From NCBI GenBank assembly GCA_951799425.1, contig OX637391.1:51245069-51309068 (forward strand): DNA of 64,000 bases, in the 5' to 3' direction. The notes beneath the pieces were generated by a model, which made no database searches, was not told where the DNA came from, and saw nothing but the letters and a program-made list of their open reading frames with translations. Every line of letters begins with the position of its first letter. The stretch's first letter is position 1. The DNA comes from Ilex aquifolium (Eukaryota > Streptophyta > Magnoliopsida > Aquifoliales > Aquifoliaceae). Below, piece after piece: positions 1 through 64,000 of this stretch. Made by a program: the position numbers and the translations under genes.

Positions 1-847
1 ACACAAGATAACATGACAATTAAGTAAATCATCATAACACGCCTTCAAATATAAATCAAGAGCAAGCTATAGCTTTAAGTTCCATACAAATTAATAATAT
101 AAGATATGCATGTTTTAGCTACAAAGACTTGTTTCTTCTGCAATATTATTCTTGAAGGATTAGAATTTTGGGAATTCCCTATGACTAACTTATCTCTAGT
201 TAAATAAATTTAATTTTAAATTTCATTGTTAGATTTATCTAAATATATAAGATATTAGTAACTGATAGAAAGTTTAAAAGTCAATTTTTTTAAGGGTTTA
301 ACTCCTAATAAATTTCATAAGTCATTGTTATAATTTGATATTTATTTTCAAGAACTCTTAAGACTTATTTGCATTATTTCTAGAATCTATAAGGTCTACA
401 AGCTAAATAAGTTATAATACATATTAGACCAATGAAAAATTTTAGTTTTATATTAAAATAAAAAAAGAGAAATCAATTAGAGTAATCTCTGGATCAAGGA
501 TAATATGGATTTTATATTATTGTTAAATCACAGTTACAAAATTATAATATGGGCTTTTTTAAATTGTGGTGGGATAAAATTAGAAAATAAATTTTTTTAT
601 TAGTGACTTTTATGGATTGTATATTGGTAATCATTGAATTTGCAAGTTTCTTTAAGGATACACACAATGCCAAATTTTTGTGATTTAAGTCATAAGTGTT
701 CATATATTTATTTAAGGACAAAATAAAAACTCAAAAGTTTTAAATGAAATCATTAGTGTGAGGTATAATTGTCTTTATAATTTTATTTAAGGGTAAAAAA
801 GGAATTCAAAAGTTTTTCATCTAAGGTACTTTTATTAGTAGTATAGA
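1..847 (-). mobile_element. Helitron-like remnant, left copy (5' end only)
   Basis: AT-rich DNA with no supported gene. Read on the minus strand, the sequence from 847 downward begins TCTATACTACTAATAAA after an A. It matches the end of the copy ending at 3052 over about 70 bases, including a shared stretch GGGTAAAA...AATTCAAAA. An initial TC after A, with a TACTACTAAT run, is typical of plant Helitrons. The 3' end of this copy was not found and may lie left of the window, so the left limit is arbitrary. Confidence 0.35.
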
Positions 848-2117
848 TAAAACCAACTACATTCCTAATATCGTCAAAGTATAAAAATTGCACAAAATTT
901 GTCATCCTCATTGACCTCCATCAACATCCTCAACTACCTCACTTATGTTACTCTAAACAATGACACAATAAATACTATTAGATGAGAAAAATGATGTATG
1001 TAATCAACCAGAACAAAAAACGAAGCATCACTAAAAATTTTTGATATGAAATTAGAAGTTAACTTTCATAAAATTTCATTATGTTGCTTGTAGAAGTTTT
1101 TTTTTTAAATCCTTTACCTCCTAGAAGGAACAAGGAAGAGTAATGCAAGTGATAAAAATAGGATTATTTCTTAGAATTTTTTTTCTTGCATTACTTTTAT
1201 TTTTTCAATATTTCCTAGAACAAAACAAACACGTTAGTAAACATGTTAGCATGACAATTTTTCCAATCTTTCCACCAAGCCAACACAATTAGCATGACAG
1301 AAATAACCTAAGATGATAAATATAAAAACACACCATCCAAAATAGAAAATCTTCTTTATAATAACACGAAAAAAAATCTCCACAATTCTCATAATTCTCT
1401 TTAGAAATATACATAATTGAAATATGAAAACAAAGTAAATCACTTTCAGGCTTTAACATTCACACATCGACAAAAAACTAAAAATGATGTAATCGTATTG
1501 TTCGATTTGATCAAAAAGACAATAGAGAATAAGTCAAAAGATAAAACTATATTAGTTACCAATAGCTTTTGGATAGAGACGTGGATTCATTTGTGTCATG
1601 GCCAGTGAGAATTCAATTGCACCACAATGGTAAGTTTGATCTTAGATTCCATTCTGCGGGGAGATATAAGAAGGTTAACAAGTAAAATACAAAAAATTAA
1701 TATGGAAACATAAATTATGAGGAAATTTATTATTTGAGTAAAAATACAACAAATTAGCATGTAACATAAATCTCGTGAATCTAACACCTGGTGTCAAATG
1801 AGGATTCTAATCATCCACCCAATAATATATAGAATATAGATGCATTTGCACATCTTTCGATTTATTGGTGGACAAATGCAAATGGAGGAAAGACAGTAAG
1901 TTGCAAAGTTCTTAAAGATATGTTAATTGTAGAAGTCTAACGGTTGTCTTATTTAGATCAACCGGTACATACTCTGCACCACTGTCATTGAAAGCAGAAT
2001 GCGAAAGGTTTACTAATTGAAGGTTATTGTTATGTATTTATGCTATGATAAAATGATCCTAATAATATTGTTTGAGGGTAATGATAGTAAAAAAATATTT
2101 TTGGATTTAGTAGTCTT
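848..2117. other. intergenic, AT-rich, no gene recognised
   Basis: Both strands were read. The only open frames are short and AT-driven, with no domain, signal peptide or convincing codon use. No repeat beyond homopolymer runs was recognised. Confidence 0.6.
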
Positions 2118-3052
2118 TTAGAAATAACTTGCAATGCACCACGGGTATTGCACGTAAATAATTTTTTTAGAAAAAATTAATAAATAAATATTTGGTATAT
2201 GTATACTTGAATTAAATATCATCTCAAATTTATCAAACTTATCTTTTCATCGCTCATGCTCCACTATAGAATTTTTGAAAACTTTGTATGCTTTCAAGAT
2301 TTGTTGTTATAACTTTAAGAAAAATGATAAAAAAAAAATAAATAATAATTTTATAATTGAAAGGGCTTTTTTAGTGATGTTTGAAAATTAAATTTTTTAA
2401 AATTAATTTGATTAAGATTCTATTTATAAATCATTTAATAAAATAAAAATGTTTATCAATATACCAATTATATTGGAACTTTACTATATTTAAAGATTAT
2501 CTAGGTCAATTGAGATAAAATTTAATCTACAATGTTATAATATATATTATAAATCATATTAAAATTTAAAAAAAAAATTCAAGTTTTCACATAAAATCTT
2601 AACACAATCTGAAAAGTTTACTGTGACTAAAAAATCATGTAAAACTACATATACATTATTTATCTTAAAAATGAAAGGGTTAAATATTTTGATGAAAAAT
2701 AAAATATACATATGTAGTCATAATATTATCTTTATAAATGAGGTGAGTAATATTATATTGATAAAATTTTTGAAGGTTTTTTTGAATATTTTTTTAAAAT
2801 TTATAATTATGCATATATTTTTTAAGAGTAATATAATCAATTAAAAAGTTTTATGAAAATTGACATTTATACATAGAGAATATATAATTAAAAGTGATCT
2901 TAGATGTAATTTAGAGATTTAAATACATAAAAATATAAAGGTAATTTAGATATTAAGTGTAGAAGGATAGAGTCCTCTTTTTTATTTTTTATGAGGGTAA
3001 AATAGTGAATCAAAATTTTTTCATGTTAAAGTACATTTATTAGTAGTATAGA
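2118..3052 (-). mobile_element. non-autonomous Helitron-like element
   Basis: On the minus strand the element starts TCTATACTACTAATAAA, after an A. It ends with a GC-containing hairpin (2127-2152; arms around CACGGGTATTGCACG) followed about ten bases later by CTAA (2121-2118), matching the Helitron CTRR rule. Its length is 935 bp and it has no Rep/helicase frame. The base after CTAA is A rather than the usual T, so the 3' limit is tentative. The 5' terminal 70 bases are shared with the copy ending at 847. Confidence 0.45.
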
Positions 3053-4330
3053 TATAGATACAGATACAGAGATAGATATAGATTTAGTCATCTGAGGTAT
3101 GGGTGACGAATTGCTTACGGAAGTAGAGTTTGACTTGACAGTCATGTGATAAAAAGATAATTCTTTCGGATCGTCAAGTATTCCATGATCTTTACAATAA
3201 AAACCATGACCTTATCTCCTTTGATCAAAGGAAATGAGTTTCTTTTGTTTATTTCTCATTTGTTCTTCTTCTACGCTTTTAACACTGAATTACTACCACC
3301 ACGCACCACCATCCAAATTCACACTATCACCACCACCACACTTCGTACAACCATCACAATCCTTAATCAAACAAACATATCCAATTCGATCCCGATTTAT
3401 CACATTTGAAAATCAAAATTAACCACAAAACAAAGACATGTATAAATACCTAGCTAGGAAACGGAATCGCTTCCAAAATATTTTGAAAACATTTTAGAAG
3501 TAAAATGGAAACGAATAAAAAAATTAAGAATTTATTTCAAAAATATTAGTAGAAATATTCTGAAAAATCTTGATTTATTGGCATTTCGATTTGATCATTA
3601 ATTCGTTTCAGACTCTTTAAAAACAAGAATGTTCTGGTTGTATTGAGTATTTCAAAACGAAATTTTGATCGTTGCACATGCCTCAAATGGGACTCGTTGA
3701 ATATAAAAAGAGAAGAAAAAGAAAAAAAAAACAACTTCTTTCTTTAGTCCATGCCGGGGCAGCATCAGTAAACGCCCTGCATTAAGGAGATCATGTCCTT
3801 TGCACAACCCAGGTGAGACTGAAGGGTCATATACCTAATAAGCCTGTGTCAGTGATGTATGATATCCCCTCTTGAATGGTCCAAATGCTTCATGATTATT
3901 ACAGTAGGTTTCTGATTTTTGTTTTACCCCTAGGAATTTTTTTGCATTTTTTTTACAATTTTTTTATAACTTCCATATTTGCGGCCAAATTTTCCATAAT
4001 ATAATTGAATTCGATGAAATCTGATCACCATGACCACCACCATCACAATCTTCACCACGACCACCACCATTACAATCACCACCACCACCACCATGACTAC
4101 CGCCACCACCAAACTGGTTGTAGTGTCCAAAATTGAAAGAAAATAACTCCTAAAGGGCCCCTTAATTAGAAAAAAAAATGATAATATAACACCATAATCT
4201 GGTCAACCAAAAGTATCAATTTAGGTCATTGAAATCTTTCCAGAAGAGGAACATTAATATAACATCACAATGATAATACATAATTTTTAATACATACCAA
4301 CATTCTCAGAAATTTTCAAAAAAAAAAACA
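3053..4330. other. intergenic with two CCA/CAC-rich tracts
   Basis: No gene is supported. Stretches around 3290-3370 and 4024-4115 are rich in ACC/CAC/CAT triplets, a degenerate trinucleotide low-complexity tract. Frames through them encode only Thr/His or Val runs. The minus-strand 3' flank of the B3 gene would fall within 3900-4413. Confidence 0.5.
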
Positions 4331-4413
4331 GAAGAATTCATTAAGATAAACAAATAACGTTCATGGATAAGTCAAAGCAATCATATCCAGCTCTAGTATT
4401 TCTATATCCAACT

Positions 4414-4749
4414 TCAGCTGATGTATATAGTGACCCCAAAGAGTCGGATGCTATGGCGTTCAAGCTCCATGAAATACACATTTCTGATCATCGACCGATG
4501 CAATCGGAGTACATCACCTGGCATAAGTTTCTTTTTCTCTGCAAAATTGTGCCATTGATATGTCATCAAGCGTCTACCGCTGGTCCTTGTGGAACATATA
4601 AACTCCCAGGTGTTCTCTTCATTTGGGTCCAGTACATGCATGATCTCATTTCCAGCAGGTAAGTCAAGTGCCCAATTTGGTATCTCCAGATTATGTGAAA
4701 CGTCTGTTGCTGAGAGTTTTTTTTCAAAACATAATACATTGCCTTCCAT
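4414..4749 (-). CDS. small B3 DNA-binding domain protein
   Basis: This 111-residue protein consists of almost nothing but one B3 domain, the plant-specific fold that binds DNA in the nucleus. Visible hallmarks are an N-terminal FEKKLSATDVSHN strand-turn (about residues 8-20), a Leu-Pro loop, the WEF core strand (about 48-50), the RRLMTYQWHNFAEKKKL block that corresponds to 'W..FV..K.L' of B3 proteins, and PGDVLRLHR (about 77-85) before an RLFG end. This arrangement is closest to the small single-B3 (DUF313-like) plant subfamily, which often lacks other domains. The start is the first ATG of the open frame. A CT-rich tract ending TTTTAG lies just upstream on the coding strand, so an upstream 5' exon is possible. 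Its target genes cannot be inferred. It may be a functional small B3 gene or a fragment of a larger one. Confidence 0.6.
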   Translation of the reverse strand: MEGNVLCFEKKLSATDVSHNLEIPNWALDLPAGNEIMHVLDPNEENTWEFICSTRTSGRRLMTYQWHNFAEKKKLMPGDVLRLHRSMIRNVYFMELERHSIRLFGVTIYIS

Positions 4750-4948
4750 TCTCTAAACCTAAAAGCAGACTAAGCAGTATTCACTGTAAGATGGTCCAAT
4801 TCAGGAGATTTTTACAATTGTAAGAACTGGGAGTATATACATAGAGGGTTATTTTCGAGACTCAAACTCCAGATGCTCTCACAATGAAACAACTTTATTG
4901 TTGTGCTAAAACACACAAAAATTAGTTTACAAGTGTGTAAGACCACAT

Positions 4949-4989
<41 letters not shown>
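4949..4989. repeat. compound (TG)n(AG)n microsatellite
   Basis: About eleven TG units run directly into about ten AG units. The same TG-to-GA compound recurs at 15225-15273 and 42804-42994. Confidence 0.95.
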
Positions 4990-5055
4990 CCTTGCTCTAG
5001 GACTGCTAGTTGTGTGGTGAGTGAGTCTTGAGATACTACTGTCTACTATGAAAAT

Positions 5056-5150
5056 TGCAAGCTCAGCTTTATAGGACATAGTCACCATCGTCTACCTACT
5101 TCTGTAGTGCAAGCTCAGCGTTATAGGACGTAGGCACCGTCGTCTAAGAT
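5056..5150. repeat. two-copy tandem repeat, period 52 bp
   Basis: TGCAAGCTCAGC.TTATAGGAC begins at 5056 and again at 5108. The units differ at a handful of sites. No function is apparent. Confidence 0.8.
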
Positions 5151-5164
5151 TAAGACTCTGCAAA

Positions 5165-5450
5165 TAGCCTCCACCTTAACCCCTTTCGAAGTAGCTAAAG
5201 TGAGTCTTGAGTTCGAATCTTGACAATTTTTTGAGATCAGGTTATGAAGGGATTTATCCCTCATGAATAGGGCTGTTAATCAAGCCAAGCTTGATCATTT
5301 TTTTAAGCTCGTTTATGTGTAAATAGTCAAATGAGTCAGTTCGTTTATGTGTAAATTAGGCTTGAATTAGGCTCGAATTCAGTTCGATTAACACCCCTAC
5401 TCATGAATACCCTAGTTTCGGGGTGGATGACTTGTTTTTTTAATGAACAG
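5165..5450 (+). mobile_element. SINE-like repeat, interrupted by a hAT MITE
   Basis: The stretch contains a degenerate RNA polymerase III B-box-like word (GAGTTCGAATCTTGACA, near 5208) and a tail of TTTATCCCTCATGAATACCC that is split by the MITE at 5268-5399. Inverted, uninterrupted relatives lie at 19,640-19,760 and 39,290-39,430. Three dispersed copies with a B-box-like motif suggest a tRNA-derived SINE family. No clear A box or poly-A tail was confirmed. Confidence 0.4.
5268..5399. mobile_element. hAT-type MITE with perfect 8-bp target duplication
   Basis: The 132-bp element begins TAGGGCTGTTAATC and ends with the inverse of TAGGGGTGTTAATC (one mismatch in 14). It is flanked by identical CTCATGAA copies at 5260-5267 and 5400-5407. 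An 8-bp duplication and a TAGGG terminus are typical of hAT elements. The uninterrupted relative at 19,680-19,705 (reverse strand) shows the empty site. No coding capacity. Confidence 0.8.
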
Positions 5451-6005
5451 GAAAGGAAATTAATCAAGATGCGAGTAAACTAATCCAAACACATGACACT
5501 TGAATAAAAAAAAAAATAGCCTCCACCTCAAACAGTCCACATCATTTAGAATTTTGACTCAATAACTAATCTTATAATTTATATTTTAATCACAATAATT
5601 TTTTTTATCTCCTAATTTCATTTAAACCACCTCTTGAATACAATAACACAATGACGACTTCAATTATTTAGAGCTACGATCCAACGGCTAATTTTATAAT
5701 TTATAGTTTAATCACTGTAAATATTTTAACACTCACTTATATTTTGATTATAGTAAATATTTTAACTATTTATTTATATTTTGATTATAGTAAATATATA
5801 AAATATTTATATTTTAATCACTATAGCCATGTTAACCATTTATTTATATTTTAATCACGATTAAAAAAAAAGGACTCCTTTGTATGTTTAGAATATTATA
5901 TGCAAAACTTTCTGTACAACAACATTACGATCAACTCAAAAATGAATATTTTTTTCAAATATTTACTTATATATGATTTATTATACGTGAAATAAAAATG
6001 TTCAC
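5451..6005. other. intergenic, AT-rich with internal degenerate repeats
   Basis: A motif like TTTATATTTTGATTATAGTAAATATTTTAAC recurs in degenerate form between about 5580 and 5850. No gene, RNA or transposon ends were recognised. Confidence 0.5.
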
Positions 6006-6560
6006 TGATGATACCTAGAAAGAATTTTAAATTTGAGCTCGGGAATTGAGGTCAGGAAGGGAGGTCAGCCAAGAGAACCAGAGCTCAGAGGCCCAGACCT
6101 TGGGCCCCCTTGATCTGGACCATGAAGAAAATGAGTAGAAGACAGCTGGCTACCAGAAGACATCCCCCTCCACGGCTGTAAGCGACTGTCGAGGCGTAAA
6201 ACTCTCAACTGTCCAAGACCATCTCTTAAAATCAAGTGAGATTCCGCGAGAAGAAAGCGAAGATCTCACCATAGATCTCATTGAATTAGGAATAAGGCCG
6301 TGACAGATCCCATAGAATTAGGAATCAGGCTATAAATATTGTGTAATACCCTCCTTCTAAGGCCAAGAGAGAAAAAAAACAAGCTTCAAAGAGTTCAGAA
6401 CATTGTGTAATTTTTAGATCATCTCCAATACAAGTTTCTGGAGCAAGAGACTCCATTGAAGAGTGGATTAGCCGAACTTCCGAGCTGGTGAACTACTATA
6501 ACTTCTGTGCAATCCATCACTTATCCCCAATTTTCCACCTTATTCCCAAAAGCTTAGAAG
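6006..6560 (+). mobile_element. solo LTR-like remnant, Tat-like Ty3/gypsy family
   Basis: The remnant starts TGATGATACC and shares several blocks with the LTR at about 60,602-61,127 (reverse strand). These include GGTCAG...GAGCTCAG near the start, GACAGCTGGC in the middle, and GAGTGGATTAGCC followed by CCGAGCTGGTGAACTACTATAA at about 6453-6503. It is fairly diverged, so an old fossil. No internal region is attached. The right limit is approximate, and no target duplication was found. Confidence 0.5.
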
Positions 6561-6935
6561 CTCAGGGATTTTTTGGCAAATTTTTTTCTAGGCAATAATA
6601 TTTATCGATGATTTTTTAATATTTTTTGAGGAAATTTTTTCTAGGGCAAAATCTTCCTTTTGTAGCGTACAATTGAGAGCAGTAACCAAGGCGAGTTTAT
6701 CCAAGTGATTAATGAGCTACCCACTACTTTCAATGGCTAATCGCAGTTTACACCCTGAAATATGCTCAAAATTTTAATTTGCACCCTGAAAGATAAGGAT
6801 TCTTAATTTGCACACTGAATGTCTTAAAAACAATGTAATGTGCACCAGTCACAAACGTCCGTTCGATCTATCGTTTGAAAACCCAACACACGACTTGCAC
6901 GTGATTCTTGCAGGGATTGAATTGTAAAAACACAC
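6561..6935. repeat. fragment related to Mutator-like MITE end
   Basis: The words 'TTTACACCCTGAAATATG' and 'TTTGCACCCTGAAAGATAAG' near 6750-6810 resemble the terminal inverted repeats of the MITE at 40,692-41,432, so this is probably a decayed relative. The rest of the stretch holds no recognised feature. Confidence 0.3.
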
Positions 6936-6984
6936 TCCTTTGGCGCTAAATCGATGTTGGCTTACCTTCGTCTTCGTATAAGAG

Positions 6985-7579
6985 GAAGGAAAAGCTAGAA
7001 GAAAAAGATAGCAAACAGAGCTGAAAATAGAAAAGGTCTGGTACTGTGGTCAAAGTGTAGCGATAAAGACCTCATGGACATACCTAAACCTTGGGAGGAG
7101 GTTTAGGGTTTGCGATAATTATGCGGTATAACTTCACATCCCATTAGAAATTTAACAATATTCTTGCAATTAATGAAAGTAGATGTGCATTCAGACCATT
7201 GTCACTCACCCATTTTTCACACATTATGGATTATGGTTGTTCTATTTCAGTTGGATTTTTTTTTTCTTTCCAAAAAGTCTTTTTTGGAAGTTTCTTTGCA
7301 CAGTTTAAACAAATATTTGTATTTTGTACTTGGAGGAAGGTGGTTCATGTGGTTATTTTGCTTGGGTTGATCCACCAGTGTATCCGAACATGGCAAATAA
7401 TACCTAGTTTCTTGCGCCGTGTAATAAACTTGGAGACACAGCTAGAGAGATGCAGAAGAAAGGCAAGAATGTTGTTGTTCTGTTTGGTTGTTTCTTTGTT
7501 GCTCATGATCCTAATTTGGTGCTATAAGAGTGACACCTCTCTAGATGGTATTGATGGAGAGCTTCCAAATGATCGTTGA
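6985..7579 (+). pseudogene. decayed GRF-type zinc-finger gene
   Basis: The frame at 7036-7125 encodes VWYCGQSVAIKTSWTYLNLG followed by RRFRVCDNYA, which is the GRF zinc-finger pattern (CxCG...TSxT..NxGRRFxxC). A GT follows at 7126, as expected for a splice donor. A second block, from about 7338, encodes CGYFAWVDPP, the matching C-[FY]F-W-D end of the domain. It is followed, in another frame, by a coiled-coil/transmembrane tail (FLRRVINLE... then a hydrophobic stretch, to 7579). Small plant GRF proteins have exactly this order. The usual first Cys of CxC is missing (WYCG), the N-terminal leader meets stops, and a +1 shift separates the CGYFAWVDPP block from the tail. These defects argue for a pseudogene. 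The family binds nucleic acid or proteins; this copy is probably inactive. Confidence 0.6.
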
Positions 7580-9640
7580 GTAGTGAAGCTAATGAAGATC
7601 GATGTAATGCTTTATGAAATAGTTCTGTATTGTGTAAGTATTGCAATGATATTCCATTGTAATGAAGATGGATTGTAGGATAGAGTTTCACCAACTATAT
7701 ATAAATTATAATATTCTGTACTAACAAAATCTGAAGAAATAAGAGGGGAAATATTCAAGGTTTGATTAGAAAAAGAGGAGAGAGAAAAAGAATGAATGAT
7801 TGACAGACCTTTCTATGTTTTTGAAAAGTTGTCTATGAAGTCAAACCAACTGTATCAAGAGAAGATTACTTAGCAGTTTGGGTTATCTCATGGAGTGTGG
7901 AGGCAGCTTAGATATTCCCTTCAAAAACAAACGTAGACAGTGATATATAAACGTGAGAAAAGAAAATGAGAAGAAGAAATAAATAAACTTAATTTGACCG
8001 GGAGATCAAACAGCTTTTGAAGTTTGATTTTCGAGAGGGTTGGCATGGCATGGCATGGATTAATTAAAGTGAATTATTTCATAATATGTTTTCATTCTTG
8101 AACCTTTTTGCAAAAAGTTTATTTTTGAAATCTTGAAATTTGTATTCCTATTTGTTATGTTTTGATTGATCTGAAATTTTGTAAGTTTCGGTTAGGCTTG
8201 TTTTCACATTAAATTTTAGGATAATTAATTTTAAACTGATTAGTACATGTACGTAGTGCATTTGCACACGTGCTTTTTGATATGTGATCGTGGTCATGCG
8301 ATGTGTGATTAATCAGTGTAAGTTTGGATATGTATCATGGGCATACTTATTATACCACTAAGATAAATCGAGTATGAGACTATGCATGGTGAATAATTTA
8401 GCTATGTAATATGTTGTATTTGAGTCATAATTCTACAAGTTTCACAAATACATTTTTGTATGTTGAAAAAATTACCAATAAATATTACTTTTTTTCACAA
8501 AAATTCATTTAGTTCTATCATTTTTATTTTATATCAATGAAGTCGTATTTCCCTCGTTGGAAAATTGTTTAAGGAATACATCATTGTTGTGTATCAATTG
8601 TTATGTTGCTCAATTTTATGTTTTTTCAGAATCGATGAGTTGTCATCCATTTTTTATATAAGTTAATTTACATTTTTTTTTTTTAGAAATAATGTTGACT
8701 TTTTATTAAAGTTACTTTTATAGACATGTGGATAACTCAATTTTTGTTCACTTCAACCGCAAGTTTAAAAGCACAAAATACGAGAATTCTCGTCGTGAAG
8801 TTTTTGTCCATCGAGAATACATGGAGTCCAAAGCCTTCTATTGCATCTGATAATGGCAACTTTAAAAATAATTAGTAATTCAATATTTTATAAAATTAGC
8901 AAGTAGGCAACACGCAAATTAAAACACGCAAATTCATAAGTGTTATTTTTTATTAAAAAAAAATTATTGTTATGGTCCCAATATCCCTAAAGTGTCAATA
9001 TTTTTCAACAGAAGGATAAAATTGGAACAAATATAATATTTATGAAGTTTAAGACTTTATTGACATAAAATATCAAAAATAGAACTTCATTGATATAAAA
9101 CAAAAATTATATGAATTTATAAATTTTTTGTAAAAAAAAAAACACTTATGAATAATTTTCCTATCTCATTATTATATTTTAATCTACTTATTAGGCCTTC
9201 CTTGAACACTGATTCAAAGTCAATAGATGATTGACTCAATGGAAATTTTTCTTGTTGCACGGCTTTTTACTATGCTGCCATATCATTTGGGCTTCAAATT
9301 TGGTCCCAAAATTTGATCAGTATAACATTATTCTTTTAAGAGCTATATGACCTGGCTTCCCCTTCTCCTTCTCCTTCCGACTAGATCCATCCTTACAAAT
9401 AGAACAATTGCAACAACTACTACATAAAAAAGATAAAGAAAGAAATGGTAAACTCAAAATTCTTCCTTGCTTATTACTGTATTAGGTTATTAATATACGA
9501 GCAATGTTATTGGAACATATAATTTAATGACTATGACTATGGTCATTATCTAAAAACAAGACTTTTTATCAAATCCTTGCCCAAAGAGACCATTTCATAA
9601 CAAGAACTAATAGGCCTAAAAAACTGAACCTTGTCCTCCT
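7580..9640. other. intergenic, AT-rich, no gene recognised
   Basis: No coding or RNA gene is supported. A short GGCATGGCATGGCATGG run at about 8040-8058 is a trivial tandem repeat. The 3' flank of the minus-strand small cysteine-rich gene would lie below 9662. Confidence 0.5.
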
Positions 9641-9661
9641 TGATCCATAAAAAATTCTCAC

Positions 9662-9883
9662 TCAGTTGCCAGTTTTGGGCACATGGCCACCGCTAATCTG
9701 CTGGCAATACTGGTCGCAACCAACCTCACAGGCGTGGATGGTGGCGCCGCTGACCTTCATACAAGTAGGCATGCAGTCTTTAGCGCAATCCGAAAGTGCC
9801 TCGCCCGTGTTGGTGCACAGCATGACAATCAAAGCACAGATGAGAAGAGCGGTGACGGTGGCGGTGGTTTTCCTGGCAGCCAT
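9662..9883 (-). CDS. small secreted cysteine-rich, thionin-like peptide
   Basis: The product is a 73-residue precursor. Residues 1 to about 29 form a basic N-region and hydrophobic core ending at an Ala-rich site (TGEA-L), a clear secretory signal peptide. The mature part of about 44 residues has six cysteines spaced C-x3-C-x3-C-x10-C-x3-C-x3-C. This paired CxxxC pattern is seen in plant thionin-like and alpha-hairpinin-type peptides, which act outside the cell, often in defence or as protease inhibitors. The gene is a single open exon, and the start is the first ATG after a TATA-like element 65-75 bases upstream. Codon use is GC-rich compared with the AT-rich surroundings, which supports real coding. 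The exact family assignment is inference; a signalling peptide is an alternative. Confidence 0.65.
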   Translation of the reverse strand: MAARKTTATVTALLICALIVMLCTNTGEALSDCAKDCMPTCMKVSGATIHACEVGCDQYCQQISGGHVPKTGN

Positions 9884-9947
9884 TTTTGGTTTCTGTGTTG
9901 ATGAAGATTATGGGTGAATGCAGAAAGAAGAGGTTCTTACTTCTTAC

Positions 9948-9956
9948 CTATTTATG
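9948..9956 (-). promoter_or_regulatory. TATA-like box of the cysteine-rich peptide gene
   Basis: The minus strand reads CATAAATAG about 65 bases before the ATG at 9883, leaving room for a short 5' leader. This is position and motif only. Confidence 0.4.
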
Positions 9957-10320
9957 ATCATATACAATGTTGAATGTGAGGTAAAATAAGACTAGTTCCT
10001 AATATAGCAGTGGTATGGAGCACAACATGGAGAAAATAAGAGGCCAGGAGTTATTTTCCTAGAGATATCCTATTTATTTGTTTTTGAGGCTGTAGAAGTT
10101 TTTCATTATTACAGGCTCTCTTTTTTCTATGATTTTTTGTAAATTCTTAATGAAACAATGTAATATAATGCAATCCAATAACCAGTCATTGATTATGGTA
10201 TTTTTTTGTCGATGTCGTGTTCAGGTACCCTTGTTAATTGGTCGTACCATTTTTCGACTTGTGTTATGTCGTTCGGTGTTACTATGAATTTAAAATTCAC
10301 ACCCCTTCTAGTCAGCTTAT
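9957..10320. other. intergenic, nothing recognised
   Basis: Spacer between the 5' side of the small peptide gene and the minisatellite. No feature was recognised apart from its possible promoter. Confidence 0.5.
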
Positions 10321-10322
10321 GG

Positions 10323-10491
10323 CAATCCACAGGTTTGGGAACTACCTCTCAACAATCCACAGGTTTTGGAACTGCCTCTCAACAATCCACAGGTTTTGGA
10401 ACTACCACTCAACAATCCACAGGTTTTGGAACTACCTCTCAACAATCCACAGGTTTTGGAACTACCTCTCAACAATCCACAGGTTTTGGAA
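10323..10491. repeat. 30-bp minisatellite, about 5.6 units
   Basis: Copies of CAATCCACAGGTTTTGGAAC plus ACTACCTCTCAA begin at 10323, 10353, 10383, 10413, 10443 and 10473, with only scattered substitutions and no length change. The period is a multiple of three, so every frame through it stays open and gives false repetitive peptides. It lies about 190 bp past the natural stop of transketolase, possibly in its 3' untranslated region. Confidence 0.9.
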
Positions 10492-10683
10492 ATTGACAAC
10501 ATGGAAAACTGGTAACATGACCTTAGGAACAGCTAATACCTTTGACTTTGAGAGATTTCAGTACTTGATGTGAAATTTAAATGGAATTTAGTCAACAAAT
10601 ACCCAAAGAGATGTGGTACTTACAAGAAAATGGGTCTTGAGGTTGAATCAATAACACCAATTTGCATCTTCGTAAAACAAGCC

Positions 10684-13600
10684 TCACTGGCAGACCAATG
10701 ACTTTGCAATCCTTGTTACATTCTCCTCCGTGAAACCGAACTTCTGAAATGTATCCAAATAAGCCCCACTGGCCCCAAAGTCGTCCACCCCAACCAGCAC
10801 ACCACCACCTCCCACATACTCCCTCCAACCAATTGGAGAGCCCGCCTCAACACTCACACGCCTCGAAACACTCGATGGCAATACAAGCTCCTTCTACTCC
10901 CTAGGCTGCCGGTCAAAAAGCCTCCAACACACAAGTGAAACCACCCTCACTCTCCTCCCTTCTTTTCTTAGGGTGTTGGCGCTCCCTTCACAGAGACAAA
11001 GTTCTGATCCAGTACCGATGAGTATCAACTCTGGCAGTTTGTCACCAGAGTTGTCACTTACAATATAGCCTCCCCTTTCAACAGCATCTGCTGATGTTCC
11101 GTCCAAGTTGGCCGCCAACTTTTGCCTCGATAATGCAATAAGACTAGGTACATCTCGGTTTGCAACAGCCACCTTATAGGCTCCAGCAGTTTCATTGCCA
11201 TCAGCTGGTCGGAAAACCAATAAACGTGGCACTGCTCGTAGGCCAGCTAGCTGCTCTACTGGTTGGTGAGTTGGTCCATCTTCTCCTAGACCGATAGAGT
11301 CATGGGTCATAATGTAAATGACTCCAGCATGACTGAGGGCAGACAATCGGATTGAGTTCTTCATGTAGTCGGAGAAAATAAGAAAAGTGGCCGCAAATGG
11401 TATCAAACCGCCTCCATGCAAGGCTATACCATTTGAAATTCCACCCATTGCATGCTCTCGAACTCCATACCTAATGTTGCGTCCCCATGGAGAATCGGGC
11501 CGCTGGAAATCATCACAGCCATGGAGATAGACTTTATTAGAGGTTGCAAGATCTGCACTTCCACCAATCAGCCCTGGTAGCACCTTAACAAGATTGTTCA
11601 GGCATTTCTCAGAATATCCTCTAGTGGCATCTACCGGATCAGATATAGACCACTTCTGTTGAAACATATTTGTTACCAAAATCAGATTGCACATTCTTTG
11701 TGCATATGCATTGAGAATAGTATTAGCAGGAATTTTTTTTTTTTAAAAAAAAAAAAGAGAAAAGAAGGAAAATAAGAGAAAAAATTTAATAAGAAAATAC
11801 TATACCCCCAAGCATCAAGATAGAGGAAACACAAAGGCATATTAAATAACTTCAACAAATGTCACCCAAATTATTTCTTCGAAAATGTAAAGCTTATATT
11901 TGGGAGCACAGTTGGGTAGGGACAATGGAACTCAAGAAATAAATTTTTCCAATTGTTTTCTTGCCTTCAAAAGCCTTCTAATACAGACCACATTTAAGTA
12001 TTTCAAAACTACATAGATGACACACCTAGCAGGTACAATGATCTTGTTAAAACATGTATATTTCACTAATGACATACCGGTAACGAGTTTTCCCAGCCCG
12101 GAAGCATACCACCGTTGAGGAGAACAGAAAATTCTGCAGCTTCTTGGGGATACTTGCTTCGGAAATAGTATAATTTGCAGTGCCACTCCTCCTCCAATGT
12201 TTCTCCATGGTCTGCCTGAACTTGCATTTCCCTGCAGGAGAGTACACAAAAGCTTTATCACCAGAACCTCTTTCAAAATCTAAATCCCAGTTGCAGTAAT
12301 CCATACTCATAGACCATAGGAATGACATGGAATGGCTCTCGATCATTCCAATTAATTTTCTGTCTCATTTGCTTCGTATCATCTTCATCAAAAGTACCAT
12401 GATGGGCTTTGGAGGTTCCCTCCTTTGTTGACAATTTTCCAATACAAGTTTTCACCTGGAAAATATGAAGTGACAATATGAGTTGTCATAATGGGACAGA
12501 TAACAATACGATTCATCCAAAACCAGAGCACTCAAGTCCCCAAAAGACATTGCTTTAAGGGGACAAGATAGCAATGCCTTTTGGATGTAAAGGAACTGGA
12601 AGAACAGGAAAAGAATAGCTACCAGTGGTGATTACAACCTAAAATTGTTGTTTGAGTTCGACCCACATACCCTGATGAAGGTTGGTTTCTCGGTCTCACT
12701 AAAAGCAGAAAGAAGTGCATTTTTAAAGGATCTCATGTTGCTATATGGGTCATCCACTGTCACTGTATTCCAACCAAGAGCTGCAAATCGTGCAGATATA
12801 TCTTCAGAGAATACCAGGTTGGTGGAACCATCAATGGTATTGTGGTTATCATCATAAATTAGTGTAAGCTTGTTGAGCTTCCAATGTGCAGCCAAAGATG
12901 CAGCTTCATGTGATATGCCCTCCATGGCACAACCATCACCCATGATACAATATCTAAGAACAACGAATAAGTAACCGTTGAAGGCTGAACTTATACATTA
13001 TATTCATAATTGGAGAGAACTAGTTGGTCCACTTACGTCCGGTGATCAACAATGGTGACATCAGGTTTATTAAATCTGGCAGCTAAGTGAGCTTCTGCTA
13101 GGGCAAGACCAACAGCATTGGCTACCCCTTGTCCAAGTGGACCTGGTGTTATACGAAAAAACAGTTGATGAGTATATGAGCTGGGTAGAATTCATTACAT
13201 CGATATACCAGATAGAAAGGAGAAACGAACTTGATTATTTGAAATGAAAATACTGGCTCCTATTTTGATGGCAGAGATTTGACTTGTAAAAAAGCCTCTG
13301 CATTCAACTACCCTGTCCCGGGATTCCTAGGTACTCAGTTGTCATCTATTATAGTATTACTATAATTAGATCCATATAATATATCTTCCTTAGTGGAATA
13401 TCATACAATGGTTAGTTTGTGCTTAGTGATATATATTTCACACCGATAGCTATAAAACAAATAAAACTAATCCTCTGATATAGTTTATCCACCTTATTCA
13501 AGCAAGTTCCCTAGGACACACTGAAAAAACTGTACCTGTTGTGACTTCAATTCCATCTGTGACTATGTTCTCGGGGTGACCTGGGGTCCGACTACCAAGC

Positions 13601-15209
13601 TTGCACAAGCGTTTGAGGTCTTCAATCTGGATGGAAAAATACTTATATAATTTAACCGACAGTCTTGCCAACACTTACTAATCCAATCATATCAGTATGG
13701 ACAAATAGACATGCCAATTGCTTTAATTTAGAAGAAACGGCCCTCTCAATAATACACATGTTCTGTTATTTGTAGATTACTAAGATGCACGTAATTGTCA
13801 AGTCTTCCTTGTATATGACAGCTTATGGGTGTGGAATACATATTCAAGAGAATGGCACATTCAGATACTAGCATAAAACTTGATTGATTTGAGAGAACAA
13901 CAGGTCATGCACTCTAACGTCAGGCGCTGCAGGTTCGCAGAGGAATTGGAAGATTTAGGAACAATGGTGACAGGTCTTAAACAAATTTTCAATTCCTCTG
14001 GATAAATGTCTTTGAAACATGGTTATTAATCTGCTTTCATTCTATTTACAGAATGGAAATCTGGCCATAATGAAGCAGAAACTCTAATTGAAACTTGGGA
14101 GGTACATGTGTGGCGGATTTGTGTTTTTGTTATCAGTCTATTGTGGCCTTTGTCAAACTCACACAAGAGAGACAGATTAGTTTTCCAATACTTGTGTTCT
14201 GTATAATGCCATACATGATCGAGTCTATCACTAACTTTTACAACATATTTCTCTCAGGCCTACTCTCCTTTATTTATTGTGTACCTTAAAGTTGCAATTC
14301 TTATCTCTGTCAATCGATAGTGTCTTAGATTGAAATTAGAATTGGAAAACGTACAACATGACATGATCATAAAGAGTAACTACCAATAAGTACATTCATA
14401 CATGTCAGTTCCAAAGGGAAACATTTTTCATAATTGAAGTTTACTTTGTAATAATCAAAACCCAGAAATTTGAAACTGTATCAATTTCATCCCTCAAATG
14501 TTTAAGCAGTTCACTTATAAACTTCTTTCTTGAAACATACAGAATAGATCAAATTATACCAATTATAAACTGACATGTCTAATGCTCCATTAGGTGTTTG
14601 AACATATGCTTCACAGGTAAGAATTTTTAGGGTGAGTCTTGAATTTAATTCTCTGTAAAATTTTACCTGAACCGATTGAAACCCAGCAAGATGAAGGCAA
14701 ACATACTGAAGCAAACACCCATGCCCTGCGCTCAAAACGAATCTGTCTCTGTTGAACCACTTGGGATTTCTCGGATTGTACCTCATGACATGACGGTATA
14801 AGAAATACCCAATTTCAGCCATCCCAAGCGCCATTCCTGGGTGCCCAGCTTTCGAATTCTGCACCGCGTCAACAATGAGCATCCTGACATTGTCGACGCA
14901 CCGTTTATCGACCAAATCTTGGAATTTTTCATTTTCTTGATCATCATTTTCCCAGTTCTGAGAGGATGGTTCAAATGGGAATGCTCTTTTGAATTCGTCT
15001 TGCCATGCGAGCTTGTACTCTTTGGAGAGAGTATCAGAGGGTTTGTTTGGGTATTGAGCGGTAGTGTTGGCTCTGAGGCTGTTTGTGCAGGGGAGGGAAG
15101 TGAAGATTAGTCTGTTGTTGTTGGTCCAGCCATTTCTGTTGTTTTGTGTTGTGGGTTTGCTGGGAAGGAGAGGGGGGCAGGGATGGAAGAGAAGGGTGGA
15201 GAGTGCCAT
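10684..15209 (-). CDS. transketolase, chloroplast-type, with an in-frame stop near the C-terminus
   Basis: Transketolase (EC 2.2.1.1) moves two-carbon ketol units between sugar phosphates, using thiamine diphosphate and Mg2+, in the Calvin cycle and pentose phosphate pathway. Seven coding exons with GT-AG introns keep frame: 14667-15209, 13536-13626, 13037-13142, 12671-12953, 12307-12455, 12078-12231, and 11655 downward. Residues 1 to about 60 are Ser/Thr-rich and look like a plastid transit peptide. Visible motifs are SAGHG (160-164), GPLGQG, the cofactor motif GDGCAMEG (252-259) with its later NH residues, the catalytic VREH (Glu509), and [17 protein letters not shown]. The frame meets TAG at 10894-10896 after 695 residues. 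The same frame then continues 69 well-conserved codons ([20 protein letters not shown]) to a natural stop at 10684; without the TAG the product would be 765 residues. The stop lies where relatives have Tyr. This is either a young null allele or a sequence error. The sequence is diverged from the usual leaf enzyme, so it is probably a second paralogue. Confidence 0.9.
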
Positions 15210-15220
15210 ACTGGGTGACT

Positions 15221-15224
<4 letters not shown>

Positions 15225-15272
<48 letters not shown>

Positions 15273-15273
15273 G
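15225..15273. repeat. compound (TG)n(AG)n microsatellite in the transketolase 5' leader
   Basis: It starts 16 bases upstream of the transketolase ATG. On the coding strand it reads (CT)n then (CA)n, as in many plant 5' leaders. Length variation here could affect expression; that is inference. Confidence 0.9.
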
Positions 15274-16990
15274 CTTTGAGATGTCTACGTATTAGGGGAT
15301 GCTGGACTGGTGAAACTGATGGGCTATTGGGGTGGTTATGGTGGCAAGTGTAGGGTACTGCTGGATTTAAAGTATACGTAGTAGAGAAGATCAAGTTTGA
15401 CCATGGAAGATTTGAGGTACACGTAGAAGGCATGCAGGGCATAGCTTAGCAGGGAGTGACATGTAGCGGCCATTGCCGTAACAGCTCAACTTCCACTTTT
15501 GCAAGCCCCTGTTTTTAATTTTTTCTTTTTCGTAATGTTATTAAAAACCTAAAAATTTAACTTCAAATTCTTAATTTAGTAGCGTTGGGAGGTTAGAAAT
15601 TAGGAATGACTATGGATCAACAAAAAATGAGTATTCGTTCAAATTTGTCTTATTTGGATCAGAGATAGAACATACTTATTAGAAGATTGACGTATACAAA
15701 AATTCATTCTTAACTCGTGCGAAAATGAACTAAAATTCATTTTCGTGTCCGTCATGTCTTGTCTCGATAAACCCGTGATATATATATATATATATATATA
15801 CAAACCCCAGTCACCATCCCACTCACACACACTCTTTTCTTTACTAAAAAAAACACTTTACTTTCTTCTTTATTTTTATCCATTTATTATATAATGGGGT
15901 TTTTTCCATTTGGGTGGTTTTATGATTTTTTTTCCAATTTTTTTCTTAAAATCATAGAAATTAATTATTATGAACGGTGATCAAAATTTTTCCCGCTAAC
16001 GGGGGTGGACGGATATTTTTGAAGTGGGTACGAGAGTGGAGATTACTCCCCCCATCACCGCCTCCGTCCATTGCCATTCTTATTGGGAATGTAGTAATTC
16101 AACACTTAATATACACGTCTAGAACTTATAAGCTTAAAGTCTACGATAATAAATCCATATGTAATATATTAAGACACTCATTTTTCTATTGGTCTAATAT
16201 GAAATTCTCGCACATAAATAATATATATAGTACTTAATATAGTAGAACTTAAAGCATTCTCATAATGGTTGCACTTTTGTGGAGATTATTCAAAGGCCTA
16301 ATTTTGGGTGGTAATGACACGTAAGAGGTTGACTTTCAACTAATTTTTTTCAAGTAAATTATCAAAATAGTCCCCAAATTTTATCTTAAATTTCAATTCA
16401 GTTTTAAAAACTATGTTTTGTATCTATTAAAGCTTCCAACTTCTAAATTTGCTTAAGTTTGGATATTCTTCGGTTTGAGTCATTTTATAGTAACCAAATG
16501 GAAGAACATCTTAGAGGAAACATAAGAAATCTCAAATACCCAATATGGTATTTTGGGAGCTAACTATGCCCTACACACACACCCAACCCACATAATGGTG
16601 AGACCAATACAGAGTTCGATTCTTGATACTCAAGAAAGTTGGTATGCATGGTCAGGACATATAACTTTCAGTTCAAATCTGAGAAAAAATATGTCATTAT
16701 GCAATTATCTCGTCAATTTGGTTTTTAAAATTTAAATTCATGTTATTTTAGTCCCTAATTAGTTAGTTCATTAAATTTTTTGATAGAAGTAACTACGTGT
16801 CATGCTATCAGATAGTATCACGTGATCAACAAGTAATTTCGTCAAAAACTTAACTTTCTATCTGTGTAGAGACTATTTAAACAGAAATTGAATACTTTAG
16901 GGATAAAATTGATAGACAAAACCAATAAAACATCATTAAAAACATTAAATGACATTTTTCAGATACAAACATAGCAAATGAGAGTATGGA
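15274..16990. other. transketolase upstream region and intergenic DNA
   Basis: Upstream of transketolase, with no convincing TATA box or gene. It holds a (TA)n run at 15778-15800. A pair of diffuse low-complexity blocks at about 16,360-16,460 and 16,700-16,930 reads in inverse sense (TTTAGTCCCTAATTAG-like against AATACTTTAGGGATAAAATT). This is probably a decayed MITE whose ends I could not fix. Confidence 0.4.
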
Positions 16991-17046
16991 AACTTAAAAA
17001 ATAACAAGAAATGGAATGTCCAAGTACAGTTATAAAAACATTCCAA

Positions 17047-20000
17047 TTAACGTAGAGGAAGAGGAGCACCATTCCACTCCTTCAAACAATCCAGCAATGG
17101 ATCAATCAACTTCCCAGCACACATTGCCGAGAACACCTTATCAAACTCTTCTCCAGGCGATTGGACCTTCTCACCGGTCAGAAAACTAGCCCCCAACTCT
17201 TCCCTCACGAGCTTGTACAATGGGTACGACCTGCACTCCTTGATCCTATTGGGAATGGCTGGCTTGCCACTCTCAAGATCACATCGAGCACTCTCGATTT
17301 CTTTGGGCAAAATGGCCTTTAGTTCATCCTCAAACGTACCGATCTTTTGGAAAATTGAAGTGCTCGGGTTCTTCTCTGTTTCAGCATTGATCAGCGCGTG
17401 CTCTACTAGGACTTGTCTTAGTTTTTGCATCAATGGGTATGTAGCACTGCAAGGGTCGTCGACATAGGCAAAGACGTGTTCCCTATCCACGACTTTGAGC
17501 AAGTCTTTCTCGCAAAATCTGGATGGGTGAAGCTCACCGTTGTTACCCATGGTCAGGACTTTCTTGGCCACTTGGCTAACCGTGTTCTTCACTGACGCCT
17601 TTAAATTTTCCTCCAAGTGCCTCAAGTCAATGGCTTGGCACAAAGCAACCAAGAAAGTGGTAGACATGAGCTTCAATATGTCCACCGCCTCGGCTGTTTT
17701 CCTCGAAGAAATTAAGCCCAATGAGTTCACATCTTGGTTATGTTGCTCTGCACTTTGCACGTGGTTCGTCACAGGATTGGCTAGAAATTGGAGCTCGGAG
17801 CAGTATGCTGCCATTGCGATTTCAGCACCTTTGAACCCATAATCCAAGCTCGGGTTACGTCCCCCGGATAAATTTGAAGGCAATCCATTGTTGTAATAGT
17901 CATTGACAAGCTCAGAAAGTTGTGCAAACATGAGTTTTCCAATTGAAGCAATGGCTAGACGGGTATTGTCCATTGACACACCAATTGGGGTGCCTTGGAA
18001 ATTTCCTCCATGCAAGGCCTTATTCCTCGAAACATCGATCAACGGGTTGTCATTCACAGAATTTATCTCTCTTTCGATGGATTTGGTCGATGCTCGGATG
18101 ACCTCGATCTGCGGACCTAGCCATTGGGGCGAAGTTCGGAGGGCGTAGCGGTCTTGTTTAGGCTTCTGCAAGGGGTCCATTTCATGTAACTTCTGAGCTT
18201 CTTTAACATAGGAACTTCCATCCAAAATGTGTTCCATTATAGCTGCAGCCTCAATTTGACCCGGATGATGCTTCAATTTATGGGTCAAATGGTCCGTAAA
18301 TTCGGGCTTTCCCTGCATGACTTCGGCAAAAAGGGCCGATAAAACTTCCGAGAGGATGGCAAGAATGTTGGCCTCAAAAAGAACCATAGAAGCCAAGCCA
18401 GAACCAACAGCAGTGCCATTCACTAGTGCAAGGCCTTCTTTGGGCTGCAACTCAAAAAACCCAGTATCGATACCAGCCCGATGGAAGGCCTCAGCAGCAT
18501 CAAGCGATTCTCCATTAGGCCCAACTGCCTTGGAGTTGGGCCTACCTGTTAGAAGCCCAGCAATGTAGGATAAAGGGACCAAGTCACCGGAGGCGGAGAT
18601 CGTTCCGCGGAGGGGCAAGCATGGGGTGATGTTGTGGTTAAGCAACTTGGTAATGGCTTCTAAGATCTCAAATCTAATGCCGGAGTATCCTTGAAGGAGG
18701 GTGTTGATCCTCACCAGCATGGAGGCCCTGGAGGCCGAGTGAGGCAGCGTGTGGCTCGATTCCGTCCCGTTGCCGAAGATTCCGGCGTTCAAGAATCTGG
18801 GGCAGCAAAATTTCATGAACAAGGTAAGAACAATTATTTTACATATCAAATCATATGATACATATCAGTACAAGACATATCCAATTTTACTCTTGATTTC
18901 TTCTTGTTTCAACCGAATGTTGTTTTTTTTTTTTTTTTTTTGGTACATCGGAAAGTTAAAACAAGAAAAACTAGACAGTTCCTAGAAAAAAGTCACACTA
19001 GCCATATCTGCTAACAAAAAATCGCCAGCTGGGGAGGTGGAGCATCAAGCTCAACAAAATGATCCAGCTGTTGGACTCCAAGTTATCCAAAACATCAGCA
19101 CACTGATTGCCTTCTTTGAGAGTATGAACCGAATGTTGTTGGCCCCTAAGTATTGGACCGTTTTGTTGCCAACTAAGGTATTAATGGGGTGTGTTCACTT
19201 CTTCTGTCCACTTGCTGCCCAAATTTAGACCTGTTGGTGGGAAGATTTAAAACCTATTTGATTTGCTATCATTTATTAGCCCACATAATCATCAGCGACC
19301 AAGGATTAATTTATGAATCTCACTCTGACTCCTAAAAATAGAAATCGGTGAATATATCTCTATATTTTGAACTCCGAGCTTTAGTATTGAACAGAGTGTT
19401 GAGAAATTTTGGAAAAAAACCCAATAGTTTTTTAAATAACACATTACAAGATGATTGTATAGAGACAAGTAATCTTTACTTGTTTTTTGCAAATGTCCTT
19501 CCTTCCATGTTTTCTTCTACCAAGACAAGTTTGAAATCCTGGCCTCCAGTGTTGAACACAGTTTTTGTAATGTTCTTACTTACCCACTTTTCTTCTACCA
19601 AACAATAACATTAAACCATTTATGTATATTAGATTTTTAAATCAAAAAAATGTGTGTACGGACCATTCACGCTGAGACAAGGTATTCATGAGGGATAAAT
19701 CTTTCATGGTTTGACCTAAAAGGGTTACCAAAATACGAACTCATAATGTCTGAAGAATTTACAGCTCGTTTTTGTTATCACTTGAACTATCATTTATGAT
19801 TACCCTCTTACATTTTGGAAGATAGCAAATCTCCGTATTTGTTTAATTAAATAATATCAATATTCAAATTTTTGTTTTCCTGGGTTATACTTATGTTCTC
19901 TGTATCCATCGAGATTCGACCGTTTTAAAACATTTATGCTCCGTTTGGTAGGAATGATGGAAAGTAGGAGGGATACACTTTCTATCCTTCAAGGAAGGAA

Positions 20001-21947
20001 AATAGGAATGATACACTTTCCTTCCTTTGTGTTTGGTTGGATGGATGGAAAATAAAAATGACTATTTTTTTTTTTTTTTTTGTTGGCTAAGATTATGGTT
20101 GACAATCGAGTCGAGTAGTGTCGTGTCAAATTCGTGTTTAGTCATTACGGGTTTATGCCAAACATTACTCAAACCTAACTCAACTCATTTAACTAATTGT
20201 GTCGTGTCGAGTTACGAGTTGACATGTTTATTTTTATTTTTTATTTTTAAATTTATTTAAAAAATATATATATATAAATACATATTTTATCATTGTATTT
20301 TAATATGAAATTAATGTATATATAATATATGTATATATTATAAGATATATAGACAAATAAGATACATCTCAACACAAATAATTAACTTTTCATCCACTTT
20401 CTTTCCGATTTTGGAGGGATTACTTTTAGTGAGTTTGAAGGAAAGTTAATCCATCAATTTTTCCATCATTCCTACTTTCCTTCCTTACCAAACATGATGT
20501 TTTATCTATCTTTCCTACTTTTTATCATTCTAATTTTTCATCATTCCATTTTTTCATCGTACCAATCGGATAGTAGTTTTTAGTTGTGTACTACTTGAAC
20601 AATTAAAACAAAGCCACTTCTTTAGAATAGTATATTCAAAGTTGAGATGCCCTTGTCAGAGGTGGAACTTTATCCCATGGTCCTTATTAAATGAAACAAA
20701 TAAGACCCTAGTCGTCATAAATATTTTACCCCCGATGATTTGTCATTGATCAAATTGAAGAGAAAATTAATTGATATATGCATAAATTAACCTAAACACC
20801 CCTAACCGGTAAACAAAAAAAAAACATTCAACCTCAGAAAATTTCACAATTGTCTTAAGCCTATGTTATTTTCAACCTGTCTTGTCTGTGTGCTTTCAAC
20901 CTATTAATGGATATATGTATACATATAGAATCTATATAATTGCTGGGAAGATTTATTGCTAGCTAATCATATTATTTATCACTTTTTTCTACAGAGGTAC
21001 TCATACTTTTAGCCGAGGTCAAAATAAGACTCTTGGTAAGAATTGGGAAATAAAATATTGGTGATTTTAGGGGATCACATTGAAAATATGCAAAACTATA
21101 AGGGGTGAACTTAATTTTTTTTTTTTTTTATCTAAAACACTAAAAAAAATATAATTATAAAAATTTTAAGGGAGACGATGGCCCACTTTGGTCATAACGT
21201 GGCATCACCATTGGTCTTTGACTCCAACCCTTACTTTATTATTAATGCATTTCAATGCGTTTTTTTACTTTATTATTTTTTTAATTAATAATTTTATATT
21301 TTCTACTTCAAAATCAAATGTCGGAATCATTTTTCAGCACAATATCACGAAAGTCTCATTAACCTAACCCTATAGACTAACATGTATATAATGTATTTGA
21401 AATAGCCACCTACCCCCCCTTTTGTTTTATGTGTAATTCACCTACCACTCCACTTGAATAAATCCAAATCAATATAAAAAAGTCTAAGCCAACTCACATC
21501 AAGACAACCATAATATTATGACATTAGCTAAATATTTAATGAATTAATTAAAATTTACCTGATAAGCTCCTTCTGCAGAGCTCCACCTTGTTTGGTCCTC
21601 CTATGAGAAGTTGCACCAAAACCAGTGGTGACACCATAGCTATCAGTCCCTTTGTTCATGCTCTCCATCACCCAGTCACTGCTGGCCTTCACTCCGGCCC
21701 TCGCCGCCTCCGACAGCTCCACCTTCACCTCCGTGTCACGCATAGCTATAGCCGCCACCTGAGCTATTGTCAGTGTCTCGCCGCCTAGCCGGACCACCAC
21801 CTTCCGGTAGTCATCCACCATGCGCTTGACTTCATCTAAATGACTACCCTTTAGTGACTCTGCAGCCATAACCCAATTCAATGGGTCTTGGACACAAAGT
21901 CCTTCCATGATTCCATGGCCATTATTGCTTCCATTAGAGCATTCCAT
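17047..21947 (-). CDS. PAL: phenylalanine ammonia-lyase
   Basis: PAL (EC 4.3.1.24) deaminates L-phenylalanine to trans-cinnamate, the entry step to lignin, flavonoids and other phenylpropanoids; it works as a cytosolic tetramer. Exon 1 is 21559-21947 and exon 2 is 17047-18796. They join within the Arg130 codon (AG|A), the conserved plant PAL intron site. The spliced frame is 712 residues, a normal length. Visible features are the SYGVTTGFG loop with catalytic Tyr104, the Ala198-Ser199-Gly200 triad that forms the MIO prosthetic group inside [17 protein letters not shown], and Phe131-Leu132 at the substrate-selecting position, where grass Phe/Tyr lyases carry His. No break was seen. The start is the first ATG, preceded by a CT-rich leader. 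The 2.76-kb intron holds a LINE fragment and a Tourist-like MITE. Which PAL paralogue this is cannot be told. Confidence 0.97.
18925..19126 (-). mobile_element. 5'-truncated LINE insertion in the PAL intron
   Basis: On the minus strand, an RNase H-like end ([14 protein letters not shown]) is followed by a 3' tail and a poly-A tract (poly-T on plus, 18925-18941). Identical 14-bp copies of AACCGAATGTTGTT flank it at 18911-18924 and 19127-19140. A plant L1-type RNase H, a poly-A tail, severe 5' truncation to about 200 bp and a long target duplication are all hallmarks of LINE insertion. The perfect duplication suggests a fairly recent event. The RNase H remnant is diverged from the usual 'NxxADxLAN' pattern. 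Confidence 0.8.
19640..19760 (-). mobile_element. SINE-like repeat copy (MITE-free)
   Basis: Reverse-strand relative of 5165-5450. It carries CATTCACGCTGAGACAAGG, then TATTCATGAGGGATAAATC, then a B-box-like TACGAACTCATAATGTC. It lacks the hAT MITE and so serves as a related empty site. It lies in the PAL intron. Confidence 0.4.
19937..20573. mobile_element. Tourist-like MITE in the PAL intron, with nested insertion
   Basis: The left end is TGCTCCGTTTGGTAGGAATG and the right end is the inverse of a diverged CTATCCGATTGGTACGATG. Its interior (GGAAAGTAGGAGGGATACAC, AACATGATGTTTTATCTATC) matches the element at 47,666-48,149. A further TIR-like block at about 20,097-20,230, with inverted GTTGACAATCGAGTCGAG and CGAGTTACGAGTTGACAT, looks nested. 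No coding region. Confidence 0.6.
20574..21558. other. remainder of the PAL intron
   Basis: AT-rich intron sequence with no recognised element. The donor is at 21558-21557 on the minus strand, GTAAAT. Confidence 0.6.
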
Positions 21948-22041
21948 TATTCACTCGGTCGAAAAGAAGAACCCAGAAAGAGATTGCCAATATAGGATAT
22001 GGGTATCCCCAGATGAGAAAAAATGTGTTAAAACTTACTAA

Positions 22042-22051
22042 CTTTTATATA
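22042..22051 (-). promoter_or_regulatory. PAL TATA-box candidate, proximal
   Basis: The minus strand reads TATATAAAAG, 95-104 bases before the PAL ATG. The motif is strong, but it lies downstream of the CT-rich tract (22,180-22,230) that looks like 5' leader, so the distal box may be the one used. Confidence 0.4.
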
Positions 22052-22279
22052 AATTGAGGACGGGTTTTTCCAGGTAGTTCACCTTCGTTGGATCACGACC
22101 CTTGTACAGAAATATATACGACTGTATATCTAGAATAGGAAAGTAATGAGAACGAAATCTAATCAAGCTTTGATGAAGAGGAAGAGAGATAATGGGAGGA
22201 GAAGGAGGAGGGGGTAGGAAATTGCAAGCTTTTGGGGGCTAAAGCTGAATTTCCTGAGTTTGTTCAGCAACATTGGTGG

Positions 22280-22288
22280 TTTAAATAG
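22280..22288 (-). promoter_or_regulatory. PAL TATA-box candidate, distal
   Basis: The minus strand reads TATTTAAAC. Use of this box would give a CT-rich leader of about 300 nt and put the G-boxes 60-110 bp upstream of it, a normal plant promoter spacing. Confidence 0.45.
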
Positions 22289-22344
22289 AGGTCTATTGTC
22301 AATTGAGAGTTGGGTGGGAAGGGCGATGTGTTAGTTGAAATCTG

Positions 22345-22350
22345 CACGTG
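22345..22350. promoter_or_regulatory. G-box (CACGTG) in the PAL promoter
   Basis: A perfect palindromic CACGTG followed by GCC. G-boxes bind bZIP and bHLH factors and are common in light- and stress-responsive PAL promoters. Confidence 0.5.
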
Positions 22351-22389
22351 GCCGTTGGATGGTCAAGTAGACTGACGGTTGTGATATTG

Positions 22390-22397
22390 CCACGTGG
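22390..22397. promoter_or_regulatory. second G-box (CCACGTGG) in the PAL promoter
   Basis: A perfect 8-bp palindrome 40 bp upstream of the first G-box. A closely spaced pair strengthens the case for real regulatory sites. Confidence 0.5.
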
Positions 22398-22657
22398 ATG
22401 AATTTGGGATTGGTGTAGTGGAGGGCCTAAATGTGGGGAATTCTTTTGAAATAATATTATTTAGGCTTAATTTAAAATTTTAATTAAGAATATAATTAAT
22501 CATCAGATTAATTATAAATTTCGAAATTAAGCATAGCTTATTTTCAAATCAAAAGTTTTTAATTAATTTAATTCCGAGATTAAATTTCAATCCAAATAAC
22601 ATTTTTATTATTTATTTACTTGTCCAAGGAATAAAACTCATAAAAGGTTGTGGGTGA

Positions 22658-22664
22658 GGTTGGT
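22658..22664 (-). promoter_or_regulatory. AC-II element (ACCAACC) upstream of PAL
   Basis: The minus strand reads CCACCAACCTCACC. AC elements bind R2R3-MYB factors that coordinate lignin and phenylpropanoid genes. It is about 370 bp above the distal TATA candidate, in a CCCACC-rich tract. Confidence 0.45.
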
Positions 22665-22699
22665 GGGTGGGAGGGAGGGAGGAGCCGAAAGCACAACGT

Positions 22700-24300
22700 C
22701 ATTTCTCATTTTCTTTCAAAAACAAAATAACTAAAAGAAAAAAAGTTGGTAGGGATGTGAAATTACTAGATTGTCCTTGCTTGGTCCCAAAATACCAATC
22801 TTATCCTACGATTGTTATATTGTTCCCTTTTTTTTTTTTTTTTGAGGTGGGCCAACGGTACATTGACAATTAACTATTTACTTTACTTTCATGCATTTTG
22901 CATGAGTCTAATAATGACATTAAGGTTACCCAATTCTTGTCAACAAGTTCTATCAACAAAATATATAATGCAAGTATATTAGCGTCCGATCTCGTGCAGT
23001 GCACGGGCCACCTCCTTCTCCTGATATTTTTTCGCACTCATTATTTTAAGTTTTTAAAAATATTGTAGGAATTACTATATTACAAATTTAATGTTTAAAA
23101 TAAAATTTAAATAAATGGTGGTTAGAAAGAATTTATGAGTAATTATATGAAAATTTTAATATTCAAAATTCCTAAAAATTTTAAAAAAGGTTTCTCAAGC
23201 CTTTATGTAAAAAATTAATTATTTTATATATAAAAATATATATTATAAATATATTTTATATACACAGAGTAAGTATCAGTTTCAGTGTCACTTTACCAAT
23301 TTGATGACCACTTTTTTTTTGGGTAATAAAGGCAAGATAAATTAGGTCTGAGCATCTATCAGATAAAGCGATTAATGACCTGTGGAAGATGATAGTATTA
23401 TTTATAGACTTGCCCACTCACACGAATATGGGTAACATTAAATTTGCACCCACATACACGTGTATTTATATGTATGTATAGGTAATTTGGAATTTATCCT
23501 ATTAAAATATGCACTTAATTTTTATTTGATTCCTGAAATTTTAATTGATATAATTATATCCTTAAAGTTTAACAAAGTTTCAGTTCGGTCCTTTCATCCA
23601 AATCTATTAATTTGTTCTGATAGAAAGACGTTACAAGATTTGTCTATACAAGTATAATTTGTCCAGCCAAAAATATATTTCTCAAATACATCCATATTTC
23701 TCTATTTGTCTCACAATATCTCTCAAATTCTCACTTTATATTTTCTTCTTTTTTTCGGGTTTGTTATTCTTTTTTTTTTCCCTCAATATCAGATTAAATA
23801 AAATAAAATTTTATAACTTACACATTAACAAATTTTTTACCAAGCAAATATTACCGTTTTACCGAAGTCATATGTTGGTGACGAAAAACCATTAATTCGT
23901 AATAAATTGTTGAAGTTTGATTTAAGGACTAAATTGAAACTCAATTAAGCACATAGTAAGTTTTTTCTTTTGGATCGGAAGAAAAAATAAAAAAAAAAAT
24001 TTAATCATCTCCTCACTAATTATTGTTCCAACTTGCTTTAGATGAAATATATTTCATTAGTGTTCTTACAATATTTCACCAGGTGCCAAAGCTACCAACC
24101 CCATACTCTAATTAAGTTACTCTTTAGTTGGTAGAGGGTGTCTTATTTAGTTGGCAGGTTGTCATCACACAATATTTGTTACCTTTCTCTTCATTTTTCT
24201 TCTTGTTCCAAAATTTGTCGGGATCGACAAAGATATTCTAATTGACAAATAATTTTAAAGCGATTGTTTATAAAAGATTCAAATGTCTTGTTTCAGGATT
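22700..24300. other. intergenic, AT-rich
   Basis: No gene recognised. CTCGTGCAGTGCACGGGCC at about 22,990-23,010 is a short GC-rich dyad resembling Helitron 3' hairpins, but no matching ends were found. Confidence 0.45.
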
Positions 24301-26667
24301 TTGTTAGATGAGAAATAAAGAACAAACACACAATGTAGATAACTAATAAAATAGGATTCCTTTATTAATTCAATCGGAAGGACTTTGGTTACAAAAAGAT
24401 TGAATAAACAGTCTTGATTGCAGCAATAATTGTCTCCTAAAAACTAATCTAAAACCACTCCTAATAATGCTTAGATTGTGGGGTCTTGTAGGGGTTTGAG
24501 TGTATCTTGTCTTTTTTCACTAAATATCATTTTTATAGTCATTATTTTCAACGGTTTTTACCTTCTTCGAAGTTTACTGACTGATAGCTTCCAGTTAGAT
24601 ATTTATCTTTTTTAAACATGGTTGTGACTGATCTTTTCCTACATTTATTCAGATTCTACAAAGTGACACTCTCTCCGTATATCAAGACTTTCAGGTGTCA
24701 ATACACTGAATATTCCTAAAATTTAATATTTTATTTCCAAACATTTATTTTAACCAATTATTTAGATGATTTTACATTTTAATTTATCGCTTTATGGTTT
24801 CTCCTACTTTTTTTTTTTATTATTTTGTTCCTCTTTTTCTTCATATTGTTATTCAACTCAACTTAATAAATCATTATCCAAATATTTTTTAGGTCGGCTA
24901 TACTATTAGATGGATAATGTTTAATCTATTGTTTTGTTTTCTCTATGCTATTATGTGGTTTATACTTGATGTAGGGTCATGGTGCAAACTTGGATAGGGA
25001 TTTGATACCAAAATGTATAATAGATTAATACAGCTTATTAAAATCATCTCTTGATCAGATAGGGGTACTATTTATTTTTAATACGATACATTAACCCGAC
25101 ACGAAGTTGTTGGGTACAACTCTAGTCTTAAGTCTTAACAAGTTAAGCTTAAAATCGGATTGACTCATCAAACCATTTTAATTATGTCGATAATCTGATT
25201 ATACAAATCATAAAATATATCTTGGATAGAGAGGTCATACCAAAACCAAAGGAGAAAATTGTAATTCTCAAGGAAAAGCAATGTAGACTTTTCCTCTCAG
25301 AGCTGGATGCACTAACTAAATAAACAAAAAAAGAATTTGGTGAAAATGAGTTTGTTTTTGTCCTTTTAGAACATTTAAAATATCAATGAGAAGCACATGA
25401 TGAAAAAAAAAAAAGAAGTTGAATCAAACTCAACATTCTTAACCTGTGGCACTCTTTGCATGATTGAGTAGTATTTCCTTACTATTTATGCCTATTTCTT
25501 TACAATTGTGGAACGTATCGTATATAAATAGCATACACGAGACCGAGAAAGCTAATCAAATAAAAGAGACTAATCTTTACTCGCACGTGTTTCGCCTATT
25601 CGAGAGTCTCTCCAGTGAATAAGTTTCCTACTTTCCGTCCTTTAATAGAACCTAGCTAGTCTTAAATACTCGATAACTTGCAATAAAATCTAAAATGCGA
25701 CATTATGTAAACTTTTCACTTTGTGGGTGAGGTCTTTGTAAAAACCATTGATTGACAAGTTATAAAAATAAAATTTTCATTTGTGTTGGTTTTATTAGTT
25801 GTATATAAGATAGATATAAAACAAATGTAAGGGGGGGTTGTTGCACAAGTCATGCTCACCACCAACCACCACTTCTTTTTCTTGAGGGGTAGGTGAAGTC
25901 ACCAAAAAACTTACGAAATCTTAATGCGTGTGAGATTGTCCTGTTTACTTTTATAAAGTCACAATGACATAAATTAGAGGAGGGAGGGAGGTAGGGGTGA
26001 AGGGGGCCTGGGCCCACCTTGAAAAAAACAATCTATATGTTTTTTTTTGGATGATTTTGATTGGGCCCACCCTAATGACTTAGATAAAACAAAATTAATT
26101 AGGTCAAATAAGTTAAGTATATTGTAATTTTTTAGCTTGTTAAGCTGTGAATTAGGTAACAAATGTTTTGTATTTTCTTGGTCTCTTTTGATTGTTTCTG
26201 AAAACTGACCCTAAGTCTAACTTTTTTATAAAAATTAGTGTTTTTCTTCTTCTTCTTTTTCCGAAATCTATTTGGTTTAGCATAGTAAAATATAATTTAT
26301 AATGCTATTCATGTCTAATTTAGGTTATTACTTTTAGTTATTTTTTGTTTGCATAAAATATACCGGCTTTAGGCCTTTTTATGTTTAATGAATCTTTGAA
26401 TATCTTAAAAATTTTAAATATATCACATTATTTTTATCTATTACAGGACAAAATAGAATTTATGATTAAAGTGTGTTCACTCTAGATTCATATTCCTAGT
26501 ACCGTCACTATATATATATATATATCAAAAATCTCCTGCCACCACAATATATGTGAAAAGGTCAGATGTGCGAAACTTATCTCTTACATCCTTTGAGGCT
26601 GTTTTTCATAATTTTAACTCTTTTGAGTTCTCAAGTCACAATGAACAAATCTTACTGCTTGTATAGA

Positions 26668-26723
<56 letters not shown>

Positions 26724-28606
26724 CCCATGTGGATGGTGATGGGGCTCCCAGAGGACACAGTTGGCCTAAACCACAAATTTTGAACTCGTCTGCTGTGTTC
26801 TAGCCACTAATTAATTCCCTGATATTGGATGGTCCATCAAGTAACATGGTCTGACACTAATGCTATTCTTTAGGTTGCATGGAAATATCTTGTATGAAAA
26901 TGATGTTTATGGAATGAGTAATGTTATTCAATAGTTATGATTATGAAGTTTATTTAAGTCTATTTTTTTATGTTTATGTAGCATTGCTCTTATGAAATAT
27001 GCAGTTTTTTATTTGTGATAAATGTGTCACGACATTTGATAAGAATTTTTTTTTTTTTTTGCAAAATATGGTAAGGGAAGTATTACGAGGCCTTAGAAAT
27101 TCGAGTTTGTTTTTTGGGTTATGGGAGATTTATCAAGGTAGTAACCCGATTTATGAGAGAACCAGATCTACATGTAGGAAATTTAGTTTGATTTTATTAT
27201 ATATTCACGTGTGAAATTTTTTTAAAAAAAAGTAAGTAAACTTGTCAGTGTCCCAACTTTTAATCGACCCGACTTGAAATAGATTTTGAGTTGAATATAC
27301 ATTGAATTTTAATTTCTTAACACATCCCAATTCGTTAAAAAATAAAACTCTGATCCCAAATTCGAATTCGAAAATAACTCAACTAATAATCTGAATTTCA
27401 ACTTATTTTCATTAAATAATCTCTCAATTAATTTTGTATTTACATACGTATATAGTTTGAATCAGACACAATCACCTCCAATAATGATATATTCAAGTCT
27501 AGATCTATAAATTATATACATTAGATTCAATTCGAATTATCAATTATTTCATATTTGATTAAATAATATTAGATTCAGATCAGATTATGATTCATGGATA
27601 AAACCAACATTGTGAGAAGGAAGTTGAGAAATTTAAATTTATTTTTAGCAACCATGATGCCTATGTGTTTTGCTCAACAAACCTACCTTACCCAGTACCC
27701 ACCAACTTCTCATGAGAAACTAAAGTGTAAAAGAGAGAATAATATATACAATGGTGGAGAGAGAGAGAGAAGAGGGGGGGATGAAGCCACCTAACAAGAG
27801 TTTCAAAGAAGGATCTTAGGAAGTGGGAGGACCAGACTTTCTGTCTAGTTTAATATATCCTTTTCAAAATAGTGTTTGGTAAAGAATTTGAACAACCTCC
27901 ATTTGGAGTGAACAACCACATAAACTTGACTTACCCAAAAAAAAACAACCACATAACTTGGTCAATACAAGACACTGAACTTTCCTTTTTATTTTTATTT
28001 TCTGTCTGGATAAGGCATGCAACTTGCATGGGTTTCACGGTCCTGAGAATCTCCCTAGGCTGCCGTAAATGGTCAATTTGTGCATGAATAGCTTGCACGA
28101 ATAAGCTCTGAGACTTACATCGCCATATGCCCGAATTCTACAGAATTGGCCAAAGAGTTTTCTCAAAGATCCCTTTCACTAATGAAGAAGGCAAGAGAAC
28201 ATAAAAAAATGAGAAAGTGAGTTTTGTTTTATTTGAGATTGGGATTGCCTTAGAATATAAGTGAAGTAGTACCAAAAAAAAACATTATAATTGCTGTGAG
28301 ATTTCGTTGGTGTCTCCCGAACGTAATTGATATTTTGTGATTTGCAAGTGATTACAGGTATCTGGAGTTTTTTAAAGTTTTTGGGATCAAATTTAATTTC
28401 TTAGACGTGGTAGGTCGGGCAACTGGTCTAAAACTTGCCACCTAGTTTGCCCGAGACACAAGAACCATCTTATTCGAACTGATGAGGAACACGTGGCGTC
28501 TTTAGTATGGTTCAATTCGATCCCAGAAAAAACCTAAACTACTACAATTGATGCACTGTCACAGGTTTACCCTTAGAGATTTGGACCAGGCTACAATACA
28601 TACAAG
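24301..28606. other. intergenic, AT-rich, no gene recognised
   Basis: Both strands were read; open frames are short and compositional. Purine runs at 25,976-25,995 and a GGGCCCACC pair near 26,010-26,080 resemble ends of a decayed TIR element. Stretches at 25,080-25,200 and 27,240-27,590 carry 'Pro-Asn-like' words (AACCCGACACGAAG, ATCGACCCGACTTG) common in hAT-type MITEs. None of these could be delimited. Confidence 0.4.
26672..26718. repeat. (GA)n microsatellite, about 23 units
   Basis: An uninterrupted GA run. A short (TA)n run lies at about 26,509-26,525. Confidence 0.95.
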
Positions 28607-29159
28607 GGAATTTTCGGTACCATACTGAAAATTCTTTTTTACAACATTAGTGGTATACAATTTACAACTTCAATGGTATAATTTATTAAATTTATGGATT
28701 ATTTACAACTTTAATGACATTGAAATGACACCGGAAAAGACATTGAAATGACAAGACGAGACATAAAGAAAAATCGTCATTATTGACTTGAGGGCAAAAT
28801 TACAACATTAGTGGAAAGTTTACTACTATAGTGAACAAAATTACAACATTAGTGAAAATTTTATCACTTATAACCTAACCTTAAATGTAGTAATTTTTAT
28901 CCCTTTACCACTTATAACCTAACCTTAAATACTTGCAATTTAACCTTAAATGTAGTAATTTTTCTATATATATTTATAACCTCACTTTCAAAGATAGTAA
29001 TTTTACTTTTAATTGTTATAACCTTACCTAACATTTAATACATAACCTTTAATTGTTGTAACCTAACCTTTAAGAGTTATAACCCCACTTTCAAAGATAG
29101 TAATTTTACTTTTAATTGTTGCAACCTTACCCAACATTTAATACCTACCTCACCCTAAA

Positions 29160-29640
29160 TTAAAATTCATTAAATTAAAATTCATAAAATTCACATTAAA
29201 TTAAAATTCATAAAATTAAAATTAAATTTAAAATTCATAAAATCAACATTAAATAAAAATTCATAAAATCAACAATAAATTAAAATACGTAAAATTAAAA
29301 TTAAATTAAAATCAACATTTAATTTAATGTTAATTTTTTGAATATTCATTTAATTTTAATTTTATGAATTTTAATTTTATGAATTTTAATTTAATGTTAA
29401 TTTTATGAATTTTAATTTTATGAATTTTAATTTTATAAATTTTAATTTTATGAATTTTAATTTTATTTTAAATTTAAGAATTTGAATTTAATTTTAATTT
29501 TATAAATTTTAATTTAATGTTAATTTTATGAATTTTAATTTAATTTTAATGTAATTTAATTTTAATTTTATGAATTTTAATTTAATTTTAATTTTAATTT
29601 TATAAATTTTAATTTAATTTTAATTTTATGAATTTTAATC
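29160..29640. repeat. AAATTCATAAAATTAA / inverse low-complexity tract
   Basis: Runs of AAATTCATAAAATTAA switch to the inverse (TTTTATGAATTTTAATTTAA) near 29,320. This makes a foldback inside copy I. The same tract recurs at 30,355-30,590, 38,790-39,285, 49,600-50,090, 50,745-51,085 and 53,640-54,000. Confidence 0.85.
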
Positions 29641-30589
29641 CATTGAAGTTGTAAATATTGTCATAATTGTCGTAAAAAATCCATTGAAGTTGTAAATATG
29701 GCATACCACATAAAGAATCTATTAAAGTGGTAAATATTCTCATAAAAGTGGTAAATAAACTATTTAAGTTGTATATCTTCTTTCATTAGTCATAACTCTA
29801 GTAAAAACCATTAAAGTGGTAAAAACATTCACAACTCTAGTAAAAAAAATCCATTGAAGTTGTAAATAATCTCATAAATTTAGTAAACATATCACTGAGG
29901 TTGTAAATATTACCACAAATTTGGTAAACATACCACTGAAGTTGTAAATATTACCACAAATTTGGTAAATATACCACTGAAGTTGTAAATATTCTCTTCA
30001 TTATAGTAACAAAATAGTAATCATGATGTACTATTGACATGTCATTTCAATGTCTTGTCTTGTCTACAAATAATCCATTAAAGTTGTAAATCATCCATTA
30101 AAGTTGTAAATAATCCATTCAAGTTGTAAACATATCATTGATCCATTGAAGTTGTAAATATTCCCATTTTTACAACTTCAATGGATTTTTTACCACTAAT
30201 ATTGACAACTTCATGAGGAGATTTGATCGATCGTGCCGAGATTTGATCGATCAAAGTGTTGCAGATATGGAATACTGGGGACATCAGCAACAATTTGATC
30301 GATCAAATATGGTTTTGATCGATCAAATTCAATAACAACTAACTGATTTATCCAATTTAAAATTCATAAAATTAAAATTAAATTAAAATTCATAAAATTA
30401 ACACTAAATTAAAATTCATAAAATTAACACTAAATTAAAATTCATAAAATTAACACTAAATTAAAATCAACATTTAATTTAATGTTTATGTTATGAATTT
30501 TAATTTAATTTTAATTGTATGAATTTTAATTTAATTTTAATTGTATGAATTTTAATTTAATTTTAATTTTATGAATTTTAATTTAATCG

Positions 30590-31320
30590 ATCATGGACTA
30601 GTAATCAATCTACTTTTGGTTGTAAAAATTTCCAAAAATTTGGTAAACAATTCACTAAAGTTGTAAATATTGCCACAAATGTAGTAATGAATCCATTGAA
30701 GTTGTAAATATTCCCACTAATGTTGTAATTTTGTTCTCCTTTTCGGTAAAATACTAGTCCATGATCGATCAAAGCTATATTTGATCGATCATGGAATAGT
30801 AATGAATCCACATTTGGTTGTAAATATACCCATAAATTTGGTAAATATACCACCGAAGTTGTAAATATTCTCATAAATGTAGTAATGAATCCATTGAAGT
30901 TGTAAATATTACTACTAATGTTGTAATTTTGTTCTCCTTTTCGGTATGAAACTAGTCCATGATCGATCAAATATGGTTTTGATCGATCATGGACTAGTAA
31001 TCAATCCACTTTTGGTTGTAAAAATTTTGAAAAATTTAGTAAACAATCCACTAAAGTTGTAAATATTCTCATAAATGTAGTAATGAATCCATTAAAGTAG
31101 TAAATATTCCTACTAATGTTGTAATTTTGTTCTCATTTTCGGTAAAATACTAGTCCATGATCGATCAAAACCATATTTGATCGATCATGGACTAGTAATT
31201 AATCCACATTTGGTTGTAAATATACCCACAAATTTGGTAAATATACCACCGAAATTGTAAATATTCCCACAAATGTAGTAAAAATTTCATTAAAGTTGTA
31301 AATATTACCATAATTGTGGT
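30590..31320. repeat. 198-bp tandem array in copy I
   Basis: The anchor CATGATCGATCAAA begins at 30760, 30958 and 31156, exactly 198 bp apart. Each anchor is the left half of a dyad (CTAGTCCATGATCGATCAAA, a loop of about 6 bp, then the inverse). The same unit is tandem in copy II. Confidence 0.9.
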
Positions 31321-31499
31321 ATGAAATCCTATTTCCACAAATTTGGGGAGATTTGATCGATCAAATCTTCTCAGTACTCTTCCTTCTGATTCACAATAGA
31401 AATAACATGATCGATCAAATATATGTTTGATCGATCGAATTTACTTACCAACGATTTGATCAATCAATATATCTTTCTGATCGATCAAATTCAATTAAA

Positions 31500-33125
31500 A
31501 CTGACTAATTTGTCCAATTAACATTAAATTTCACCAAATCAACAACAAATTAACATTCAATTCATCAAATTAACATTCAATTCATAAAATTAATACTCAA
31601 TTTCATCTAATTAACATTCAATTTTTTCTAATAAGCATTTAATTCAATAAATTAACATTCTAATTCAGCTAGTTAAAATTAAATTAATCAAATAAACTTT
31701 CAATTTCATTCAATTAACACTCAATTCATCAAATTAACATTCAAATTATCAAATTAACATTCAATTTCATCAAATTGACATTCAATTTCATCAAATTAAC
31801 ATGTAATTTCATCAAATCAACACCAAATTAACACCAAATTAACATTCAATTCATCAAATTAGAATTCAATTCATCAACTTAACACTAAATTAACACTCAA
31901 TTTCATCTAATTAACATTCAATTTTTACTAATAAGCATTTAATTCACGAAATTAACATTCGAATTCAACTAGTTAAAATCTCTCCAATCAAATAAACTTT
32001 CAATTTCATTCAATTAACACTCAATTCATCAAATTAGGATTCAAATTATCAAATTAACATTCAAATTTATCAAATTGACATTCAATTTCATCAAATTAAC
32101 AATTAATTTCATCTAATTAACATTCAATTTTTTTTAATAAGCATTTAATTCACGAAATTAACATTCTAATTAAACTAGTTAAAATCTCCCCAATCAAATA
32201 AACTTTCAATTTCATTCAATTAACACTCAATTCATCAAATTAGCATTCAAATTATCAAATTAACATTCAGATTTATCAAATTGACATTCAATTTCATCAA
32301 ATTAACAATCAATTTCATTTAATTAACATTCAATTTTTTTTTATAAGCATTTAATTCACGAAATTAACATTTTAATTCAACTAGTTAAAATCTCCCCAAT
32401 CAAATAAACTTTCAATTTCATTCAATTAACACTCAATTCATCAAATTAGCATTCAAATTATCAAATTAACATTCAGATTTATCAAATTGACATTCAATTT
32501 TATCAAATTAACAATCAATTTCACCTAATTGACATTCAATTTTTTCTAATAAGCATTTAATTCACGAAATTAACATTCAAATTCAACTAGTTAACATTAA
32601 ATTAACCAAATAAACTTTCAATTTCATTCAATTAACACCCAACTCATCAAATTAACATTCAGATTTATCAAATTGATATTCAATTTCATCAAATTAGCAT
32701 GTAATTAACATTTACTTTATCAAATTAACAATCAATTTTATCAAATTAACATTCAATTTTTTCTAATAAGCATTTAATTCACGAAATTAACATTCAAATT
32801 AAACTAGTTAACATTAAATTAACCAAATAAACTTTCAATTTCATTCAATTAACACCCAACTCATCAAATTAACATTCATATTTATCAAATTGATATTCAA
32901 TTTCATCAAATTAACATGTAATTAACATTTAATTTATCAAATTAACAATCAATTTCATCAAATTAACAATCAATTTTTTCTAATAAGCATTTAATTCACG
33001 AAATTAACATTCAAATTCAACTACTTAACATTAAATTAACCAAATAAACTTTCAATTTCATTCAATTAACACCCAATTCATCAAATTAACATTCAGATTT
33101 ATTAAATTGACATTCAATTTCATGT
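31500..33125. repeat. higher-order array of 206-300 bp units
   Basis: The word AAACTTTCAATTTCATTCAA recurs at about 31,694, 31,994, 32,200, 32,406, 32,612, 32,829 and 33,046, giving spacings of about 300, 206, 206, 206, 217 and 217 bp. Within units the words are 20-24 bp variations of AACATTCAATTCATCAAATT. Confidence 0.85.
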
Positions 33126-33164
33126 TAATTTGGTGAATTAAATGTTAATTACATGTTAATTTGA

Positions 33165-35270
33165 TAAAATTGAATGTCAATTTGATAAATCTGAATGTTA
33201 ATTTGATAATTTGAATGTTAATTTGATGAGTTGGGTGATAATCGAATGAAATTGAAAGTTTATTTGGTTAATTTAATGTTAAGTAGTTGAATTTGAATGT
33301 TAATTTCGTGAATTAAATGCTTATTAGAAAAAATTGAATGTTAATTATATGAAATTGATTGTTAATTTGATAAATTAAATATTAATTACATGTTAATTTG
33401 ATAAAATTGAATGTCAATTTGATAAATCTGAATGTTAATTTGATAATTTGAATGTTAATTTGATGAATTGAGTGTTAATTGAATGAAATTGAAAGTTTAT
33501 TTGGTTAATTTAATGTTAAGTAGTTGAATTTGAACGTTAATTTCGTGAATTAAATGCTTATTAGAAAAAATTGAATGTTAATTTGATGAAATTGATTGTT
33601 AATTTGATAAATTAATTGTTTATTACATGCTAATTTGATGAAATTGAATATCAATTTGATAAATCTGAATGTTAATTTGATGAATTGAGTGTCAATTGAA
33701 TGAAAATTGAAAGTTTATTTGGTTAATTTAATGTTAACTAGTTGAATTAGAATGTTAATTTCATAAATTAAATGTTTATTAGAAAAAAATAAATGTTAAT
33801 TAGATGAAATTGATAGTTAATTTGATAAATTAAATGTTAATTACATGTTAATTTGATGATATTATATGTTAATTTGTTGAAATTGAATGTCAATTTGATA
33901 AATCTGAATGTTAATTTGATGAATTGGGTGTTAATTGAATGAAATTGAAAGTTTATTTGGTTAATTTAATGTTAACTAGTTGAATTTGAATGTTAATTTC
34001 GTGAATTAAATGCTTATTATAAAAAAATTGAATGTTAATTAGGTGAAATTGATTGTTAATTTGATAAATTAAATGTTAATTACATGTTAATTTTATAAAA
34101 TTGAATGTCAATTTGATAAATCTGAATGTTAATTTGATAATTTGAATGTTAATTTGATGAATTGGGTGTTAATTGAATGAAATTGAAAGTTTATTTGGTT
34201 AATTTAATGTTAACTAGTTGAATTTGAATGTTAATTTCATGAATTAAATGCTTATTAGAAAAAATTGAATGTTAATTTGATGAAATTGATTGTTAATTTG
34301 ATAAATTAAATGTTAATTACATGCTAATTTGATGAAATTGAATATCAATTTGATAAATCTGAATGTTAATTTGATGAATTGAGTGTCAATTGAATGAAAA
34401 TTGAAAGTTTATTTGGTTAATTTAATGTTAACTAGTTGAACTAGAATGTTAATTTCGTGAATTAAATGCTTATTAGAAAAAAATAAATGTTAATTAGATG
34501 AAATTGATTGTTAATTTGATAAATTAAATGTTAATTTGATGATATTACATGTTAATTTGATGAAATTGAATGTCAATTTGATAAATCTGAATGTTAATTT
34601 GATGAATTGAGTGTTAATTGAATGAAATTGAAAGTTTATTTGGTTAATTTAATGTTAACTAGTTGAATTTGAATGTTAATTTCGTGAATTAAATGCTTAT
34701 TAGAAAAAAATTGAATGTTAATTTGATGAAATTGATTGTTAATTTGATAAATTAAATGTTAATTACATGCTAATTTGATGAAATTGAATATCAATTTAAT
34801 AAATCTGAATGTTAATTTAATGAATTGAGTGTCAATTGAATGAAAATTGAATGTTTATTTGGTTAATTTAATGTTAACTAGTTGAATTAGAATGTTAATT
34901 TCGTGAATTAAATGCTTATTAGAAAAAAATAAATGTTAATTAGATGAAATTGATTGTTAATTTGATAAATTAAATGTTAATTACATGTTAATTAGATGAT
35001 ATTACATGTTAATTTTATGAAATTGAATGTCAATTTGATAAATCTGAATGTTAATTTGATGAATTGGGTGTTAATTGAATGATATTGAAAGTTTATTTGG
35101 TTAATTTAATGTTAACTAGTTGAATTTGAATGTTAATTAGATGAAATTTAGTGTTAATTTGGTGTTAATTTGATGAATTGAATTCTAATTTGATGAATTG
35201 AATGTTAATTTGTTGTTAATTTGGTCTTGATTTGATGAAATTACATGTTAATTGGATTAATTAGTCTGTT
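33165..35270. repeat. inverted higher-order array, right arm
   Basis: The same words in complement (GAATGTTAATTTGATGAATT). It pairs with 31,500-33,125. Confidence 0.85.
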
Positions 35271-35969
35271 TTAATTGAATTTGATCGATCAGAAATATAT
35301 ATTGATCGATCAAATCGTTGGTAAGTAAATTCGATCGATCAAACATATATTTGATCGATCATGTTATTTATATTGTGAATCAGAAGGAAAAGTACTGAGA
35401 AAATTTGATCGATCAAATATCCCAAAATTTGTGGAAACAGGATTTCATACCCCAATTATGGTAATATTTACAACTTCAATGGATTTTTTACTACATTTGT
35501 GGGAATATTTACAATTTCGGTGGTATATTTACCAAATTTGTGGGTTTATTTACAACCAAATGTGGATTCATTACTAGTCCATGATCGATCAAATATGGTT
35601 TTGATCGATCATGGACTAGTATTTTACCGAGAAGGAGAACAAAATTACAACATTAGTGGGAAGTTTACGACTTCAATGGATTCATTACTACATTTATGAG
35701 AATATTTACAACTTTAGTGGATTGTTTACCAAATTTTTGAAAATTTTTACAACCAAAAGTGAATTGATTACTAGTCCATCATCGATCAAATATGGTTTTG
35801 ATCGATCATGGACTAGTATTTTACCGAAAACGAGAACAAAATTACAACATTAGTGGCAATATTTACAACTTCAATGAATTCATTACTACATTTATGTGAA
35901 TATTTACAACTTTAGTGGATTGTTTACCAAATTTTTGAAAATTTTTACAACCAAAAGTAGATTGATAAT

Positions 35970-36900
35970 CCATGATCGATCATATTATATGTTCGATCGA
36001 TCATGACACTCAGGTGTGTTCGTAACTAATAGATAATCCAATAATATATACAAATTTAATGGATCATTTACCACTTTTATGAGAATATTTACAATTATTG
36101 GGGAGAAGCATTTACTAAAGCAATGGTAGTTTTTACAATATTTAATGGTCCATGATCGATCATATTATATGTTCGATCGATCATGACACTCAGGTGAGTT
36201 CGTAACTAATGGATAATCCAATAATATATACAATTTTAATGGATCATTTACCACTATTATGGAAATATTTACAACTATTGGGGAGAAGCATTTACTAAAG
36301 CAATGACAGTTTTTACAATATTTAATGGTCCTTGATCGATCATGGCATATGTTCGATCGATCATGACACTCAGGTGTGTTCGTAACTAATGGATAATCCA
36401 ATAATATATATAATTTTAATGGATCATTTACCACTTTTATGAGAATATTTACAACTATTGGGGAGAAGCATTTACTAAAGCAATGATAGTTTTTACAATA
36501 TTTAATGGTCCATGATCGATCATGGCATATGTTCGATCGATCATGGCACTCAGGTGTGTTCGTAACTAATGGATAATCCAATAATATATACAATTTTAAT
36601 GGATCATTTACCACTTTTATGAGAATATTTACAACTATTGGGGAAAAGCATTTACTAAAGTAATGGTAGTTTTTACAATATTTAATGGTCCATGATCGAT
36701 CATATTATATGTTCGATCGATCATGACACTCAGGTGAGTTCGTAACTAATGGATAATCCAATAATATATACAATTTTAATGGATCATTTATCACTTTTAT
36801 GAGAATATTTACAACTAGTGGGGAGAAACATTTACTAACGCAATGGTAGTTTTTACAATATTTAATGGTCCATGATGGATCATATTATATGTTCGATCGA
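35970..36900. repeat. 180-bp tandem array, five units
   Basis: CCATGATCGATC or a one-base variant begins at 35970, 36150, 36330, 36510, 36690 and 36870, exactly 180 bp apart with no net indel. The units differ at only a few sites, so this is the youngest amplification in copy I. Each unit carries two dyads (ATGATCGATCAT and GTTCGATCGATCATG). Confidence 0.95.
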
Positions 36901-38284
36901 TCAATATGTATTCTGTGATAAAGAAAATTCGAGTTATATGAATTAGATCGATCAAACATAAATTCTAATCGATCATAATGTCACAGTTGCTTCAATCAGA
37001 GTATTAAAAGTACTGTGGCGGTCTGATCGATCGTATAAAAAAATGATAGATCAAATATGTACAAAACTTGAATTTGATCCATCACAGAATACTTATTTGA
37101 TCTATCATTTTTATAAACGATCGATCAGAACGCCACAGTACTAGTTGAATTACAATGTTAATTTTGTGAATTAAATGCTTATTAGAAAAAATTGAATGTT
37201 AATTAGATGAAATTGATTGTAAATTTGATAAATTAAATGTTAATTACATGTTAATTTGATAAAATTGAATGTCAATTTGATAAATCTGAATGTTAATTTG
37301 ATAATTTGAATGTTAATTTGATGAATTGGGTGTTAATTGAATGAAATTGAAAGTTTATTTGATTAGTTTAATTTTAATGTTAATTTTATGAATTTTAATT
37401 TAATTTTAATTTAATGTTAATTTTATGAATTTTAATTTGAATGAAATTGAGAGTTTATTTGATTAATTTAATTTTAACTAGTTGAATTCGAATGTTAATT
37501 TCATGAATTAAATACTTATTAGAAAAAATTGAATGTTAATTAGATGAAATTGTGTGTTAATTTGATATTAATTTTATGAATTGAATTCTAATTTGATGAA
37601 TTGAATGTTAATTTGTTGTTAATTTGGTGTTGATTTGATAAAATTACATGTTAATTGGATTATTTAGTCAGTTTTAATTGAATTTGATCGATCAGAAAGA
37701 TATATTGATCGATCAAATCGTTGGTAAGTAAATTCGATCGATCAAACATATATTTGATCGATCATGTTATTTCTATTGTGAATCAGAAGTAAAAGTACTG
37801 AGAAGATTTGATCGATCAAATCTCTTCAAATTTGTGGAAATAGGATTTCATACCACAATTATGGTAATATTTACAACTTTAATGAATTTTTTACTACATT
37901 TGTGAGAATATTTACAACTTTAGTGGATTGTTTACTACATTTGATCGATCATTACTAGTCCATGATCTATCAGTGGTAATGAATTCATTTTTTGTTGTAA
38001 AAATTTCCAAAAAATTTGTAAACAATCCACTAAAGTTGTAAATATTCCCATAAATGTAGTAATGAATCCATTGAAGTTGTAAATATTGCCACTAATGTTG
38101 TAATTTTGTTAACCTTTTCGGTATGAAACTAGTCCATGATCGATCAAATATGGTTTTGATCGATCAAGAACTAGTAATGAATCCACTTTTCGTTGTAAAG
38201 ATTTCCACACAAATGTGGTAAACAATCCACTAAAATGGTAAATATTCCCTTAAATGTCGTAAAGAATAAATATTTCCACTAATG

Positions 38285-39285
38285 GTATAATTTACTAAAT
38301 TCCCTTTTACTACATCAATGATATAATTTACTAAATTTATGGATTATTTACAACTTCAATGGTATTGAAATGACACCGGACAAGAAATTGAAATGACAAA
38401 ACAAGACATAAAGAAAAGCCGTCATTACTGACTTGAGGGCAAAATTACAAAATTAGTGGGAAGTTTACGACTATAGTGAACAAAATTACAACATTAGTGA
38501 AAATTTTACAACATTAGTGAATAAAATTACAAAATATGTGGGAATGTTTACCAAATTTGTGGGAATATTTACAACTTCAGTGGTATGTTTACTAAATTTG
38601 TAGGAATATTTACAACTCCTGTGGTTTGTTTACCACTAATATTTACAACTTCATGGGGAGATTTGATTGATCGTGGGAAGATTTGATCGATCAAATTGTT
38701 GCAGATATGGAATATCTGGGGATATTAGCAACAATTTAATCGATCAAATATGGTTTTGATCGATCAAATTTAATAACAACTAACTGATTTATTCAATTTA
38801 AAATTCCTAAAATTAAGATTAAAATTATAATTAAAATTCATAAAATTAAAATTATAATATTAAATTAAAATTAAAATTCATAAAATTAAAATTATAAAAT
38901 TAAATTAAAATTAAAATTCATAAAATTAAAATTAAATTAAAATTCATAAAATTTTAATTAAATTAAAATTCATAAAATTAAAATTAAATTAAAATTCATA
39001 AAATTAAAATTAAATTAAATTTAAATTCATAAAATTAACACTAAATTAAAATCAACATTTAATTTAATGTTAATTTTTTGAATGTTAATTTAATTTTAAT
39101 TTTATGAATTTTAATTTTATGAATTTTAATTTAATGTTAATTTTATGAATTTTAATTTTATGAATTTTAATTTTATGAATGTTAATTTAATTTTAATTTT
39201 ATGAATTTTAATTTAATTTTAATTTTATGAATTTTAATTTAATGTTAATTTTATAATTTTAATTTTATGAATTTTAAATGAACAT
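38285..39285. repeat. direct repeat of the left end of copy I
   Basis: Words at 38,320-38,520 (TAAATTTATGGATTATTTACAAC, GACATAAAGAAAA.CCGTCATT) match 28,680-28,860 in the same orientation. Those at 38,650-38,790 match 30,200-30,340. So copy I carries partial direct repeats near both ends as well as the central inversion. Confidence 0.75.
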
Positions 39286-39289
39286 ACTT

Positions 39290-39430
39290 TTTTTTTTTTA
39301 ATTCAATGGTCAGGGATGTTCGAGTCAACTTACGCGCACCTCAACTAATCTCCTATTTGGTTTGGTCAAAGACATATCATTCACGCCGGGACTAGGGTAT
39401 TCATGATCTAACTCCAAAAAATTACAAAAA
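39290..39430. mobile_element. SINE-like repeat with T-tract
   Basis: A T-run is followed by GGTCAGGGATGTTCGAGTCA and ACTTACGCGCACCTCAACTA. The latter is a word familiar from dispersed Au-like plant SINEs (from memory, not checked). CATTCACGCCGGGACTAGGG and TATTCATGA are shared with the copies at 19,640 and (inverse) 5,398-5,430. It abuts the right limit of copy I. Confidence 0.45.
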
Positions 39431-40115
39431 TTCAAAATTAAGATATCTAAATTTACAATTCATCTCTATTACCATTTGAGTTAATCTTTGGAGCTAATGT
39501 TAATGAACAGCCGATCATACATTCACATGGTTCAAATGACATCATGGGCCAAAAAAAAAAAGGTACTATATTCTATTATTATCTAAAAATGTATGAAGAG
39601 TGTCGGGAGACTACACTATCAAAAAATTATTTTGTAATATCGTACTTCTTATTTTTTGTCAATCAGAACATAACACGGTTAGAATAAACGGAAAAAAAAA
39701 ATCAGCAATCAACGATTAGAATGGCTAAAATTTATTTCTTGGTATGACATCGAGAATAATTTTCATACCATAGCTATATCAATGAAAATATATATGTTGT
39801 CTTCTTAATTACCTACAAAATTACTTGCTTTACAATGTGTCTATAAAGTGAATTTTGATGGGTTATATCCGGTTAAAAATTTAACATTAAATGATAACTC
39901 ATTTAATATATTCTCGTCAATGAGTTATCACTATCTGTGCTTGAATGTTGGGGCACTCAAGAATCACATCACCACCTGTTCTTTTTTTTTTTTTTTGGTC
40001 AAAGGACAAACACTACAATTCCACATCACCACCTGTTCTTTGAATGCTCCTTTACAAGTAGAATGTGAAAATTTATAATGGAGAAATACAGTGTCCCACT
40101 TCTTTATGGGATTGC
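39431..40115. other. intergenic, nothing recognised
   Basis: AT-rich. A 14-base word CACATCACCACCTG occurs twice (about 39,966 and 40,022) around a T-run. No gene. Confidence 0.5.
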
Positions 40116-40121
40116 TCATTA

Positions 40122-40440
40122 TGGGAAGAGTAATGTTATGTATCTCAAATCTCTAACTAAAATTTTCATTTCAAATTAAGGGAGATCATTGGATCAATGT
40201 GTCCCATTTAAAAAAATTGATGGGACCCACTCATCAAATGATCTCTCTTCATTTTGGATGAAAATTTGGATTAGAGATTTGAGATACATAGTATTTAAAA
40301 TTTAAATTTGTATTTTAAATGAAGGGGGATCAGTAGGTCCTATCAACTTTTTCAAATGGGACTCACTGATCCAATGGTCCCTCTTCATTTGGGACACAAA
40401 TTTAAATTATAGATTTGAATTACATAAAATTACTCTTCCA
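40122..40440. mobile_element. palindromic MITE, 319 bp
   Basis: The left TGGGAAGAGTAATGTTATGT and the inverse right TGGAAGAGTAATTTTATGTA make terminal repeats. Internal dyads follow (GATCATTGGATCAATG... against GGTCCCTCTTCATTT). Flanks TCATTA and TCATAG suggest a short, diverged target duplication. Non-coding. Confidence 0.6.
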
Positions 40441-40691
40441 TCATAGAAGTAACGGAGTAACAGTTTAAGATAGTATGTGAAAAGGATATGTATCTGTGAA
40501 AGATTCCCCTTTACTAAATTAGAAAGTTTACTTAATTAGAAAGATTTTGGAAAATACTGGGGTAAAAAAATTCGAGTTCGGGTTGGACTAAACAAAAGTT
40601 TTGATAGTTAAAGTCGAGATCTATCACTCAATTTACCTGAGTTGCACCCCTAAATTTGACGGTAATCTTATACATAAATACAAAAATAAAA

Positions 40692-41432
40692 GGATTAATT
40701 ACAAATTGTATCCTGAAAGATCATTCGAATTTTAATTTCTACCCTCAAACATCAAAAATTTTAATTTACACCCTCAAAGATAAAAATTTATATCAATGCG
40801 CATTTGAAACTAACAGTCATCAGTTTACCGTCGAAAACTAAATAGATAAATTATACATAGACCCCCTCATGTTTGTCATTTAATCATTTGAATCCCCCAT
40901 ATTTAGAATATTACTCCTACACCTTCTGACATTTGTACACATATAACACATAACCTTTTATCGTTGATATCTATTAATATAACCGTAAAAAAAAATGATT
41001 TCATCCGAATAAAAAATTATAATTTTCATACTACCCTTTATTTTGTGGCCCGTTATATTCTAAAGTTTAAAATCAAGCTTACTATTTGAATGTTCAATAT
41101 AATACAGGTATTTATATAATGTTCTTTATATTCAATGTAATATACATCACTTCAACAATTATTTAGATGTATTGGGGAACATTTTTAGTCATATTTGGAT
41201 TCTCAAGGGATGTAGGTGTAGTATTTCAAATGTGAGGATCTAGGTAATTAAGTGACAAGTATGAGCGAGTTTAGGTGTAATTTATCCATTTAGTTTTATA
41301 CGGCAACTGTTAACTTCATGTGTGCATTAATACATATTTTTATCTTTAAGGGTGTAAATTGATATTTTTAATCTTTGAGAGTATAAATTAAGATTTGAAT
41401 GATATTACGGGATGGAATTTGAAATTAATCCC
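40692..41432. mobile_element. Mutator-like MITE, 741 bp
   Basis: It begins GGATTAATTACAAATTG and ends with the inverse of GGGATTAATTTCAAATT. Inverted arms run about 170 bp. AAATAAAA flanks both sides (40684-40691 and 41433-41440; a ninth base would mismatch). Copy B of the segmental duplication has the single uninterrupted AAATAAAAC, proving insertion. The long arms and 8-9 bp duplication point to the Mutator class. Confidence 0.8.
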
Positions 41433-41609
41433 AAATAAAACAATTTCTTTGATTCAAAGAACTGACCATGATATTTTAAGATGATATGGGCAGCTTCGAG
41501 CCAGTTCAGATGAGAATGGTAGAATGAAGACCGGCAGCTCATAGGGTGATGGGGATGTCCACCTACCATACTGGATTTAGACCTTCACGAGGTCCCAACT
41601 TCCCTTCGT

Positions 41610-42402
41610 GTATAGTCACCAAAAGGGCGGAGTCAGGAAAATTATTTTTTAAGGTGAGCATATTACCATGTTTTAATTTTTTTTTTTTTTTTTCAATTGG
41701 TAGTAGAAGTTCAGAAAGTTATATTTATTGAAGTTATATTTAATTCTTAAAATTTCAGTAAATATAGAAGATTAAAAATAACATAAACAAAAAAAATTAA
41801 TAATTAAAACTTCTTATAAAAAATGAGACTAATTATTATCACTTACAATTGACACTGATATGTTTTTATTATTTGAAAGAGTTACAAATCAATCTTATCA
41901 ATAATATTTTTTTTATATATAAAATCGTGGTAACAATATTCTATTTATGATCCTATAATTTACTACATAACAATACACATTTTTATACAATAACAAAATA
42001 ACCCTGCAATTTAAAAAGATTACAAAATAACATCAATATGTTCAAAATATAATCGAACATATCTAAAAGTTAACAATAATATTAGTTGCACCTAATTTAA
42101 GATTTAATTGGTGGAGACCCGTTGGTTTGTGACCATTTGACAGATAATGAAGTTTATTAAATATTGAGACTCACTATTAAACTTAATATCACAATGCATT
42201 AGGTCCTTAAATTAGGTGTTAATAACATTATTCGAAAAGTTAACAATCATTTAGGTTATGAGTCTATTCAAATTGATATCATAATAGGGTGGGCACAGTT
42301 ACATATGTCTAAATTTTATTTCAAAAAATACGTCTAATATGAAAGAAAAAAAAATAAGGGGGGACATGTGCCCACCCTAATCCAGGGGTAATTCCGTCCC
42401 TA
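41610..42402. mobile_element. TIR element with GGGCGGAG-type ends
   Basis: Inserted in copy A relative to copy B. The left end AGGGCGGAGTCAGGAAAA faces the inverse of AGGGACGGAATTACCCC at the right. The ends are estimated to within about 10 bp, the target duplication is unclear, and there is no coding capacity. Confidence 0.5.
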
Positions 42403-42803
42403 ACCAGGCCAATTCTGATCTAACCTAATGCCATCGAAGAGTTAGGAAGTTTTGTCATTATCACCTCTTAATCTACTCTTATTTTCGAATTCATGGTAAA
42501 AGTATAGGAGGGTGAAGACCATTTCTATCTCTCAATATATGCAACTTATATTCTTCTTTTTTCTCTTTTTTGAGAAACATCTAAATTGATGTTCTCTCTA
42601 TTTTCAAGCAAAAATGAAAACATGGGAAGCACCACCCTACTCTTCAATGTGGTATGGACATCGAGTTTCATCAGAGACATTTTCAGCCATCTCTCTCGAA
42701 ACTAAGTTCATCAGCGTCGAAGGTCTCTCTCTCTCTCGCAACTCTCCCTCTTTCCCTCTCTACCGAATCTAATAGATCTGTGTATATACACAAATTTATG
42801 TGC

Positions 42804-42953
42804 AATGTGTCATGTGTGTGGGTTTGTTGGGCGATGTGTGTGTGTATTATGTTAGTGTGTGGGTTGTGTGCATGTGTTTATTGTGCGAGTGTGTTTGCTA
42901 TGTGTGATGTGTGTGTGTATTGTGAGTGTGTATGTTTGCTGTGTGAGTGTGTG

Positions 42954-42994
<41 letters not shown>
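42804..42994. repeat. degenerate TG-rich tract running into (GA)n
   Basis: About 150 bp of TGTGTG broken by ATG/TTG, then an uninterrupted GA run (about 42,956-42,994). A short (CT)n run lies at about 42,722-42,738. The long open frame through it is compositional. Confidence 0.9.
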
Positions 42995-43000
<6 letters not shown>

Positions 43001-43009
43001 GAAAGTATT

Positions 43010-44420
43010 GAAACTTGTTCTTCGGAAGTGCTTTAGTGAAGATGTCCGTCACTTGATCCTCCGTCTTGCAATACTTGAGTTGAATCTCATCATCCTCCAC
43101 AGCCTCCCGGATAAAGTGGTGCTTGATTGCAATGTGCTTGGTTCGGCTATGGTAGACAGGATTTTTTGTCATTACTATTGCGGACTTGTTATCACACAAA
43201 ATTGGAATAGGCTCTCCTTGCTTCTCACCAACATCTTCCAAGATTCTCCTTAATCATATTGCTTGTGATGTCGCCAATGATGCCGAAACATATTCAGCCT
43301 CGGCGGATGATTGTGCTACTATTTGTTGCTTCTTAGATGTCCATGAAAAGACACCCAAGCCAAGAGAAAATGCATAACCGGAAGTGCTCTTCATATCATC
43401 CACAAACCCGGCCCAATCACTATCGCAAAATCCAATCAACTTTGCATCCACATTTTTCTCCAAAGCATTGTGACACACATAAAACATGTTCCCATCAACT
43501 TCTTCTTTTTTGGTAAAATTAGCTTGTTGGTTGGTTACCCTACAATCCTTCTTCACATGCCCAAATTTCTTGCAATTGTAACATTGTGGCTTCCCCTTAA
43601 ACCAACAATCTTTCTCCACATGACTACTTCGATTACAAATTTGACACTTTCTTTGGGTGGACTCCTCATTTTCTTGTCTTTGAAAATTCTTCTTGTGAAA
43701 ATTATTTTTTCCTCCTCCTGTTGCATTATCAAATTTACCTTTTCCTTTTCCACCTTCCGATTGATTGAAATTCCAAGAGCTTCCTTGAGTTTTAGAATCA
43801 CTAACATTGAGCTTAGATTGGAAATCACTTTCAAGTGACTTCTCCGTTTGCTTACTCAATCTTTGTTCAAATAATTTAATTGAACCCATCAATTCTTCAA
43901 CACTCAAGGTTTCAATGTCCTTAGTATTTTCAAGAACCGCAACAATGGGGTTAGAGTCCACCGTCAACGTAATTAAAATTTTTCCCACAATTATTTCATT
44001 AGTTATATTATCCCCATGTATTTTCATTTAGTTCACAACTTCCATCAATCTAGAAAAATAATTGCAATACTTCATCATCTTTCACTTTCATATTTTCAAA
44101 ATCTCTCTTACCTTCAAGTTGCCCCGATAATCCTTTTGAAGAATATCTCAAGCATCCTTTGCCTTGGTCTCGTTGATGATCCTCGGAAAAATTTTGTCCG
44201 AAACTCCTTGTTGAATCATTGAGAGAGCTCTTGCATCCTTCTTCTTATGTGCTTTCAATATTTGTTTTTGAGCATCCGTCAAAGAATCGACATCTTCGGG
44301 GTCATCATATCCAGTTTCAACATACTCCTACAAATCATTTGAAATAAGTTGGGTTTTCATTTTCACACACCAAAAATTATAATTCTCACCGTCAAATTGT
44401 GGAAATGAAGGTGGTTGAAC
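43010..44420 (-). mobile_element. Ty1/copia retroelement fossil
   Basis: Read on the minus strand, it retains a gag part with two CCHC zinc knuckles (CQICNRSSHVEKDC and CYNCKKFGHVKKDC) and the copia RNase H end (CDSDWAG, SAEAEYV, KHIAIKHHFIRE, VTDIFTKALP). It is broken, with several breaks, and most of pol is absent. LTRs were not recognised at its edges. It lies between the two copies of the segmental duplication. It is probably old to middle-aged, judging by the decay. Confidence 0.85.
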
Positions 44421-44435
44421 TCCAAAAAAAAAAAA

Positions 44436-45515
44436 GGGACAGTCTGTGAAAAGGGTATGTATCTAGGAAAGATTCTCCTTTACTAAATTAGAAGGATTTT
44501 GGAAAAATACTCAGGTAAAAATGTTGAGTTCGGGTTAAACTAAGCAAAAGTTTTGTAACTTAGTTAAAGTCCAGATCTATCACTCAATTTACCCAAGTTG
44601 CAGCCTTAAATTTGACCGTAATCTTATGCCTAAATATAAAAATAAAACGATTTGTTGATTCAAAGAACTGACTGACCATGGTTTTTTAAGATGATATGGC
44701 CAGCTTTGAGCCAGTTCAGATGAGAATGGTAGAATGAAGGCCGGCAGCTTATGGGGTGATGGGGATCTCCACCGACCACAGTTTATTTAGACCTTCACGA
44801 GGTCCCAACTTCCCTGAGTATATAATTAGGCAACCCACACCAGTTCTGGCCTATCCTAATGCTAAGGGTAGCAATTTCTGATACGATGAATCAATACGAA
44901 CATAGATAAGTTCCTGAGTATATAATTAGGGTTAACCATTTTTCGATACAAACTCGTAAATGACATGAATCGTTAACACGAATAATAAATATGTCGGATT
45001 AATGTCAAACACAAACAACACGAAATTGATACAATTAATACGTTTAACTAGTATTACAAGAATAAAATGTTAATTTATTTTATCAAGTAGTGACATAACT
45101 ATTGTACAAAAAAATATATTTTTACTCATTTTTATTATTATATTTATTAAATTAATTTTTAATTTATTGAAAAAGTACGAGCATAATGAAAAATAAATTT
45201 TAGACTTATATTTGAGCGTTAAATTTTTTATTCACTGTTTACATGGGTAAACACGAATATGACACAAAAACAAATAGATTCATTCAACTCGACACGATTA
45301 GTTAAACAGATTGGATTAAAATTAACTAATACTCGACACGAATCCAAAATGATACGATACAACACGATTATCACCATACCTAGTGCCATGGGAGAGTTAG
45401 GAAGCTTTGCCATCATCACCTCTCAATCTACTCTTATTTTCGAATTCATGGTAAAAGTATAGGAGGGTGAAGACCATTTCTTTCTCTCAATATGCAACTT
45501 GTCTTTCTTTTTTTT
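44436..45515. repeat. tandem segmental duplication, copy B
   Basis: Partner of 40,452-42,575. It lacks the two insertions of copy A and holds its own hAT-like MITE (44,863-45,378). Confidence 0.85.
44863..45378. mobile_element. hAT-like MITE, 516 bp
   Basis: Starts TAAGGGTAGCAATTTCTGAT and ends with the inverse of TATGGTGATAATCGTGTTG. Flanks are CCTAATGC (44855-44862) and CCTAGTGC (45379-45386), an 8-bp duplication with one change. Copy A has the single CCTAATGCC, so it is an empty site. A direct repeat of CCTGAGTATATAATTAGG (44,813 and 44,912) inside and beside it hints at a later rearrangement. Confidence 0.65.
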
Positions 45516-46458
45516 TTTGTTGATCTTTTTGAGGGGGGTATGTTGTAGAATTCCAATGGGAGGATGAAAGCAGAATGGATGTACTTAGGGGCAGGGCCAA
45601 ACAATTTAAAGAGAACGATTGGATGAAAACCATCAAAACTAGTCGCACTGTGCGAACAAATTGTGAATAGCCTTCAGCAATCGCATTTTGATCAAATTTC
45701 AAGTACTCTAAATCTTATTTGGAAACTCTAATCCGAATCTTATTTGAAAACTTCTTGTTGAATTCATCGAACGGATTTTGTTTTTACAATTCATATCCGA
45801 ATATGTTAAATATTAGAAATCCAATCGAATTAGTGAGTCAACTAAAATTGAATTTTAACAAATTATCTCTTAATTTTAATCTGATTTCAATAAATAACAC
45901 TCAATTTCATCACACACACACACACACACACACACAGATATATATATATATATATATGTAAGTTTACCTAATCGGATGGATTTATTGAAGTTTACCTTAT
46001 TTTATATTATAAATATTTAAATAAAATGTCAAATTGTGATAAATATGTTTTATAAATATTGAGAATAACAAAAATATGTGCATACCAGTCAAATAGAAAG
46101 GGATTCATTGGTGTTGTTTTGAAGCCTTAAGCATCAACCTACAAGCAAGTTGGATAGTAGAATCAGCAAACCAAAATGATTTATTTTCAGAATAGACACA
46201 AGATAAATACTTCCAAAACACATTGATATTCAGAATAGACAACATAATACTTCCATTGACAGTATGTGGTTACGTTTTACCAGTAAGTCACTGCCATTTC
46301 AATTCATTGCATCATATCGAAAAGTCCAAAATTTCGAGGTTAATTTGGGACCACGATAGATGAGTTGAGTGAAGGTACCACGTCAATGTAATATGTCTCA
46401 TATTGATTAGTGAAGTTTTTTGCGTATGCTAGAAGTGTTTAATGAGTGTGTACTTTAA
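45516..46458. other. intergenic; CA/TA microsatellite
   Basis: No gene. A compound (CA)n(TA)n run lies at 45,910-45,958. The rest is AT-rich and unassigned. Confidence 0.5.
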
Positions 46459-46855
46459 ACGCTGGGTTTGATTAGGGTACAGAAGAAATAAATTTGGTAT
46501 CGTACTTCTAATTTTTATCATTATAATGGTATTTTTATAATTTTTGTAGATCATTTTATAATTAAAAAAATTATTATTTTTATGGGTATTTTTACTATTG
46601 TTGTGGGTGTTTTTACCACTGTTGTAGATGTTTTTACCACATTTTTTGTAATTATTTTTACCACTTATCTTTGGTACAAAAAAATTTACCACATTTGTGG
46701 GTGTTTTTTTTTACCACATTTGTGGATGTTTTTACCATTATTGTGGTAACTATTTTTACCATTTTTTGGGGTACCATAACTATGGTAAAAATGACCACAA
46801 ATGTGATAAATACAGGTGTGATACCGAAATTTTTTTTGGGTATCATAGTAAAATC
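46459..46855. mobile_element. small TIR element related to the giant elements
   Basis: A 397-bp element between TTAAACG copies (46,452-46,458 and 46,856-46,862). The direct-repeat partner at about 47,354-47,370 shows one uninterrupted TTAAACG. Its ends contain facing TTTGGTATCG and (inverse) TTTCGGTATCA words in loose terminal repeats of about 40 bp. The interior is a 20-22 bp quasi-repeat TTTTTACCACATTTGTGG, the same word style as the giants, and its end words resemble the giants' GGTACCATAC left ends. The superfamily is unclear, and there is no gene. Confidence 0.6.
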
Positions 46856-47487
46856 CTTAAACGTTTTTTCTGCAACATGTCTTATTGCCGTGCGAATTTC
46901 TTTAGAAACAGATAATATTATACAATACGAGTCTAGATGTTACATTCATTTTTTTATAATCTTCTCACTCTTAGTGGTTGGTAAGCCTGTTAAAATCCAT
47001 TAATCGACACGAATTGATACAATTTTAAGCGGATTTGGTTGAAGCCTTAACATGTTCAGGTGGTAAATGGATTGACCTGTCAAACCCGTTTATTAAACGA
47101 GTCGTGTTCGGGTCTCACCTTTACCACCCATTTATCGGTTTAAATAAAATTAATATAATAATTATTATTATTAAAAAAAATTAGCCAAAAAATATATAAG
47201 TCAAAATAACAAAAACATTTCATAATTCCTAACCCTAACCCTATCTCTTCTTCTTGGTCCGCCTCTGCCACTCTCGTCGCTCGTCTCCAACGGAACTGAA
47301 GCCTAAAGGTTTGGCCTCTCTCTCTCTCTCTGCTTGTCGGTCGCCATTGTCGCTAGTCATACTTTAAACGTTTAATGTGCAACATGTCTTATTGTCATGC
47401 GGATTTCTTTAGAAATAGATAATATTATACAACACGGATCTAGGTGTTACATTCACTTTTTTATAATCTTCTCACTCTCAGTGATTG
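46856..47487. repeat. 125-bp direct repeats flanking about 375 bp
   Basis: 46,856-46,980 and 47,354-47,487 share TGCAACATGTCTTATTG, TTTCTTTAGAAA.AGATAATA and ATAATCTTCTCACTCT. The DNA between holds Cryptic 'CGACACGAATTGATAC' and 'AAACGAGTCGTGTTCGGGTC' words typical of hAT-type MITEs and a (CT)n run near 47,320. Confidence 0.75.
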
Positions 47488-47489
47488 CC

Positions 47490-48827
47490 TGGTTGGTGTT
47501 GCTCCAAATAGGAAATGGATGCTTTGTGCATGGGTCCTCCTGTAAAATGAACAAACTGCCAAGGACCAAGGTGGACCAGTCGAAAACACTCCAATACTTA
47601 AGTCAATAAGGACTCTGAGAATAAGCAAGTAATTTACAAGGAAAGAAGTGTATACCTTAAACTTATGGTCGTTTGGTAGGGTGGATAGAAAAATGGAATG
47701 ATAGAAAATAGGAGTGATATACCTTTCATCCTTCAAGGGAGAAATCATTTCTTCCATCTTTTGTGTTTGGTAAGAGGAATAGAAAGTATGAATGACTGAT
47801 TTTTTTTGTGTTTGATAAGATGGAAAAAGTATTTTTTATTTTTTATTAGAAAAAATATAAATACATATTTAGCATTATATCTATATGTGAAATTAATATA
47901 TACATAATATGTAATTGATAAATATGATATATGTATATATCAAAAAATATATAGACAAATAACATACATTTTAACACACATAATTAATTTTTCATCATAA
48001 TTTTGGAGGGATTGATTTTGGTGAGTTAGAATGAAAATTAATCCATCAACTTTTTCATCTTTCCTATGTTCCTTCTTTATTAAACATGATGTTTTATCTA
48101 TCCCTCTAACTTTTCATCCTTCCATTTTTCCATCGTATTAAACGAAGCATTAAGCCTACCCCATATTTATAGTGGTATGTACCCTCTTCTAGGGTTTCCC
48201 TCATTGGTTATACAAGGTGGCACACCTATTTTTTAGCCAAATCTTTTTTAATTTGTATTGGAATCTTTCTAGACTTCCTTTCTTATTGGTCGATTATTTT
48301 GGTCACATATTTTTAATGTGAACCTATGATTTAGACAATTTCCTTATTGTTTGTCTAACACCACTTCTGATTATTCGAGATAACTTAGCTATCTTTCTAC
48401 TCAGTTTTAGTCCTTATCGATTCGCAGACTTCATCCTATCAACCACCTCGGGTTTCTAGGGATAGCCAAGCTATTTGTTTTTGTTTGGATAGGGCTCAAT
48501 CCCTAGAGGATAGAGTCAAATTTTTACTTGAATTCTAGTCTCGTGGTATTTCTCTCTAAGTATACTTCATTAGGTTCTGCTCGACACACACTTCCCAGCT
48601 CGGGAATGCTTTTCACCGAGCATACCATTGTTAATTAATTTATTTTCAGGCCAGACTTCTACTCAATATGCTCGGCTAAAGCCAAAGTCTGCTTGGCCAA
48701 ATTACAGCCTTGTTCGATCACACATTTATCTGCTAGGTTGGGCTTTTACCTATTAGATCAGGTCTTTATCTGCTTGGTCGTAGTATAGTTACTTTAAACA
48801 ACTTTTTTCAGCACGACAATTGTCACA
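47490..48827 (-). mobile_element. LTR-like fossil interrupted by a Tourist-like MITE
   Basis: On the minus strand it begins TGTGACAATTGTCG (48827), has a TATA box ACTATAAATATGG near 48,165, and reads GACTTAAGTATTGGAGTG then CCACCTTGGTCC around 47,555-47,610. The last is a pattern common at R-U5 of plant gypsy-type LTRs. The MITE at 47,666-48,149 is inserted in it. The 3' limit is uncertain, no internal region is attached, and it is probably old. Confidence 0.5.
47666..48149. mobile_element. Tourist-like MITE, 484 bp
   Basis: TGGTCGTTTGGTA faces the inverse of TGCTTCGTTTAATA. It is flanked by TTA (47663-47665 and 48150-48152), the 3-bp duplication of PIF/Harbinger elements. It is homologous to the element at 19,937-20,573. 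Confidence 0.65.
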
Positions 48828-49063
48828 TGTCCAAGTACACTAATCAAATCATGATAAGAAATTCTGAAACCCATCACCATGTTTTGGCTGTTGCAGACAA
48901 GAAAGCATCGACTGCTGTTAAGATAAAAAGTGAAGCACAGTTTTGCTTCAATAATGTGCTTACATGCATGATTGTAAGAAGGATAGAACTTTTGGCAAGC
49001 CATAAAGACATTTAGCCTAGCATTTGTGTCTCACATATGGAGCCGACTACGGTACAGCCGATT
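48828..49063. other. short spacer, nothing recognised
   Basis: Small open frames on both strands lack any motif. Confidence 0.5.
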
Positions 49064-51084
49064 GAATTTTTGGTACCATACCAAAAATTTTTTTTTACAA
49101 CATCAATAGTATAATTTATTAAATTTATGGATTATTTACAACTTCAATAACATTGAAATGACATCGGATAAGACATTGAAATGACAAAACAAGACATAAA
49201 GAAAAACCGTCATTATTGACTTAAGGGTAAAATTACAACATTATTGGAAAGTTTATTACTATAGTGAACAAAATTACAACATTAGTGAAAATTTTATCAC
49301 TTGTAACCTAACCTTAAATGTAGTAATTTTTATCCATTTACCACTTGTAACCTAACCTTAAATACTTGCAATTTAACCTTAAATGTAGTAATTTTTCCAT
49401 ATATACTTATAACCTCACTTTCAAAGATAATAATTTTACTTTTAATTGTTATAACATTACCTAACATTTAATACATAATCTTTAATTGTTGTAACCTAAC
49501 CTTTAAAAGAGTTATAACCCCACTTTCAAAAATATTAATTTTACTTTTAATTGTTGTAACCTTACCCAACATTTAATATCTAACCTTTAAGAGTTTGTAC
49601 CTCACCCTAAATTAAAATCCATAAAATTAAAATTAAATTAAAATTCATAAAATTCACATTAAATTAAAATTCATAAAATTTAAATTAAATTTAAAATTCA
49701 TAAAATCAACATTAAATAAAAATTCATAAAATCAACATTAAATTAAAATACGTAAAATTAAAATTAATTTAATTTAATGTTAATTTTTTGAATGTTAATT
49801 TAATTTTAATTTTATGAATTTTAATTTTAATTTTATGAATTTTAATTTAATTTTAATTTTATGAATTTTAATTTTATGAATTTTAATTTTATAAATTTTA
49901 ATTTAATGTTAATTTTATGAATTTTAATTTAATTTAAATTTTATGAATTTTAATTTAATTTTAATTTTATGAATTTTAATTTAATGAATTTTAATTTAAT
50001 GTTAATTTTATGAATTTTAATTTTATGAATTTTAATTTAATTTTAATTTTATAAATTTTAATTTAATGTTAATTTTATGAATTTTAATCCATTGAAATAA
50101 AAAATCCATTGAAGTTGTAAATATTGTCATAATTGTCGTAAAAAATCCATTGAAGTTGTAAATATTCCCATAAAAGTGGTAAATAAACCATTTAAGTTGT
50201 ATATCTTCTTTCATTAGTCACAACTCTAGTAAAAACCATTAAGTGGTAAAAACATTCACAACTCTAGTAAAAAAAATCCATTGAAGTTGTAAATAATCCC
50301 ATAAATTTAGTAAACATACCACTGAGGTTGTAAATATAACCACAAATTTGGTAAACATACCACTGAAGTTGTAAATATTCCCACAAATTTGGTAAATATA
50401 CCACTGAAGTTGTAAATATTCTCTTCATTATAGTAACAAAATAGTAATCATGATGTACTATTGACATGTCATTTCAATGTCTTGTCTTGTTTACAAATAA
50501 TCCATTAAAGTTGTAAATCATTCATTCAAGTTGTAAACATATCATTGAAATGGAAATATTTACAACTTCAATGGATTCTTTACCACTAATACTTATAACT
50601 TAATGGGGAGATTTGATCGATCGTCGGGAGATTTGATCGATCAAATTGTTGCAGATATCGAATATTGGGGACATCAGAAACAATTTGATCGATCAAATAT
50701 GGTTTTGATCGATCAAATTCAATAACAACTAACTGATTTATCTAATTTAAAATTCATAAAATAAAAAATTAAATTAAAATTCATAAAATTAAAATTATAA
50801 AATTAAATTAAATTCAAATTCAAAAAATTAAAATTAAATTAAAATTCATAAAATTAACACTAAATTAAAATTCATAAAATTAACACTAAATTAACATTCA
50901 AAAAATAAACATTAATTTAATTTAATGTTTATTTTTTGAATGTTAATTTAATTTTAATTTTAATTTTATGAATTTTAATTTAATTTTAATTTTATGAATT
51001 TTAATTTAATTTTAATTTTATGAATTTTAATTTAATTTTAATTTTATGAATTTTAATTTAATTTTAATTTTATGAATTTTAATT

Positions 51085-52620
51085 TAATCGATCATGGACT
51101 AGTAATCAATTCACTTTTGGTTGTAAAAATTTCCAAAAATTTGGTAAACAATCCACTAAAATTGTAAATATTCTTATAAATGTAGTAATGAATCCATTGA
51201 AGTTATAAATATTTCCACTAATGTTATAATTTTGTTCTCCTTTTCGGTATGGAACTAGTCCATGATTGATCAAATATGGTTTTGATCGATCATGGACTAG
51301 TAATCAATCCACTTTTGGTTGTAAAAATTTTCAAAAATTTGGTAAACAATCCACTAAAGTTATAATTATTCTCATAAATGTAGTAATGAATCCATTAAAG
51401 TTGTAAATATTCCCACTAATGTTGTAATTTTGTTCTCCTTTTCGGTATGGAACACGTCCATGATCAATCAAATATGCTTTTGATCGATCAAGGACTAGTA
51501 ATCAATCCACTTTTGGTTGTAAAAATTTCCAAAAATTTGGTAAACAATCTACTAAAGTTGTAAATATTCCCATAAATGTAGTAATGAATCCATTGAAGTT
51601 GTAAATATTCCCACTAATATTGTAATTTTGTTCTCCTTTTCGGTATGGAACTAGTCCATGATCGATCAAATATGGTTTTGATCGATCATGGACTAGTAAT
51701 CAATCCATTTTTTGTTGTAAAAATTTTCAAAAATTTGGTAAACAATTCACTAAAGTTGTAAATATTCCCATAAATGTAGAAATGAATCCATTGAAGTTGT
51801 AAATATTACTACTAATGTTGTAATTTTGTTCTCCTTTTCGGTATGAAACTAGTCCATGATCGATCAAATATGGTTTTGATCGATCATGGACTAGTAATCA
51901 ATCCACTTTTGGTTGTAAAAATTTCCAAAAATTTGGTAAACAATCCACTAAAATTGTAAATATTCCCATAAATGTAGTAATGAATCCATTGAAGTTGTAA
52001 ATATTACCACTAATGTTGTAATTTTGTTCTCCTTTTCGGTATGGAACTAGTCCATGATCGATCAAATATGGTTTTGATCGATCATGGACTAGTAATCAAT
52101 CCACTTTTGGTTTTAGAAATTTCCAAAAATTTGGTAAACCATCCACTAAAGTTGTAAATATTCCCATAAATTTAGTAATGAATCCATTGAACTTGTAAAT
52201 ATTTCCACTAATGTTGTAATTTTGTACTCCTTTTCGGTATGGAACTAGTCCATGATCGATCAAATATGGTTTTGATTGATCATGGACTAGTAATCAATCC
52301 ACTTTTGGTTGTAAAAATTTCCAAAAATTTGGTAAACAATACACTAAAGTTGTAAATATTCACATAAATGTAGTAATGAATCCATTAAAGTTATAAATAT
52401 TTCCACTAATGTTGTAATTTTGTTCTCCTTTTCGGTAAAATACTAGTCCATGATCGATCAAAACCATATTTGATCGATCATGGACTAGTAATGAATCCAC
52501 ATTTGGTTGTAAATATACCCACAAATTTGGTAAATATACAACCGAAATTGTAAATATTCCCACAAATGTAGTAAAAAATTCATTAAAGTTGTAAATATTA
52601 CCATAATTGTGGCATGAAAT
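51085..52620. repeat. 198-bp tandem array, seven anchors in exact register
   Basis: CATGAT(C/T)(G/A)ATCAAA begins at 51261, 51459, 51657, 51855, 52053, 52251 and 52449, each exactly 198 bp apart. Each carries the dyad CTAGTCCATGATCGATCAAA / inverse with a short loop. Substitutions are scattered but no indels accumulate. Confidence 0.95.
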
Positions 52621-52829
52621 CCTATTTCCACAAATTTGTGGAGATTTGATCGATCAAAACCTTATTTGATCGGTCAAATCTTCTCAGTACTTTTACTTCT
52701 GATTCACAATAGAAATCAATAATAACACGATCGATCAAATATATGTTTGATCGATCGAATTTACTTACCAACGATTTGATCGATCAATATATCTTTCTGA
52801 TCGATAAAATTCAATTAAAACTGACTAAT

Positions 52830-55430
52830 TAATCCAATTAACATTAAATTTCATCAAATCAACACCAAATTAACAACAAATTAACATTTAATTCATCAAA
52901 TTAAAAATCAATTCATAAAATTAACACCAAATTAACACTCAATTTCATCTAATTAACATTTAATTTTTTGTAATAAGCATTTAATTCACGAAATTAACAA
53001 TCGAATTCAACTAGTTAAAATTAAATTAATCAAATAAACTTTCAATTTCATTCAATTAACACTCAATTCATCAAATTAACATTCAAATTATAAAATTAAC
53101 ATTCAATTTATCAAATTGACATTCAATTTCATCAAATTAACAAGTAATTTCATCAAATCAACACCAAATTAACAACAAATTAACATTCAATTCATCAAAT
53201 TAGAATTCAATTCATAAAATTAACACCAAATTAACACTCAATTTCATCTAATTAACATTCATTTTTTTCTAATAAGCATTTAATTCAGGAAATTAACATT
53301 CGAATTCAACTAGTTAAAATTAAATTAATCAAATAAACTTTCAATTTCATTCAATTAACACTCAATTCATCAAATTAACATTCAAATTATCAAATTAACA
53401 TTCAATTCATCAAATTGACATTCAATTTCATCAAATTAACAAGTAATTTCATCAAATCAACATCAAATTAACTACAAATTAACATTCAATTCATCAAATT
53501 AGAATTCAATTCATAAAATTAACACCAAATTCACACTCAATTTCATCTAATTAACATTAAATTTTTTGTAATAAGCATTTAATTCACGAAATTAACATTC
53601 GAATTCAACTAGTTAAAATTAAATTAATCAAATAAACTTTCAACTAAAATTAAATTAAAATTCATAAAACTAACATTAAATTAAAATTCATAAAATTAAC
53701 ATTAAATTAAAATTCATAAAATTAAAATTAAATTAAAATTCATAAAATTAAAATTAAATTAAAATTCATAAAATTAAAATTAAATTAAAATTCATAAAAT
53801 TAACACTAAATTAAAATTCATAAAATTAACACTAAATTAAAATTCATAAAATTAACACTAAATTAAAATTCATAAAATTAACACTAAATTAAAATTCTAA
53901 AAATTAAAATTAACATTAAAATTCTTAAAATTAACATTAAATTAAAATTCATAAATTTAAATTTAAATTTAAAATTCATAAAATCAACATTAAATACTTA
54001 TTAGAAAATCAATATTACTTCTTGTAAAATGCTTATTAGAAAAAATTGAATGTTAATTAGATGAAATTGATTGTTAATTTGATAAAATTGAATTTCAATT
54101 TGATAAATCAGAATGTTAATTTGATAATTTGAATGTTAATTTGATGAATTGAGTGTTAATTGAATGAAATTGAAAGTTTATGTGGTTAATTTAATGTTAA
54201 CTAGTTGAATTTGAATGTTAATTTCGTGAATTAAATGTTTATTAGAAAAAATTGAATGTTAATTAGATGAAATTGATTGTTAATTTGATAAATTAAATGT
54301 TAATTACATGCTAATTTGATGAAATTGAATATCAATTTGATAAATCTGAATGTTAATTTGATGAATTGAGTGTCAATTGAATGAAAATTGAAAGTTTATT
54401 TGGTTAATTTAATGTTAATTAGTTGAATTAGAATGTTAATTTCGTGAATTAAATGCTTATTAGAAAAAATTGAATGTTAATTAGATGAAATTGATTGTTA
54501 ATTTGATAAATTAAATGTTAATTTTATAAAATTGAATGTCAATTTGATAAATCGGAATGTTAATTTGATAATTTGAATGTTAATTTGATGAATTGGGTGT
54601 TAATTGAATGAAATTGAAAGTTTATTTGGTTAATTTAATGTTAACTAGTTGAATTTGAATGTTAATTTCGTGAATTAAATGCTTAATAGAAAAAATTGAA
54701 TGTTAATTAGATGAAATTGATTGTTAATTTGATAAATTAAATGTTAATTACATGCTAATTTGATGAATTGAATGTTAATTTGTTGTTAATTTGGTGTTGA
54801 TTTGATGAAATTATATGTTAATTTGATGAAATTGAATGTCAATTTGATGAATTGAATGTTAATTTGATAATTTGAATGTTAATTTGATGAATTGAGTGTT
54901 AATTGAATGAAATTGAATTTTTATTTGATTAATTTAATTTTAACTAGTTGAATTCGAATGTTAATTTCCTGAATTAAATGCTTATTAGAAAAAATTGAAT
55001 GTTAATTAGATGAAATTGAGTGTTAATTTGGTGTTAATTTTATGAATTGAATTCTAATTTGATGAATTGAATGTTAATTTGTTGTTAATTTGGTGTTGAT
55101 TTGATGAAATTACATGTTAATTTGATAAAATTGAATGTCAATTTGATAAATCGGAATGTTAATTTGATAATTTGAATGTTAATTTGATGAATTGAGTGAT
55201 AATTGAATGAAATTGAAAGTTTATTTGATTAATTTAATTTTAACTAGTTGAATTTGAATGTTAATTTATTGAATTAAATGCTTATTAGAAAAAATTGAAT
55301 GTTAATTAGAAGAAATTGAGTATTAATTTGGTGTTAATTTTATGAATTGAATTTTAATTTGATGAATTGAATGTTAATTTGTTGTTAATTTGGTGTTGAT
55401 TTGATGAAATTTAATGTTAATTGGATTAAT
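52830..55430. repeat. inverted higher-order arrays of copy II
   Basis: On the left, the word ATAAACTTTCAA recurs at about 53,035, 53,334 and 53,633 (299-bp units). On the right, from about 54,010, the inverse words GAATGTTAATTTGATGAATT dominate. The two arms are separated by the AAATTCATAAAATTAA spacer rather than a tight loop. Confidence 0.85.
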
Positions 55431-55970
55431 TAGTCAGTTTTAATTGAATTTGATCGATCAGAAAGATATATTGATCGATCAAATAGTTGGTAAGTAAATT
55501 CGATCGATCAAACATATAGTTGATCGATCATGTTATTATTGATTTCTATTGTGAATCAGAAGTAAAAGTATTGAGACGATTTGATCGATCAAATAAGGTT
55601 TTGATCGATCAAATCTCCCCAAATTTGTGGAAATAGGATTTCATACCACAATTATGGTAATATTTACAACTTTAATGAATTTTTTACTACATTTGTGAGA
55701 ATATTTACAACTTCGGTTGTATATTTACCAAATTTGTGGGTATATTTACAACCAAATGTGGATTCATTACTAGTCCATGATCGATCATAGACTAGTATTT
55801 TACCGAAAAGAAGAACAAAATTACAGCATTAGTGTAAATATTTACAACTTCAATGGATTCATTACTACATTTATGGGAATATTTACAACTTTAGTGGATT
55901 GTTTACCAAATTTTTGGAAATTTTTACAACCAAAAGTGGATTGATTACTAGTCCATGATCAAATTGAAAC

Positions 55971-56364
55971 AACGGTCCAGATCATTTGAAATTATGATTT
56001 CAAGGGTTTATTTTATGACTTATACTTTAACCATAATCATAACTAATTTTTAACCATAACTACTGTAATTTTATTCTAACATCAGTAAATCTTATCACTT
56101 ACAATATGCTATTACAATATGTTATGATTGACAATAGATCATGCTCAAATAGTGTTGTATCTCAATTTACTATACCTATACATGGTCTATTTGCAATCAT
56201 GTATAGTTAGGTTTGTTTTGTGTATAAGTTATTTATAGTTGCTTCGTGTCATATGTACCTAGGTTTGTGTCAACCCACTTATTAAACAAATTCTGTAGAT
56301 CAATTTGATTATGACTCAAACCATTATCACTAAAGTCATACTTGATAATTTCATACAAATTTTA
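55971..56364. other. intergenic, nothing recognised
   Basis: AT-rich, no gene or repeat ends. Confidence 0.5.
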
Positions 56365-56850
56365 GGATTAATTGCACTGGAAGTCCCCAAAGTATAGAGT
56401 TTGTCTTATTTTGGTCTCCAATATTTCAATTGCATCATTTTAGTCCCTGAAGTATTGAATATGCTTCTATGTGGTCCCTTAAGTAGACAACATCCAAATT
56501 ACTAATGATTTTTTTTATCATAAACTTGTTATGTGATACCTAAATATGGGAAAAAAATAATTTGGGTAGCTTTTGACCAAAATTTGGATAGTCGTTATCA
56601 AAACTGTATAATTTAGGTAGATCTTTAACCAAAATTTGGTTAAAAGTTATCCAAATTATTATTTACCCATATTTAGGTATTATGTGACAAGTTTATAATT
56701 TAAAATCGTTAGCAATCTGGACATTGCTCTGCTTGAGTGACTACTTAAAAATATATTCAATGTTTTAAGGACTAAAATGATGCAATTAAAATATTTTAGA
56801 CCAAAATAAAATAAATCACATACTTTGAGGACCTCCAGTTTAATTAACAC
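56365..56850. mobile_element. Mutator-like palindromic MITE, 486 bp
   Basis: Starts GGATTAATTGCACTGGAAGT and ends with the inverse of GTGTTAATTAAACTGGAGGT. The two halves are inverted copies along nearly their whole length. A perfect 9-bp duplication CAAATTTTA flanks it (56356-56364 and 56851-56859). Shares the GGATTAATT start with the element at 40,692. Confidence 0.85.
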
Positions 56851-56859
56851 CAAATTTTA

Positions 56860-57957
56860 TATCAAATATGAATTGTTAGAGTACTGTGAAATATGCATTC
56901 TATTGATTCTAACAACAATGTTATGCTCATCAAATCCTTATACAAATTTTGGCCCCAAATTAATTTAAGATGGTCAAGATTTCGGAGTCTCGTTGACTCT
57001 TATTAAACATCCAACAACTATGATTATGTCAAATAATTTGGCATAAAATTTGTTACACATAAAAGGCATAAATGGAGTCATTTTCTAATCGGGTATCTCG
57101 ATCGAGTATATGTCCAAGAAGATGTCTCCTCCCAAGGGAAATATAGAGAGTTGTACGTACGACCATTATATCTGAGTCCATAACTGATTGTTTACCAGAA
57201 GAGGCCATTTCCCTCTGATCCCAGCTGAACTCCCCAAGTCCTCCCTCTCCTGTCGCCAGTCAAGAATAGAGTGAGGTGAATCCTATATGCGTGCTAAGTG
57301 CTTCCCTTTCTTTTTAACTAGGTATCTAACTATGGAGGTCTTTCTCTACCCACTGATTTGAGTACCGAAACGATTGTGTAAGAGACTCGGTGCTTCTTTC
57401 TCTATGCTATCTTTTATAATTATATTTGTTGATTAAAAGTGCATAGATGGTATTCAAATCTGTTAATTAACAGAATATTCATTTTGAAGTCAACAGAAGG
57501 ATTAAAGAGAAGTGCTTTGTTTTTTTCTCATTTGGCTTTGGCTCTAAGCCAATGCTGAGGAGAGCATGGGAATGTTGTTACTCAATCACTTCGGTATGAC
57601 TTAAATGCAGAAAAAAAAAAATCAATCATGTACCAAGGAGAGAATGTAGGTGATGATTGAGAGCAGTAAAAATATAGAGACCATTGCTGTTTTTTTATTT
57701 GAATTGTCCATATCGTTACAACAAACGTACAATGAATAATAATTTATTGACTATTTCATTTCGGGTGGTCGTTTTCTAAGATTTGAAAAATCGCCACTAT
57801 TATGACATTATTTTTTTTGGATGTATTAATCGATCGCTCTCACAATCAAATTTTAATGAATTACTATGATGAAACATCGAAGAATGCTCTAAAATTATAT
57901 TCATTTAGCCCCTAGTTTTTGTAAGAAATTTTCAAAACCATCTACTATATATATTAA
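56860..57957. other. intergenic, no gene recognised
   Basis: Around 57,060-57,400 the composition is less AT-rich, but no open frame, splice pair or domain is convincing. Confidence 0.45.
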
Positions 57958-58821
57958 GGGGCTGTTTGTTTCAATGATATGGGTGGTACAAGGGGGTGGT
58001 ATTAGGGAAATAGTACGTGGGACCCACCTTATACCTTGTTTGTTTAGTATTTTACCGCTAGTACTATTTTTCGGGTCGTAATACCGACCCGGTATGAACA
58101 GTAGTCATAATGCCTTGTAGATGGTATTATTGAATACCACCTCCCCCCTGGTATTATTTTCATCGGTTAAGGACAAACATGCAAATTGACACAAATGCTC
58201 TCCTTTGTTAAGAGTTTACATATAAAAAATTTATTTTGAATTTTTTCCTTGTATTATGTTTAAGTGTACGATGTCACCGATTTTTTTTTTTTTAAAAAAT
58301 TATTTTGAATTTTTTTTTTGTATTATGTTTAAGTGTACGATGTTACCGTTTTTTTTTTGTTTTTTTTAAAAAAAAATTATTTTGAATTTTTTCTTTGTAT
58401 TATGTTTAAGCGTACGGTGTTACCGATTTTTTAAAATTTTTTTCTTGTATTATGTTTGAGCGTACAGTGTTACCGGTTTTTTTTTTTTTTTTTTAAATTA
58501 TTTTGAATTTTTTTCTTATATTATGTTTAAGCGTACGGTGTTACCGATTTTTTTTTAAATTATTTTAAATTTTTTCCTTGTATAAATTGTTAAGGGTAAA
58601 ATGGAATGGATGATGTTAAGGGTAAAATGGTATATTTGTTATATAAGATGTGATAGAATAGATGGTTATTTATGAGACCTACCATAGTACATATTGAACA
58701 AACAAACAATGGGAAGGATGGGATAAAAGTTTAAGACCAGATATAATATACCATTGAATAGGAGTGGAATGAAAATGATATATAATACCACTTAAATTTA
58801 ATACTCGAAACAAACACGCCC
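57958..58821. mobile_element. Tourist-like (PIF/Harbinger) MITE, 864 bp, with internal tandem repeats
   Basis: GGGGCTGTTTGTTTC faces the inverse of GGGCGTGTTTGTTTC. TAA flanks both sides (57955-57957 and 58822-58824). Inside, about 58,225-58,575, five copies of a 50-78 bp unit (TTGTATTATGTTTAAG..GTACG.TGTTACCG plus a T-run) vary mainly in T-run length. No transposase. Confidence 0.8.
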
Positions 58822-58824
58822 TAA

Positions 58825-59091
58825 ATCTTTGAATCCGTCCATATGCCTATTTGACACTTTTTGTTTATCCAAACACAAAGGCAACCGCGAGATAGGTTCC
58901 TTGGCTTGCGTGAACCGAGTAGGAGAAGTAATCTATACCCAACAAAAACAAGGTCCTTTCACCATTATTCTATGATTGCCTTGTACTCTGTGGGTCCAAC
59001 AATAATTTTTCCGGCAGATCCATTATGCAGTATTGTAGGAGTGTTGTTCTCTTAAACGATGTTACATGTACAAAATGACGTTAATTAGGGG
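58825..59091. other. spacer with left arm of a split hairpin
   Basis: TGCAGTATTGTAGGAGTGTT at about 59,025-59,053 is the inverse of 60,377-60,404. The two arms were adjacent before the solo LTR inserted. Otherwise nothing recognised. Confidence 0.5.
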
Positions 59092-60376
59092 TGATAAAGT
59101 TATATATTAAAATTTTATTTTTTGTAATAAAATTTAATTTATTATTTTGAGAATCTGTGTTGATAAAATATTTATATTATATTAAATATATGATATGTAT
59201 ATGTGTCTTTTATTTTATATCTAATAATCTGGTGCGTAGAGTTTAATTTATACACAGAAGACTAGATTATCAAATTTTTGTATGATATAAGTAAAGGTTC
59301 ACAATCTTAGACAGAATTAGATACACTATCAATAGGATTATAGTGCAATCTTTTGTTATAGTCTGTCTTAGTTATAGGAGAATGTATAATGTCTCAGATT
59401 GTTGCACTAGTATACTTTGTGTATTAGACATTACCATTATTGAAGTTATTTTCTTTTTACTGACTAAATAAGAAAATAAATATCACATGTTTATTATAAT
59501 TGCTTAAACTCTTAATGTTAATATATTTAATTAACACATGCAATAATAATAATGATTGTTACTTTAATGCATAAAAGAGTGAGATTCACATTTGAATCAA
59601 CAAACTCAGTGAATTGGGAGATAACATTATTTGTATTGTGAAAATTAATTATTAAAGGAAACTACGTCCCAGTGTTTAAATGGTTTGATGGTGTCCTCTT
59701 GAGGAAGTTCATAAATTTTGTTTATGTCAAACCTTGCAGGTAAATTTAATTATTCGACATGACAAATAAGTTGAGTGATAAGATCTCAAAGATAAAAAGA
59801 AGACAATTAAATATAATTGTGAGTAATTATATTTATTGACGGACGTCTGTAGCTTTAAACGTATGGAGATTATTAAGCATATAATAATGAGGAGTGCGAC
59901 ATATAATTTTGAGATAATGTCCAAGAGATTAATAATAAGTTTTTAGTTGATTAATTTATTATTAATGGGTCATATGATATTTGTTCTCGGTTGGATATAG
60001 GTTTCCTAGACCCATTGGAAGCCCGACTCATATTTCTCTTTAAGGTTTCTACTGTAACCTATAAACAAATACACTCTCTAGTTCTCTCAGTCATAACATT
60101 TACTTTCACGTTTAAAAAAGACAGAGAGAGAGCAAGGGAGAGAATTCAAATGATTGCAGCCCACATTGCATTGGAATTTTTAGCGTGGAAGGATATACAG
60201 TAGAAGATCGTGAGGTTTATCGAGCCTGTTGTTCAATCTACACCTATTCTTCGTTCGTGCGGATCTGTTTGTCAAAGATAAACCCTAATTCGGCTTTATA
60301 GGGTTAATAAACAAGTAAAAAAAATTTTAATCAATTATACGCTCCGTCAACGAATCTTAGGATTGTCGTTCCAACA
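59092..60376 (+). mobile_element. solo LTR, probably Ty1/copia
   Basis: A 1,285-bp unit starts TGATAAAG and ends TTCCAACA. It is flanked by identical AGGGG copies (59087-59091 and 60377-60381), the 5-bp duplication made by LTR integrases. A TATA-like CCTATAAACAAATAC lies near 60,058 and an R-U5-like stretch follows. The end TTCCAACA is common in plant copia LTRs. It looks whole as a solo LTR, formed by recombination. The perfect duplication suggests a moderate age. Confidence 0.65.
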
Positions 60377-60601
60377 AGGGGAACATCACCCCTGCAATAC
60401 TGCAGAGGAGATATACCCTAATTTTTAAGCAATATAGTTTTTTTTTTCCCAATTAAAATATGGCACGTTATAACATTGTTTTATTTTATTGTTTCTCTTT
60501 ATCTTATTTTCTCATGATCAATATCTACAAATAAATTCACAAACAAATTTATGGTTACAGATTATTTTTGGTTATAATACCAAAAAAAAATCTCGATACA
60601 A
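60377..60601. other. spacer with right arm of the split hairpin
   Basis: AGGGGAACATCACCCCTGCA begins right after the solo LTR and pairs with 59,025-59,053. Otherwise AT-rich. Confidence 0.4.
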
Positions 60602-63600
60602 TGTACTTGAAGGTGCTGAAGGTGTAATTCTACGTTCTCAACAGACAGATGAATGCTAGGTTTATCCCCCAGTGTACCCGATGTAAATCAAGAGGTTTAT
60701 AGTGGTTCACCGAGCTTCCGAGCTTGGCTAATCCACTCTGTAATGGAGATATATGCTCCCTGTTCTTTATTGATCGTAAAAGCTGATTTTTTCTTCACCC
60801 CTCTAATGGGGGTCCTTTACAATATTTATGGTGATCCCTTTAACCCTAGGGAGTCCCCCCGGAGATTGCCTCCTTTAATCATGGGATTTCCCTAAGACGA
60901 AGGAGAGAAACTTGGGTTAGTCGAGAGTCCTATGCCTAAAGTCTCGGTCCAACTGTTGTCTTATAGGTGCCAGCTGTTTTCAAGTGATTTCCCGAAGACA
61001 TTGGCTATGAACTCTTTTAGGCTAAGCTCGGGTCTGGGTCTTCTGAATTTAAGAGTTCTAGGCTGAGCTCCTTTACTGACCTACCGAGCTGAACTTAAAA
61101 CCTGGGATTAATTTTCAGACATCATCAGTTGCCCCCCCAGCCCTTAGTCCAAGTTAACTTGGGTAGGGGCTGAGTTCCAATCAAGATAGAGCTGACGACC
61201 TCGATTCTCGTGTAAACAAGTCCCTGACGGTTATGGGTTATCATTCTTCTGCCTCGTTTCCCGCGCACGCTCTCCACTCGGTGTGATAGGCTTTAAATGC
61301 TTTGATTCGACAGTAACGACCATTTTTCCCTCTTGAAGCTTCAAACCCCCCATCTTCCTTTACTTCTGCAAATTCAGACTCTTCACTTCCTTGGTCAATC
61401 TAGGGTTCCGCTGGACGCATCTTTTCCCTTGAATTTGTGTGTGTGGCTTGCTCTCTCCGACCTTCGGTTTGCTTCTCGTCCTTAATTAGGTACGCTTCTC
61501 GTGTCTTTCCCTCTTTTTCTCACTCTGGATCCCTCGAGTTCGAGGTGGTTGTTGCATTTCTGGGCTTTTCGATTCTTTTATTTCTGGAACCGTGATTATT
61601 GCTTGTCTCCTCTCCCTGGTTTCGTGGATTGGCGTTCTATCGTACATATTCTTGCTGTAGGGAGTTACTGTGTTGACCCTTGGGTTATTAAGGAAAGCTT
61701 GAGTAACATTCCTCCTCTTTATCGTTCTTTCCATTTGCCCTTTTCTTGCCCAACGATGTCTGCTTCTTCTGGAGCCACTCCTTCTTCTCTTTCTCTTTTA
61801 GGGGATCAATCAATCGAAGAGGATTCTGATCTGAGGGCTGTGGGTGAAGAGATTGATAATTTCCCCGGTGTTGATTCAGCCGATATCCAGGCCCCTCTAT
61901 GCCGAGAGCGTAGGCCGTAGTGAGGTTAGCCCTTCCCTCATGAAGATCCTGAGCGCTCGTTACGGTTTCCCTCCAGGGGTTAAATATTGGTGTCCTGACG
62001 AATATACCCCCTATATCTCTAATGTTCATAAGAAAGTCTGTTTCTTCGTTGCCGCCTTTGAAAATGGGCTGCGATTCCCACTCCATCCTTTTATAAAGGG
62101 AGTTCTCCAACATTTCAATGTCTGTCCCGCTCAGCTCCTTCCCAATTTCTGGGGGATTTTGGTGGGATTACTTGTTTTCTTCAAAATCCACAAACTCGGG
62201 GTCCCCTCCATTCCCTTGCTTACTCATTTTTTCAATGTCAAGCACAATTCTACCGAGGGTTTTTTGTATTTTCCCGACGTACTAAGATTAAAGTGCTAAT
62301 TTCCGACCCCCCGAGCTCCCACAAGCATTGGAAAAAACAGTTCTTTTTTGTGGAAGGCTCGCAGTGGGAATACAATCCGGCAGATAGGACCGACACTCTC
62401 CCGGTTCCTAGAGACTGGTCTAACCCGGACAATCTGGGTGAGTTTTCTTGATTGTGTCCAGGCTTGATGACCTTCTCTGATCTTACTTTCTTATTGGTCC
62501 CTAGGTAAGAGACTTGAGCTTGATCCGAAGGATGAGGAAGTGTTACTGAAGTTAGAGGAATGCCCTTCAGCGAGGTATTCTGAGCTCATCCGACCTCGTG
62601 TCCTTATAGCCCAGGGGCTTAGTCTTCCAGGGATAGTTATAGAATCCCCTACTCCTCTTTCCATCGAAGCTCCTATTCCTTCCCCAGTAGCTTCAATTGA
62701 GGTGACAGGTGGTGGTTCTTCCCTTTACCTGTTTTCGATACTTTAAACTTCCATGGCTGATGATGAACTTCCTTTTATGATTTTTAGGTTCTTCCTCAAT
62801 GGAGCCCTCCTCCCAAGAAATTAAGGCCAAGATAGCCCAACTGAAGAAGGGCCAGAGTGGGAGTAAGCGTAAGCCTGAGGTCAGTTCAGACAGCAGACCC
62901 ATCACCAGAGCTAAGTCACATTCGCCGGGACTACCCCCGAAAAGCTCTGGCCCGGCTACCGGGGTTCTCTTGAAGAAATCGAGCTCCCCTGCTTTGGCTT
63001 CTGAGGGTCTTGCTCCCTCCTTGAGTTCGGATCAAGCTCCCTCATCGACCGAGGTCGAGAACGCTCTGGGACTTATCCCACAACTTCAGCCTACCAGCTC
63101 TCCTCTTGGACCGCCTGAGAATATCTCCCTGACAACCACACTGAGCTCTAAACCGAGAAAGGAGAGGCGGCTTAAGACAGAAGGAAGCGAGGACTCTCTC
63201 TTGGACAACATTGACCTTGCTGCCGGCGCTATATCTTCCATCATTCCTGACTCCGACGTTGTCAGGGCTGCCACCATGTCTTTAGAGAGTTCCATTAATT
63301 CAGCCCTTTATGGAGCCACTGCTGTACGCACATGTTGTTTCTATTTACGTCTCTTATCTGCTGCCTGTTTTCTATTTATCTCTGACCGTTTATTCTTTTC
63401 TTTTCTTTTTAGTTGGTTATTCATGTGAAGGGCTCATTGAGTCGAATCCGCTCTAGGGAGAGCTCGATCAAGACGTCTAAAGCCTGGGAAGCTAAAGCAG
63501 CAGAGCTGACCTTCGCTAATGATGACCTACAAGCTCAACTCCAGAGCCTCCGGGAACTTTCTGAAAATCAAGCTTCTACTATCCAAAAGTTGGAGATAGA

Positions 63601-64000
63601 GAAGAAGAAGGCCCTAGAAAGAGAGACGAGAGGTAAGGATGAGCTAACAAAGGTCAAGGAAGAGCTCAAACTTAAGACGGAATCCTGGGTCAAGGTAAAC
63701 CAAGAAAAATTTGAGGCGCTGGCGTCTGTGAATGAACTGAAAAGTCAATGTAGCATCCTTGCAGAGGCGCATGATGTCATGCTTGCCGATCTTGAAACTC
63801 AAAGAGCAATTGTTAAAGAGAGGGATGACCTGATCGTCAAGCTGAAGGACGATGTTGTTACTAAATGGGCAAAAGGGTGGCTAGCATTTCAAGAGGTCGC
63901 CGAGGAAGCTTATCCTGAGCTGGACTTTAATTTTGACGTTCCAGCTGAGGAAAATGAGGGGGCTTTAGTTGAAAAGGAAGCAGAGGTGTCTGGCTCATCT
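60602..64000 (-). mobile_element. Ty3/gypsy Tat-like element, 3' part (runs off the window)
   Basis: On the minus strand, an LTR starts TGATGATGTCTG at 61127, directly after a G-rich, polypurine-like GGGCTGGGGGGGCAAC (61,128-61,143). That marks it as the 3' LTR, so the element's body extends to higher coordinates. The LTR's left limit, about 60,602, is approximate. No gag or pol is inside the window. The region next to the LTR holds a gene on the opposite strand (61,756 onward), an arrangement known for Tat-lineage elements. It is incomplete here; whether it is whole cannot be judged. A diverged relative of its LTR is at 6006-6560. Confidence 0.65.
61756..64000 (+). CDS. antisense extra gene of the Tat-like element, Transposase_28-type protein (partial)
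   Basis: Several open blocks on the plus strand, antisense to the retroelement, are separated by AT-richer stretches with intron-like edges. The block at about 61,900-62,300 carries YGFPPGVKYWCPDEYTPYI, then a hydrophobic FPLHPFIKGVLQHFNVCPAQ stretch and FFKIHKLG. This is the profile of the plant 'putative gypsy type transposon' (Transposase_28) domain. The block at 62,799-63,400 is Ser/Pro-rich and acidic (low complexity). That from about 63,420 to the window end is a long heptad-rich coiled coil with a WAKGWLAFQEVAEEAYPELD motif near its end. The function is unknown in the family. The element is treated as a fossil; no gene model is proposed. Confidence 0.6.

What the first reader, a model, noticed from the sequence alone, without database searches (positions are those of the whole stretch)
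28607..55970. Two giant, non-coding, hierarchically repeated elements of one undescribed-looking family
Copies I (about 10.7 kb) and II (about 6.9 kb) share the left end, module order and orientation, yet hold no gene. They combine a 22-26 bp quasi-word, exact 180- and 198-bp units, 206-300 bp higher-order units and a large central inversion. Satellites are normally tandem and locus-bound and MITEs are short; this is satellite-like structure in a dispersed, bounded element. I do not recognise a named family with this architecture.
Basis: partly seen in the sequence, partly recalled or inferred. Interest (0 to 1): 0.85.

Follow-up and report, generated by a model that had tools for sequence, protein, structure and literature searches.

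The report
Non-coding foldback Mutator-like jumping elements
The two big repeat-filled stretches are damaged copies of a plant "jumping DNA" family that carries no gene of its own and was probably moved by much larger relatives, about 30 to 46 thousand bases long, that encode the mover enzyme.

Summary
The repeats are real, but this is not a new kind of element. Both copies are right-truncated members of a non-autonomous, foldback-type Mutator-like (MULE) family in an 800-Mb plant genome. Two terminal 23-mers (A, B) occur 67 and 127 times at up to 3 mismatches (reversed-pattern controls 3 and 1). Of 34 inverted pairs 2.1-12.1 kb apart, 23 have an exact 9-bp target-site duplication; mismatched flank pairs give 0 of 1640. 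Of seven more pairs, three do. Related termini bound seven tested giants of 29.5-46 kb (6 of 7 with exact duplications), each holding a copy of a FAR1/MULE/SWIM transposase ORF. The one giant read whole has inverted arrays of copy I's ~180-bp GATCGATC unit (88% over 866 bp). The "central inversion" is most simply where left- and right-arm arrays meet after loss of a coding middle. Trans-mobilisation and array function are inferred. Foldback MULEs with repeat-filled arms are known (Tetris, Tm1), so this is a new member; the size of its coding partners is the most notable point.

The parts
28583..39277 (+). Copy I: right-truncated non-autonomous foldback-type MULE (A end on the left; right end missing)
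   Evidence: Terminal 23-mer exact at 28583-28605; reverse-oriented blocks of 87-93% to C1:12814329-12824399, stopping about 540-560 bp short of its B end
28583..28605 (+). Type A terminal 23-mer GGACCAGGCTACAATACATACAA
   Evidence: 67 genome sites at <=3 mismatches against 3 for the reversed pattern
28608..28634 (.).
   Evidence: same position next to the terminal 23-mer in the giants' and short copies' ends aligned
30581..31308 (+). 198-bp unit array (3.7 copies) of copy I
31546..33119 (+). Left half of the inner array: ~21-bp quasi-word in 206/217-bp units
33153..35212 (-). Right half of the inner array: inverted counterpart, ~218-bp units
   Evidence: GC skew flip
35969..36903 (-). 180-bp unit array (5.2 copies) shared with the giant MULE read in full
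   Evidence: TRF period 180; 88% over 866 bp to the right subterminal array of giant C3:25659977-25689876
49039..55970 (+). Copy II: right-truncated non-autonomous foldback-type MULE (B end on the left)
   Evidence: Listed as C1:51294107 with 2 mismatches to the type B 23-mer; 87-89% to C13:16602834-16610516; no right terminus found in window
49039..49061 (+). Type B terminal 23-mer of copy II
   Evidence: 127 genome sites at <=3 mismatches, giants included, against 1 for the reversed pattern
49064..49090 (.). Subterminal near-palindrome of copy II
51083..52607 (+). 198-bp unit array (7.7 copies) of copy II
52832..53708 (+). 299-bp units, left half of the inner array of copy II
54434..55426 (-). 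300-bp units, inverted right half of the inner array of copy II
   Evidence: skew flip near 54.0 kb

Best explanation
Copies I and II are right-truncated, non-autonomous members of a foldback-type Mutator-like DNA transposon family. An intact member is about 2-12 kb: a 23-bp terminal repeat (type A or B), a 27-bp near-palindrome, then arms packed with GATCGATC-bearing tandem units (about 180 and/or 198 bp) and an AT-rich inner array that is inverted about the middle. It has no gene. It moves by cut-and-paste with a 9-bp staggered cut (shown by target-site duplications), using in trans the transposase of giant MULEs (29.5-46 kb) with a FAR1-type MULE transposase, related terminal sequences and, in the one giant read in full, the same ~180-bp unit as inverted subterminal arrays (shared sequence shown; mobilisation in trans inferred). 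The arrays most likely began as subterminal binding-site clusters of a giant ancestor; loss of the coding middle brought the two inverted arrays together, and slippage or unequal exchange expanded them into nested units (inferred).
For: Constant ends: 67 type A and 127 type B sites, controls 3 and 1. Exact 9-bp duplications in 23 of 34 inverted pairs; 0 of 1640 mismatched flank pairs reach 9; in 3 of 7 further pairs, plus one exact 10-bp and one exact 8-bp duplication. Full copies: C13:16602834-16610516 has inverted arms of ~2.04 kb at 90%, C5:33604505-33610306 arms of 1.37 kb at 86%; the latter has no ORF of 100 aa. Giants: an 801-aa ORF with MULE (1.7e-26), FAR1 (7e-22) and SWIM; 20 of the 40 scored copies of that ORF have a type B end on the proper side and in the proper orientation (within 45 kb upstream or 25 kb downstream), against a mean of 0.18 and a maximum of 2 in 200 random placements; 7 of the 40 have both ends. 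Each of seven giants with both ends holds one such copy and 6 of 7 have an exact 9-bp duplication. First ~50 bp shared by giants and short copies. 180-bp array of copy I 88% over 866 bp to the giant's right array. In the giant read in full, all 70 GATCGATC sites lie within 3.2 kb of the left end or 2.9 kb of the right end.
Against: 11 of 34 pairs lack an exact 9-bp duplication: two have 8 of 9, one fits an 8-bp duplication, and two share the same flanks and so are duplicates of one locus. The window copies cannot show a duplication of their own because their right ends are gone; the only exact copy of copy I's left 9-mer found at 38000-42500, at 40272, has no terminus beside it. 20 of the 40 transposase copies have no listed B end. 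None of the 67 A ends lies within 60 kb of any of the 40 transposase copies, so no giant with a type A end was seen. Beyond ~50 bp the giants' terminal sequence differs from that of the short copies; only 3600 of 10,695 bp of copy I and 2454 of 6932 bp of copy II match the giant, in its terminal arrays, and the inner AT-rich arrays mostly do not, so the giant read is a relative, not the direct parent. The self-comparison of C1:12814329-12824399 showed no arm pair running from its very ends. No binding, expression or excision was tested.
Confidence: 0.9

Rival explanations
1. Local satellite expansion or assembly artefact: two local arrays that arose in place by duplication.
For: Tandem structure on several levels; both lie within 28 kb in the same orientation.
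Against: Copy I is nearer to elements on C13 (88%) and at C1:12.8 Mb (87-93%) than to copy II (85%); ends recur on many chromosomes; exact 9-bp duplications.
Confidence: 0.02
2. Same kind of element, but mobilised by a different MULE lineage that shares the termini, not by the FAR1-type giants seen here.
For: Shared sequence between short copies and the giant read is limited to ~50 terminal bp and the subterminal units. Of 1566 first-look MULE candidates only 150 were scored, and of 212 candidates for the giant ORF only 40, so other lineages could be hidden. No A end lies near the 40 transposase copies.
Against: Type B ends flank 20 of 40 FAR1-type transposase copies, and some giant ends match short-copy ends in nearly all of the first 38 bp.
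Confidence: 0.2
3. The arrays serve chiefly anti-silencing: a VANC-like protein encoded by the giants binds the repeated motif and keeps giants and short copies hypomethylated.
For: [quoted passage not shown] The giant carries two ORFs with weak DUF1985 similarity, below Pfam's cut-off, and a motif confined to its termini.
Against: No VANC homologue was identified; the DUF1985 hits are sub-threshold; VANDAL transposases were not compared.
Confidence: 0.15
4. Helitron or another superfamily.
For: Palindrome near the end; AT-rich non-coding interior.
Against: Long inverted arms, 9-bp duplications and linkage to a MULE transposase.
Confidence: 0.01

Closest known systems
Tetris (Drosophila virilis foldback element, which its authors suggest belongs to Mutator; PMC4079207, passages read)
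   Same: Non-coding foldback, modular structure with internal tandem repeats, 8-10 bp duplications, repeats that act as satellite seeds
   Different: No autonomous partner was found for Tetris; here giants with a transposase ORF and related ends are in the same genome
Tm1 (Meloidogyne Mutator/Foldback; PMC3169594, passages including part of the abstract read)
   Same: Mostly 9-bp duplications, composite arms with a repeated short motif, two different terminal motifs (A1 and A2) generally at opposite ends, elements with and without a transposase
   Different: Short ~14-bp motif and an animal host; here nested 180-300 bp units
FARE (Arabidopsis) and SoFT (Solanaceae) foldback elements (FARE paper and Rebatchouk and Narita 1997 seen only as citations; content and the name SoFT recalled)
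   Same: Plant foldback elements with long inverted arms made of sub-repeats (recalled)
   Different: Sequence not compared; FARE paper not held
Jittery-like MULEs of grapevine (PMC2528002, section 8 read)
   Same: MULE subfamily with large members (Jitvine-2, 14.4 kb); 9-nt duplications in grapevine MULEs where found
   Different: The largest MULE in that table is 17.7 kb; the giants tested here are 29.5-46 kb; that table gives no TIR for Jitvine-1 and -2. Kinship of the transposases was not tested by a tree
VANDAL21 / VANC system (PMC5735166, passages read)
   Same: Transposon with tandemly repeated protein-binding motifs in non-coding parts
   Different: No VANC gene identified here; other motif

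Membership tests
Mutator-like elements (MULEs) | 9-bp (8-11) target-site duplication | tested here: met
   Exact 9 bp in 23 of 34 pairs, control 0 of 1640, in 3 of 7 further pairs, and in 6 of 7 giants
Mutator-like elements (MULEs) | Terminal inverted repeats | tested here: met
   Inverted terminal 23-mers in pairs; arms of 2.04 and 1.37 kb in two full copies; in the third full copy no arm pair running from the very ends was found
Mutator-like elements (MULEs) | Transposase of the MULE DDE family in the family or in its partner | tested here: met
   801-aa ORF with MULE domain in a giant with related ends; catalytic residues not checked; that it serves the short copies is inferred
Foldback-type elements | Long arms containing tandem sub-repeats and a non-coding middle | tested here: met
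   met in two of three copies read whole
FARE / SoFT families | Sequence homology to those families | not tested
   No sequence of them was at hand; FARE paper not held
Jittery / FAR1 lineage of MULEs | Transposase with N-terminal FAR1 domain, MULE core and SWIM, grouping with Jittery in a tree | tested here: inconclusive
   Domains present; no tree was built
VANDAL with VANC anti-silencing | VANC gene and binding of repeated motifs | tested here: inconclusive
   Two sub-threshold DUF1985 hits only
Satellite DNA | Locus-bound tandem array without element ends | tested here: not met

The most novel reading that the evidence does not exclude
A two-part transposition system in which very large MULEs (up to 46 kb, beyond the sizes seen in the sources read here) carry inverted ~180-bp satellite-like arrays at both ends, and gene-free elements made only of such arrays and the ends spread as their parasites, so that satellite units are dispersed by transposition and co-evolve with the DNA-binding protein that reads them (transposase or a VANC-like protein).
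Probability: 0.3. Interest if true: 0.65.

Novelty: new member of a known kind. Interest (0 to 1): 0.45.

Why it matters
It places a puzzling class of non-coding repeat blocks in a known transposon superfamily and links it to candidate partners in the same genome, which the authors of Tetris did not find for theirs. Candidate MULE partners of 29.5-46 kb, with transposase ORFs up to 99% identical between loci, bear on the supposed size limit of cut-and-paste transposons (the review PMC6431247, passages, says efficacy drops above 6 kb of cargo). The family would also be a test case for how transposons seed satellites.

Tried and rejected
Satellite or assembly artefact: rejected by dispersed copies with target-site duplications. 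A single 32.5-kb element at C7:36198187-36230711 with duplication ACCAAATCC: rejected, because 36224728 has the same left flank, so this looks like a tandem duplication of a locus holding a ~6-kb element. Right end of copy I at the exact 9-mer at 40272: rejected, no terminus beside it. CACGCGC (a FHY3/FAR1 binding motif, recalled) in the giant and the window copies: absent. A 2.5-kb sample at C7:36214000-36216500 had no frame above 97 aa.

Rows not in the count of 34: ends fetched for C7:34570867 and C7:39850727 (left terminus missing or cut), C7:4224266 (right flank not fetched) and C7:36198187 (duplicate of the counted C7:36224728).

Literature: the listings (the first 20 shown where more were found, as; 0 papers) show no title or abstract start that describes a MULE of 29 kb or more or this family; only open-licence papers are held, so this is weak evidence of absence. 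Papers PMC9168764 and PMC3310237 were opened at their outline and abstract only and carry no claim here. Not done: the host species was not identified; no transposase tree; catalytic residues not checked; interiors of the giants other than C3:25659977-25689876 not read (the 44-46 kb ones may hold nested insertions).
Full report
WHAT WAS CHECKED. The window lies at C1:51245069-51309068 of an 800-Mb genome in 103 contigs. It is taken for a plant from its genes: the window holds an aromatic amino acid lyase and transketolase exons, and the genome has FAR1-type MULEs; the species was not identified. The 180-bp array (35969-36903) was found in copy I only. The units are not exact (94-97% for 180 bp, 86-96% for 198 bp). 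The one frame of 150 aa or more in the copies is a by-product of the 180-bp period.

ENDS. Copy II starts with a second terminus, type B, GGAGCCGACTACGGTACAGCC (window 49039). Genome-wide, 67 sites match the A 23-mer and 127 the B 23-mer with up to 3 mismatches; the reversed patterns give 3 and 1. The B sites include ends of giants.

TARGET-SITE DUPLICATIONS. I examined 34 pairs of inverted termini 2.1-12.1 kb apart (lengths). In 23 of 34 the 9 bases outside the left end equal the 9 bases outside the right end. Among 1640 mismatched pairings of the same flanks (seven giants included) none reaches 9 and two reach 8. Of the 11 others, two have 8 of 9, one fits an 8-bp duplication, two are duplicates of one locus with the same flanks, and six show no clear duplication. 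End types among the 34: A with A in 12, A with B in 17, B with B in 5 (counted from the listing). Seven further pairs of B ends visible were checked at the end: three exact 9-bp duplications, one exact 10-bp, one exact 8-bp, two none; together 26 of 41 have exactly 9. For most pairs only the ends were read.

FULL COPIES. Three copies were read whole: C13:16602834-16610516 (7683 bp, arms ~2.04 kb at 90%), C5:33604505-33610306 (5802 bp, arms 1.37 kb at 86%) and C1:12814329-12824399 (10,071 bp, inverted internal arrays but no arm pair found from the very ends). The C5 copy has no ORF of 100 aa; ORFs of the other two were not listed. Samples of 2.0-2.3 kb from the middle of four more copies had longest frames of 67-110 aa. 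Copy I aligns to the C1 element in reverse blocks of 87-93% and stops about 540-560 bp before its B end; nothing like the missing outer part was found between copy I and copy II. Copy II matches the C13 element at 87-89% on the left, but no right terminus was found for it in the window. So both window copies are right-truncated, and copy I is no nearer to copy II (85%) than to elements elsewhere.

PARTNERS. A Pfam MULE search (150 of 1566 candidates scored) and the B-end search pointed to the same places. In C3:25659977-25689876, a 29,900-bp element with B-like ends at both sides and an exact 9-bp duplication, an 801-aa ORF has MULE, FAR1 and SWIM domains. A search with this ORF's DNA scored 40 of 212 candidates; all 40 are 90% identical or more, and 13 of the 39 besides the query are 98-99% identical, one of these over part of the query only. 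20 of the 40 have a B end on the proper side and in the proper orientation among the 100 B sites listed (of 127 counted); random placements give a mean of 0.18 and a maximum of 2 in 200 trials, four contig lengths being approximate. Seven giants with both ends, 29.5-46 kb, each hold one of the 40 copies and were tested for duplications: 6 of 7 exact. None of the 67 A ends lies within 60 kb of any of the 40 copies. Only the C3 giant was read in full. It has inverted arrays of a 179-bp unit (359-bp higher-order unit) at 1362-2445 and 27818-29566. Its right array is 88% identical over 866 bp to copy I's 180-bp array. All its 70 GATCGATC sites lie at 432-3166 or 27027-29454. Its other ORFs include a Transposase_32 domain, an Mpo1-like fragment and two weak DUF1985 matches below the cut-off (four ORFs scanned). 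The first ~50 bp of giants and short copies align; beyond that they differ. The five short elements compared match the giant only in its terminal arrays; 3600 of 10,695 bp of copy I and 2454 of 6932 bp of copy II are so matched, in the 180- and 198-bp regions and smaller stretches, while copy I's inner AT-rich arrays (positions 2746-6858) are not.

HOW IT WORKS. Shown: constant inverted ends, 9-bp duplications, lack of coding in what was read, related ends and a shared array unit with transposase-bearing giants. Inferred: cut-and-paste in trans by the giants' transposase; arrays as binding sites; origin of the inverted middle by loss of the coding core of a giant-like ancestor followed by expansion of the array units. 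Not shown: that any copy moves today. The direct parent was not found, and no giant with an A end was seen.

KNOWN RELATIVES. Foldback MULEs with tandem repeats in the arms are known: Tetris (PMC4079207, passages) and Tm1 (PMC3169594, passages with part of the abstract), which also has two different terminal motifs. FARE and the plant foldback paper of 1997 were seen only as citations. In the grapevine survey (PMC2528002, section 8) the largest MULE is 17.7 kb and the largest Jittery-like family 14.4 kb. The giant-transposon review (PMC6431247, passages) says none of the Pack-MULEs of Jiang et al. 2004 exceeded 7 kb and that DNA transposition efficacy drops above 6 kb of cargo. The MULE survey PMC6446971 (passages) says the elements in its set have TIRs of 14-500 bp. 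So the window copies are a new family of a known kind; the unusual points are the arms of up to 2 kb, the nested satellite-like units and the size of the coding partners.

Noticed in passing
46464-46860: A ~400-bp AT-rich block between the two copies with TTTACCACATTTGTGG-like quasi-words and GGTATC/GATACC motifs near both sides; weak matches to copies I and II (top matches 32-71 bp at 73-88%), none to the giant. Possibly a short relative of the family.
   Followed up: partly
G000 C3:25659977-25689876 (L109, L110, L111, L150-L152): Giant 29.9-kb FAR1-type MULE with a Transposase_32 ORF and an Mpo1-like gene fragment, i.e. a possible gene-capturing giant MULE; six similar ones of 29.5-46 kb were located by their ends and transposase copies.
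   Followed up: partly
G000 C7:36198187-36230711: Apparent tandem duplication of a locus with one family member together with its flanks, each left flank ending in ACCAAATCC.
   Followed up: partly
G000 C9:24562705-24826052: Three A ends share the same outer flank (aacaattagatc), each with a B end 6-24 kb to the left, suggesting segmental duplications that carry one family member.
   Followed up: no
10323-10491: A 30-bp tandem repeat (5.6 copies, 96% matches) next to the transketolase exons.
   Followed up: no
43254-44027: Open frame with a CCHC zinc knuckle and copia-like polyprotein pieces (label from reading the sequence), probably a retroelement remnant.
   Followed up: no
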